Shown: in pieces, positions 1 through 64,000 of the stretch | Position numbering within the stretch: position 1 is the stretch's first letter | How the letters are laid out: each line of letters starts with the position of its first letter | NCBI GenBank assembly: GCA_026874595.1 | Contig: CM049306.1 | Location: 388,019-452,018 of the forward strand | Source: Sipunculus nudus | Taxonomy: Eukaryota; Annelida; Sipuncula; Golfingiida; Sipunculidae | Direction: 5' to 3' | Length of the DNA: 64,000 nt | Made by a program: the position numbers and the translations under genes | The notes under the pieces: model-generated | Told to the model about the DNA's origin: nothing | Seen by the model: only the letters and a program-made list of their open reading frames with translations | Database searches by the model: none

Positions 1-484
1 TAAAACGGTCAAAAGTAAGTCAACCGGGACGAAACGCGAACTCGATCTGTAACTGGTCATTATCTGCCCACACACCAAAAATCAGGCCAATATCTGCAGG
101 CATTGCGAAAAAAAGTCCGTACATGTGTATTTGTCATGAAAATTTCTATTTTTCATGAAATTTTCTAAGTTTAGGAGCCATAAAACGGTTAAAAGTAGGT
201 CAACTGGGACGAAACGCGAACTTAATCTGTAACTGGTCATTATCTGCCCACACACCAAAAATCAGGCCAATACCTGCAGGCATTGCGAAAAAAAGTCCGT
301 ACATGTGAATTTGTCATGAAAATTTCTATTTTTCATGAAATTTTCCAAGTTTAGGAGCCGTAAAACGGTCAAAAGTAAGTCAACCGGGACAAAACGCGAA
401 CTCGATCTGTAACTGGTCATTATCTGCCCACACACCAAAAATCAGGCCAATATCTGCTGGCATTGCGAAAAAAAAGTCCGTACA
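1..484. repeat. 180-bp tandem repeat, 2.7 copies
   Basis: Copies begin at 1, 181 and 361 with TAAAACGGTCAAAAGTAAGT, differ by a few substitutions, and the third stops at about 484. The array continues off the left edge. It is followed directly by a GGAC-like stretch and a hairpin (485-565), so it looks like the core repeat of a non-autonomous element of the type seen in bivalve Helentron-related families. Confidence 0.9.
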
Positions 485-565
485 ACTGTTTGATTTCGGA
501 ATGACGGAATGACGGACATGGGTTAAACTATATGCCCCGGCCACTTTGTGGCGGGGGCATAAAAA
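485..565. mobile_element. Terminal hairpin tail of the 180-bp-repeat element
   Basis: A GACGGAATGACGGAC stretch leads into a 14-bp hairpin at 531-561, with arms TATGCCCCGGCCAC and GTGGCGGGGGCATA, one mismatch and a TTT loop, followed by AAAAA. The layout of GGAC-rich run, terminal hairpin and A-run is shared with the unrelated CAAGGG families in this window. The next element is inserted in the A-run. Confidence 0.7.
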
Positions 566-2409
566 CAAGGGACCTATGGGTCACTGTGCTCAGCTGACGT
601 TACCTTGAAGGTAAAAATCTAAAATAATATCTAATGGAGATAAAGTGTAAGAGGAAGAGGTAATAAAGGCCATGGTTGGTTTATATGATTGGTTTGTATT
701 GATGAGCAAGAAATTGTTGCAAAAAATATTTTGTGACCTGACCATGTGTTTCCTAATGTTGAAACTAAAGCATGTGAGCAGTTTGTGAACAAATGATCTG
801 TACTATAACCATGATCATTAATTGGTTTTTTGATTAACTGTTGACATTTCAGTAGTTCACACATTTGTTCAATTGAATCTATTTTTTTGTATAATATATA
901 TTATTAAATATATATATATTTTTTTTATGAAATGTATACAGTTGAAATATAGCTAATTAACAACATAAAACAGGGCAAAAAAAGCCTGTTCTCAAAATCT
1001 GCTGAGGCAGGAAAATAATGAACACATGATTGTATTAAATCCTGATTTTTTTATCACATCAATTATTTTCTAATTTAAGTTTATATTTCTATACATTTCC
1101 ACTTTTACATATATATCTGAATATAAAAGTTGATTCATAATTCTCAATTGTATCATCATAAATCTCAATCTTGACAGATAACACCACATCATGCATACAA
1201 ATGTTTATCTATTTTTTACCACAAAAATATATCTTTTAAATCTGCAAAACAATAAATATCTAAAAAAATACTTGATTTAGACTTCTCAATTTTTAATTGT
1301 GTCTTTATTTATCCATAATGTGCTTCATATTTTATCATAATTTAAGCACACTGATGGGTTCCATTATGATTGGTAAAATCATTTAAAAGAAAAATGATTT
1401 CTTTAAAAAAACTACATTACACAACATTGCATCTTCTGGATTACACCTTGAATTACTTTTTCAAGGAAATTTTTTGCATATCAGAGTGGAAACAGCATTA
1501 CAATTAAGGAGATACAGTGAACACTTGGAGGGTTTGGTTGGGGGGGGGGGGTGATTGGGGTGGTGATATGAGAATAACTGTACACCTGTCACAGCAGGGG
1601 ATCTCCCCCAGTGACTGTAACAAATCAGAAACCCTGGCATAGCTGACTTCCAGTGACCTGGAGTGGGACCCTGCATCTGTAATCAAAGCAAGTGACTACA
1701 GAAATGAAAATCAATAACTAGCTTAATTTTCAAGCTTTTATTTTCAAATTTCAGATTTAGACAAACTAAATATTTATGTTTACATGCTGTGAAAATTAAA
1801 TCAATGGTGCTTACAGGAAAAAAAGTGCCATGGTCAAAGTTGGGCAAAATTTAAGGTACTGATTTTTTTTTATGCTAATAATTTAAAAAATTTACAAAAT
1901 TCAGATCTAATTTTGGGTAAACAATTGAATCTTAATTAAACATAGTTATATACTTGAGAAAATAGACTCTAGTTTCAAAATTTTTCATGTTAATTGAGTT
2001 ATTATTTTTCCTGATTTTTTACAAAGTCCATTATGTTTGGGCCCATAACTTAAAGAATTTATACTTTTCAGTCTTAATTTCTGGCATGTACATAGGAACT
2101 ATATAGAGGAATATTTATGGTAAATATGAGGAAAAACAGATGAGTAGTTTTGATATTAGGCAGTCCTGAAGTGTGAAAATAGGATTTTAATAAAAAATTG
2201 AGGTTTTTCCTTAATTTCTCAAAGGAACGAAGTCGCAAAGACCCAGTTTTCGGCTTGGTAGGAGATCTTAGGGATATCTAACATTATGCTGAATTTTGGA
2301 TTCCTAGGTCTTACAGTTTCAAAACGTGCCACATCTACGGACGGACGGACGGACAGACGGACAATGGACCACGACTATAGCTCAGATGACTTATAGTCAG
2401 CTGAGCTAA
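566..2409 (-). mobile_element. Helentron-like element, CAAGGG family, copy C1
   Basis: The element starts CAAGGGACCTATGGGTC at 566 and ends GAGCTAA at 2409. It has subterminal inverted repeats GCTCAGCTGA (left) and TCAGCTGAGC (right). The right end has a GGAC microsatellite and a 13-bp hairpin at 2379-2407 (arms AGCTCAGATGACT and AGTCAGCTGAGCT, TAT loop). A near-identical copy lies at 37233-39136. The coding strand is taken as minus because a remnant EEP endonuclease reads that way at 631-864. It sits in the A-run of the preceding element's tail. Confidence 0.85.
631..864 (-). pseudogene. EEP endonuclease C-terminal remnant (element C1)
   Basis: This 77-codon minus-strand frame resembles the C-terminal part of the endonuclease/exonuclease/phosphatase domain carried by animal Helentrons and non-LTR elements. 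It shows the CQQLIKKP...DHLFTN...SGHKIFFATI pattern, where an active enzyme would be expected to have S-D-H. The Asp is replaced by Gly, and the rest of the domain is missing, so it is a dead fragment. The same remnant occurs at 37299-37532 and, more eroded, at 62886-63131. The family assignment is by pattern, without a database search. Confidence 0.55.
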
Positions 2410-2420
2410 AAATTATGCAG

Positions 2421-2668
2421 GACTAGAAAGAAGAGTTTACCAGAATATGTCTGTATATTAATAACTGAACTGTAGGACATAAATAACCATATGTGGGATT
2501 GGAAAGAAGAGTTTACCAGAATATGTCTGTATATTAATAACAGAACTGTAGGACATAAATAACCTTATGAGGGATTGGAAAGAAGAGTTTTCCAGAATAT
2601 GTCTGTATATAAATAACAGAACTGTAGGACATAAATAACCTTATGAGGGATTGGAAAGAAGAGTTTTC
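2421..2668. repeat. 76-bp tandem repeat, about 3.3 copies
   Basis: Units starting at 2421, 2497, 2573 and 2649 share GAAAGAAGAGTTTACCAG and GGACATAAATAACC. Related single-copy sequence occurs at about 51360-51420, so it belongs to a dispersed element. The flank to 2800 is AT-rich and resembles 51410-51520. Confidence 0.85.
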
Positions 2669-3630
2669 CTAGTTTTAATGTTTAAACTGTATATGCCCCA
2701 CTAAGTATCAGACTAAGCTGTAGTCTCTCATTCTCAACAAGAACCGCAAGGGTCTTACATTCATTCTGTGCACAACAGTGCATAATGTGTAACAAATGAA
2801 CAAGAGACCCATGGGTCACTGTGCAGGCTGAAGTTTATATACATAGGATTTTCACTTAATTCAACAATGCTTACAGGATAAAATAGTTCATTCACAATTA
2901 CTTAATATTTAAAAAAGAACAGACAGACTGATTGTCAAAAAAAGCTGATAATTTATTAAGTTTCAATTTTTTATTCAACTTGTTTATTATATCAAATTGT
3001 TTTAAAGTTTAAAATCTGCAATATTACACAACTCACTTTACTAGCTTAAATCCATGCACATATACCATATGAAAGTTTTTTCAACAGTGCTTATAGGAAA
3101 AATTCCATAGTTAATATATATTTAATGATAAAGAAGAGATGATGGACAGACAGAGCTGATAACTTTATGTTCCATTCTCTTGAGGCAAAAATATGTTTCA
3201 ATTGGGTCTTAATTTTTTTTCTAATCCAATCATTTTTTAAATTAAATATTTACACATTTGCAATAAAAACTAATGTCCAAGTGCACAGGTGCAAAGGAAT
3301 CAATAGCAGCAGGAGGGGGGATTCACAACACTTCTGCATATACAAACAGGGCAAACAAAGCCTGATCTCCAATTCTGCTGAGACAGGGGAATAAAGAAAA
3401 AATGTTGGTATCAGATCTTCATTTTTTTATCATATTAATTTTTTTTTATTTTAAGTTAATATTTCTATACATTTCCAATATAACATATACATATATATCT
3501 GAATATAAAAGTTGATTCATAATTCTTAATCGCATCATCATAAATCTCAATCTTGTCAGATATATACCACATCATGCATACAAATTTATATCTATTTTTT
3601 ACCACATAAATATATCTTTTAAATCTGCAA

Positions 3631-6600
3631 CAAATACAGGCCTAATGCAAAACCTGTGCAAAGTTTGGGAGTATTAATGGAGATTATTTTTAAAATTTAA
3701 TATTGATCCTCTTATGTCCTGCATATCTACCTAAGTCATTATGATTTCAGCAAAATGGACGTTTCGCACCTGCAGGTTTCAGACTAGGACATTTTAAAAC
3801 TAGAATACGGGTAGTGACAAGCGACTATGTGTATCCGCTGAAATCAGAGTGGGATGGGTGAAATGAGGCATGGATTGAGTGGCAAGGGGAAATAGAGTAA
3901 GGTGTGTTGCATATTAGAATGGATGTCTGCAGCTGAAATGTGTATGTAGGTTGCACCACCTACCACAAAATCAAGAAAGCTGTCAAAGTTGTATACATTT
4001 GCAAAAAGTCAAACCACTGCTGAGATATGAGTGATTTTATCCCACAGCAGACAAACAGATGGGCGCTGTGCAAAAATGGTTGCAGGTGGTGCCATCAGTT
4101 TTGCATATGAAAAAAAAAGAGCTATGTGAGATCTACACACATGCAAAATTTTGGCCAAATCAGTCAAACGGTTCCCGAGATATGAGCCTGGATGTTTGCA
4201 GCGTAAACATAAATTTAGTTGGTGCCACCTGCCACAAAATCCAGAAAGCTATCCAAGATATATAAACCTGCAAAATTTTAGGCTGATAAGTCAAACCACT
4301 GCCGAGATCCCATGGCAGACAAACTGACAGACGCTGTGCAAAAATGGTTGCAGGTGGCACCACCAGTTTTGCCTATGATAAAGAGCTATGAGTGATCTAT
4401 ACACATGCAAAATTTTGGCCCAAATGGTTCCCAAGATATTAGCTTGGATGTCTGCAGCATAAACGTGAATGTAGGTGGTGCCACCTGTCATAAAATCAAA
4501 CAAGGCCTACAGGCCTAATGCGAACCTGTGCAGTGAGATTACACCTGGTATAATGCTTCAATGCTGGACCATTACTTTTTAAGAACGTGTAACATGTATA
4601 TGAACAATGCAAGTACTAAACACTAGAACAAGAAACAATTAATCAAACATCACTGCTGCAATTCTGGCATGGGTGCACACAACACAAAAACTAGAATATG
4701 GGTAGTCAACAAGTGACTATGTGTATCCGCCAAAATCAGAGTAGGAAAGGTGAAGTGAGTGAGGCATGGATTGAGTGGCAAGGGGAAATAGAGTGAGGTG
4801 TGTTGCATAATAGCCTGGATGTCTGCAGCCGAAATGTGTATGTAGGTTGCGCCACCTACCACAAAATCCAGAAAGCTGTCAGCTGATGTATAAACATGCA
4901 AAATTTTAGGCAGATAAGTCAAACCACTGCCGAGATATGAGTGATTTTATCCCAAGGCAGATGAACAGATGGATGCTGTGCAAAAATGGTTGCAGGTGGC
5001 ACCACCAGTTTTAGTGTATGTTATAAAGCTCTTCAAGGGCTACATTTGTGCAAAATTTTTAGCCTTATCGGTCAAACGCTTCCCGAGATATGTGGGTTTA
5101 TGTGTGGAAACAGACGCACAAATGGACGCTGGGCAGAGAGGAAAGGTCAGAGGTCAACCAAAAATGAAGGCGCAGCAGTCAACATTTGACCGGTCATAAT
5201 TCTGAATTTTAAAAAATTCAGCCAAGTGATTATGGAGGAGTTCTCCGGAAACCTATGCGGCGATGGCAGCAGTGTCGGCGTCCAACTGAAAACACAGTAT
5301 CCGCAAAACTCTGTTTTGGCGGATACAATGATTGTTGCTGGCACCACCAGTCTTATATACAATGAAGAGATATATACATATGCCCAATGTCAGACTGATA
5401 TGTCAAACCCCTCCTGTGAAATAAGCAGGGACATACACTGCGCAAAAATTATTGTAGGTGGCGCCACCAGTCGTACACTATAAAGCTACCCGATATGTAT
5501 AAACATACCCAATTTTAGGCTGATGTATCAAATTCCTCTGTAGAAATAAGCAGGCGCTTACACTGCAAAAGTCAATGTAGGTGGCACCACCTGTCTTGTA
5601 AATGAGAATACCATCAAAGACACATAGACAGGTGTCAGTCCAATACATCAAACTTCCCCAGAGTTTGATGCACTGGGCTGACAAGGCTTAGTTCAGTAAG
5701 GCAGTTGCCCCCCGAGTGACCTGTGACAAATTGCTGCCTCAAGCTACTGCACTGAGTGAACTCTTGACCTGCACCTGGCTAGACTGAGTGAACTTTTGAC
5801 CCGTACCTGGCTGCACTGATTGAACTCTTGACCTGTTACATAATCTGACACAGTTGGCAGTCTGCCAAAGCTATAAATAGATTCAGGCTGAACTTCGGTG
5901 CCAAATATGATGCAGTGAGCAGTCTGACAAAGCTATAAATAGAATGCAGCTACTGCACTGAGTGAACTCTTGATCTATACCTTGCTGCACTTCTTCAAAT
6001 CCTGGCACTGTGCCAAAACTATTTATAGAGCTGACATCATCATGACTAATGGCCAACATCAAGGTACTGGCAATCTGCCAATGGTAAACCAAGTGCTGCC
6101 ATCTATACACAAAAGTGGTCCCTACTTGAATTTACTTTCCCAATACAAAATGCTTTTCAGCTGACTTTTTATAAAAAAAGAAATCAGGAATAAATGCAAA
6201 AAATTATTACGGATGCATACTGAATGCAAAATTAAAATACAGATATATATCATTGATGGCAAATTCTTGAATTAAGTTGAGTAAGGATACCAATAATTTA
6301 TAATCCATGTACAGATGTCTTTATATAGCCACAGAGAGCTGAACATCCATGATTGTAACATTGCCTGGTATGATGAATAACTTAAATCATAAATCTAAAT
6401 TTTTTAAAAGCTTTTAAAAATTCTTTCTTGTCAATATTAACCAAATATAACCTGAAATCTAAATGTCTAGTGGCATGATGTAATAGATGCTGGTAAACTG
6501 GTGCCAGGCTAGATGTAACAGCATCACACAGCTAACATATATGGTTAAATGACTCAATTCAATCTCCATAATACAGCCAAAAATCGTTCATGTGGAACCA

Positions 6601-9204
6601 TTAATGACAATTATTATAAGAATTATTGTAGGGATTATTCTTGTTAAATATTTAACAAACTGGCTTCAGTGGCATCAGTCAAAAAACGTTTCGCAAGTTT
6701 ATAACTCATATAGGAAGATACAGCAAACTGGCTAAGTTCAGCTTCACGTAACTCAGCCAAAAAGCACTGAACCAAAACCATTTGAACAAACTTGAATTAT
6801 CAACATCTGAGGATAATTAATGTGTGAGATTTAAGAATTTGGCCCAGTGGTTTTTGAGAAGAAGATCTTTGAAGCCACTTAGCTAACATGGGCTGTTATG
6901 GCATATGACTAAGTTCAGCTTCCCATAACTTTGCCAAAAGTCACTGAAAAGAGACCATTTGAACAAACTTCAGAAAGCACTACCCTAGGATCAATATTAA
7001 ACATTTTGGGCATATGGTTTCAGAGAAGAAGATTTTTGTAGCCCTCAGTGTGATACAGGCACTAATGACCCCGTACAAAAAAGGCCGATGCAGGTGGCTC
7101 CACCATTACCTCAATGTCAGATATGACCTATGTGATCAACATTGGCATAAAATTTGGTGATGATAGCTCCAGCCGTTTCTGAGATTTAAATTTTAATATG
7201 CTTTTTTGCACAGTTAACAAAGTTCAACCTCCTGTAACTCGGCCAAAAATCTCCGAACTGGAACCATTCAAATAACCTTGAGAAAGATTGTTCCAGGGAT
7301 CATTTCCGTGAAATGCTGGATAATTTGGCCAGACAGTTTCGGAGAAGAAGATTTTTAAAGCTTTTTTAGCTTTTTTCCTATAAAATCTAAGAAAATGCAG
7401 TTAGAAAAAAATAAACATAATCCAATATAGTTTTTTAGACGACTGATTATTTGTAAAAAATTTGGTGATGCTAGCTCCTGCCGTTTTTGAGATAGCTATG
7501 GTTAACGTACAGACGACGCATGACGCCGCACCATCGCATAAGCTCACAGGTTCACTAAAAAGCTGTCCAGGATGTATACAAAATTTCAGGTGGATAAGTC
7601 CAACCAATGCAGAGATATGAGTGATTTTATCCCAAGGCAGATGAACAGATGGACACCATGCAAAAATGGTTGCAGGTGGCGCCATCATTTTTTATGTAAG
7701 ATATAAAGCTATCCTAGAGCTACATTTGTGCAATTTTTTTTCCTGATCGGTCAAACGGTTCCCAAGATATGTAGGTTAATGTGTCAAAACAGATGCACAG
7801 ATGGACGTACTGGAGAGAGAAAAGGTCACAGGTCAACGCAAAATATTTTGGCACCAGTTCACATGTGACCCGATAACCGTGTTAAGTTTCAGAAAAATCT
7901 TTCCAGTGGTCTCAGAGTTCTATTCCGGAAACGAATGCCGCGGCGGCAGAACCCGGTCAAAAACAGTGTCAACAAAACTTTGTTTTGGCACATACAACTA
8001 GGATGAATCAGCCAGGATATTTTGTTCTTTTTGCCAGGATTATTGGGACAGATGAACGGAAATATGGCAGCATGGTTTTGAATGAGAACATTTTTTAATG
8101 TTTTTAGCTTCTTCCCTATAAAATCTAGAAAAATGCAGTAAGCCAAGAAATAAGCAAATTCCAATAGAATTTTTTAGATGACAATTTTTTTGCAAAAAAT
8201 TTGGTGATGCTAGCTCCTGCCTTTTTTGAGATAGCTATGACGCACAACAGACGATGCCACACCATTGCATAAGCTCACAGATTGGCTAAAAATGCAAACC
8301 AAGTTTTTTCAAACAGTTGAAAGGTATAGATCCATTAGTTCTAATCTGGGAATTCTGCCTCTAGACAATGTGTCTAGCGACTAGATGCTGTGTTTAGACA
8401 TCTTTTGTCTAGACACCAGACAGAGCCAGGTCAGTTGCCATTGAGATGTATGGATCCCCACCTGGTTGTACTGAGTGACCTCTTGACTTGGCTGCTGAAA
8501 CTCAACATGTTGTCAAATCTGTTTTAAAACACAGAAAGCCTTTTTCAATTTGCTACACTGCTTTTTAAAGCTGCATTTACCCAATCTATTTTTATGAAAC
8601 TGGCAGAACCCTACCATAGAATAATTCTTGTAAAGTTTAAACTGATCAGCTTAACAGTTTCATCATAAAACAGTGTATAAGCTAAAAGTCTAAAATTACA
8701 TTTTCGCTTGTAAAAAACAGATCAATGTAGGTGGCACCACCAATATGTCCATTTCAGATATGACATATGCAACAAATATTGACATAAAATTTGGTGATGA
8801 TAGCTCTAGCTGTTTCTGAGATTTTAATTTTAGTGTGCTTTTTTGGACAGATGACCAAGTTCAACCTCCTGTAACTCAACCAATATTCTTCGAACTGGAA
8901 CCATTCAAACAAACTTAAGATAGATTGTTCCAGGGATCATTTCTGTGAAATATTGGACAATTTTGCTGGACAGTTTTGGAGAAGAAGATTTTTAAAGCTT
9001 TTTTAGCTTTTTCCCTATAAAATCACAGAAAACTCAGTTAGAAAAAAAATTAACAACTTCCGATAGAGTTTTTCAGATGACTGTTTATTTGCAAAAAAAT
9101 TGGTGATACTAGCTCCAGCAATTTTTGAGATAGCTATGGTTAACATTCAGACAACGCACAACGCACAACGCTGCATCATCGCTTAAGCTCACAGGTTCGC
9201 TGAA
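3631..9204. mobile_element. F-family element (CAAGGCCTACAGGCC type), outer copy F1
   Basis: F elements open CAAGGCCTACAGGCCTAATG and close CTCACAGGTTCGCTAA. The subterminal inverted repeats AACCTGTG and CACAGGTT sit at the two ends. In F1 the left end is diverged (CAAATACAGGCCTAATGC). The interior has about 275-bp repeat modules with the palindrome GGTGGCGCCACC and its one-base variants. The flanks join to give the C1-like sequence, so the insertion is precise. A second F copy is nested inside at 4501-7557, and a further 3' end at about 8290 suggests a 5'-truncated third copy. Confidence 0.7.
4501..7557. mobile_element. F-family element nested inside F1
   Basis: The copy opens CAAGGCCTACAGGCCTAATG at 4501 and closes CACAGGTTCACTAA at 7557. 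Removing it rejoins 'cataaaatcaa' to 'agctgtccaggatg', which is the uninterrupted order found in the related modules near 56711 and 57270. It is therefore a clean insertion into its own family. It contains the GGTGGC(G/A/T)CCACC palindrome modules and short CACTGAGTGAACTCTTGACC repeats at about 5700-6000. Confidence 0.75.
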
Positions 9205-10580
9205 AAAATTTATTCAGATTTGATAATTGTGCCCTTATTCATCCATTATTTGCTTCATATTTAATAAATTTATGCATACTGATGGGTTTAATTACATCTG
9301 AATTGGTTGAAATCATTTAAAAGAAAACTGATTTCTTAAAAATTGCTACATTAACACAATATGGCATCTTCTGGATTACTCCTAGAAATACTTTTTCAAG
9401 GAAAATTTTGTATATTGGAGTGGAAACAGTATTACAATTAAGGAAATGCAGTGCAAACAACATCAATTACTGCATAACACTTGATAGGTAGGTTGGCGGG
9501 GGGGGGGGGGGGGGAGGAATATGAGATTAACAGTACACCTGTCACAGATTACTGTAACAAATCAGGAACCCTGGCGTAGATGACCTTCAGTGACAAGGAA
9601 TGGGCTGCCTGCATCTGGACAAAAGCAAGTGACTATAATAAAGCCTCAAGAAAAAATTCATTAACTGGCCTAATTTTCAAGCTTCTATATTCAAATTTCA
9701 GATTTAAACAAATTAAATACTTATGTTTACATGCTGTGAAAATTAAATCAACACTACTCACAGGAAGAAAATGTGCCATGGTCAAAGTTGGGCAACATTT
9801 AAGGTATTGATATTATTTTTATGCTAATAACTTAAAAAATTTACAAAATGCAGATCTAATTTTGGATATACAATTGAATCTTATTTAAACAAGTTTAAAT
9901 ACTTGGAAAAAAGTCTATAGCTTCAAAAATTTTAATGTTAAGTGAGTAAATTTGTTCCCTGATTTTTTACAAAGTCCATTATGTTCGGGCCCATAACTTT
10001 CTGAAATTACTTTCCGGACTTAATTTCTGGCATGTATATAGGAAATATATAGGAGAATACTTCTGGTAAATATTAAGAAAATCAGGTAAGTGGTTTTGAT
10101 ATAAGGCAGTCCTGAAGTGTGATAATAGGTTTTTAATGGAAATTTGAGGTTGTTCCTTAATTCCTCGAAGGAACGAAATCGCAGTGACCCAGTTTTCGGT
10201 TTGGTAGGAGACCAGGTGGCACCACCAGTCTGCAGGAACTAATGAAACACTCCATGATCAATATGCATGCAAATAATCACGGTGATCAATGCATTAGTTG
10301 TTCAGATACTTGAGCTTTTGTATCAAATTTTCCATTATTCTGCGGGGGGGGGGGGGGGGGACTTCTGAGCCCCATAGCTCAAAGGATGTGGTAACAGAGA
10401 CTTAATTCCAGGTTTCCCAGGAGATTTTTCATGGACTTCTCCGGATGTCAAATTAGAAGATTCCAGCAGTTATGATTTGCGCCCTGTCAACAGACAAACG
10501 ACCGGATGGCTGGCAGCCGGACGGCCGATGGACAAAGAGTGATTGGTAAGGCTCAGATGAATTACAGTCAGCTGAGCTAA

Positions 10581-10913
10581 AAATGCTACATTCACACAAC
10601 ATGGCTTCTTCTGGATTACTCCTTAAATTACTTTTTCAAGAAAGATTAGAATATTGGCGTGGAAACAGCATTACAATTAATGAAAATACAATGCAAAAAA
10701 TAATAATTACTGAATAATCCTTGATGGTAAGGGTTTGCAGGGGGTGGAGGGGGGTGGAGTTGATATGAGAATAACTGTACACCTATTACAGCAGGGGAGA
10801 TCACCCAGTGACTGGTAAAAAATCAGGAAACCTGGCACAGCTAACTTCCAGTGACCAGTAGTGGCCTACCTGCATCTGGACAAAGCAAGTGACTACAATA
10901 GAGCCTCAAGAAA
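10581..10913. mobile_element. Orphan fragment of a C-type element
   Basis: This stretch resembles 1400-1700, 9335-9660 and 38080-38420 (CTACATT...TCTTCTGGATTAC, a G-rich run, then GACTACAATAGAGCCTCAAG). Its left neighbour is the end of a different element and its right neighbour starts at 10914, so it is a fragment of an older copy cut by both. Confidence 0.6.
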
Positions 10914-11521
10914 CAAGGGACCAATGGGTCATGGCACTCAGCTTTTATTTATGATAATAAAATATTGTAATGAAACGGCATTTGTAGGATCGTTTCTGTA
11001 GAAAACACTTGTGCATTAACTTAGTTAACTTTGCACATTTTAGGGAAAGAAGGTCGACTTGTAGTGTCACCGTCATATATTTATGGCATTTTGAATGTAC
11101 TGAATTATGAGTTTGTGACTGATGATTGGTCACTATTCTAGTATGTGTGGGACTAGTAGGCGTTGTGAGCACATGTGCACATGTCAAAGTGTCAGCTGGG
11201 TGATGCCGCTAGAGTATATGTATTATGGGGATTTAACGCTTGTACCGCATGTAACAAGGGAACTGTTATATTTTTCTTACCTTTATACGGCAGAAATGAC
11301 CATACCTTAGCGGTAAAATAACAGGAGTTAGGTAAATTCCACAGATCTAACCGAGTAAAACTTGTTTATGTTTGAAGCTCAGCGCCGATGTGAAATAGTG
11401 TAATAGTCATGCGTGCTGACCCAGTTGCGGGAAACTGTGTTATCTCGCGTTAGCAATGCTTGGCAACAGGGCCCTATAAAAGGCCAGGCCGTGCGCCTAT
11501 TTGTGGCATTTTCTTGGTCTG

Positions 11522-12464
11522 TGTCACAGGGACTTTTGTCACATATGATGAAAAGGGCCACGTTAGTTTAATTGCAATATCTGAGATGTTGTACTATGTA
11601 AAATCTGTAAGGAATATTGTTCTAAGCAAGTGGGTGTACTGAAGTGTAACTGAATATAGTAATTAGCCATGGCGAAGGACCATATGTGACAGAGGTGTTA
11701 TAACCAATTTATTCCTTGTTGGTAAATGTTCGAAAGTGTACATTAGATTTTTGTAATTTTGAATCTGTCTATAAATGGTTAATTACCTGTAGGTATAATT
11801 AGCAATTCAATGAAAGCCAAAGCATGTTCAAAGAGGATGACACTTAGGTCAGAACTAATTAGCAGTTCAGGTAAAGGCAATGAATCTTATAAAGAAAATC
11901 ACACCTTTGTGTGTAGTGCCAGTCAGGGTGAGAGATGTTCACACATATGCTATTGGAATTAAATGAAGCATCCTAGTTGATTAGTTATCAAAGAAATAAT
12001 GACCAGTTTAATATGTTTATAAGGACTGGAAATCCAGTGATAGGGGGAGAGATAGGAGACAGAGATGTGCATCCTGTGCATCTCTGTCCACCCTTGTAGG
12101 ACATTGCAGGCATGTGGCACACTAAGGTGTTTTTGGCTTCATCCTTGGAATAATATTTAAGTAAGTTATGGACTTCCATCTCAACTTATATCAGCAGAAG
12201 TAATGACCATTGATGTTATCCAAGAGCTGCCTACTAAGATTGTTATGTTCATTTACGTATCTTTGAAACTGTGATGTTCGGCTGGTAGATGTAAGCTAAG
12301 CCTACAGCAGGAATCTGTAATTTAATGTCAACAGGAACCAGTCTCTGACTTGTTCAACGTGAAGCTGTAAGTGTGATGTTCAACAGAATAAATTGTGTTA
12401 AAGTTCAAGGACTTACTCCTTAAAGTCACCAAGATAATATAGCAACAATATATGCCATGTTACA
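11522..12464 (+). repeat. Left LTR
   Basis: The 943-bp repeat runs from TGTCACAGGG to ATGTTACA. It contains a TATAAA at 11770-11775 and an AATAAA at 12387-12392, in promoter-then-poly(A) order. It pairs with the split right LTR at 13702-14076 plus 20612-21157. Confidence 0.9.
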
Positions 12465-13477
12465 TATGGTGGAGAATCCGGGTAGCTTTCTTTTTGAAGA
12501 CTGCTACCTTTCCTGGACCTCTACAGCTAAGTGGGTACAACTCTACCCTTGAGCTTAATTTCCCCAGAACTAAAGGATATTTACAAGAAATGGATCATCG
12601 TCAGCAAAGTTATCAATACTGTGGAAGATGTGGGCTGCATCATCAAAACAGAAGATGTCAGGCCAACACAGCAAGGTGTCATTTATGCCATCAGTTTGGT
12701 CATTTTGCCAGGCGTTGCTTCTCATGGAGATTACAGAAACCTCAGTGTATGGCAGCATTTTTATTAAGTTCAAATTCACTTGAAAGGCTGAATCAGGTGA
12801 AAACTACAGCCCAGGAAAAACCTAAAAGGAAGAAGACAGAGAAACAGAAAGCAAGAGACAGAAGGCGAATGGAGTCATTCCTTCAGCAGAAGCAAATGGC
12901 AAGTGCTTTTCCCTTTGCTGCAGTCCCCCAAAGCGAGTTCAGTAGCCAAATGCATTTAGACTTATTTAGAAATCAAGAACTTAAAGCAGTTAAAAAAGAA
13001 TTGAAAGCTGTAAACAAGGAAATTATTTCATATCAGACCTGCAATGCATCACTGGTGCAGGCATTAGCTGCTAAAGACAGTGAGATAAAGCAAATGGAAG
13101 ACCAGATAAGGGAACTAAATGATGAGATTCAAACACTCAAGGAAAGAATGAGAAAAATGGTTTCAAATTCTGAATTCAAACAAAGTACACTACAGTTTCA
13201 TTCACCAGATCATTCAAAGCAAGCAGTCACAGGTGATGATATCAGTGAAATTAAAGCCATGGCAACAAAGAGCCATGAGGATATGTGTAAACTGATTATG
13301 GAGTCACAACTGAAAATAAATCAAATACAGTACAAGCAGCAGTCTACTGGCAATCAACAGCGCTCCAAGAAATCAAACAATTATGGAGGAGTATACCAAA
13401 GACCACTGCCAAATTTATTTGAAGTGCTGCCACCTGGACATTTTGAGACATTCTCTCCATATAATAATTATAGATAA
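12452..13477 (+). CDS. Gag-like zinc-knuckle coiled-coil protein of the LTR element
   Basis: The open frame has 341 codons from the ATG at 12452, but that ATG lies inside the left LTR. The ATG at 12590 (residue 47) gives a 295-residue product and is the likelier start. Two zinc knuckles follow at once: a short-spaced one at residues 57-69 (C-X2-C-X3-H-X4-C) and a canonical one at 76-89 (C-X2-C-X4-H-X4-C). A strongly basic stretch lies at about 117-139 and a predicted coiled coil at about 170-240 (heptads rich in L, K and E). Nucleocapsid knuckles of this kind bind RNA in Ty3/Gypsy-like Gag. Here they are N-terminal, and I see no matrix or capsid region upstream. A role in packaging or self-association is inferred. 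It is the longest open frame in the window and has no internal stop, so it may be young or selected. Confidence 0.8.
   Translation: MPCYIWWRIRVAFFLKTATFPGPLQLSGYNSTLELNFPRTKGYLQEMDHRQQSYQYCGRCGLHHQNRRCQANTARCHLCHQFGHFARRCFSWRLQKPQCMAAFLLSSNSLERLNQVKTTAQEKPKRKKTEKQKARDRRRMESFLQQKQMASAFPFAAVPQSEFSSQMHLDLFRNQELKAVKKELKAVNKEIISYQTCNASLVQALAAKDSEIKQMEDQIRELNDEIQTLKERMRKMVSNSEFKQSTLQFHSPDHSKQAVTGDDISEIKAMATKSHEDMCKLIMESQLKINQIQYKQQSTGNQQRSKKSNNYGGVYQRPLPNLFEVLPPGHFETFSPYNNYR
12467..12484 (+). promoter_or_regulatory. Primer-binding-site-like sequence
   Basis: TGGTGGAGAATCCGGGTA begins TGG and lies 2 nt after the LTR end. Its complement would fit a tRNA 3' end: CCA, a discriminator base, a 7-nt acceptor strand and a CCCGG T-stem strand. 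I cannot name the tRNA. Confidence 0.7.
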
Positions 13478-13683
13478 GACTCAGACATGTTGAGGATTGG
13501 CGATGGAATTCCACACTGGTTTGAAATATGTGTCATTATATATTTTTGTTTTTTTGTTGTTGTGCTGAGTCTAATATTGAACTGTGCTGAAATATGAACG
13601 TAATTATAGTGATATATACTGATAATAAGTATTTGTTTGGGTCTCATACTGTCATATTTGTTCAAGGATGCAGGAGCATCCTT

Positions 13684-13701
13684 AGGGGGGTAAAAGGCAT
13701 A
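13684..13701 (+). promoter_or_regulatory. Polypurine tract
   Basis: AGGGGGGTAAAAGGCATA lies directly before the right LTR (starting 13702), the expected position for plus-strand priming. Confidence 0.75.
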
Positions 13702-14076
13702 TGTAACAGGGACTTTTGTCACATATGATGAAAAGGGCCACGTTAGTTTAATTGCAATATCTGAGATGTTGTACTATGTAAAATCTGTAAGAGAATATTG
13801 TTCTAAGCAAGTGGGTGTACTGAAGTGTAACTGAATATAGTAATTAGCCATGGCGAAGGACCATATGTGACAGAGGTGTTATAACCAATTTATTCCTTGT
13901 TGGTAAATGTTCGAAAGTGTACATTAGATTTTTGTAATTTTGAATCTGTCTATAAATGGTTAATTACCTGTAGGTATAATTAGCAATTCAATGAAAGCCA
14001 AAGCATGTTCAAAGAGGATGACACTTAGGTCAGAACTAATTAGCAGTTCAGGTAAAGGCAATGAATCTTATAAAGA
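13702..14076 (+). repeat. Right LTR, first part
   Basis: It starts TGTAACAGGG and matches the left LTR (11522-11895) with about two differences in 375 bp. It is broken at 14077 by element A and continues at 20612. Confidence 0.92.
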
Positions 14077-16097
14077 CAAGGGACCTATGGGTCACGACGC
14101 TCAGCTGTTATATATGATAAAAAAATATTATTTAGAAATGAGGCACATGCTGGTTTTATGTGGTAATAAAAATAAGCTGTATTATGAGTTGTTGTTGTTT
14201 AGCTTATGTATGATTTTGATAGTACCTTTGGAGACAGGGAAGAGGATTGATTTCATTTATTTTATTAACAAATGGAGTACTATTGTCACACAGATTTTGA
14301 CTTGGCCATATAACTTATAAGCAGAACATATAATATAAGAGTTTAACTATTTATTAAAAAAAATACAAATATTGTCCCAAATATAATTTTTATTAAAAAT
14401 AATAAGAGAATCTTATGATTTTTTAAAATAAAATATAACTGAAATGATTATTAAAATAATATTAAAGAATATATTCATGAATGCATTCATGAATACATTT
14501 TGAAAGTATTTGCACTGGTATTCATATACTTTCATTTTTACCTGAATTCCCATTTTTATGAAAGAAATCTTATAATGGAGTACATAATCATATTCGTATT
14601 TAAATACAATTACAAAGTATTTGCACCATGTCTGGAATTTATTCAGTTTTCACCAAACAATGATGTTGAGAATCCAGAATATACAAAATTCACACATTTT
14701 AATAATGATCATAAGTACCTGGTTTTATGGCTTTTATTTATATTAAAAAATAACTGTAAAAAATTCATTTTGGACTAATTTCACATCAATGTACACACTA
14801 GACACAGCAGGAATCTAGATTAATATTATCAACTGCATCTTTGTCTATCATTAATTTCCTTCATATGATCCCTAATGATTAGTAATGAATAATATGATTT
14901 ACTTTTTTATTATTAAAATTGAACTGAAAAATACCATAGGTGACTGCATGGTGTTATTTGGAATATGTGACATTCAACCTATCGATACAAGATTCTTATA
15001 TCATCAGTAACTGCAAGTTAATTTCCTGTTATTATAAACTAAAAAATTCCTTTTCTATTTTTCTTTAATTTGTTATTAAAAACCAATAGAAATTTATTAA
15101 TTTATTGTTTTTTGATATGTTGTAGGTTAAAACTACTAGATGAGTTGGGTTGGACACCTGGATCAACTGTGGCTTGCCATAAGCTGCCTGGATTCCATGT
15201 ATGCCTCACCTCAAGCGTGCATAATTTGATGAAAGGTCAACAAGGTCAACATACAGGCGACTCAAGAGGGGCTGGAGAGAGCCAAAGTCTGACAGGGTCT
15301 CATAAAAAACATTTATAAAAGCTACAATTTTTGGCCAATTTCTTTCAGCTTTCTAAACTAAAAAGCTGAAATCCTTATGTGTGCATGATATGAAAATTAT
15401 ATCAACAGTGCTCACGGGAAACAAACGTGCCATGGTCACAGTTGGGCAAAATTTAAGGTACTAATTTTATATTTATACTAATAACTTATAAAATTTGAAA
15501 AATTCAGAACTAATTTTGGGTATTCAATTGAATCTTGATTAAATAATGTTACATCCCTGACAAACAAGGGATCCATGGGTCACGGCACTCAGCTGATCCT
15601 GATTGGACTATAAATGTATCACCATTGTGATACTATACTGAGTAGATAAAGCTTAGAATATCATGGTCATGTTGGGTTTTATAAAGGAATATAATGTAAT
15701 ATGTGAGTAAATGATATATGAAATAACCTGACTGATGGATTAATATGGAGTAAAATATAGTGGTTTATTTTTTATTTATTTGGGAGGGGTCGAAAAAAGC
15801 AATTTATTTGAGCAAATATGAATGCAATGACAGTATGCTAAGCAGTGGTATAATGATGATAAGGCTATTTGTTGAAGGATCTATAGTGTATGGAAAACTA
15901 CAAGAGTTCAATTTGACAGATAAAAGGTTATGATTAACTATGCTGATGAGGGGATTTATGAATTTGTGACTGTATGACATAATATCTTGACAAGATCGGT
16001 CTTGACAAGGTGCATTATTTTGATGCCCCTCACGGCTACATATTACACAATATTGACATAATTTCTGGCATGTACATAGGTACCTATGGACAAATGG

Positions 16098-16379
16098 TCA
16101 ACAGTACAGAACCACCTGGAAGGTTAAAATCTTAAAAATATGATGAAATGTAGATAATGTTTGAGAGGAAGAGGTAATCTGGGCCATGGTTGGTTTATAT
16201 GATTGAAGAAAATGTTGTAAATAATATTTGAGACCTGACCATGCCTTTCCATTGGTTACCTTTTTGATAAGCTGTTGACAGTTCAACAGTTTACACATTT
16301 GTCTGATGAGATCCAATTTATTTGGTAAACCTTTTTTATCAATTTTATGATATGTATACAGTTGCCATAACGTCCTCAT
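16098..16379 (-). pseudogene. EEP endonuclease remnant (element B)
   Basis: The minus-strand frame keeps the conserved block CKLLNCQQLIKK followed by KAWSGLK, but about 20 residues found between these blocks in the 631-864 copy are missing. The catalytic S-D-H is altered to S-G-L. It is a deleted, non-functional remnant. Related fragments lie at about 25985-26075 and 61445-61771. Confidence 0.5.
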
Positions 16380-16929
16380 TCCACAAGTGCAATGACTTGA
16401 TAGGGGGGGAGGGGTGTTGTGTTATGATCAGAGTTACAATGCCTCTGTCTCTCTGTAGATATTTTCTTTAATTATTAAATTTTATGCTATAGCCATAGAA
16501 TATTGTTCACAGTGCCAAGGAGCAAAGCCTCAGTGGGATGAAGAAGGGGATGGTGAGAGTTACAACACCCTTGCATATACATACAGGATATGAAATTTTA
16601 TTCAACAGTGCTTATAAAAAAAAAGTTTATTCATGAACATTAAATATTTAAAACAGAAAGAAAGATGGAGAAACAAAGCAAATAATTTTTTTCCCCATTC
16701 TACTGAGCCAAGAAAAAATTAACAATATTTGCATTTATTCCTTTTTTTCATTACATAATTTTAATTCAAGTTTCCGAATGTTACTATAAATTTACAGTAT
16801 AACATACATGTGATTGTGAATATTTCAGTTGATTCACATTTCTAAATTGCAGCAACATTTATAGCTAATGTATCTAGTTTATAGTACCTGTCAACAGAAT
16901 GGGATGGAGGGAGCAAGGGAGGCAATTAG

Positions 16930-16930
16930 G

Positions 16931-16974
<44 letters not shown>

Positions 16975-17067
16975 GAAAGATGGAGAAAGAAAGAGAAAAA
17001 GCAGAGGAGAGAAAGAGAGAGAAAGAGAGACCTAGACAGCCAGAGAGAGAGAGAAAGAGAGGCTCTC
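16930..17067. repeat. GA-rich microsatellite
   Basis: GAGAGA runs with AAAGA interruptions. Similar tracts lie at 25818-25870, 26698-26850 and 62228-62310, always at the same place in B-type elements, so the microsatellite is part of the element. Confidence 0.9.
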
Positions 17068-20000
17068 TGGTAATTACTGCCTGACCCAGCCTGACCCAGA
17101 CACTCACAGTGGCAGTAGGTCAGACCTGAAGGTGTTATGTAACTGCCCAGTACACTGCATTTATACTGATCTGATGCAAACAATGAAGACATGGTACCTG
17201 GAAACTTGAATAAAATCTACAGTTTTTGATCAATTGGTTTCAAATTTCAGATTTTAACAGTTGAAAAATGTTAATGTGTACATGCTGTGAAAATTATATC
17301 CACAGCACTAACAGGAAAAATTTGAATATTTATATTTTTTTAAATGGTATCAGGAAAAAAAGAAAAGTATTCTCAGCTATTAAACTAATACATGTGTTAA
17401 AATTAATCCAAGGATCAAAACACCCAATATATCATACCAGGAGCAAACTGGAGTTGGGAATGTTTAATTTTATGAACTGAAATAAAGGACCAGCAATATA
17501 AATTTTGATTATTTAGCCAGTCTCATGTAACAACTGATACAACCATGAGTTAAAAGTCAAACAAATTAAAATCTTTAATGAACACTTGTCTGAGTAATAT
17601 TTTAAATTTTTGACATATTTATTTATTATTTTAATTTTGTAATAAATATAAACCAACAAGTTAAAGACCTGGAAAAGACCTGGAAATTTAGATTAATTTA
17701 ATATAATCAACTGCATCATTGTCTATCATTATCTTGCTTCATATAATCCCTAATAGTAAACAACAATTTATTTTAGTTATTTATTTTTCATTTTTATGGT
17801 TGAAATGAAAAATACCCAATGGTGACTGCATGGTGTTATTTGAAATACAATTTTGGCCATCCATGGAAGATCCATAAATGATCAGTAATTGCAAGGTAAT
17901 CCCCTGTAACTCATTAACTATAAATTCCTTTTCCATTTATTTTTTAAAGTTCTTATCATAAACCAAATATTAAAAAAAAAAGTTTATTGTTATGTTTATG
18001 GCCTAAACAAATACTAGTGGAGGGGGTTGGACAGTTAGATCCAGTTGAAGCCACCCAAGAGCTGGCTGGCTGCAGAGTGCCTCGCTTCAAGCATGCATAA
18101 TTGGCCTGAAAGAGGGGCTTCAGTACAGCCAAGGTGTGATATGGTCTCATAAAAACTTTCATAAAAGCTAGTTTTTGACCAATTCCTTTTATAACTTCAG
18201 AATTTAGAAGCTTAAATCCTTACCAGTGCAAGATATGAAAATTAAATCAACAGTGCTTACAGGGAAAAAAACATGCCATGGCCAAAGTTGGGCAAAATTT
18301 AAGGTACTGATTTTATATTTATGCTTATAACTTATAAAATTTGAAAAATTCAGAACTAATTTTGGGAATACAATTGAATCTTGATTAAATAATATTATAT
18401 CCCTGGCAAAAAATGTCTACCTTCAGCAATTTTCATGTTAAGAGAGTAAATATATTTCTTGATTTTTTACAAAGTGCATTATGTTTGGGCCTAGAACTTA
18501 AAACAATTACACGATGCTGACATCATTTCTGGCATATGCATAGCGAATGTATAGAAAAATATGTATATTATATATTATCAAAGTCAGATCAGTGGTTTTG
18601 ATATTAGGCAATCTTAAAGTGTAACAATGGGGTTTTAATGGAAAAATGAAGTTTTTTATTAATATCTCGAAGGAATGCAGTCCTAGTGACCAAACTTTTA
18701 GTATGGTAGAGGATTTGGGGGACTTCTAACTGTATGCAAAATTTAAGGAACTTAGAGCTGAAGCTGGGGAGCTGAGCTCTAGTAAACTGCATAACACTAG
18801 CTTGGTGTAAACAATATATGACATGGTGCTTTAAAACTTGAATAAAATCTACAGTTTTTGATCAACTGGTTTCAAATTTTTTGTTTTAACAGTTGAAATG
18901 GTAACAAAAACATACATGCATTTTTGCCAATATTAAAAAAAATTTAACAGATTTTGATCTTATTTTTGGTATACAATTCAATTTTGATTATTTAAAGTAG
19001 TATTACTGAAAAAAAAATTCCTACCTTTAACACTTTTGGTCTTAAGTGACAAAATATCTTTCCTCATCTTTTTACAAAGTCCATTATATTTGGGCCCATA
19101 ACTTTTTTAAATTAAATAATACTGACTTAATTTCTGGCATGAACATAGGAACCATATAGAGGAATATTTATGGTAAAAATGAAGAAACCAGATGAGTGGT
19201 TTTGATATTAGGCAGTCCTGAAGTGTGAAAATAGATTTCTAATAAAAAATTGAGGTTTTTCCTTAATATCTCAAAGGAACGAAGTCATATTGACCCAATT
19301 TTTGGCATGGTAGGAGATTTTGGGGACATCTAACTGTATGCCAAATTTCAGATTCGTAGGTCGAACGGTGTCGAAACGTGCCAGTCTTACGGACGGACAT
19401 CCAGACGGACAGACGGACGGATGGACAGACGGACGGACGCTGAAAATGGACCACGACTATAGCTCAGATGACTTATAGTCAGCTGAGCTAAAAAAACTCT
19501 AGCTTCAGCAATGCTCTAGGGAGTAAATATATTTCTTGATTTTTTACAAAGTGCATTATGTTTGGGCCCATAACTTTAAACAATTACGCAATACTGACAT
19601 CATTCTGGCATGTGCATAGAGAATAAAAATTTGTATATTATTTATGATTAAAGTCAGATCAGTGGTTTTGATATTAGGCAGTCTTGAAGTGTAACAATGG
19701 GTTTTTAATGGAAAAATGAAGTTTTTCATTAATATCTCGAATGTCCTAGTGACCAAATTCTTGGCATGGTAGGGCATTTTGGAGACATCTAACTGTATGC
19801 CGAATTTAAGGAACTTAGAGCTGAAGCTGGGGAGCTGAGCTCTTGCAAACTGCATAACACTAGCTTGATGTAAACAATATGTTACATGGTGCTTGAAAAC
19901 TTGATTAAAATCTACAGTTTTTGATCAACTGGTTTCAAATATTTGGTGTTAACAGTTGAAATGCTTACAAAAACATGCTGTGAAAATTAAATCCACAGTA

Positions 20001-20611
20001 CTTACAGGAAAAAAACATGCCATGGTCAAAGTTGGGCAAAATTTAAGGTACCAATTTTTTATTTTTATTAATATTTTTAAAAAAATGTAAAAGATTTTCA
20101 TCTAATTTTGGGTATACAATTTAATTTTGATTAATTAAAGTTATATTACTGGAAAAAAGGTCCATAGCTTTAACATTTTTTGTGTTAAGTGATCAAATAT
20201 CTTTTCTGATTTTTTACAAAATGCATTATGTTTGGGCCCATAACTTTTTTAAATTGAATAATAAAGACATAATTTCTGGCATGTACATAGGAACTATATA
20301 GAGGAATATTTATGGTAAATATAAGGTAAAACAGATGAGTGGTTTTGATATTAGGTAGTCCTGAAGTGTGAAAATAGGTTTTAAATAAAACATTGAGGTT
20401 TTTCCTTAATTTCTCAAAGGAACGAAGTTGCACACACCCAGTTTTCGGCTTGGTAGGAGATCTTGGGGACATCTAACATTATGCCGAATTTTGGATTCCT
20501 AGGTCTTACGGTTTCAAAACGTGCCACATCTACGGACGGACGGACAGACGGACGGACGACGGACAATGGACCACGACTATAGCTCAGATGACTTATAGTC
20601 AGCTGAGCTAA

Positions 20612-21157
20612 AAATCACACCTTTGTGTGTAGTGCCAGTCAGGGTGAGAGATGTTCACACTTATGCTATTGGAATTTAATGAAGCATCCTAGTTGATTAG
20701 TTATTAAAGAAATAATGACCAATTTAAAATGTTTATAAGGATTGGAAATACAATAATAGGGGGAGAGATAGGAGACAGAGGTGTGCATCCTGTGCATCTC
20801 TGTCCACCCTTGTAGGACATGGCAGGCATGTGGCACACTAAGATGTATTTGGCTTCATCCTTGGAATAATATTTAAGTAAGTTATGGACTTCTATCTCAA
20901 CTTATATCAGCAGAAGTAATGACCATTGATGTGATCCAAGAGCTGCCTACTAAGATTGTTATGTTCTGTTAAGTATCTGTGAATCTGTGATGTTCAGCCG
21001 AAATTTGAGCCAATATGTCAACAGGGACCAGTATCTTTATTGTTCAGCTTTGAAGCTGTAGTGTTATGTTCAACAGAATAAATTATGAGTTAAAGTTCAA
21101 AGGACTTACTCTTTGAAGTCACCAAGATAACATAGCAACAATTTGTGCCATGTTACA
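20612..21157 (+). repeat. Right LTR, second part
   Basis: It resumes the LTR with AATCACACCTTTG and ends TGTTACA at 21157, followed by the target duplication TCTG. An AATAAA is at 21077-21082. It differs from the left LTR at roughly 6-7% of positions plus several indels, far more than the first part. Confidence 0.9.
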
Positions 21158-22896
21158 TCTGCTTTCAAGGCTACACAGGTCGGACTTCGCCCTCAATAAC
21201 CGGTGGGTGTTGTCTTCCCAGGGGGGTAAACGCCCCGACAGACGGTTAGTTGTTCTCCTGGAGAATGACGGGTATTACCTGTCTGCCCGTTGAGTGGAAA
21301 ACCCCCTGGGAATGCTCTAAAAATAGTTTGTTAGCTTGGGAAAATGTCATGAATTTGACCGCTGGCATAAATTTGACCACGGTTTTGGATTAGTGGCACG
21401 TGAACACAGGGGTGGAAAAATTACTTTAAATATGACGTCACGGCAATGGTCTAAAATTGGCCGTTGTCCTAGAGAATGGTGGTCCAAGGAACGGTGGCCC
21501 AGATTTGCCCATTGGTATAAATTTGGCCATTGTCATAAATTTGACAGCTGGCATAAATTTGACCATGGTTTTGGATAAGTAGTAGCACAGGGGTGATCAC
21601 AGGGGTGTTAGGACGACAACGTGTCATCGTGTTATGTTTCATTTGAAGGCCAGGGTTAGCATTTAGCGTCAGTTAGGAAGTTTTGACCTGGGTCGGGAGA
21701 TGGACTTTTGTAGTCATGGGTAATCAGGGCTGACTATGGTCACGGATGACCACGGATGACCACCACCACCGTGCTGTGGACTATCCACGGATGACCACCG
21801 TGCTGTGGACTATCCACGGGGTTGGTATTGTACAGTTGTGCCAGACCTCTTTTAGCTTGTAGGTAACAGGAACCGGGGCTTTTATTAGAGGGATTTAGAG
21901 TAAACCTAGTGCTGGTCAGCTGGGTTTTAGTGGGATATTTGGGAATTAGGAAATAGATTTTGGACAGAGAATTTTATGGGTTCTTGTTGGGATTTTTATG
22001 ACATTTTTGTTGGAATGTTATGACTTTGTGGATACAATTCAGACTTTATCAAATTAGACTTGTGGTTCCACCTGGGGAGTTTGTGTTTCCTCAGTGTTGA
22101 TGAAGGAATTCCTCATTGTTTGTCAGCTGTATAATAGTTGTACATTAAATGTATTAAACTTTATTTTTGTCTCGGATTTTATTTGAGAGACATTGCGTAA
22201 TGACAGAGATGGTGTCACGAATGGACATGAATGTGCGATTTCCCCTTTATTTTCCAGTTTCTAAAATCAGATGGTTTAACAATTAACATTCTCCATGCAT
22301 TCCTTTATTTCTTTAGTTAGTTTGATAATTTACCCTTAGGTTTAGTTTGTACTGGGAGGGGGTTGGTTTTTCTCCCTGAGCACACTGTAGTTTGTCGTGT
22401 TTTTCAGGGGGCCATCCTCGACAACCCCCCTCCCTTGTGCGCCCGCCGTCCGGACCCCAGCCGACCCGGGGGTGTTACTGCCACTCCGCCGCTCTGTGGC
22501 CCGACTTTGTCAGTCGGCCCCCGGGCCGGGTGAAAACAGCGCACGTAACAATATTATTTGGAAGAAGGGGTAGACAATGTTGGTTTTCTGTGGTAATATA
22601 AGCTGATATATGAGGATGATGACATTTAACTCAAGTTATGTAAAGATTATGATAAAATCCTTGGACAGGGGAGAGGGCTGATGTCATTTATATTATTTAC
22701 ATTTGGAAAAGGAGTGCTATTTTAATATTTTTGACTTGGACTAATAACTTTCTCTACATTGCAGCAGAAGTATTTGAAAACAAAAATGTCCACTATGAGT
22801 CATGTAAACTATCATGCATTTTACAGAGGAGTTATCTGTTATTCAATAATAACAGGTAACCTATGATATGAGAGTTTAACTTTTTATTAAAAATTA

Positions 22897-25142
22897 ACTG
22901 CAACTAGATGTGGTTGGACAATGGTCCTCAGAGGGCCACGCATTTCTGGTAATGCTGGACTAGTTTACATATGGGTGAAAAGTTTAGGTTAAAGTAGAAA
23001 AATAAGACAAACAAAATTAGGTTTTTATCTATATGTATAAGGGAAAAAATCCTACTTGTTCAAAAATATTAAAGAATATATGTCTGAAATAATGTGTGAA
23101 ATAGAACATGAGCAAGTCTGTATTTCAATAGGTCAGAAGCCCCCATGTAGGCACCAATAATCCCTGTGAATTTGAGAAAGATCAAGCATGTTCTTGTTGA
23201 AATATCAGGTGCAAAAGAAAATCAACAATAGGGGCACTTTGGCTAAGTGCTGGCAGGGTGCCAGATGCTGGGGTGGGCCCAAACACTCTGCTGGATTGAG
23301 CTACTGGTCAAAATGTCCCCATACATACATGAAGCAGCCCTGTAGTGTGTGTGTGTCTGTTGCATGCTGTCCTTTGTTTGATGTTTTACCAACTGTTTTA
23401 ATTAAATGGGGAGGGTCTGCTTAGGGTATGAAAAAGAACAAATCTCTCTTTTTGGAATTTCTGGTGACACTTGTGCATATCACAAGAGGCTATGATGGTG
23501 AACATCTCATTTTCTGGCTCTTTTATTATCCCAAGCTCATGTTGCAGGATTTTCATCACCTGATTGAACTTTCTCAAACCCCCAATGTAAAAGGCTTATC
23601 TACATGCATCATTTTGACCTAACAAACAAGGTTTATCATTAACTACACAGAATTTATAGAGTAGAAAAGCCATTTGGACCAATGACACAGAGAGGTACTT
23701 TGTCCAATTATAAACAAATACATTCCAAATGCTTGTTTGGATTATGCTAAGCTTCAAATTTGTTTCTAAACTTTATCCTGGGTCCATCTATGATGCTGCC
23801 ATTGTGTAACATGTGCCTGTGTATGCATACACGTTGAGCGTGCCATAAGATGAATCAAAACTTAAGATATTGTCCAGGATTATCCCAATAAAAATGAGAT
23901 ATTCGATAAATAAATCTCACTCTTGTGGCAGTGCTCTGCAATTTGCAGCAGTGCTTAGCATAAACTGAAATAAGCATTTAACATGAGACAGAATGCATTA
24001 TGAACTGGGTCAGTTATTACATTGTTCAATGTCACCTGTAAAGTTTTGAGCAAATGAATTTAATATAAGTTAATCAACTTGAACAATATTTCTTTCAGAA
24101 CAATTCATTACATTAACAACATTTTTTCCTTTATTTATGAATCCCACCAAAGAACAGTTGTGAATTCCTGTACATGTTATTTGTGCTTGTACCTGGGTGT
24201 AGTGAGGGTGTTTCTTCAGTGTTAAGGATAAGTTTTCCATCTACATCTTCACATATTTTTGACATGCTGTCCTACTCTGTGCAATTATTATTCCCCTATC
24301 TCTCAAATGTTTGAAGCTCCTCTATAGACTTAATACTGAATATGGTATCAATAATTATATGCTGCAACAGACAATGTGCGTGCTGACCTATATACACAGT
24401 ACATATACACAGCAGTGCCCTGGTCAAGCAGGGCTGTGTTTGGGCCCACCCCCTGTGCCTGGCAGCTAGCCAGCAGCTTAGCCGAAATTGCCCTATTAAC
24501 AATTGTGCTCTAGCAGCCGAATTGGAATTTCAACAGGTCTGCAATTCAATAGGTCTAGAGCCCTTATATGTACCAATCATCCCTGTGAATTTGGGAAAGT
24601 TGAAGTATGTTGTTTTTGAGTTATTGCATGCAAAAGAAAATCAGCAATTGGCCTGTGGTGGGCCATATTGGAATTCCAACAAGTCTGTTATTTGATAGGT
24701 CTGGAGCCCTCTTAGGTACCAATCATCCCTGTGAATTTTGGAAAGCTGCAGTTTGTTGTTGTTGAATAATCGCATGCAAAAGAAAATCAGCGATTGGGCT
24801 GTGTTGGCCATACTGGAATTCTGACAAGTCTAATTTGATAGATCTGGAGCTCTCATAGGTACCAATCATCCCTGTGAATTAGGGAAAGCTGCAGTATGTT
24901 GTTGTTAAGTTATTGCGCACAAAAGAAAATCAGCGATTGGGCTGTGGCGGCCATATTGGAATTCTGACAAGTCTGTAATTCAATAGGTCTAGAGCTCTCA
25001 TAGGTACTAATCATCACTGTGAATTTGGGAAAGCTGCAGTATGTTGTTGTAGAGTTATCGTTCGCAGAGAAAGTGTCTCTAACGGAAGGACGGACTGACA
25101 CGGTGATCACTATAGGGCACTGCTTGTCAAGCAGGGCCCTAA
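22897..25142. mobile_element. Element D with 145-bp core repeats and terminal hairpin
   Basis: The element interrupts A'' between TTATTAAAAATT and ATTATTGGGCC. It starts near AACTGCAACTAGATGTGG and ends in a 13-bp hairpin at 25114-25140 (arms AGGGCACTGCTTG and CAAGCAGGGCCCT, one mismatch). The hairpin follows a GGAC-like run (GAAGGACGGACTGACACGG). Four to five core repeats occupy the right half. No coding region is seen. Confidence 0.7.
24516..25060. repeat. 145-bp core tandem repeat of element D
   Basis: Units begin near 24516, 24661, 24805 and 24948, with shared TACCAATCATCCCTGTGAATT and GCAAAAGAAAATCAGC. One isolated copy is at about 23115-23235. Confidence 0.85.
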
Positions 25143-25171
25143 TTATTGGGCCAAATATAATTTTAATAAAA

Positions 25172-28100
25172 CAAGGGACCCATGGGTCACGGCGCTCAGC
25201 TGATCGTGATTGGACTATAAATGTTTCTCCACTGTGATACTATATCGAGTCGATAAAGCTTATGAATATCATGGACATGTTGGGCTATTATAAAGGAATG
25301 TAATGTAATATGTGAGTAAATAATAAATGAAATAGCCTGACTGATGGATTAATAGAGTAAAATATAGTGGTTTATTTTTTATTTATTTAGGAGGGGTTGA
25401 AAATTGCGATATATCTGAGCAAATATGAATGCAATGACAGCAGTAAACAGCAGTAGTAGAATGATGAATAGGCTATTTGTTGAAGGATCTATAGTGTATT
25501 GAAGTCTGCAAGCTTTCAATTTGACAGATATGATATTATGATTTACTATGCTGATGAGGGGATTTATGAATTTGTGACTGTATGACACAATATCTCCTGA
25601 GTCTTGACAATGTACATTATTTTGATGCCTACTATGTCTACATATTACACAATATCAACAATTTCTGGCAGGTACCTATGGACGAATAGTTATACAAAAT
25701 ATTAAAGTATGAATATATCTGATTCATCTTGTTCTTGTTTACTGAGGCTGACATTGGGATGGGGTTCAGAGAAGGGAACAGTGAGGGCAGCTATGAGGTG
25801 GATGTAGAAAGAAAAGGAGAGAGAGAGAGACAAAGAGAGAGAGAGAGAAAGAGAGAGACAGAGAGAGGGGGTGGAGCATTCAACAGTACTTAAACACCTG
25901 GAAGGTTAAAATCTAAAATATTATGAAAAGATCGGAAAAGGTAATCTTGGCCATGGTTGGTTGATATGATTAAAGAAATTGTTGCAAATAATATTTTGAG
26001 ATCTGATCATGTGTTTCCATTGGTTACCTTTTTGATCAGCTGTTGACAGTTCAACAGTTTACAGATTTGTTTAATGAGATCCAATTATTTTAATAAACCT
26101 ATTTTCTATTTTATCATATGTATACAGTAGCCATAAAGTCCCCACTTAACAGGTGGAAGGATTGATGGGGCGAGGGGGTTATGATGGGAGTTACAACGCT
26201 TCAGTCTTTCTGTAAATATTATCTTTAATTATTAAATTTTATGGAATAGCAATAGAACTATTGTTCACAGTGCCAAAGAGCAAGGACTCTATGGGGTGGG
26301 GGAAGGGTATGGTAGGAATTACAGCACCCTTGCATATTCATACAGGATATTAAATTTAATTCAAGTGCTTATAGAGAAAATGTTTATTCATAATTATTAA
26401 ACATTTAAGCAGGCAGAAAGGTGGAGAAACAAAGCAAATCATTTTAATTCCCATTCTACTGAGCCAGGAAAAATTAACAATATTTGCCTTTATTCCTTTT
26501 TTTCTATACATCATTTTTTCCAGGTTTAAAAATGTAACTACACATTTACAGTATAACATATATATATGAATATTTCAGTTGATTCACATTTCTAAATTGC
26601 TTCAACATTCATAGCTAATTATTCTGGTTTATAGTACCTGTCAACAGAATGGGGTGCAGGGAGAATGGGAGGCTTAGGGGTGAGAGAAAATGGGACAGAA
26701 AGAGAGAGAGAAAGAGAGAGAGAAAGAGCAAGAGAGAGTAAGCTAGACTGTCATGGAGAGAGAGAGAGATAGGGAGAGAGCTAGACTGTCAGAGAGAGAG
26801 AGAGATAGGGAGAGAGCTAGACTGTCAGAGAGAGAGAGAGAGGCTCTCTGGTAATTACTGCTTGACCCAGCCTGATCCAGACAATCACAGAGGCAGTGGC
26901 TAGGTCAGAAGTTGAACTGGTTATGTAATACTGCCCAAGCACACATTTCACTGACTTGATATAACAGTCAAGACATGGTGCTAGAAAACTTGAATGACAT
27001 CTACAGTTTTTGATCAATTGGTTTCAAATTTCAGATTTTAACAGATGAAATGCTTATGTGTACATGCTGTGATAATTTTAATTAAAAAATATTAACAGTA
27101 ACATTTGAAAAGATTTCTTTTAATAAAATAATTGAAATAAATTATTTAAATAAAATTATAAAAAATATTCATGAATGCATAAATGAATACATTTTGAAAG
27201 TATTTGCACTCAAATTCTTTCTTTTTACCTGTATTAGTATTTGTATTAATTTTCATTATTGAACTATTGAATTGTTTTTAATCATATTTGAATACAATTA
27301 TTAAGTATTCACTCAAGGTCTCATATTTATTCAGTTTCAGTCAAACAAAACTGTTGAGAATCCAGAATATTAAAATTTCACAAATTTTAATAATTACTGT
27401 AACTACCTAGTTTTATGGCTTTAATTTATAAAAAAAAATATTAAATTCATTTTGAATACTTTCACATCACTGTCAAGACACTTGTGACAATTATTAACAT
27501 TATAGACATCATAATGAGGACTTGTCTTTAAGACCAGATATTTTTATCACATTTTAAATTTTATTTTTTTTTAAATTTGTATCAGCAAAAAAGAAAATAA
27601 TCTCTACTACGAAACTAATACATGTGTTCAAAATAACCCAAGGATCAAAACAAACCAATATATTATACAAGGAGCAAACTGGAGTTGGGAATGTTTAAAT
27701 TTATTAACTGAAATAAAGTTATCAGAAATATAAATTTTGATTATTTACCCAGTATCATGTAACAGCTGATACAGCCATGAGTCTGAATGTTATTATTCAA
27801 ACATATTGACATCTTTCATGAGCATTTGTCTGAGTAATTTTTTAAAATTTTTGACATATTTCATTTTTTTTAAATTTTGTAAAAACAAACCAACAAATTA
27901 AACACCTGGAAAAGATCTGGAAATTTAGAATATTTAATATGATCAAATGCATCCTTGTCTATCATTAACTTGCTTCACATAATCCCTTATAGTAAACAGC
28001 AATTTTATTTAATTATTCAATTTTCATTTTTATGATCGAAATTAAAAAATACCCAATGGTGATTGCATGGTGTAATTTGAAATATATTTTCAGCAATCCA

Positions 28101-28705
28101 TGAAAGATCCATAAAACATCAGTAATTGCAAGGTCACTGTTACTCATTAACAATAAGATTCCCTTTCCATTTATTTTTCTTAAAGTTTTTATTGTAAACC
28201 ATAATTTTTTTAAATTATTGTTTATTGTTATGTTTTTGGCCACACAATTACAAGAGGAGGGGGGTTGAATAGCTATATCCAGCTGAGGCCACCCAAGAGC
28301 TGGCTGGCTGCAGTATATGCCTTGCTTCAAGAATGAAAGGTCAATATGGGGACATATAGAGGGGCAGCCTAGGTGTGACATGGTCTCATAAAAAATGTAA
28401 TAAAAGCTACAGTTTTTGGTTGATTCCTTTCAAATTTCAGAATTTAGAAACTGAAAGCCTTACGTGTGCATGATATATTAAACCATCAGTACTTACAGAG
28501 AAAAAAACGTGCCATGCCCAAAGTTGGGCAAAATTTTAGGTACTGATTTCATATTTATGCGAATAACTTATAAAATTTGAAAAATTCAGATCTAATTTTC
28601 GGTATACAATTGAATCTTGGTTAAATGGAGTTATATCTCTGAAAAGAAGTCTCTAGCTTCAGCCATTATTATGTTAAGTGAGTAAATATATTTCCTGATT
28701 TTTTA
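25172..28705 (-). mobile_element. B-type CAAGGG element, right end lost
   Basis: It starts CAAGGGACCCATGGGTC at 25172 and follows element B in order: the TGATCGTGATTGGAC opening, EEP remnant near 25985-26075, GA tracts, and CAGCTGATACAGCCATG. The match to B breaks at about 28705, just after the shared TTTCCTGATTTTT. Confidence 0.75.
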
Positions 28706-28990
28706 ATCAATTTAATTTTAAAAGGACACTCTCATCTAACGTTTGAAGAAAACCAACATTTATTATCTGTTGTACATACTTTTATAAGTGATACACATAG
28801 ATTTCAATAGAAATAAAAAATTAATGTAACACATGTAATATGAAGTTGCACTGACATAGATATTATACTTAATCATCTAGATATTTTCATTATGTATACT
28901 TTATAACACATCTTACATCACTTGCAGTAATACTTTTATATACAGACTGTTACTCTACTGATGTACTGGTGCAAACCCTAACAAATGCCT
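28706..28990. other. Unassigned AT-rich stretch between two element fragments
   Basis: About 285 bp (GACACTCTCATCTAACG...GTGGGCTAGGGGATGC) does not match other parts of the window. No open frame or structural motif is seen. Confidence 0.5.
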
Positions 28991-31900
28991 TGTGGGCTAG
29001 GGGATGCACATAAAAGATAAAAAAAAAATAATAAGAACTTGTCTAAGATCTGATTTTTTTTATCACATTTGAATATTTCAATTTAAAAAAAAAACATGTA
29101 TCAGAAAAAAAAGAAAAGTTATCTAAGCCATGAAACTATTACGTGTGTTACAAATAACTCAAGGATCAAAACACCCAATATATTTTACAAGGAGCAACCT
29201 GGAGTTGGGCATGTTTAATTTTATTAACCGAAATAAAGGAATCAGTACTATAAATTTTTATTATTTACCCAGTATTTTTGACATATTTCAATTTATTTTA
29301 AATTTTGTAATAAATATAAACCAACAAATTAAACACGTGGAAAAGACCTGGAAATTAAGATTAATATAATCAACTGCATCCTTGTCTATCCTTAATTTGC
29401 TTCATATAATCCCTTATATTAAACAATTTTATTTATTTATTTTTCATTTTTATGATTCAAATGAAAAAAATACCCAATGGTGACATGGTGTCATTTGAAA
29501 TACATTTTTGGCCATTCATGGAAGATCCATAAAACATCAGTAATTGCAAGGTAATTCCCTGTTACTGACTGACTATAAAATTTCTTTTCCATTTATTTTT
29601 CTTAAAGTTGTTATTATAAACCAATTATATTTTAAACAAGGCCTACAGGCTAATGCAAAACCTGTGCTATGGTTTATACACTAGGTTTAATGCTTAAATG
29701 CTGGGCAATTACTTTTCAAGTAGACCTACATGTCCTGATACTACTAAGGTATCAGAGATGTATACATATGCCCAATTTCAGGCTGATATCCCCTCCTGAG
29801 AAATAAGCAGGGACTAGACTGTGCAAAAATTATTGTAGGTGGCACCACCAGTCTTGTATACAACAAAGCTTAACGATATGTATAAATATGCCCAATTTCA
29901 GGCTGATATATCAAAAATAAGAAGGCACATACACTGTCCAAAGTCATTGTAGGTGGTGACACCTGTCTTGTGAACGAAAACGCCATCAAAGACACATAGA
30001 CAGGTCAAAATATCAGGCCAATACATCAAACTTCTCCTGTGTTTGATGCAATGGGCTGACCAGGCTTAGGTGAGAAAGGCTGTTGCCCTGAGTGAACTGT
30101 GACAAATTGCTGGCTCAAGCTACTGCACTGAGTGAACTCTTGAACTGCACCTAGCTAGACTGAGTGAACTTTTGACCTGTACCTGGCTGCACTTGGTGAA
30201 CTCTTCACCTGTTGCATTATCTGACACAGTTGGCAGTTAGCCAAAGCTATAAATAGATCCAGACTGACCTTTGGCACCAAATCTGATACGGTGGGCAGTC
30301 TGCCAAAGCTATAAATAGAATGCAGCTACTGCACTGAGTGACCTCTTGATCTAAACCTGGCTGCACTGAGTGAACTCTTGACCTGTTGACTAATCTGATA
30401 CAGCTGTCAATCTGCCAAAGCTATAAATAGATCCAGGCTGACCTTTGGCCTGTTGCTAAATCTGAAATAGTTGGCAGTCTGCCAAACTATTTAACATGAA
30501 ATCTAAATGTCTAGTGGCATGATGTAATAGATGCTGATAAACTGGTGCCAGGCTAGATGTAACTGCCTCACACAGCTAACATATATGGTAAAATGACTCA
30601 ATTCAATCTCCATAATTCAGCCAAAAATCATTCATTGGGAACCATTAAATACAATTATTTTAAGCATCATGTAGGGATTATTCTTGTAAAATATTAAACA
30701 AATTGGCTTCAGTGGCATCAGTCGAAAAACATTTTGCAGGGTTATAACTCATATAGGAAGATACAGCAAACTGTAACTCAGCCAAAAAACACTGAATCAA
30801 AACCATTTGAACAAACTTGAATAATCAACAGCTGAGGATAATTAATTTGTGAGATTAAAGAATTTGGCCCAGTGGTTTTTGAGAAGAGGATCTTTGTTGC
30901 CACTGAGCTAAAATGGGCTGTTATGCCATATGACTAAATTTAGCTTCCCATAATTCAGCCAAAAGTCACTTAACAGAGACGATTTGAACAAACTTTAGAG
31001 AAGAAGTTCTTTGTAGCCCTCAGTATGATACAGGCACTGATGACCCCCATACAAAAAAGGCTAATGCAAGTGGTGCCACCAATACCTCAATTTCAGATAT
31101 GACTCATGTGACCAACATTGGCATAAAATTTGGTGATGATAGCTCCGGCCGTTTCTGAGATTGAAATTTTAGTATGCTTTTTTGGACAGATGACTAAGTT
31201 CAACTTCCTATACAGCCAAAAATCACCGAACTGGAACCATTCGAACAAATTTGAAAGAGATTGTTTCTGGGACTATTTCTCTAAAATATTGGACAATTTG
31301 GCTGGATGGTTTCGAAAAAGAAGATTTTCAAAGGTTTTTAAGCTTTTTCCCTTTAAAATCAAGTAAATGCAGATAGCCAAAAAATAAACAAAATCCGATA
31401 TAATTTTTTAGATGACTGATTTTTTGCATAAATTTAGGTGATGCTAGCTCCTGCCATTTTCTTGATAGTATTGGTTAATGTACAGACGACGCACGACACA
31501 CAACACATGACAGATGCCACTGCACCATCACGCAAGTTCACAGGTTCTCTAAAAATAATTGTTGATTGTTATGTTTTTGGCCAAAACTACTACTATAGGA
31601 GGGGGGATGGACAGTTAGATCCAGCTTAAGCCACCAAGGAGCTGGCTGGCTGCAGTGTATGCCTCGCTCCAAGCATGCATAACTGGCCTGAAAGGAGGAG
31701 TTTCAGTATAGCCTAGGTGTTACATGGTCTCATAAAAACTTTAATAAAAGCTACAGTTTTTGGCCAATTCCTTTCAAATTTAAGAATTTAGAAGCTGAAA
31801 TCCTTACATGAGCATGATATGAAAATAAAATCAACAGTGCTTACAGAGGAAAATGTGCCATGGCCAAAGGTACTGATTTTATATTTATGCAAATAACTTA

Positions 31901-32383
31901 TAAAATTTGAAATATTCAGATCTAATTTTCAGTATACAATTGAATCTTGATTAAATGAAGTCATATCCCTGAAAAAAAAATCTCTAGCTTCAGCAAATCT
32001 TATGTTAAGTGAGTAAATATATTTGCTGATTTTGTACAAGGTGCATTATGTTCAGGCCCATAACTTCAATAAATTATGCAATACTGACCTAATTTTTAGT
32101 ATGTCCATAGGAAATGTATGCACGAAGATGGATACTAAATATGATGAAAAACAGATCAGTGTTTTTGATATTAGGCAGTCTTGAAGTGTAATAATGGGTT
32201 TTCAATGGAAAACGGAGGTTTTTCCTTAATATCTCTAAGGAACAAAATCCTGGTGACCCTATTTTCAGTTTGGTAGAAGATTTTTGGGACATCCAACTGT
32301 AAGCAAAATTTTGGATTTGTAGGTCCAACAAACATGCCCTACTATTGGACAGATGGATGGACAGACAATGGACCACGACTATA
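28991..32383 (-). mobile_element. Second B-type fragment with truncated right end
   Basis: The parts 28991-29636 and 31553-32383 repeat the middle and right of element B, including GGATCAAAACACCCAATATA. The right end stops inside the terminal motif (ACAATGGACCACGACTATA at about 32375), before the hairpin. Element F2 splits it. This stretch also matches 27540-28500, so two B-type copies lie side by side. Confidence 0.6.
29637..31552. mobile_element. F-family element F2
   Basis: It opens CAAGGCCTACAGGCTAATGC at 29637 and closes CACAGGTTCTCTAA at 31552. The flanks rejoin to the B-type order ending in GTTTATTGTTATGTTTTTGG. It carries the GGTGGCACCACC modules and the CACTGAGTGAACTCTTG repeats found in the other F copies. 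Confidence 0.75.
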
Positions 32384-33148
32384 AATCATGTGACCATTTC
32401 AGCCAATCATAGAGGATGTTACTTCCAGCACCAGTTCTTACCTGATAGGTCCAAATTACAGTTTCCCCTATCGTGAAGGGGGCCAGAAAACCAGGCCAAA
32501 ACAAACAGTGCTTTAAGGGGCCCAAACACCTTTCTGACCTTTATAAACTAAAGGTAATCCCTTGGAGCTTTTATAAAAATAGGCCAGAAAATGTGGATAT
32601 CAATGCACACATGCTGCTTGTTTTGTTTTATGTCAACATATTTATAATATGACGGGCCCACCACAAAAATCAAAACAAATTCAACAAGGGCATCTGGCAG
32701 CAAGTCATTTATTTATGGTGCCTAAACAGCTCTGTTTATATACCCACAGCTGTTACTACAATAAATCTACCAGCTTTGTTCACCAAAGTATCTCACATAC
32801 CTGTCTATGGGATCATTTCGGTGAAATAGTTAACAATTTGGCTGCACAATTTCAAAGAAGATTTTCTAAGGTTTTCTAGCTTCTTCGCCATAAAATGTAA
32901 GTCTGTGCAGGTGGCACCACAAAAAAAGCTCAATCCCACCACATTTGACATCTGACTGATTATTGCAAAAATTTTGGGTATTCTAGATCCTGCTGTTCCT
33001 GAGAAATTATGGGGTAATGTACTGACGACCAATGACCCAATGCACCAAGAATACCACAATTTCCAATAAGTCTCATTCAACCAACATTTGCATAAAATTT
33101 GGTGATGATATCTCCAGCAGTTTCTGATATAGTAATTTTAGTATTCTT
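32384..33148. other. Unassigned stretch, partly F-like
   Basis: The part 32384-32800 has no recognisable match in the window. The part 32800-33148 resembles the F-family body (GGATCATTTCGGTGAAATA, AAATTTGGTGATGATA) and is a decayed fragment. No exon-like frame with splice sites was seen. Confidence 0.45.
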
Positions 33149-33565
33149 GCAGACCATCATACTTACAAAGTTATGAGAACAATGCAGACCATCATACTTA
33201 CAAAGTTATGAGAACAATGCAGACAATCATACTTACAAAGTTATGAGAACAATGCAGACCATCATACTTACAAAGTTATGAGAACAATGAAGACCATCAT
33301 ACTTACAAAGTTATGAGAACAATGCAGACCATCATACTTACAAAGTTGAGAACAATGCAGACCATCATACTTACAAAGTTATGAGAACAATGCAGACCAT
33401 CATACTTACAAAGTTATGAGAACAATGCAGACCATCATACTTACAAAGTTATGAGAACAATGAAGACCATCATACTTACAAAGTTATGAGAACAATGCAG
33501 ACCATCATACTTACAAAGTTATGAGAACAATGCAGACCATCATACTTACAAAGTTATGAGAAATG
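33149..33565 (-). repeat. 35-bp minisatellite containing the exon 5 splice donor, about 12 copies
   Basis: Each unit, read on the minus strand, contains TTCTCATAACTTT followed by GTAAGTATGATGGTCTGC. The first part is the last 13 nt of RAF exon 5, and GTAAGT is its donor site. The unit nearest the exon is the real junction, and the rest extend into intron 5. One unit has a 2-nt deletion, and two have GAAG in place of GCAG. Reading through shifts frame and reaches a stop within 13 codons. Confidence 0.93.
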
Positions 33566-33655
33566 CTAGATCTGGCAGGGAAATGTTCCTTTAACTCCAC
33601 AGATATTTCTTCATCTGCAAGCTCTGCTATATCTGTATTCCATGACACTAATTTT
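33550..33655 (-). CDS. BRAF: RAF kinase exon 5-equivalent (end of the Ras-binding domain)
   Basis: This 106-nt exon lies between the acceptor TTATTTTCCAG and the donor GTAAGT. The first base is the third position of a codon begun in exon 4, and the exon ends after a complete Phe codon. Both phases match human BRAF exon 5. The frame contains S-W-N-T-D-I, then D-E-E-I-S-V-E-L and ends S-H-N-F. Human BRAF has G-W-D-T-D-I, G-E-E-L-H-V-E-V and T-H-N-F in these positions. It is one codon longer than the human exon. It encodes the last part of the Ras-binding domain and the link to the C1 domain, which should start in the next exon but is not in the window. No stop or frameshift is present. The alignment is from memory of the family, without a database search. 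Confidence 0.9.
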
Positions 33656-33736
33656 CTGGAAAATAAATCATGGTACAAGTATATTAACACTGTATATATA
33701 TTCAATCAATCATAAAAAAAACAATCAGTAAATGAA

Positions 33737-34134
33737 CAAGGGATCCATGGGTCTTGGCCCTCAGCTGAAGTTTGAAAATTTTGCAAATGCAAAATATTCT
33801 ATTGTAATGTTTTTCATTTATTTAAGCATATGAAAAGCTAAGAGGAAAGGAAACTTGGTTATAGTTAAATTCTAAATATATGATTGCAAAAATAATACTC
33901 TTACAAGACTGTCATGAAGAAAAACAGTAAAAGTTTTGAGATACTGTGATGCATATGAAAAATTTACAGATGGAGGCAAGTGGACAGGATGGACTGACAC
34001 CTTTATTACACTCTCACAGGAATCATGCATTTAAGTTTATATCAAAGCCTTTTATTTTTAGCATATCCTTTTTTTACATTAATTGTTTTTATCAGATTCA
34101 TTTTTTTTAATTTACAAGTTTTTTAAATTTGTAA
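33737..34134 (-). mobile_element. CAAGGG element, G type, left part
   Basis: It starts CAAGGGATCCATGGGTC at 33737. The following TTTGAAAATTTTGCAAATGC matches the copies at 61075 and, more distantly, 55391. It is cut at 34135 by the next element. Confidence 0.7.
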
Positions 34135-35230
34135 CAAGGGACCCATGGGTCACGGCGCTCAGCTTAATGTGACAGATATAATTGTATCACCACTGTTGTA
34201 TGTAGGCCTGTAAGATTTCAACTTGACAGATGTAATTTTTTGTATTAATTAAGTAGTTGAGCGGAATAGTAATACAGAAGTATCAGTATTTCAAATATGA
34301 ACAAGAATGTGTGTCTAAAATATTGCATTAGGAATGACCAGATGTTGTAAATTGCAGAAGGAAGTGGAGATTTGCAAGAATAAAAATACACATTTAAATA
34401 ATCAAAATAATTATGGAAAAATAGAAAACTGATATGTTTTGGGAAGCAGTTGTTGATGAATGGGCGAGGAATCAGAATGTCTCAAAAAGTTTCTATAGAG
34501 AAGAAATGGTAGATTAGGCTATGAGAAGTTGCCATGTTTTATCTGAACTGAAGAATGGGGGATTGTTGCTAATAATATCTTGTGATCTGACCATGTATTT
34601 TCTAATGTTGAAACTGAAGCCTTTAGCAGTTAGTAAAAACAAGATCTATGGTATTTCCATGGTCATTGGTTGGTTCTCTGACTAGTTGTTGACATTTAAA
34701 GAGTTGACATAATTGTGTCAATTTGGGTGTTATATATTATATTAGAAATGTCAATACTTAAATCACCCATGATCACTATAGGCAGGTTGAGGTCAACTTG
34801 AAAGAATAAAACTTGGAGTTCAGAGAAGAAGTTACTCATGGGAGATGCGGGTGACCTATAGAGGAAAACAATCTGAAGTGACTGAGTTTGAGTGTGAATA
34901 TACAGAAGAGATGACTCAAAATCTGGTGTTGTGTGGTGGTGAAGGGTTACATGGGGACTCAGCTGTTCATGTATATAAATGGCTAAACCATGAGGTGGTC
35001 TTTTGTTTGTTGTTCCTCTGACAGCTATTTGATCATTTCTGATAAGTTTGTAATGAGGAGAGAGATAGAAAAACAAAGAAAATCACTTTGATTCCCATTC
35101 TACTGAGGCAGAAACATAGTGAACGAATGTTTGCATTAGATCCTCATTTTTTTAATACATCAATTTTTTGTTAAGGGAAATTTTGCCCAAAATTTATAAA
35201 TTGTACAATACATTTACAGTATACTGTGGT
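34135..35230 (-). mobile_element. CAAGGG element carrying the largest EEP remnant
   Basis: It starts CAAGGGACCCATGGGTC at 34135. It is the copy closest to a coding parent: a minus-strand EEP domain fragment lies at 34560-35076, ending toward the CAAGGG terminus. This places the CAAGGG end at the 3' side of the coding strand. The right boundary is unclear; after about 35210 the sequence no longer matches the family. Confidence 0.65.
34696..35076 (-). pseudogene. EEP endonuclease domain fragment of a Helentron-like element
   Basis: This 126-codon minus-strand frame has the order expected for an endonuclease/exonuclease/phosphatase domain. It has a block R-P-P-H-G-L-A-I-Y-I near residue 27, a core strand V-F-L-Y-R-S-P near 69, and I-V-I-M-G-D-L-S-I-D near 99, where G-D-F-N is usual. 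The Asn of G-D-x-N is replaced by Ser, so activity is doubtful. Beyond its stop the homology continues leftward to about 34560 with the CQQL and DH blocks in other frames. The N-terminal third is missing. In Helentrons this domain sits at the C-terminus of the Rep-helicase protein; no Rep or helicase part is seen here. A non-LTR retrotransposon origin is the main alternative. Confidence 0.65.
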
Positions 35231-35399
35231 TGGCTTTGAATTGACAGGGCTCCATTTTTGTGCTCAGGCAATTTTTCATAATTTCACGGGGTTTAATTTT
35301 CGCGATGGGGCATATAGTTATAATTTGATATAAACGACAAAATAGTTATAAATTCTCTATTACACAAAGTTATTAGTATCTGCTTATCGCCTCATTAAC

Positions 35400-36340
35400 C
35401 ACGCTCATGGCCCATGACTGTTTTTGGTTAGCTAATTGACGGGGGTTTCCCGGTTTGGGTCAGAGTTAATTACAAGAAGGCCCTCCCCACAGTTCACCTC
35501 TCAGCGCAGGTGTGATAAATAGTAATGCTTTGGTCAAGAAAACGTGTTAGTAATCTCAGGAAAACTGGCCCCGTCTTGTTTAAACAAGCTCCCTATGTTG
35601 AGGGTATTTTTCCTTGGAATGAGTAAAAATTTATGCTCATGTTTGCTCAAATTACAACAACTGTCACTGCTCGGACCTGGCGATGCCGCTTCAAAGGGGC
35701 ACTGGTTTCATAGCTTGACCATTACATATCAATATAAATAGGGCCCTACACATCACCTTGATCATATCAAGTTCGGATTACGTAAATGAAACATTGTTCA
35801 ATGGATATTACAAGTTGGTTAAGGAAGGGCCCATCCCTGAAGCAGCCGTGCACAGAAGGTCTGCCTGATCTCGTGAGTGTGAATGTGAAGTAAGAGCAGA
35901 GTTGTTCCAAGCGGCCAATGATCAGATCGACCGACAGCCAACAAAGCGTTTCAAGTGGGGAGAATACAAGTAGCTCGACCAAGACAAACGGCTTGCAATC
36001 GCGAAGTCTGTCATTGAAATCAGACCAGCCAAAACTGCCAGGAAGTACGGGATCAGTGTATCAACAGCCCGGTCTATCAAGAATCGTTAACTTCAAGTGA
36101 AAAGAAGTGGAAAGGAGCCGAGCACCCTGCCCCGTCTGGCAAGAGGCCAAGTCTGCAAATTGGGAGACCTTGACTTATGTAAAGTGATTTTCTTAACATT
36201 GACACAGAACTGATGTGTATTTTGTAAAGTTTTCTTATATTTTTTAACAGTAACTGTGCAGAACTGATGTATTTTGTAAAGTTATGTAATATACTTTCTA
36301 ATGAATAAATTTGGAACTGTGAATCACAGTCTGTGATATC
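35400..36340 (+). pseudogene. Decayed transcription unit with an HTH-like frame
   Basis: This GC-richer stretch has a TATA box (AATATAAATAGGG, about 35735), an ATG at 35803 opening a 30-codon frame (starting M-D-I-T-S-W-L) and an AATAAA at about 36303. A second frame at about 35910-36130, interrupted by stops, reads K-R-F-K-W-G-E-Y and then A-I-A-K-S ... A-R-K-Y-G-I-S-V-S-T-A-R-S-I. That resembles a transposase-type helix-turn-helix. The order fits a relic of a DNA-binding transposon protein or short gene. The identification is by pattern only, and a solo LTR with a chance frame is possible. Confidence 0.35.
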
Positions 36341-37232
36341 ATTTTGCTGTTTTCAATGACCAATACAAAACAAGGGACCCATGGGTCATGGCGCTCAGCT
36401 GTTATATATGATAAAAAATATGATTTAGAAAGGAGGCACATGCTTGTTTTGTGTGGAAAAAAATATAAGCTGTATTATGAGTTGTGGGTGTTTAGCTTAT
36501 GTATGATTTTGATAGTATCTTTGGAGACGGGGAAAAGGATTGATTTCATTTATTTTATTAACAAAAAGTGAGAGCTATTGTCATACAGATTTTGACTTGG
36601 CCATATAACTTACAAGCAGAACATATATAAGAGTTTAACTTTTTATCAAAAATGATTACAAATTGTCCCAAATATAATTTTTATTAAAAATAATAAGAGA
36701 ATCGTATGATTTTTTAAAATAAAATACAACTGAAATGATTATTAAAATAATATCAAAGAATATATTCATGAATGCATTCATGAATGCATTCATGAAAACA
36801 TTTTGAAAGTATTTGCACTGGTATTCATATACTTTCATTTTTACCTGAATTCCCATTCTTATGCAAGAAATTTTATAATGGAGTACATATTCATATTCGC
36901 ATTCAAATACATTTGCAAAGTATTTGCACCATGTCTGGTATTTATTCAGTTTTCACCCAACAATGATGTTGAGAATCCAGAATATACAAAATTCACACAT
37001 TTAAATAATGATCATAAGTACCTGGTTTTATGGCTTTTACTCATATTAAAAAAATAAATGTAATATATTCATTTTTGACTAATTTCACATCAATGTACAC
37101 ACTAGACACAGCAGGAATCTAGATTAATATTATCAACTGCATCTTTGTCTATCATTAATTTCCTTCATATGATCCCTAATGATTAGTAATGAATAATATG
37201 ATTTATTTTTTAATCATTAAAATTGAACTGAA

Positions 37233-39136
37233 CAAGGGACCTATGGGTCACTGTGCTCAGCTGACGTTAACCTTGAAGGTGAAAATCTAAAATAATATCT
37301 AATGGAGATAAAGTGTAAGAGGAAGAGGTAATAAAGGCCATGGTTGGTTTATATGATTGGTTTGTATTGATGAGCAAGAAATTGTTGCAAAAAATATTTT
37401 GTGACCTGACCATGTGTTTCCTAATGTTGAAACTAAAGCATGTGAGCAGTTTGTGAACAAATGATCTGTACTATTACCATGATCATTAGTTGGTTTTTTT
37501 ATTAACTGTTGACATTTCAGTAGTTTACACATTTGTTCAATTGAATCTATTTTTTTGTATAATATATATTATTGAATATACATGTATTTTATTTATGAGA
37601 TGTATACAGTTGAAATATAGCTAATTAACAACATAAAACAGGGCAAACAAAGCCTGATCTCAAATTCTGCTGAGGCAGGAAAATAATGAAGAAATGTTTG
37701 TATTAAATCCTGATTTTTTTATCACATCAATTATTTTCTAATTTAAGTTTATATTTCTATACATTTCCAATTTAACATATATATCTGAATATAAAAGTTG
37801 ATTCATAATTCTCAATTGCATCATCATAAATCTCAATCTTGTCAGATAACACCACAACATGCATACAAATGTTTATTTATTTTTTACCACAAAAATATAT
37901 CTTTTAAATCTGCAAAACAATAAATATCTAAAAATAATACTGGATTTAGATTTCACAATTTTTAATTGTGTCTTTATTTATCCATAATGTGCTTCATATT
38001 ATGGATAAATATAATAATTTAAGCATACTGATGGGTTCCTTTATATTTGTTAAAATCATTTAAAAGAAAATTGAATTCTTTAAAAATGCTACATTACACA
38101 ACATTGCATCATTTGATTACACCTTGAATTATTTTTTCAAGGAAAGTTTTTGCATATCGGAGTGGAAACAGCATTACAATTACGGAGATACAGTGAAAAC
38201 AATAACAATTACTGCATAACACTTGGTGGGTTGGGTTTGTGGGGGGGGGGGGGGAGGGGGGGGGGGTGATTGTGGTGGTGATATGAGAATAACTGTACAC
38301 CTGTCACAGCAGGGGATCTCCCCCAGTGACTGTAACAAATCAGAAACCCTGGCATAGCTGACTTCCAGTGACCTGGAGTGGGACCCTGCATCTGTAATCA
38401 AAGCAAGTGACTACAGTAAAAAATCAATAACTAGCTCAATTTTCAAGGTTTTATTTCCAAATTTCAGATTTAGACAAACTAAATATTTATGTTTACATGC
38501 TGTGAAAATTAAATCAATGGTGCTTACAGGAAAAAAACGTGCCATGGTCAAAGTTGGGCAAAATTTAAGGTACTGATTTTTTTTTATGCTAATAACTTAA
38601 AAAATTTACAAAATTCAGATCTTATTTTGGGTAAACAATTGAATCTTAATTAAAAATAGTTATATACTTGAAAAAAAAGACTCTAGTTTCAAAATTTTTC
38701 ATGTTAAGTGAGTTATTATTTTTCCTGATTTTTTACAAAGTCCAATATGTTTGGGCCCACAACTTAAAGAATTTATACTTTACAGACTTAATTTCTGGCA
38801 TGTACATAGGAACTATATAGAGGAATATATATATGGTAAATATGAGGAAAAACAGATGAGTGGTTTTGATATTAGGCAGTCCTGAAGTGTGAAAATAGGA
38901 TTTTAATAAAAAATTGAGGTTTTTCCTTAATTTCTCAAAGGAACGAAGTCGCAAAGACCCAGTTTTCGGCTTGGTAGGAGATCTTGGGGACATCTAACAT
39001 TATGCTGAATTTTGGATTCCTAGGTCTTACGGTTTCAAAACGTGCCACATCTACGGACGGACGGACGGACAGACAGATGGACGACGGACAATGGGCCACG
39101 ACTATAGCTCAGATGACTTATAGTCAGCTGAGCTAA
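37233..39136 (-). mobile_element. CAAGGG element C2, nested in A'
   Basis: It starts CAAGGGACCTATGGGTC at 37233 and ends GTCAGCTGAGCTAA at 39136, and is nearly identical to C1. The empty site is preserved in element A at about 14925-14945 (GAACTGAAAAATACCATAGG). The filled site carries two extra A residues and nothing else, as at element A. A long poly-G run lies at about 38239-38268. Confidence 0.92.
37299..37532 (-). pseudogene. EEP endonuclease remnant (element C2)
   Basis: This is the 77-codon partner of the frame at 631-864, with the same altered S-G-H-K block. The two copies differ at a handful of residues. Its open frame probably reflects youth of the copies and does not show function. 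Confidence 0.5.
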
Positions 39137-40018
39137 AAATACCATAGGTGACTCCATGGTGTTATTTGGAATATGTGACACATGTGATTCTACATTTGTA
39201 AAAGCAGTGTTGCATCACTAATACGTTTACCCAGACAAGGCTGTAGGGACCAGACATGACTGGTCTGGAGGTTCAAAATTTAAATACATTAGAGCCTCAG
39301 GAAAACTTCAATAACTAGAATAATTTTTAAGCTTTTACTTTCAAATTTCAGAATTTAACACATTATATCTATATATATACCAACTGTAAAAAGGAAAATC
39401 AAATGTTCTTACAAAAAAAAAAAATGTGCCATGGTAAAACTGGGGCAAAATTTAAGGTACCAATTTTATATTTTTGCCAATATTTGAAAAAAAAAAAAAC
39501 AGATTTTGATCTTATTTTTGGTATACAAATAAAGTTTAATTAAAATTGTGTTAAAAAAATTAATTGTGTTAAAATTGTTGTGAAAAAAGTCCCTAGCCTT
39601 AACACTTTTTGTCTCCATTATGTTTGGGCCCATAACTTTTTTAAATTATATAATACGGACTATATTTCTGGCATGTACATAGGAACTATATAGAGGAATA
39701 TTTATGGTATATATGAAGAAAACCAGATGAGTGGTTTTGATATAAGGCAGTCCAGAAGTGTGAGAATAGATTTTTAAAAAAAAATTGAGGTTTTTTCTTA
39801 ATATCTCAAAGGAATGAAGTCCTATTGACCCCATTTTTGGCATGGTAGGAGAATTTGGGGACATCTGACTGTATGCCGAATTTCAGATTTGTAGGTCCAA
39901 TGGTGTCGAAACGTGCCAGTTTCAGGACAGACATCCGGACGGACAGACAGACGGACGGACAGAAGACGGACAATGGACCACGACTATAGATCAGATGACT
40001 TAAAGTCAGCTGAGCTAA

Positions 40019-42690
40019 TAAAAAAATCTGGAAATATTAGTTAAAATATCAGAATTCTAAGTTGCAATCATTATTTATCCAGAGTTAAGCTCACATCAGT
40101 CATATCATGCATACACATATATTTTATTATTTTTATATCACAAATGTTTAAACTGAATTTAAAAGAAAATAATGCCACAACATGGTATCTTCAAGATTAT
40201 TCCTTGAATCATTATTAAAAAGTTTTGTACATTGGAGTTTTCAGTACATGCTTAATTTTATTCACCCAAATAAAAAATTCAGTAAATTTAATAAAATAAA
40301 AAAAAATTAATAAATAAACAAGGGACCCATTTTATTTAGATTAAAACCGCACCCACACTTTGCCCAAATTCCAGGTGAGACATCGCGAGGGGCTCAAATA
40401 CTAAGAACCCCCCTTTAAAACCGCACCAACTTTCGCTACGGAATGATTTGACAAAAGACCATCAAGCTATCATCTAGAAATGAACACGCGTAGGTTGCGA
40501 CTCGGTCATTCCTGTCCACTTTTAAATTCCTTTGGCATTTTATTTAAACACATCATAACACTTTTTTGCAGGGTCACTCAAGCATGAAGTTTGGGAAGAC
40601 GTAAGGGCCGGTGAACCTCTGCCTGTTTATACAGATTTTATATTCTGTGCCGTATTCTTGTTTGTTACTTATTTGTCATTATATTTTGGAAAAAATATTC
40701 TGCTGATCCATTTCAAGTCACTGTATATTTTATTCTAAAAATTTCTGATGAAAATACCATTTCCTGGAAATACCCGGAAGATTCAAATCATTTTCATACC
40801 GGTTACTTCGGTATTATCATCGTCACATCGTACGTTGACATCGCTCCAAGTCACAATTTGCTGGCGCGTTTGAAAACATTGCTGGTCAACTTAACTAAAT
40901 ATCAAAGTAATTGGAGTTACCTTGTCGAGATACGCACGTATAGGAAACATGATGCTTGATAACGAGTGATTTTAAGGTCAAATTAAATTGGCCAGTCGGG
41001 GCAAGCAAGTTTTTTTTCCTGAAGAAAGTTTCCGTCTGGGGAGCCATTTTGTCAAGGCAGTGTTCACGCAATGCACGCTGGGATGAAATAGGTGGCTGTT
41101 CTGTTTACCACCCACCGCGTACAGCCGTTCAAAATATTCTTAACAGAATACTGGGGCATTTCAGCACATGGCGGCACTCAAACTTGATTTTAAAACGATC
41201 GTCTGCCATTGTGTGACTCCTTACAATGTCAGCTTTTTATTCATTTTACGTTTTAAACAAATAATCATTGCTAAATAATGCCGCAAATGGGTTTAAAGTA
41301 GGCTTTTATTTCAATTTTGCTTGACCATGCCCAACAAAGTGGGCCACTGTGTGTTACAGCAGGGTTGTTGTAAATGTATTATTTGGTGACAATTACCAAA
41401 ATTTTATAACAAGTTATATATCACACGAAAACTTATCAGCAATATTTAATTTATAAATAACAAATAATCGTAAATAATACATTTACACACGGCTCCCATG
41501 CATGCGAGACTGCTGCTAAGAACGGCCTTCGAAAGTTGCAATATTATCGCCCACTCGCCGGCCCCAAAACAATGTCTGTCAGGAAGATATTCAGCAAACC
41601 CTTCTAGTATAAACCACACAGTGCTTTCAGGAAATCAACCTGATTTCAAGATTTTGAATTTCTTGATTAAACCGCGGTTTTAAGTGGAGATTTTACGGTA
41701 CACACAGTTGGTTGAATGAGGGACAAACAATATCATTGTGCTAATTACTATCCCAGCTATAATCTATTACTGAAATAAATATACAATTTCACACCTGGTG
41801 AAGTTTTTACTCTTCTGAAGAAAGGAATTCCTTATCTGATTAACATCCACACTTTCATAGCAATACACCACTTGGTGGACACAATTAAATGTGCACTTTA
41901 ATCATTGTAACCCTGGTGTTACAAAACAAAATCCAAAATAGTGTTCGGATGATATGGGTTTTTGATACATGATAATTATTCAAATGTTATCGCGATATCA
42001 CGGTATATCGCGATATTTTTAATTATATATAATGACATTAATAAGCCATCAATAATGATATTTATAACCACCACCTTTAAAGTTTTGACTTTATACAAGG
42101 GGTTAAGTATTAATATCATTTATACCTATTGTGCCAGTACCACAGAATTACTCATTAAGTGATGCAAGTTGCATGAAGGTCCTGCAGGTGTGCAAGCTTG
42201 AGGCGCAGAAGTCCTGCCCCCATTGTCGAATCACTCTTGTCAGAACTTTCCATCAGTTTCCGGAGAATCCCAATGAATTTTCGGAGACCATGTCATACCA
42301 ATCATGGCTAAATATACCATCCCAATTTTATATGGCAAAATATGAAACCCGTATGGAATGTTCGATTCAATGGTGACACTTTTATGTTGACATTTTCGTT
42401 CCATGCAATAAAAGCATAAATGTGTATTTATTGCTCTTTCATTATAATGTTATTTTCTCCTGGAATTCTCAAGCTTTTGTCCGCTCTGATTCATCCTGCT
42501 ACTTCCGGACATTTCTGACTAATCCCGAAGCCTGGGGGGGGGGGGGGGGGGGGTGTGCAGGGCAGAGGTAGGTGAAGCCTGCCAGTAGTGGCCAAGCTAA
42601 GCCAAGGCTGGAGGGGGTTACATAATGCAAGTGAAGGCTGTACTACTAGGTGGGCTAGATGTAAACAACACTTGACATGCTGTATGAAAA
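40019..42690. other. Unassigned, mostly unique stretch
   Basis: The part 40019-40318 is AT-rich and resembles C-type bodies. A CAAGGGACCCAT terminus at 40319-40330 stops abruptly. Sequence with TTAAAACCGC motifs then runs from about 40345 to 41690, with similar motifs in inverse orientation at the far end (AAACCGCGGTTTTAAG), possibly a decayed MITE. Open frames at 40956-41216 and 42131-42376 are not recognised. The latter includes C-P-H-C-R but lacks a partner motif. A poly-G run lies at 42533-42553. Confidence 0.4.
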
Positions 42691-44054
42691 CATGAATAAA
42701 AGCTATTCTTTCCAATCAATTTCTTTGAAATTTCAGATTTTAAAAGATTAAATCCTTATGTATATATGCTGTGAAAATTAAATCAACAGTGCCAAAGTTG
42801 GACAAAATTTAAGGTACTAATTTTTTATTTATGCTAATAACTTGAAAAATTTGCAAAATTCAGATCTAATTTTGGGTAAACAATTGAATCTTGATTAAAT
42901 AAAGTTATATTCCTGAAAAAAAGTCTCTAGGTTCAGCAATTCTCATGTGAGTAAATATATTTCCTGATTTTTTAACAAATTGCATTATGTTTTGGCCCAT
43001 AACTTCAAAATAATACCCAATACTAACCTAATTTTTGGTATGTTCATAGAAAATGTATAAAAGAATGTGAATCCTAAATACGATCAAAAACAGATCAGTG
43101 GTTTTGATATTAGGCAGCCCTGAAGTGTAACAATGGCTTTTTTTATGGAAAACAGAGTTTTTTTTTCCTTAATATCTCGAAGTCCTGAACAAAGTCCTAA
43201 TGACCCAATTTTCGGTATGGTAGGAGATTTTGGGGACATCTAAAATTATGTCAACAGCCTGGGGAGCATAGAGATGTGCACTGAATGACCTACAGTCATC
43301 AAAGTGGACTGCTTGACAATGTAAGGGAATACAACAAGAGCCTCCAAAAAATTCAATAACTAGCCTAATTTTGCAGCTTTTATTTTTAAATTTCAGATTT
43401 TAACAGATTAAATCCTTATGTATACATGGTGTGAAAATTAAATCCACAGTACTTACAGGAAAAAAACGTGCCATGGCCAAAGTTGGGCAAAATTTAAGGT
43501 ACCAATTTTATATTTTTGCCAATATTTAAAAAAATTTAACAAATTTTGATCTAATTTTTGGTATACAATTAAATTTTGATTAATATAAGTTGTACTACTG
43601 GAAAAATGTCCCTACCTTTAACACTTTTGGTCTTAAGTGACCAAATATCTTCCTGATTTTTTTACAAAGTCCATTATGTTTGGGCCCATAACTTTTTAAA
43701 TTATATAATACTGACTTAATATCTGGCATGTACATAGGAACTATATAGAGGAATATTTATGGTAAATATGAAGAAAACCAGATGAGTGGTTTTGATTTTA
43801 GGCAGTCCTGAAGTGTGAAAATAGATTTTTAATAAAAAATTGAGGTTTTTCCTTAATATCTCAGGGGAACGAAGTCCTATTGACCCAATTTTTGGCATGG
43901 TAGGAGATTATGGGGACATCTAACTGTATGCAGAATTTTGGATTCGTAGGTCCAACGGTTTTAAAACGTGCCCTGTTAACGGACGGACGGCCGGACGGAC
44001 GATGGACAAAGGACCACGACTATAACTCAGATGACTTATAGTCAGCTGAGCTAA
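42691..44054 (-). mobile_element. Two C-type element bodies in tandem, right end intact
   Basis: The stretches 42740-43245 and 43390-43930 are homologous (CAAAGTTGG(A/G)CAAAATTTAAGG and GGCAG(C/T)CCTGAAGTGTG). The second ends in GGACGGACGG, a hairpin and CAGCTGAGCTAA at 44054. No CAAGGG left end is visible. Confidence 0.6.
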
Positions 44055-44147
44055 AAATGAAGGAAATCTGAGATGGTGATGTGGGGAGCCCTGGTTGATT
44101 TTGCATGGAATGACCCCCCTGTGACCTTCAGACATGGGGTAATAGTA

Positions 44148-45925
44148 ATAAGTAATAGTAATAGTAATAGACTATTACAGCTTTTTCCATGTAATAGTTA
44201 TAGTAATAGACTCTAAAATTTGAGCTGTAATAGTAATAGTAATAGAAATAGAAAGCAAAGTAATAGAGTAATTCATATTACTTTCTATTACTTCCTGTGA
44301 GCCTCTTGATTATGAAGCATATCAGCAAATAATGCTGAACAGACTCAGTTCTTGTCCAGTAATTGCCCAGGATGTGCCTATTGTTGAGGCAAGCATGGGC
44401 CAGCTGCCACATTGCTGGTGACCACTGGTGCTAATTACATAAGAGTACTGGACAGAGTAGGTCACAGCCAAACAAGTTACCTGGCACAATCTGACCTTTG
44501 ATTAATTAACCATGAGGCATGTTTGATGTTAAGAGACAGATAAATAGTGTATTATTATTGTGACATGTACATCTTATCTCACATCCATCAATCCATAGGC
44601 ATATTTTGAAATGTACCTAGATTTGATTTCACAAGCCAGTTTGCATTTTAATCATACAGACTGCAATACCACACATTAAAATAAAATATAATATGGAACC
44701 AGATACAGTGCAGACCCAAAATGTTCATGATAAGCTTATTGTGTTTTCACTAAGCATGATGTATTGAAGCCAATATTGCTATAAACACATACAAGTACTA
44801 CAGTCACTTGGATAAAGTCATACTGCAGGCACATGTATTATCTAGTTAATTTATATACATATTCTTTTAAAACTATTCTTTTAATACTTGACTGTTATTT
44901 CATAGTACCAATTTTACAGAGCTTCATTCAGTATCTAAAATTATGTTAATTAATATTTTGAAGATTAAATGAACCATTTTTTTCATGATTTAATTTATTT
45001 GATTATATAATATGAGAATATAAGTAACTGTTAATATTTAATTATTTAATATATGAAATTTTGATATCAAATAATTAGATCATGTTATGTACAAAATTTA
45101 AAGTACAAGATTGTGTAATGCCAAATTTATTTTGAAAGTGATTTAAATATGGTATTTGTTTTGTAAAATTGATGTAAGTTTAAATCACTCTCCATATTCC
45201 TAAATTATCCTATGCTGATTTTGCCATGCATGCTACCATTATTGTAAAGGATTACACTTCAGTTGGACCGGTGCCAGATAGACAGATCCCATTTGGAAGA
45301 AATCCACTGAGAAGCTATGTCATATTTACGTGACTTTATTACACACGAAAATAGCCAGGGTTTGAAGGCTTCGTTATTTCTTAAACCCATTTGTTATAGA
45401 AAGAGCATCTGTCTGGGACCCGTCCAACTGGGACCCATCCAACTGGGACCTGTCCAGATGGGATAAAAAATACCTGTCACAATGGGTGCTCTTAAATTAC
45501 ATGTATTTAAGAGTTCATACAATTATCTTATAATTTTGACTTGAAAGCCCAAATAACAATCCTTGGGGTTTCAAGATATAAAAAAACAGTATTAAAGAAG
45601 CTGAAATAATTAAGGCCTCCAGTATCTTAAGGCTTCTTGTGAATAACAGACACAGTATAAGAAACTTGTGTAGGTAACTGGATGATATAGGTGCATGTAA
45701 TATTATTTAAACATGTGATTGTAGTGCTAGTTTATAGCACTCATGGATGTGCGAGGTCTAGAACCCTCCCATCAGGTGAAGTAATAGTAATAGTAATAGT
45801 AATAGATACCCCAGTAATAGTAATAGTAATAGAAATAGAAGATAAAATGTGGTAATAGTAATAGTAATAGTAATATCAGATATTGAAAGTAATAGTAATA
45901 GTAATAGTAATAGAACAACTGTAAT
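44148..45925. repeat. Segment bracketed by TAATAG microsatellite arrays
   Basis: TAATAG repeats fill 44148-44290 and 45778-45925. The 1.5 kb between them is AT-rich and unmatched elsewhere in the window, with no convincing open frame. A motif family GGGACCCGTCCAACTGGGAC repeats at about 45415-45460. Near 44280 the left array includes inverted CTATTAC copies. The whole may be one element with microsatellite ends. Confidence 0.55.
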
Positions 45926-45937
45926 AGACCCCATGCC

Positions 45938-47290
45938 TGGTGACCTTAACCTTTGACCTTGTGACCCAAATATCAAAAGGAAACCTCCCCCATCGGCAGG
46001 TGCATCACATGTTGATGATGGAAGGATTGAGATGAAAAGTTTGGCTTAAAATGCATCCACAATCTTTCTAAAGTGGTGGGTCCTGTGACCTTGACCTTTA
46101 TTCTCATGACCCCAGAATCAACAGTTCTTACTTTAGTGGTGGGCCATATATAAGTCAAGTTTGAAACCAATATTTCAAACCAAACTGGTTTTATCATCTG
46201 GCAACTAATATGTGGATAGATGGCCCATATGACTTTGACCTTTGACCCCAAAATCCATAAGTTACTTCCACTTTTGGCAGGTGAGCAACATCTGGAAGAT
46301 AGAAGGTTTAGGACAGAAAGTTTGGATAAAAATACATCAACAATCTTTTTAAGGAAGTGGGTCCTGTGACCTTGACCTTTGACCTTATGACCCCAAAATC
46401 AAAAGGGTTCTTACATTATTGGTGGGTCATATATAAGTCAAAATTGAAACCAATATATAAATCAAACTGGAGTTATCATCCAGAAACAAATATGTGGACA
46501 GATGGGCCCCTGTCACCATGACCTTTGACCTTGTGACCCCCAAATCAATCAGGTTCTTCCCCTATTGGCAGCTCAGCTATATGTGCAAGATGGAAGGTTT
46601 GGGATGAAAAGTTTGGCTTAAAATGCATCCATCTTTCTTAATAAGTGGGTACTGTGACCTTGACCTTTGACCTCATGACCCCAAAAATGAACAGAATCTT
46701 TCCCTATTGGCAGATTAGCAACATCTTGAAGATGGAAGGTTTGCAATGAAAAGTTTGGTTTCAAATGCATGTGCATTCTTTTTAAAGAAATTAGTCTTGT
46801 GACCTTGACCTTTGAACCCCAAAATCAACACGGTTCTTACTTTAGTGGCGAGTCATAAATAAGTTACATTTGAAACCAATATGTCAAACTATACTGGAGT
46901 TATCATCTGGAAACTAATTTGTGAACAGATGGCCCCTGTGACCCTGACCTTTCACCATGTGACCCCAAATTCATTCATGCTCTCCCCATTCTGGCAAGTC
47001 AGCTAAATGCGCAAAATGGAAAGTTTGGGATGAAAAGCTTGGCTTAAAAATGCAGCCATAATCTTTTTAAATAAGTGAGTCCTGTGACCTCGACCTTTGA
47101 CCTCGTGACCAAAAAATCATATAGGTTCCTGCTTTAGTGGTAGGCCATATGTAAGTCAAGTTTGAAATCCATGTGTCAAAACAACCTGGAGTTATCATCT
47201 GGAAACAAATTTGTGTGGATGGACGGATTGACAGACAAACAGACAGACAGACAAGGTTATTACTATATGGCATCCACTTGTGATCAATAA
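45938..47290. repeat. GTGACC repeat, about 285-bp units, 4-5 copies
   Basis: Units recur near 46080, 46362, 46648 and 47078, with TGTGACCTTGACCTTTGACC, CCATATATAAGTCAAGTTTG and GGAAACAAAT blocks. The end has GGATGGACGGATTGACAGAC. Several units carry TGACCTTTGACCT, the complement of a DR1 nuclear-receptor site. A partial copy lies at 55061-55390. Confidence 0.85.
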
Positions 47291-47394
47291 ACACACCAGG
47301 TTTTGGGACACTAGATGTAATTACAGCTGAGAAACTGACATGATTGTTGTCATTTTATAGTAAAAAAATAGAAAAATATTCGTTAAAATGACAA

Positions 47395-47740
47395 AAAATA
47401 TAGTGGGCGCCACCACTTTTCGGGAACTGACCAAACTAGTCATGGTCAATATTTAAGGCATGATTCATGACAATCCATGCATTAATTATCAAGATATTGG
47501 AGGTTTTGTATTATATTTATGATTATTCTGGGGGGTACTTTCAAGCCCCATAGCTCCAAGGATATAGGTCACAGTGAGCTAATTTCAGGGTTCCAAGGAG
47601 ATTTTTTATTGAACTCCTTGGATGTTAACTTAGAAATTTCTAGGACCAGCAGTTACGATTTGTGCCCTACTAACAGACGGCTGGACGACAGACAAAGCGC
47701 CATTCCTATACCTCAGTTGACTAACAGTCAGCTGAGCTAA
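47395..47740 (-). mobile_element. Right end of a CAAGGG-type element (H segment)
   Basis: The segment contains a GGGCGCCACCACTTTTCGGG start, CCCCATAGCTCCAAGGATAT, and ends CAGTCAGCTGAGCTAA at 47740. It matches 10206-10580 and is found inverted at 63421 onward. Confidence 0.65.
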
Positions 47741-48562
47741 AAATTAGTGGCAAACAAGAATACTGTACTTCATAAGAGGCCTATAAATTTGTTTATTCGC
47801 CATATTCCACCTGTCGTGGTAAAATGTTTACATCTACAAGCAGATTTCCCCCTCTAACAGTATTTAAATGTGTACATATATCCTTGAATATATAAAAGCT
47901 ACAACAAGAGATTATACATTAGTAAATGACTGGCCATAAGCATTCATGGATGAAGGTTGGTAGAACATGACAAGCTGGCGAGAACATTGGCTGTTCGATT
48001 TGGAGGTACATATATCAGATAAATAAATAAATTATCTATAAAATAACCAACTAAATTTAAACTTTTATAGAGATAATATAGTGTTCTAAATTAACTATAT
48101 TAATTTTCTTATACCTTTTTTAAAAGCAATTTCCATAGAAACCGAGGCTGTCAAACTGACATTAAGAACGGTTGAACGGTGATACCAAGTCTGTCCAACA
48201 GACTTCGCTACAAAGTCTCATCCTAAATAATACATTCATTTTAATCTCGTCATGAGTGCTGATATGCTTCAAAATTGACATTTTAACGTGACAATTTGTA
48301 TGCAAATAACTATAACATTGTATAGGAACATTTATACCATACAATTGATACAAAAATTCTGTGACTTCTATGAGAATTCCTCTGTGGTGTGCTTTATCAC
48401 CTTTTATCGCCCAAAAGTGTACCGTGTCTGGACGGAGAAGGCTTTTCACAGTCCATTTCAGATAAACTATCTATTTAAGGCCACCGCCCAAGTTTGAAAA
48501 ACGTCAAGATTTTTTATTTTGAATTAGTCTTTAAGGCCACAGTGATAAAAAACAGGATTTAC
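47741..48562. other. Unassigned unique intronic stretch
   Basis: The stretch is AT-rich without a repeat match in the window. The minus-strand frame at 48162-48449 (95 codons) is not recognised and has no convincing splice context. It borders the 54-bp array. Confidence 0.4.
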
Positions 48563-50712
48563 TGTACTTTGGTTTACACCTATAGACCCCACTACTGTCA
48601 ACGCTCAGCTATCATACTTACGTGGGTTTACACCTATAGACCACACACTTGCCAATGCTCAGCTCTAGTACTTACTTTTGTTTACACCTTTAGACCACAC
48701 AGATGTCAAAACTCAGCTCTCGTACTTAATTTGGTTTACACCTATAGACCATAGACATGTCAATGGCAGCTCTTGTACTTACTTTGGTTTACACCTATAG
48801 ACCACACAGCTGTCAATGCTCAGCTCTCATACTTACTTTGGTTTACACCTATAGATCACACAGCTATCAAAGCTCAGCTCTCATACTTACTTTGCTTTAC
48901 ACCTACAGACCACACAGCTGCCAATGCTCAGCTCTCATACTTACTTTGGTTTACACCCATAGACCACACAGCTGTCAATGCTCAGCTCTCATACTTACTT
49001 TGGTTTACACCCAGAGACCACACAGCTGTCAATGCTCAGCTCTCATACTTAATTTGGTTTACACCTTTAGACCTCAAAGCTGTCAATGCTCAGCTCTTGT
49101 ACTTACTTTGGTTTACAGGTTTACACCTATAGACCACACTTCTGTCAATGCTCAGCTCTTGTACTTACTTTGGTTTACAGGTTTACACCTATAGACCACA
49201 CTTCTGTCAATGGTCACCTCTTGTACTTCCTTTGGTTTACACCTATAGACCACACAGCTGTCAATGGCAGCTCTTGTACTTACTTTGGTTTACACCTATA
49301 GACCACACTTCTGTCAATGCTCAGCTCTTGTACTTACTTTGGTTTACACCTATAGACCACATTCTGTCAATGGTCACCTCTTGTACTTCCTTTGGTATAC
49401 ACCTGAAGACCACACATTTGTCAACACTCAGCTCTCATACTTGCTTGAGTTGACTCTTATAGACCCCACTACTGTCAATGCTTGACTCTTGTACTTACTT
49501 TGGTTTACACCTATAGACCACACAGCTGTCAATGCTCAGCTCTCATACTTACTTTGGTTTACACCTATAGATCACACAGCTATCAAAGCTCAGCTCTCAT
49601 ACTTACTTTGCTTTACACCTACAGACCACACAGCTGCCAATGCTCAGCTCTCATACTTACTATGGTTTACACCCATAGACCACACAGCTGTCAATGCTCA
49701 GCTCTCATACTTACTTTGGTTTACACCCATAGACCACACAGCTGTCAATGCTCAGCTCTCATACTTAATTTGGTTTACACCTTTAGACCTCAAAGCTGTC
49801 AATGCTCAGCTCTTGTACTTACTTTGGTTTACAGGTTTACACCTACAGACCACACTTCTGTCAATGGTCACCTCTTGTACTTACTTTGGTTTACACCTAT
49901 AGACCACACAGCTGTCAATGGCAGCTCTTGTACTTACTTTGGTTTACAGGTTTACACCTATAGACCACACTTCTGTCAATGGTCACCTCTTGTACTTCCT
50001 TTGGTTTACACCTATAGACCACACAGCTGTCAATGGCAGCTCTTGTACTTACTTTGGTTTACACCTATAGACCACACTTCTGTCAATGCTCAGCTCTTGT
50101 ACTTACTTTGGTTTACAGGTTTACACCTATAGACCACACTTCTGTCAATGCTCAGCTCTTGTACTTACTTTGGTTTACACCTATAGACCACACAGCTGTC
50201 AATGGCAGCTCTTGTACTTACTTTGGTTTACACCTATAGACCACACAGCTGTCAATGGTCACCTCTTGTACTTACTTTGGTTTACACCTATAGACCACAC
50301 AGCTGTCAATGGCAGCTCTTGTACTTACTTTGGTTTACACCTATAGACCACACTTCTGTCAATGCTCAGCTCTTGTACTTACTTTGGTTTACAGGTTTAC
50401 ACCTATAGACCACACTTCTGTCAATGCTCACCTCTTGTACTTCCTTTGGTATACACCTGAAGACCACACATTTGTCAACACTCAGCTCTCATACTTGCTT
50501 GAGTTGACTCTTATAGACCCCACTACTGTCAATGCTTGACTCTTGTACTTACTTTGGTTTACACCTTAAGACCACACAGCTGTCAATGCTCAGCTCTCAT
50601 ACTTACTTTGGTTTACACCTTAAGCCCATACTGCTGTCAATGCTTGACTCTCAAACTTACTTTGGTTTACACCTATAGACCACACAACTGTCAACACTCA
50701 GTTCTCGTACTT
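48563..50712 (-). repeat. 54-bp minisatellite containing the exon 4 splice donor, about 39 copies
   Basis: On the minus strand each unit is 44 nt matching the end of RAF exon 4 (GAGCTGAGCATTGACAGC ... AGGTGTAAACCAAA) plus GTAAGTATGA from the intron start. Some units have a 9-nt insertion (63 bp). Larger blocks of about 0.7-1.05 kb are themselves duplicated: 48785 onward recurs at 49503, and 49393 onward recurs at 50448. The unit nearest 50661 is the exon itself. Because 54 is divisible by 3, long open frames appear on the plus strand (up to 216 codons); these are by-products. Confidence 0.95.
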
Positions 50713-50764
50713 TCATCCTCTTGGCCAAAGCTTCTCGTAATGTAATTCCTGGTGTCACCTGTAC
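50661..50764 (-). CDS. BRAF: RAF kinase exon 4-equivalent (core of the Ras-binding domain)
   Basis: This 104-nt exon is the same length as human BRAF exon 4. It is flanked by the acceptor CTGATGTTGTAG and the donor GTAAGT, starts in phase 0 and leaves two bases for the next codon. The frame reads V-Q-V-T-P-G-I-T-L-R-E-A-L, then A-K-R-M-K-V-R-E-L and S-C-V-V-Y-R. It aligns without gaps to the human segment containing C-G-V-T-V-R-D-S-L and C-A-V-Y-R. The Lys, Lys and Arg in A-K-R-M-K-V-R correspond to CRAF Lys84, Lys87 and Arg89, which contact Ras. A weaker donor (GTGTAAAC) lies 12 nt inside the exon. The first part of the exon is single copy; its last 44 nt are also the unit of the adjoining array. 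No stop or frameshift is seen. Confidence 0.92.
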
Positions 50765-51298
50765 CTACAACATCAGAAATAATATGGTACACTCAAATAA
50801 AACACAAGTAACCCTTGGGTTATCCTAATTAGTAATCTAGTTGCCTCTGCCAGGAGTGTATGCATTCATCCCCAATTGTGTGTTTTTGTATGTTTGTTCA
50901 CAACCATCTCACACAATCAGTAACAGAATCTCATGAATTTTTCAGAGCATTTCAGGAAGGGCAAACTGATGAACCAATTAGAATTTGGTGTGGATCTAGC
51001 ACATGATCCAGATTCACCAAAGTCATCAAGGAATATTCACTAATGTACAGTCACTTATGCATGAATGAACCTGGAATATGGCCAGAATAAGTGAATGAAA
51101 AACACAGGTTGGGGAGCATCCTACAATAGGGAACCCCCACATCACAGAGGCTTGCATTCCTTTAAATGTAGACTACTAATTAAATACCGTTTTATCAATA
51201 CAGCTGATAGGAACTGAAAAGGAACTAATGTTGCACTGATGAAGTTGTACATGAAATTATTTTATAAATTCCAAGCATACAGAAAAGAGTGGTCCTAA

Positions 51299-51517
51299 CA
51301 AAAGGTCCATGGGACATAACACACAGCTGAATCTGACACACAACTGAAGGCCATAGCACATAAATGTACATAATAATTTACCAGAATGTGTCTGTATATT
51401 GATAAGTTCTAACATCCTAGTTTAATGGTTTTACCATTTTTGCCCTGTTATGTTAAGCATTAGTCTGTCATTCTGAACAAGAGCCTAAGAGGTCTATTAT
51501 TCATTCTGTGCAAAAAT

Positions 51518-51520
<3 letters not shown>
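51299..51520. mobile_element. Diverged CAAGGG-type terminus
   Basis: CAAAAGGTCCATGGGACATA and CACACAGCTGAATC keep the spacing of the family's left end. The following sequence resembles 2440-2790 (GAATGTGTCTGTATATT, CATTCTGTGCA). It is old and truncated. Confidence 0.45.

Positions 51521-51600
<80 letters not shown>
51521..51600. repeat. (AT)n microsatellite, 80 bp
   Basis: An uninterrupted TA dinucleotide run. The following 51601-52354 is non-repetitive, with no recognisable feature. Confidence 0.97.
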
Positions 51601-51602
<2 letters not shown>

Positions 51603-52354
51603 CCCCTCCCTATGGGCCTTCTATCTGCAAATTAGAGGAAAAAGATATAGACTACTAAAAGTCTCGGGTTCACAAAAATCCTAGATTTCTGAAGATCTGA
51701 CATTGATGATAGTCAAGGTCACCACTTTTCAAACACTTCCAAGATTTTGGTTGAAACATTTCACGAGGCAAATTGAGTGGTTCAAAAGTCAGTGTAACAA
51801 AATATTTCTATTTCTGCTGAATTTACCTTGACAATGAAGATCAAGGTCATCAGTTTCCATACAGTTTCACAACGGTATATATATATCCACATCAGTAAAT
51901 AATGAAATAACAGTATTAATGTACATGTTAAGGCCTAGCTCCTGATCAAAACAAAAGTCCAATCAGAATCTGAATTGAATAAATAAACAGAATCTGGTCT
52001 GGACAAGAGAAAAAGGTACTTTTGCTTACCAAGCATTTGGAATATCATAATGTTGATTTCATAAAAAGATCATGCAGTAAACCAAGTATACCAATAAGGT
52101 CAGGAGATCCATGAGGTGCACTAGATATCAATGAATTTTATGAAATAAGAAAGTACACTCTTAGCTCTTAAAACCTCATCATTCATCACTGTGTCTGGTA
52201 TGACCGTTGTTGTAATGATCCAGCATGCACAATACACAGCTTCACTTGTTATTATCCATACATAAACTCCACATTGACACACGTGGCTCGTTCGGTTGGA
52301 TTTGCTAGGATGTGAGAACAGGTATATCAATATATTCAGGGGCCCCAGGGTAAC

Positions 52355-52485
52355 CTAAGCCAGACCTGGCATTCCATCAATCCAGTTCAACCTTAATGCA
52401 GCCAGCTGTCTGACACTGGAAGACAAGCACTCTCTGGCATTATTCCAAATCTGCTTGCTCCTGCTTCCCACTATCTGCACCTGTG
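52355..52485 (-). other. Open frame abutting the 34-bp array
   Basis: On the minus strand GATTATACACAG is followed by about 41 open codons (V-Q-I-V-G-S ... N-W-I-D-G-M-P-G-L-A, then stop). The AG could be a splice acceptor, and the array unit contains the same CATACACAG. I do not recognise the peptide and see no RAF counterpart. It may be an alternative exon or chance. Confidence 0.25.
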
Positions 52486-54247
52486 TATAATCTGACCAAC
52501 ATCTAGAGGGCTGCCTGTGTATGATCTGACCAACATCTACAGGGCTGCCTGTGTATGATCTCAACAACATCTAGAGGGCCGCCTGTGTATGATCTGACCA
52601 ACATCTAGAGGGCTGACAGTGTTTATGATCTGACCAACATCTACAGGGCTGCTTGTGTATGATCTCAACAACATCTAGAGGGCCGCCTGTGTATGATCTG
52701 ACCAACAGCTAGAGGGCTACCTGTGTATGATCTGACCTTGATCTACAGGGCTACCTGTGTATGATCTGACCAACATCCAGTGGGCTGCCTGTGTATGACC
52801 TGACCAACATCTAGAGAGCTGACTGTGTATGATCTGACCTTGATCTACAGGGCTACCTGTGTATGATCTGACCAACATCCAGTGGGCTGCCTGTGTATGA
52901 CCTGACCAACATCTAGAGAGCTGACTGTGTATGATCTGACCTTGATCTACAGGGCTACCTGTGTATGATCTGACCAACATCCAGTGGGCTGCCTGTGTAT
53001 GATCTGACCAACATCTAGAGAGCTGACTGTGTATGATCTGACCAACATCTACAGGGCTACCTGTGTATGATCTGACCAACATCTAGAGGGCTGCCTGTGT
53101 ATGATCTGACCAACATCTAGAGGGCTACCTGTGTATGATCTGACCAACATCTAGAGGGCTGCCTGTGTATTATCAGACCAACATCTACAGGGCTGCTTGT
53201 GTATGATCTGACCAACATCTAGAGGGCTGCCTGTGTATGATCTGACCAACATCTAGAGGGCTGCCTGTGTATGATCTAACCAACATCTAGAGGGCTGCCT
53301 GTGTATGATCTGACCAACATCTAGAGAACTGACAGTGTTTATGATCTGACCAACATCTAGAGAGCTGACTGTGTATGATCTGACCAACATCTACAGGGCT
53401 ACCTGTGTATGATCTGACCAACATCTAGAGGGCTGCCTGTGTATGATCTGACCAACATCTAGAGGGCTACCTGTGTATGATCTGACCAACATCTAGAGGG
53501 CTGCCTGTGTATTATCAGACCAACATCTACAGGGCTGCTTGTGTATGATCTGACCAACATCTAGAGAGCTGACTGTGTATGATCTGACCAACATCTACAG
53601 GGCTACCTGTGTATGATCTGACCAACATCTAGAGGGCTGCCTGTGTATGATCTGACCAACATCTAGAGGGCTGCCTGTGTATGATCTGACCAACATCTAG
53701 AGGGCTGCCTGTGTATGATCTAACCAACATTTAGAGGGCTGCCTGTGTATGATCTGACCAACATCTAGAGAACTGACAGTGTTTATGATCTGACCAACAT
53801 CTACAGGGCTACCATTGTATGATCTGACCAACATCTTGAGGGCTGCCTGTGTATGATCTGACCAACATCTAGTGGGCTGCCTGTGTATGATCTGACCAAC
53901 AGCTAGAGGGCTACCTGTGTATGATCTGACCTTGATCTACAGGGCTACCTGTGTATGATCTGACCAACATCCAGTGGGCTGCCCGGTATGATCTGACCAA
54001 CATCTAGAGAGCTGACTGTGTATGATCTGACCAACATCTACAGGGCTACCTGTGTATGATCTGACCAACATCCAGGGGGCTGCCTGTGTATGATCTGACC
54101 AACATCTAGAGAGCTGACTGTGTATGATCTAAAGGCTAGAGGGCTGCCTGCGTATGATCTAAAACAACATCTAGAGAGCTGACTGTGTATGATCTGAAAG
54201 CTAGACGGCTGTCTGTGTATGATCTGACCAACATCTAGAGGGCTACT
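52486..54247. repeat. 34-bp minisatellite, about 52 copies
   Basis: The unit is CTGCCTGTGTATGATCTGACC followed by AACATCTAGAGGG. A 102-bp higher-order unit (three monomers) repeats at about 52735, 52836 and 52938. The minus strand of each unit includes GATCATACACAG, which has the form of a splice acceptor. The 102-bp period creates a 121-codon minus-strand frame that I do not regard as a gene. Confidence 0.95.
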
Positions 54248-55060
54248 CACAGACATTTTCGAGTGTTATGAATAAGTATCTATGTAAATATTATATGAGC
54301 TGGTATGGATATAGTCTATATAGATACAGCCATAATTCTGTAATAGCTTAGAGAACCAACAATACATTATAATATTATTATAAGAAGAATGGAAAATAGA
54401 ATCAAACGATCAAGCTCAAGTTGTCTGTTTCTGTTTAAATAACACTGCAGAAAATAAAATAATCTTCGTCTATGTTCAAAATTGATTACCTATGAATAAA
54501 ATATAATATCCTTTCATGGTTTTGTATTTTACATCCCAGTGCTTAACAGATTGCTGATTGATTAGTTGTTCGATACAATCGCTGCCTGAATCTAACACGC
54601 ATCTCCTCTGACCTGTTTGGACTATAGTTATTTGCAGATATGGGCATGGCATATAATTCCAAGTTTATTGCCAGCATTTTAATTGTCTGAAGAAACAATT
54701 GTGAAAACACTGCAAATACTCTGAAGACCCATGACCTTCGTCAATGGTATATTGGCTTAAAGGCTTTGAAGTTCACCTGAGTTCGCCAGCCTTTTGTAAC
54801 CTGTTCATATTCCCTTACAGCTGCCCGCAGTCTTTTGCATGTTTGCTGGCTTGTGCAACCACCAAATGTTGTTGTTGAGCAATTCTAAAACAGACTTGGA
54901 TGTCAAATACACAGGGGTCATTGCCATTGATAAAACCTCAATTGATTTCACAATACTCCTGCCTATAGCACTCATGCTTAATTGCCAATGAATGAAGCTC
55001 ATTATAACTTAGTGTGGGATTGAACTTGCAGCATTTAGGTTATTGTAAAAATTTAAAAAA
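54248..55060. other. Unassigned unique intronic stretch
   Basis: There is no repeat match in the window. A minus-strand frame at 54805-55002 (65 codons) ends near a possible donor (GCAGCTGTAAGG). I could not relate it to RAF or any other family, so it is left unassigned. Confidence 0.35.
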
Positions 55061-55390
55061 AAGTGGGTTAGGTGACCTTAACTTCTGACCAGGTAACCTC
55101 AAATCTACAGATTTCCTTACTTAAGGCAAGTAAGCCATGTGTGAAAGATGGAAAATTTGGGATGAAAAGTTTTATATACAGTGCATCAACAATCTTTTTA
55201 AAGATGTGGCTCCTGTGACCTTCACCTTTGATCTCTGGACCCTGAAAATCAAAATGTTTCTTGCTTAGGTGGCAGGTCATAAAGAAATCAAGTTTGAAGC
55301 CAATCTGTCTATCCAAAGCAGAATTACCATCCATAAACTAATTTGTGAGTGGATGGGCCCTGTGACCTTGACCTTTGACCTCAAAATAAA
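55061..55390. repeat. GTGACC repeat, partial copy
   Basis: GTGACCTTGACCTTTGACCT near 55362 and AGGTGACCTTAAC near 55068 belong to the family at 45938-47290. The CAAGGG-type element at 55391 interrupts it. Confidence 0.8.
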
Positions 55391-58300
55391 CAAGAAACCC
55401 ATGGGTCATGTCGCTCAGCTGAATTTTGGAAAATATTAGTAACTGCAAGATATTTTTATTTCTTATGGTTTTTCATGTATATTACCTTTTGAAAAGCTAA
55501 AAGAAAATGGCCCAGCTAAAATGAAACTCTGTAAATTATAGAATAATGTTATTCACACCTAGGCCCAGCCAACTTTAAGAGACATGAATGAAATGCTACA
55601 AAGTATTTATATCTTCTTAAATCTTGTCAGTTAGCACTTACATAAGATCTTAATATTTTATCACATTCGAATATTAGGATTAAATTCCTGAACATTTTTT
55701 CTTTACAAAAATCAAAATTGTCCAAGTCTCAACAAAAAGAATTTATTTAACATTAAAATTATAAGCTTCATCTTGTTTATTAGTCCTGTATATTGAATGG
55801 GTGGGTGGGGGGAGGGGTCTCCCTTGTTACTGCTCGTTGCTGAAAAAAATGTTAAGATTCATCTAGTTCATAGTACAGGTCTGTCAAATTAATGGGTGGG
55901 GGGAGAGAAAAAGGCTCCCTGTGGTATTAACTACAGACAGCCTGATCAAGCTCAACTCAGTGGAGAGAGGGCTTGCTCTGGTGATGGGATTACATAACAT
56001 CAGCCTGGGGAGCACAGAGAGCTGCACTGAATGACCTACAATGACCAAAGTGGACAACTTGACAATATAAGGAAATATAACAAGAGCCTCCAAAAAAATT
56101 CAATAACTAGCAAATGACTACAATAGAGCCTCCAGAAAAAAAAAACAATAATTACCCTAATTTTCAGGCTTTTATTTTCAAATTTCAGATTTAAACAAAT
56201 TAAATACTTATGTTTACATGCTGTGAAAATTCAATCAATGGTACTTACAGGAAAAAAACTGGGTATAACCCGGGTAAAAACCCGGGTGGTCATTGCTACA
56301 GAGGGTCATAGCTACAGGTCACTTTGATTTACAGGGCTAAATTTAAGGTACTGATTTTATTTTTATGCTAATAACTTAACAAGGCCTACAGGCCTAATGC
56401 AAACCTGTGCAAAGTTTGGGAGTATGAATGGAGGTTTATTTTTTAAATTTAATATTGATCCTTTTAAGTTCTGCATATCTACCTTATTCATTATGATTTC
56501 AGCAAAATGGAACTTTTGGACCAGCAAGTTTCAGACTAGGACATTTTAAAACTAGAATATGGGTAGTCGACAAGCGACTATGTGTATCCGCAGAAATTAG
56601 AGTGGGACGGGTGAAGTGAGGCATGGATTAAGTGGCAAGGGGAATAGAGTGAGGTGTGTTGCATATTAGCATGGATGTCTGCAGCTTAAACGTGAATGTA
56701 GGTGGTGCCACCTGTCATAAAATCGAGAAAATTGTCCATGATGTATAAACCTGCAAAATTTCAGGTGGATAAGTCAAACCACTTCTGAGATATGAGTGAT
56801 TTTATCCCAATCAGATGAACAGATCGACGGTGTTCATAAGTGGTTGCAGGTGGCACCACCAGTTTTGCTTATGATGAAGAGCTATGTGAGATCTATACAC
56901 ATGCAAAATTTTGGCCCAATAGGTCAAATGGTTCCCGAGATATGAGCTTTGATGTATGCAGAGTAAACGTGAACGTAGGTGGCGCCACCTGTCATAATAT
57001 CAAGAAAGCTGTCCTGGATGTATAAACCTGCAAAATTTCAGGTGGATAAGTCAAACCACTGCTGAGATAGGAGTGATTTTATCCCAAGACAGATGAACAG
57101 ATGGACACTGTGCATAAATGGTTGCAGGTGGCGCCACCAGTTTTGCTTATGATGAAGAGCTATGTGAGATCTATACACATGCAAAATTTTGGCCCAATCG
57201 GTCAAACGGTTCTCGAGAAATGAGCTAGGATGTCTGCAGAGTAAACGTGAATGTAGGTGGCGCCACCTGTCATAAATCCAGAAAGCTGTCCAGAATGTAT
57301 AAGCCTGCAAAATTTCAGGTGGAAAAGTCAAACCACTGCTAAGATATGAGTATATTATTCCAAGGCAGATGAACAGATGGATGATGTGCAAAAATGGTTT
57401 CAGGTGGCGCCACCATTTTTAGTGTATGTTATAAAGCTATCAAAGGGCTACATTTGTGCAAAATTTTTAGCCTGATGGGTCAAACGGTTCCCGAGATATG
57501 CGGTTTATGTGTGGAAACAGACGCACAAGTTGACGCTGGGCAGAGGTCAACCAAAAATGAGGGCGCAGCAGTTCACATATGACCTGATGATAAACCCGAT
57601 TGACTTAAAATGCAAACCAAGTTTTTTCAAACAGTTGAAAGATAAAGTTCCAATAATCTGGGAATTCTGCATCTAAACATTGTGTCTAGACGTCTAGACG
57701 CTGTGTCTTGATGTCAAGAAACATTGTCTAGACACCCCCCCCCCACCAGGTCAGTTGCCATGGTGATGTCTGGACCCCACCTGTTTGTACTGAGTGACCT
57801 CTTGACTTGGCTGCTGAAACTCAGCATGTTGTCAAATCTGTTTTCAAATACAGAAAGCCTTTTCAATTGGCTACAATGCTTTTTCAAAACTGTATTTACC
57901 CAAATTATTCTTATAAAACTGGCAGAACCCTACCACAGAATAATTCTTGTAAAGTTTAAACCAATCAGCTTAACAGTTTCATCATAAATCAGTGTATAAG
58001 CTAGAAGAGTTTAAAATTACATTTTCGCTTGTAAAAAACACATCAATGTAGGTGGCACCGCTAATACCTCAAAATCAGATATGACATATGTGACAAACAT
58101 TGGTATAAAATTTGGTGATTATAGCTCTAGCTGTTTCTGAGATTTTAATTTTAGTGTGCTTTTTTGAACAGATGACTAAGTTCAACCTCCTGTAACTCGG
58201 CCAAAAATCTACGAACTGGAACCATTTGAACAAACTTGAGAGAGATTGTTCCAGGGATCATTTCTTTGAAATATAGGACAATTTGGCTGGACAGTTTCAG

Positions 58301-58898
58301 AGAAGAAGATATTTAAAGGTTTTTAAGCTTTTTCTTTATAAAATCTAAAAAAACGCAGATACCCAATAATAAGCTCCAGGGCGCCAAGTTTCACATGTGA
58401 CTAATTCTTACATGTAATTTGGAGCTGCTAGCTCTGATGGTTTCTGACTTACAGCCATGGATGGCGGAAGCCAGCCCTGGACGGCGGACAGCAGACGGCT
58501 GAAGACGGACGGACGCTGTGCCATCGCATAAGCTCACAGGTTCGATAAAAATGAACAAAATTCAGATCTAATTTCGGGTAAACAATTTAATCTTAATTAA
58601 ACATAGTTATATACTTGGGAAAATAGGCTCTTGTTTCAAAATTTTTCATGTTAAATGAGTAAACATTTTTCCTGATTTTTTACAAAGTCCATTATGTTCG
58701 GGCCCATAACTTAAAGAAATTATACTTAACACACTTAATTTCTGGCATGTACACAGGAATTGTATAAAGTAATATTTATGGTAGATATGAGGAAAAACAG
58801 ATGAGTGGTTTTGATATTAGGCAGTCCTGAAGTGTGAAAATAGGTTTTTAATAAAAAATTGACTATAGCTAAGTTGAGTTAATAGTCAGCTGAGCTAA
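55391..58898 (-). mobile_element. CAAGGG-type element hosting F3
   Basis: The left end is CAAGAAACCCATGGGTC at 55391. The right end at 58898 reads AGTCAGCTGAGCTAA. A C-type body resumes after F3 at 58549 (CAAAATTCAGATCTAATTTC), in register with 56330-56378. Confidence 0.65.
56380..58548. mobile_element. F-family element F3, cleanest copy
   Basis: It opens CAAGGCCTACAGGCCTAATG at 56380 and closes CACAGGTTCGATAA at 58548. The flanks rejoin to ATAACTTA plus AAAAATGAACAAAATTC, and the uninterrupted C-type sequence is at about 38590. Two adjacent 278-bp modules (from about 56840 and 57118) carry GGTGGCGCCACC palindromes. A GGACGG run lies just before the right end. Confidence 0.85.
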
Positions 58899-58975
58899 AA
58901 ACAGGGTATAACCCAGGTAAAAACCCAAGAGGTCATTGCTACAGAGGGTCATTGCTACAGATTACTTTGATTTAC
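58899..58975. repeat. Short dispersed repeat with ACCCGGGT palindrome
   Basis: ACAGGGTATAACCCAGGTAA ... GAGGTCATTGCTACAGAG ... ACTTTGATTTACA is also present at about 56266-56334, where AACCCGGGTAAAAACCCGGG forms an inverted pair. The 58976-59161 remainder of the intron shows no feature besides the exon 3 donor. Confidence 0.6.
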
Positions 58976-59161
58976 ATTAAGGTGTGCGTGTTTTCTGGCA
59001 ATATTTCACAGATTCTGGGCTGATAAAAGGATCTTTATCATTCCATTGATACCAAGACCTACCCATTATGTCTTTCTCCATATGCTGAGTTGGCCAGGCA
59101 ATAATTTATAATTTATTTGTCTTGTATTTTCCCAAGAGCTTGTACCATGAATTTTACTTAC

Positions 59162-59464
59162 TGTTGTATGTTGCTGATTGGGTAGATAGGCCTTGACTGT
59201 TGCCTTCAAAGTAGGCCCTCGAGGGGGTGACCGGGGTGGGGCATCAGGGCTGCCTTGTCCTGGCTGAGGGCTGGAATTTGCTGCATAGTCAGTTAGTACA
59301 CTAGTGCTGTCACTGTTAGATATGCCATCATCAAATTCTCCCAGACTGGTAGGGGAGAGGGCTTGTGGAGGGGTTGGTGATGCTCGCTCATTACTGATTT
59401 GTTCCTGTAGCTCCTGCTCCTTAATCTGCAGGTCATGCAACTGATTGGTCAGCCCCTGGTACTC
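59162..59464 (-). CDS. BRAF: RAF kinase exon 3-equivalent (coiled lead-in and first Ras-binding strands)
   Basis: This 303-nt exon (101 codons) lies between the acceptor ATATTAAACAG and the donor GTAAGT, phase 0 at both ends, as in human BRAF exon 3 (88 codons). Residues 1-19 align without gaps to the human exon start: Y-x-x-x-T-x-x-L-x-x-L-Q-x-x-E-Q-x-L, a coiled stretch. A Ser/Pro-rich linker follows (about 25-85), longer than in human. The end, K-A-T-V-K-A-Y-L-P-N-Q-Q-H-T-T, is the first hairpin of the Ras-binding domain. In CRAF numbering Asn64, Gln66 and Thr68 are kept, Arg59 is Lys and Arg67 is His. The first 29 nt are also the exonic part of the adjoining minisatellite. The protein would be the MAPKKK that couples Ras-GTP to MEK at the membrane. 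Confidence 0.92.
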
Positions 59465-60358
59465 CTGTTTAATATAAAATGCAACTGATTGGGTCAGCCC
59501 CTGGTACTCCTGTTTAATATAAAATGCAACTGATTGGTCAGCCCCTGGTACTCCTGTTTAATATAAAATGCAACTGATTGGTCAGCCCCTGGTACTCCTG
59601 TTTAATATAAAATGCAACTGATTGGGTCAGCCCCTGGTACTCCTGTTTAATATAAAATGCAACTGATTGGGTCAGCCCCTGGTACTCCTGTTTAATATAA
59701 AATGCAACTGATTGGTCAGCCCCTGGTACTCCTGTTTAATATAAAATGCAACTGATTGGTCAGCCCCTGGTACTCCTGTTTAATATAAAATGCAACTGAT
59801 TGGGTCAGCCCCTGGTACTCCTGTTTAATATAAAATGCAACTGATTGGTCAGTCCCTGGTACTCCTGTTTAATATAAAATGCAACTGATTGGTCAGCCCC
59901 TGGTACTCCTGTTTAATATAAAATGCAACTGATTGGGTCAGCCCCTGGTACTCCTGTTTAATATAAAATGCAACTGATTGGTCAGCCCCTGGTACTCCTG
60001 TTAAATATAAAATGCAACTGATTGGTCAGCCCCTGGTACTCCTGTGTAATATAAAATGCAACTGATTGGTCAGCCCCTGGTACTCCTGTTTAATATAAAA
60101 TGCAACTGATTGGTCAGCCCCTGGTACTCCTGTTTAATATAAAATGCAACTGATTGGTCAGCCCCTGGTACTCCTGTTTAATATAAAATGCAACTGATTG
60201 ATCAGCCTCTGGTACTCCTGTTTAATATAAAATGCAACTGATTGGTCAGCCCCTGGTACTCCTGTTGAATATAAAATGCAACTGATTGGTCAGCCCCTGG
60301 TACTCCTGTTAAATATAAAATGCAACTGATCAGTCAGCCCCTGGTACTCCTGTTTAAT
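59436..60358 (-). repeat. 44/45-bp minisatellite containing the exon 3 splice acceptor, about 21 copies
   Basis: Each unit on the minus strand is TTTTATATTAAACAG (intron end with AG acceptor) followed by 29 nt of exon 3 (GAGTACCAGGGGCTGACC...). The unit touching 59464 is the real junction. About one in four units has an extra base (45 bp). The first unit upstream is 45 bp and open, so use of the next acceptor would add 15 codons in frame; later units shift frame. Confidence 0.95.
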
Positions 60359-61074
60359 ATGATTCACTGACAAGCATTATTAACATCATGATATTAAACT
60401 CTACTTTTTTACAAATTCCCTTTCATCCTTCACAGTTCTCTGGATGGTGCTCAATTGCTGTTTGACAGGTGAGGACATCTGGTGAGGACTTTGGTTATCA
60501 ATTTTATAACAAGAAGAGAACCATGCACCATGAAATTTCTAATTACTAGATCATAAAATGGTAATAATGTGTTCCTGGTGCAGATGCATAAACCATTCTC
60601 TGATTTGCACCATCCAATAAATAAAGCATGAAACAAACAAAAGCCCAGAGGCACAAATAGTCCCCCACCATGTGTTTAACTAGGAAAGTGTGCATGATCT
60701 CCAAATTTCCCCAAACTTTGGAAGGAACCCTTTTTTAATATCAAAATACTTGCAAATATACATACAGGATTTCAATAAGAAAATGTATTGGCTTTTTAGT
60801 TATCCAGATGATCCTGCTTTTAACTGGGAGCAATGGGGATGTAATTTATAAACTTGAAAAATTTGAACAAGCGATATGGAGGAAACGGTTATCAAAAATA
60901 GATACCTGTCACACTTTTTACTAAGAAATCTGCCTGTAACATTATATGCTAACAGCCCATGCTGTTGTTGGGATATCTGATAGTAGATTTAACATTATAT
61001 ATGCACACACCTGAAATTGTAAAAATTTTGTATTTGGTACCATCTGGATTTGCATGAAGAAGCAATTTTGAAAA
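60359..61074. other. Unassigned unique intronic stretch
   Basis: The stretch is largely unique. On the minus strand a short open run at about 60400-60482 (starting M-S-S-P-V-K-Q-Q-L) is not recognised and lacks a clear donor. No other feature is seen. Confidence 0.4.
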
Positions 61075-62455
61075 CAAGGGACCCATGGGTCACGTCGATC
61101 AGCTAAATTTTGGAAAATTTTAGCAAATGCAAAATGTACTTATTTCTTTTGTTTTGTTTTTTTTAAATATATATATTAGCATTTAAAAAGCTAAGAGGAA
61201 ATGGTCCTGCTAACTGGGGATAATCAAATATTAAATATATGTTTGCTAAACTAACACTTTGTACTTTTTTGCAGGAACCTCTGATTATCAAATACTTCTA
61301 GAAGTATCATTATTTCATATATATGGGTTCGGAGAAGGAAACAGTGTGGGCAGCAAGGACGGTTGAATGTACAGAGAAAAGGAGATAGAGAGAGTGGGAC
61401 GGAGCAACAGTACTTAAACACCTGGAAGGTTAAAATCTAAAATATTATGAAATGTAGATTAAGTCTGAGAGAAAGAGGTAATCTAGGCCATGGTTGGTTG
61501 ATATGATTGAAGAAATTGTTGCAAATAATATTTTAAGATCTGACCATGCGTTTCCATTGGATACCTTTTTGACAGGCTGTTGACAGTTCAACTTTTTACA
61601 CATTTGTCTAATGAGATCCAATTTTTTTAATAAACTTTTTTTTTCTATTTTTATGATATGTATACAGTTGCTATAAAGTCCCCACTCCACAGGTGGAAGG
61701 ACTTGATGGAGGGGGGAGGGGTTATGATGGGAGTTACAACGCCTTTGTCTCTCTGTATATATTTTCTTCAAATTATTATATTTTATGCTATAGCAATAGA
61801 ACTATTGTTCACAGTGCCAAGGAGAAAGGACTTAGTAGGGTGGGGGAAGGGGATTGTGGGAGTTACAATACCTTTGCATATAAATACAGGATAAGAAATT
61901 CAATTAATCAGTGCTTACAGGAAAAAAAGTTTATTCATAATTATTAAATATTTAAAACAGGCAGAAAGCTAGAGAAACAAAGCAAATCTTTTTAATTCCC
62001 ATTCTTCTGAGCCAGGAAATTATGAACAATTTTTACATAAATTCCTTTTTTATAACATCACTTTTTTCCAGGTTTGAAAATATAAATATACATTTAGAGT
62101 ATAACATATATATGTGAATATTTCAGTTGATTCACATTTCTTAATTGCATCAACATATATATCTAATAAATCAGGTTTATAGTACCTGTCACCAGAATGG
62201 GGTGGAGGGAGGAAGGGAGGCATAGGGGTGAGAGAGAGAGAGAGAGAAAGAGAAAGAGAAAGAGAGCTAGACTGCCAGAGAAAGAGAGAAAGGGAAAGAG
62301 AGAGAGGAGAAAGGCTCTCTGGTAATTACTGCCTGACCCAGCCTGACCCAGACACTCACAGAAGCAGTAGGCAAGGATTGAAGGTGTTATGGAACAGCCT
62401 AGAACACTGTTAACCAATGACTTGATGTAAACATTCAAGACATGGTGCTATAAAT
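61075..62455 (-). mobile_element. CAAGGG element, G type at left with B-type body
   Basis: It starts CAAGGGACCCATGGGTC at 61075. The first 250 bp match 33737 onward. From about 61370 the body follows element B, including an EEP remnant and a GA tract at 62228-62310. No right end is visible. Confidence 0.65.
61445..61771 (-). pseudogene. EEP endonuclease remnant
   Basis: The minus-strand frame keeps CKKLNCQQPVKK and N-A-W-S-D-L-K-I-L-F-A-T-I. The S-D pair is intact, but the following His is Leu, and the middle of the block is deleted as in element B. It is a dead fragment. Confidence 0.5.
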
Positions 62456-62500
62456 AGAGGTCACTGTCCTCAGCTGAAGTTGACCTTGAAGGTAAAAATC

Positions 62501-62876
62501 AAAAAAAAATCTAAATGCTGATGAAGAAAAACCTTGCTAAAACTTGCATAATCGGGGAAACCCGGTTAAACGGTCCAAATGGCCGAAACCACAAGTACAA
62601 GGGCTATGAGTCTCGAAGCAATGTCGTTGGGATCAGTGGAGGGATCAGTGGAGGGAATGTAGGTTGCTTCTGGCTTTGAGGCTGTGGATGCTGTAACTTT
62701 CTTAAAAAAGAACAATGGCATGAGCTGGACAGTGGCGCCCTCGACGGCTCCCTGCTTGGCTTGGCGTGGCACTGCGATTATTGGCTCAGATAACAAGCTA
62801 AAGGAGCGCACAGGGCTGAGGTCTTGACCGCAGCAACCTTTAGTTGCTTGATGAGCGTATACTTTTTTTGGCTTTT
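62501..62876 (-). other. 376-bp insert flanked by a 10-bp direct repeat, with an open frame
   Basis: GGTAAAAATC occurs at 62491-62500 and again at 62877-62886, and the C-type element is continuous without the interval. The insert is GC-richer than its surroundings. The minus strand is open for about 100 codons, from about 62875 to a stop at 62566. The frame has a K-K-V-Y-A-H-Q start, a T-S-D-P-rich region and a hydrophobic end (L-I-A-L-V-L-V-V-S-A-I-W), as in a tail-anchored or GPI-signal protein. I do not recognise the protein. It has no poly(A) at the expected end. It looks like a gene fragment picked up by the element. Confidence 0.5.
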
Positions 62877-62885
62877 GGTAAAAAT

Positions 62886-63131
62886 CTAAAATAATATCAA
62901 ATGGAGATCAAGTCTAAGAGGAAAAGGTAATATATGCCATGGCTGGTTGACATGATTGGTTTGTATTGATGAGTAAGAAATTGTTGCAAATAATATTTTG
63001 TGACCAAACCATGCATTCTCTAATGTCAAAATTGAAGCATGTGAGCAGTTTGTGAACATAAGATGTATATTATTACCATGACCATTAGCTGGCTTTTTGA
63101 TAAATTGTTGACAGTTCATTATTTTACACAT
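62886..63131 (-). pseudogene. EEP endonuclease remnant
   Basis: An 81-codon frame similar to the one at 631-864, with further substitutions (N-A-W-F-G-H-K in place of N-T-W-S-G-H-K). It is a degenerate copy inside the split C-type element. Confidence 0.5.
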
Positions 63132-63251
63132 TTGCTCAATTGGATCTATTTTACATATATATTATTAAATATATGTATTTTTTATTTTATAAAATGTATA
63201 CAGTTGAAATATAACTGAAGTCCCCAGTCCCCAGATGCAAGGACTTGGTGG

Positions 63252-63292
63252 TGGTGGGGGGGGGGGGGGGGGGGGGGAGGGGGGGAGGACTG
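63252..63292. repeat. Poly-G tract
   Basis: About 40 bases are almost all G, with three A interruptions. Similar G-runs recur at the matching place in C-type elements (about 1541, 9497, 38239) and at 10344 and 42533. Such a tract could form a quadruplex, and its length may be unreliable in the assembly. Confidence 0.9.
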
Positions 63293-63420
63293 GAATGATG
63301 GGAGTTACAACATCTCTGTATTAATACAGTGTATATACATATAGGATTTCCACTTAATTCAACAATACTTACAGGATTAAATAGTTCATTCACAATTACA
63401 TAATATTTAAAAAAGGACAG

Positions 63421-64000
63421 ACAGACTGTTAGTAGCGATCACTCTTAGTCCGTGGTCCATCCATCTGTCCGTCTGTTAACCAGGAACAAATCATAACTGC
63501 TGGACCTAGAATCTTGTAACTTGACATTCTGAGAGGTCCATGAAAAATCTCCATGGAAACCAGAAATTAGGTCTCTGTTACCCATATCCTTCAAGCTATG
63601 GGGCCCCAAAGTACCCCCCAGAAAAGTAAAAAAAATCATACAAAAACTTCAATATCTCATTTACTACATCACTGTTGGTCATGATTTTTGGCATACATAT
63701 TGATCATGAGATGTTCCATCAGTTCCTGCAGACTGGTCGCACCACCTGTATTTTTTTTTAATTTTTTACGAATTTTTTTCTCTATATTTGAGACCTTTAA
63801 AAATGTGAACATCAGTTAACAAATCATAACGACTGGACCTAGAATCTTCATTCTTAACACACAGGGAGACCCATATAAAGTCTCAATGGAAACCTGAAAT
63901 TAGGTCTTTGTTACCCATATCCTTTGAGCTATGGCACTCCAAAGTACAGCTAAGAATAATGGACAATTTGATACAAAAACTGAAGTATCTGAACAACTAA
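63421..64000 (+). mobile_element. H segment in inverse orientation, two partial copies
   Basis: The complement matches 10206-10540 and 47395-47690 (CTCCATGGAAACC, GTTACCCATATCCTT, GGCATACATATTGATCATGA). A second copy of the same module starts at about 63818 and runs off the edge. It is the only clearly inverted member of the CAAGGG-related families here. Confidence 0.65.

Follow-up and report, generated by a model that had tools for sequence, protein, structure and literature searches.

Minisatellites spanning exon-intron junctions in a predicted RAF kinase gene and at other sampled exon borders of the same genome

Border arrays in other animals and in the RAF locus

Minisatellites lying across exon-intron borders have been described in lancelets as 'mirages', in the globin, Adh3, TnC and PGBD5 genes (PMC3087553, PMC3902484), of which TnC and PGBD5 were named as further cases (PMC3902484). 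The same papers report that regular splicing goes undisturbed by them (PMC3087553, PMC3902484). Like the RAF arrays studied here, the lancelet mirages of these papers have a unit across the junction, affect both 5' and 3' borders and include many copies with splice motifs. Their unit sizes (10-72 bp in Adh3, 60 and 108 bp in PGBD5, about 150-160 bp in the globins) overlap those found here, whereas the copy number reaches 39 here against 6 and 3 in two lancelet haplotypes of BflGb6. The lancelet mirages of these papers are also single-gene cases, while here 15 of 424 sampled exon edges carried such an array. The sequence-only reading of the locus had known of no described example, a statement that, judged by these papers, fails for border arrays as such.

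Genes of human segmental duplications contain variable internal tandem repeats, including minisatellites that average four copies of 30-bp units, and such repeats can, like the RAF arrays, sit at an exon-intron boundary, where they can affect splicing (PMC2812944). These human cases are described there as recent primate paralogs with changed introns, whereas no second RAF locus was found here among the 69 matches listed (71 of 162 candidates scored). According to the Rogers model, as cited in PMC3087553, introns are gained by tandem duplication of segments containing AG/GT. That model shares with the present arrays the tandem duplication of splice signals, but here the copies lie in an existing intron and no new intron is evident. 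The potato RdRp is reportedly a related case of intron gain by tandem duplication. Searches of an open-licence library listed no mollusc report and no genome-wide border count, and border arrays are absent from passages of PMC2206037, PMC3862624 and PMC4732748, the latter two being mollusc papers.

In the window, that is, the whole 64,000-nucleotide stretch of DNA that was analysed, minus-strand sequence showed one array at each of RAF exons 3, 4 and 5, starting inside the exon edge and continuing into the intron (Table 1). In each array the outermost copy forms the actual edge of the exon, with all remaining copies on the intron side. The unit of the exon 3 array carries an acceptor, for the most part TTAAACAG, followed by 29-30 nt from the start of the exon, and this array reaches into intron 2. 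The exon 4 unit includes about 41-45 exonic nt, GTAAGT and flank, and the exon 5 unit the last 11-13 exonic nt, GTAAGT and flank, these arrays reaching into introns 4 and 5, respectively. TRF found no array at the remaining three borders of these exons. Wraparound alignment identified 20, 38 and 11 junction copies beyond the exon-attached one in exons 3, 4 and 5, so that the about 21, 39 and 12 copies given by the sequence-only reading were borne out together with the TRF values. Its remark that three of the four large minisatellites start on these exons also holds, for arrays of at least 10 copies with a unit of at least 20 bp. The fourth is situated off any recognised exon border, and tblastn found no RAF exon within it. 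With a looser cut-off (at least 2.5 copies, unit at least 20 bp, score >150; TRF), three of nine window arrays were on RAF borders.

Table 1. Predicted RAF exons and large tandem arrays, in positions of the window
Feature	Position	Strand	Description
RAF exon 3	59162..59464	minus	303 nt; AG before 59464, GTAAGT from 59161
Acceptor array, RAF exon 3	59435..60360	minus	44 bp x 20.9 copies, 97% matches (TRF)
RAF exon 4	50661..50764	minus	104 nt; first part of Ras-binding domain; splice borders AG/GT
Donor array, RAF exon 4	48560..50712	minus	54 bp x 39.1 copies, 83% matches (TRF)
RAF exon 5	33550..33655	minus	106 nt; second part of Ras-binding domain; splice borders AG/GT
Donor array, RAF exon 5	33148..33562	minus	35 bp x 11.9 copies, 97% matches (TRF)
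Fourth large array	52480..54244		34 bp x 52, intron 3 (TRF)

The array-bearing exons are assigned to a RAF kinase gene by sequence comparison. Profile search matched PF02196 above the cut-off at C1:438654-438785, which corresponds to exon 4, and when exons 3-6 were joined the RBD scored 80.6 bits and C1 51 bits. A tblastn query that we take to represent human BRAF matched exon 3 (E 1.9e-4) and exon 5 (33657-33547, E 0.001). Collinear C1-domain and kinase exons followed from C1:382.9 kb down to 126.2 kb, and the introns are long, the matched exons spanning C1:126 kb to 447 kb. The numbering of exons 3-5 follows what we take to be the structure of human BRAF, with whose exon 3-5 borders the array-bearing borders presumably agree; the human segmental-duplication cases have changed introns instead. 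Of the 69 listed matches, those outside the RAF locus were taken to be other kinases. The PF02196 profile search of the genome also gave two further RBD matches.

No TRF array touched the profile match in the seven downstream RAF exons, the nearest one having 2.9 copies and lying 92 bp away (L006). The last RAF exon extends to the BRAF C-terminus and therefore has no donor. Altogether three arrays were present at the 19 RAF borders examined, which belong to the exons matched; no match was obtained for exons 1-2 or for the weakly conserved region between the C1 domain and the kinase. In DNA searches of the 1.43-Gb assembly with two-unit queries, each RAF array matched its own locus only. On this basis a dispersed mobile repeat was rejected, for a search that omits simple and very common words.

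Border arrays in sampled exons of the genome

The sampled assembly comprises 1.43 Gb, lancelet genomes being smaller. The random sample consisted of 160 exons drawn before sequence inspection from 75 Myosin_head and 125 Kinesin matches, the latter being 125 of 126 rows, as one with 15 stops was dropped before the draw. Each sampled exon was taken with 620 bp on either side (226,072 bases, no N). The second sample drew on 89 SNF2 rows, from which 52 exons located in 19 regions were taken for their closeness in coordinates with the sequence unseen; small contigs and the majority of isolated exons were omitted.

TRF, a k-mer scan and reading identified junction-spanning arrays at 12 of the 160 myosin and kinesin exons (L023, L038, L043, L051, L055, L066, L080, L097, L098, L102, L115, L147) and at three of the 52 SNF2 exons (L168, L176, L181). 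The pooled samples thus included 15 of 212 exons, or 15 of 424 exon-match edges, with a spanning array, nine at acceptors and six at donors. The edges were taken from the profile matches instead of from annotation, and a number of them are possibly exon-internal. Border arrays are widespread in the genome, at an estimated one in about fourteen sampled exons, a rate that rests on conserved domains of three families with some overlap among the fetched stretches. Borders were set by eye, with frame and splice motifs as guides, and this assignment replaced an automatic one that covered 243 of 320 borders and was wrong for L043 and L098. In L023 and L066 the donor was situated about 60-100 bp past the profile match. 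L051 was counted though weak (2.9 copies, about 70% matches), while the ambiguous L128 and the two-copy arrays at the match edges of L042, L131, L136 and L182 were left uncounted. Arrays close to the border but not spanning it were present in L031, L071, L083, L138, L143 and L163.

In the rule-based count over the 424 flanks, 14 array ends fell at -75..+25 bp as against 10 at +75..+375; per base this is an excess of 4.2-fold (P = 5e-4), in bins chosen after earlier histograms had been viewed. This count included only TRF rows with a unit of at least 20 bp, at least 2.8 copies and a score of at least 100, and used the edges of the profile matches. When arrays of at least 1.9 copies were accepted, the numbers were 16 and 12 (4.0-fold, P = 3e-4). 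Two of the 14 border ends, both flanks of L163, stop just inside the intron.

In the hand-curated count, 15 spanning ends stood against 16 non-spanning ones within 310 bp, a 5.1-fold excess (P = 1.7e-5), or 4.7-fold (P = 1.9e-4) in the random sample only. Because its non-spanning ends include arrays seen twice from neighbouring exons (e.g., the L080 array seen from L064), this ratio is conservative. Arrays with a unit of at least 20 bp, at least three copies and a score of at least 150 covered about 6% of the sequence 100-600 bp from exon matches, and their total coverage did not rise toward the exon, whereas the density of ends did. Some non-spanning arrays stop about 15-65 bp outside the match, and part of the pile-up may consequently be formed by arrays halted by exon constraint. 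Unit G+C was 0.372 in spanning and non-spanning arrays alike, with a flank background of 0.342; G+C preference as the cause of the border excess was rejected on account of this equality. The cause of the 4- to 5-fold excess is either more frequent origin of arrays at borders or their longer retention there.

At the sampled rate of 15/424, at least three arrays would occur at 19 borders with P = 0.03 and at the six window borders with P = 8e-4. At the hand-estimated intronic end density of 1.2e-4 per bp, the corresponding values were 1.3e-4 and 3e-6. All these P values are post hoc, the window having been picked for this very feature. The sequence-only reading had called the coincidence very unlikely by chance, and the values place it beyond chance with that reservation; RAF is not special, arrays of this kind being present at 15 of 424 sampled edges in other genes. 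RAF is taken as a good example, high yet not extreme, and no anomaly, and in a genome with thousands of genes many like it should be expected. Among 11 of the 12 myosin and kinesin exons with spanning arrays (L023 left out) no two belonged to the same gene (P = 1.0), and with seven near arrays added there were four pairs against 2.5 expected (P = 0.23). General within-gene clustering was rejected as the reason for the RAF triple, since the pairs in the sample were not significantly in excess.

Origin and maintenance of the arrays

The arrays are probably 'mirage'-type minisatellites, derived from junction-spanning duplication and tolerated because the copies are intronic and the exon-attached site still works. 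A tandem duplication with its unit across the exon-intron junction would later be amplified into an intronic array by unequal exchange or replication slippage. If the exon-attached site is still chosen, a duplication with intronic copies would be nearly neutral, while one inside the exon would alter the protein and be purged. Most inner copies, if used, would disrupt the frame or introduce a stop: an in-frame, stop-free product is predicted for 13 of 127 splice-competent copies in the 13 arrays with a valid frame. The test took in neither L051 nor L176 and had no valid frame in L055, L066 and L097, in which the profile match, with a stop in it, began before the exon. The anatomy, the copy counts and the locus-restricted unit matches of the RAF arrays argue for the mirage reading, and so do the like anatomy at the sampled edges and the pile-up of ends at borders. 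The part concerning tolerated copies is favoured by the reports that lancelet mirages leave regular splicing undisturbed. On the opposite side, plain neutral duplication does not predict the 4- to 5-fold border excess, for which a further cause is needed, use of the outermost site is presumed, and the better-kept six-base splice site described below could hint at selection.

It is conceivable, although somewhat less than an even prospect, that a genome-wide border process of mutation or retention, independent of that in lancelets, has brought spanning duplications several-fold above the nearby-intron expectation, to about one exon in fourteen. If this is true, RAF, as a heavily affected gene, has spare splice sites by the dozen. 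The sequence-only reading had suggested a recurrent process creating duplications at exon-intron borders; the recurrence is supported by the arrays in other genes and the excess of ends, but retention gives the same pattern as creation. Chance alone, that is, minisatellite-rich introns in which some arrays overlap exon edges, is quite unlikely. The flat array coverage toward the exon and the value of P = 0.03 for RAF at the sampled rate agree with it, but the pile-up of array ends at borders, in both the rule-based and the hand-curated counts, led to the rejection of chance overlap as a full explanation.

The arrays could also be kept by selection, their splice sites acting as backups, as decoys or in recruitment, for instance through extra binding of U1 or U2AF beside very long introns, such as those of RAF. 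This was judged unlikely from a column test of 14 of the 18 arrays (three RAF and 11 sampled; L051, L168, L176 and L181 left out), in which the P values are rough because copies within an array share descent. AG or GT was the majority core in all 14 arrays aligned, and in the six-base splice site 42 mismatches were counted where 67.9 were expected (permutation P = 0.017), but the core GT/AG had 19 against 22.6 (P = 0.38). In RAF exon 3 the mismatch was 0.000 in the AG core but 0.033 in the six-base site, which exceeds the unit mean of 0.010; in exon 4 the GT core, with 0.118, exceeded the unit mean of 0.086; and in exon 5 the GT core had 0.000. Selection would also have to be reconciled with the seven other RAF exons without border arrays. 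The copies thus give weak and mixed indications of selection for extra splice sites, and the proposal of the sequence-only reading that decoy or backup sites were selected in RAF was not upheld.

Use of the inner copies as alternative sites, producing RAF isoforms at exon 3 or, at exons 4 and 5, unproductive transcripts destined for degradation, appears very improbable. Seven of the 20 exon 3 acceptor copies would extend the exon in frame and without a stop, by 45 nt in the case of the nearest copy, and for this reason some copies may be used. None of the 29 copies in exon 4 and none of the 11 in exon 5 was in frame and stop-free, which would suit unproductive transcripts. Lancelet RT-PCR, however, suggests regular splicing (PMC3087553).

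The RAF triple as an example

Rather than a new phenomenon, the RAF triple is a striking case of a known, little-studied one that is common in sampled exons of the genome. The new elements are the sampled frequency of border arrays and the surplus of array ends found there. The sample gives a rough rate for one genome, whereas the lancelet cases of the papers cited are single genes. That the excess occurs in unrelated gene families suggests a role of splice borders as hot spots in which tandem duplications arise or as refuges in which they persist. Border arrays also provide natural tests of how the spliceosome chooses among dozens of near-identical sites, and of the growth and gain of introns through tandem duplication. 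Within the exon 4 array there is a block duplication, detected as equal-scoring matches at an offset of 716 bp in the DNA search with two units, which in this one assembly suggests array turnover.

Arrays in RAF intron 3 and positions of array-bearing genes

The 34-bp tandem array in RAF intron 3 contains in its unit ACACAG followed by G, which resembles a splice acceptor, and no exon was recognised there. Judged from its sequence, the array is possibly a border array, with a unit spanning an exon-intron junction, the exon of which has been lost or is unrecognised. The RAF gene is situated less than 0.5 Mb from the start of contig C1, and the position of another array-bearing gene, L098, is included in the table.

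Locations of the features (C, contigs of the 1.43-Gb assembly)
Feature	Location	Context	Basis
34-bp unit array, 52 copies	window 52480-54244	RAF intron 3	TRF and sequence
RAF gene	window 33148-60360 (border arrays of exons 3-5)	C1	
Array-bearing gene L098	C14:0.43-0.45 Mb		
Myosin exons L163, L083, L066, L078	C9:47.96-48.06 Mb	group	150-kb rule
Repeated myosin-head matches	C2:44849337-44852248	one gene	

Myosin exons on C9 and C2

The myosin exons on C9 were grouped by the 150-kb rule, and in three of the four sampled exons of the group an array either spans a border or ends within about 45 bp of one. On C2, a single gene has four consecutive matches to almost the same stretch of the myosin-head profile (approximately positions 109-153), the pattern that alternative versions of a single exon would be expected to produce.

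Bacterial-looking contigs

Ten sites of cytochrome-oxidase-type genes were located on small contigs (C60-C62, C66, C72, C74, C75, C89 and C123), nine of them with nearly equal scores, the tenth being that on C123. Based on long open frames and the translation of the C123 site, these genes look bacterial, and the assembly therefore seems to contain several related bacterial genomes, perhaps those of symbionts.
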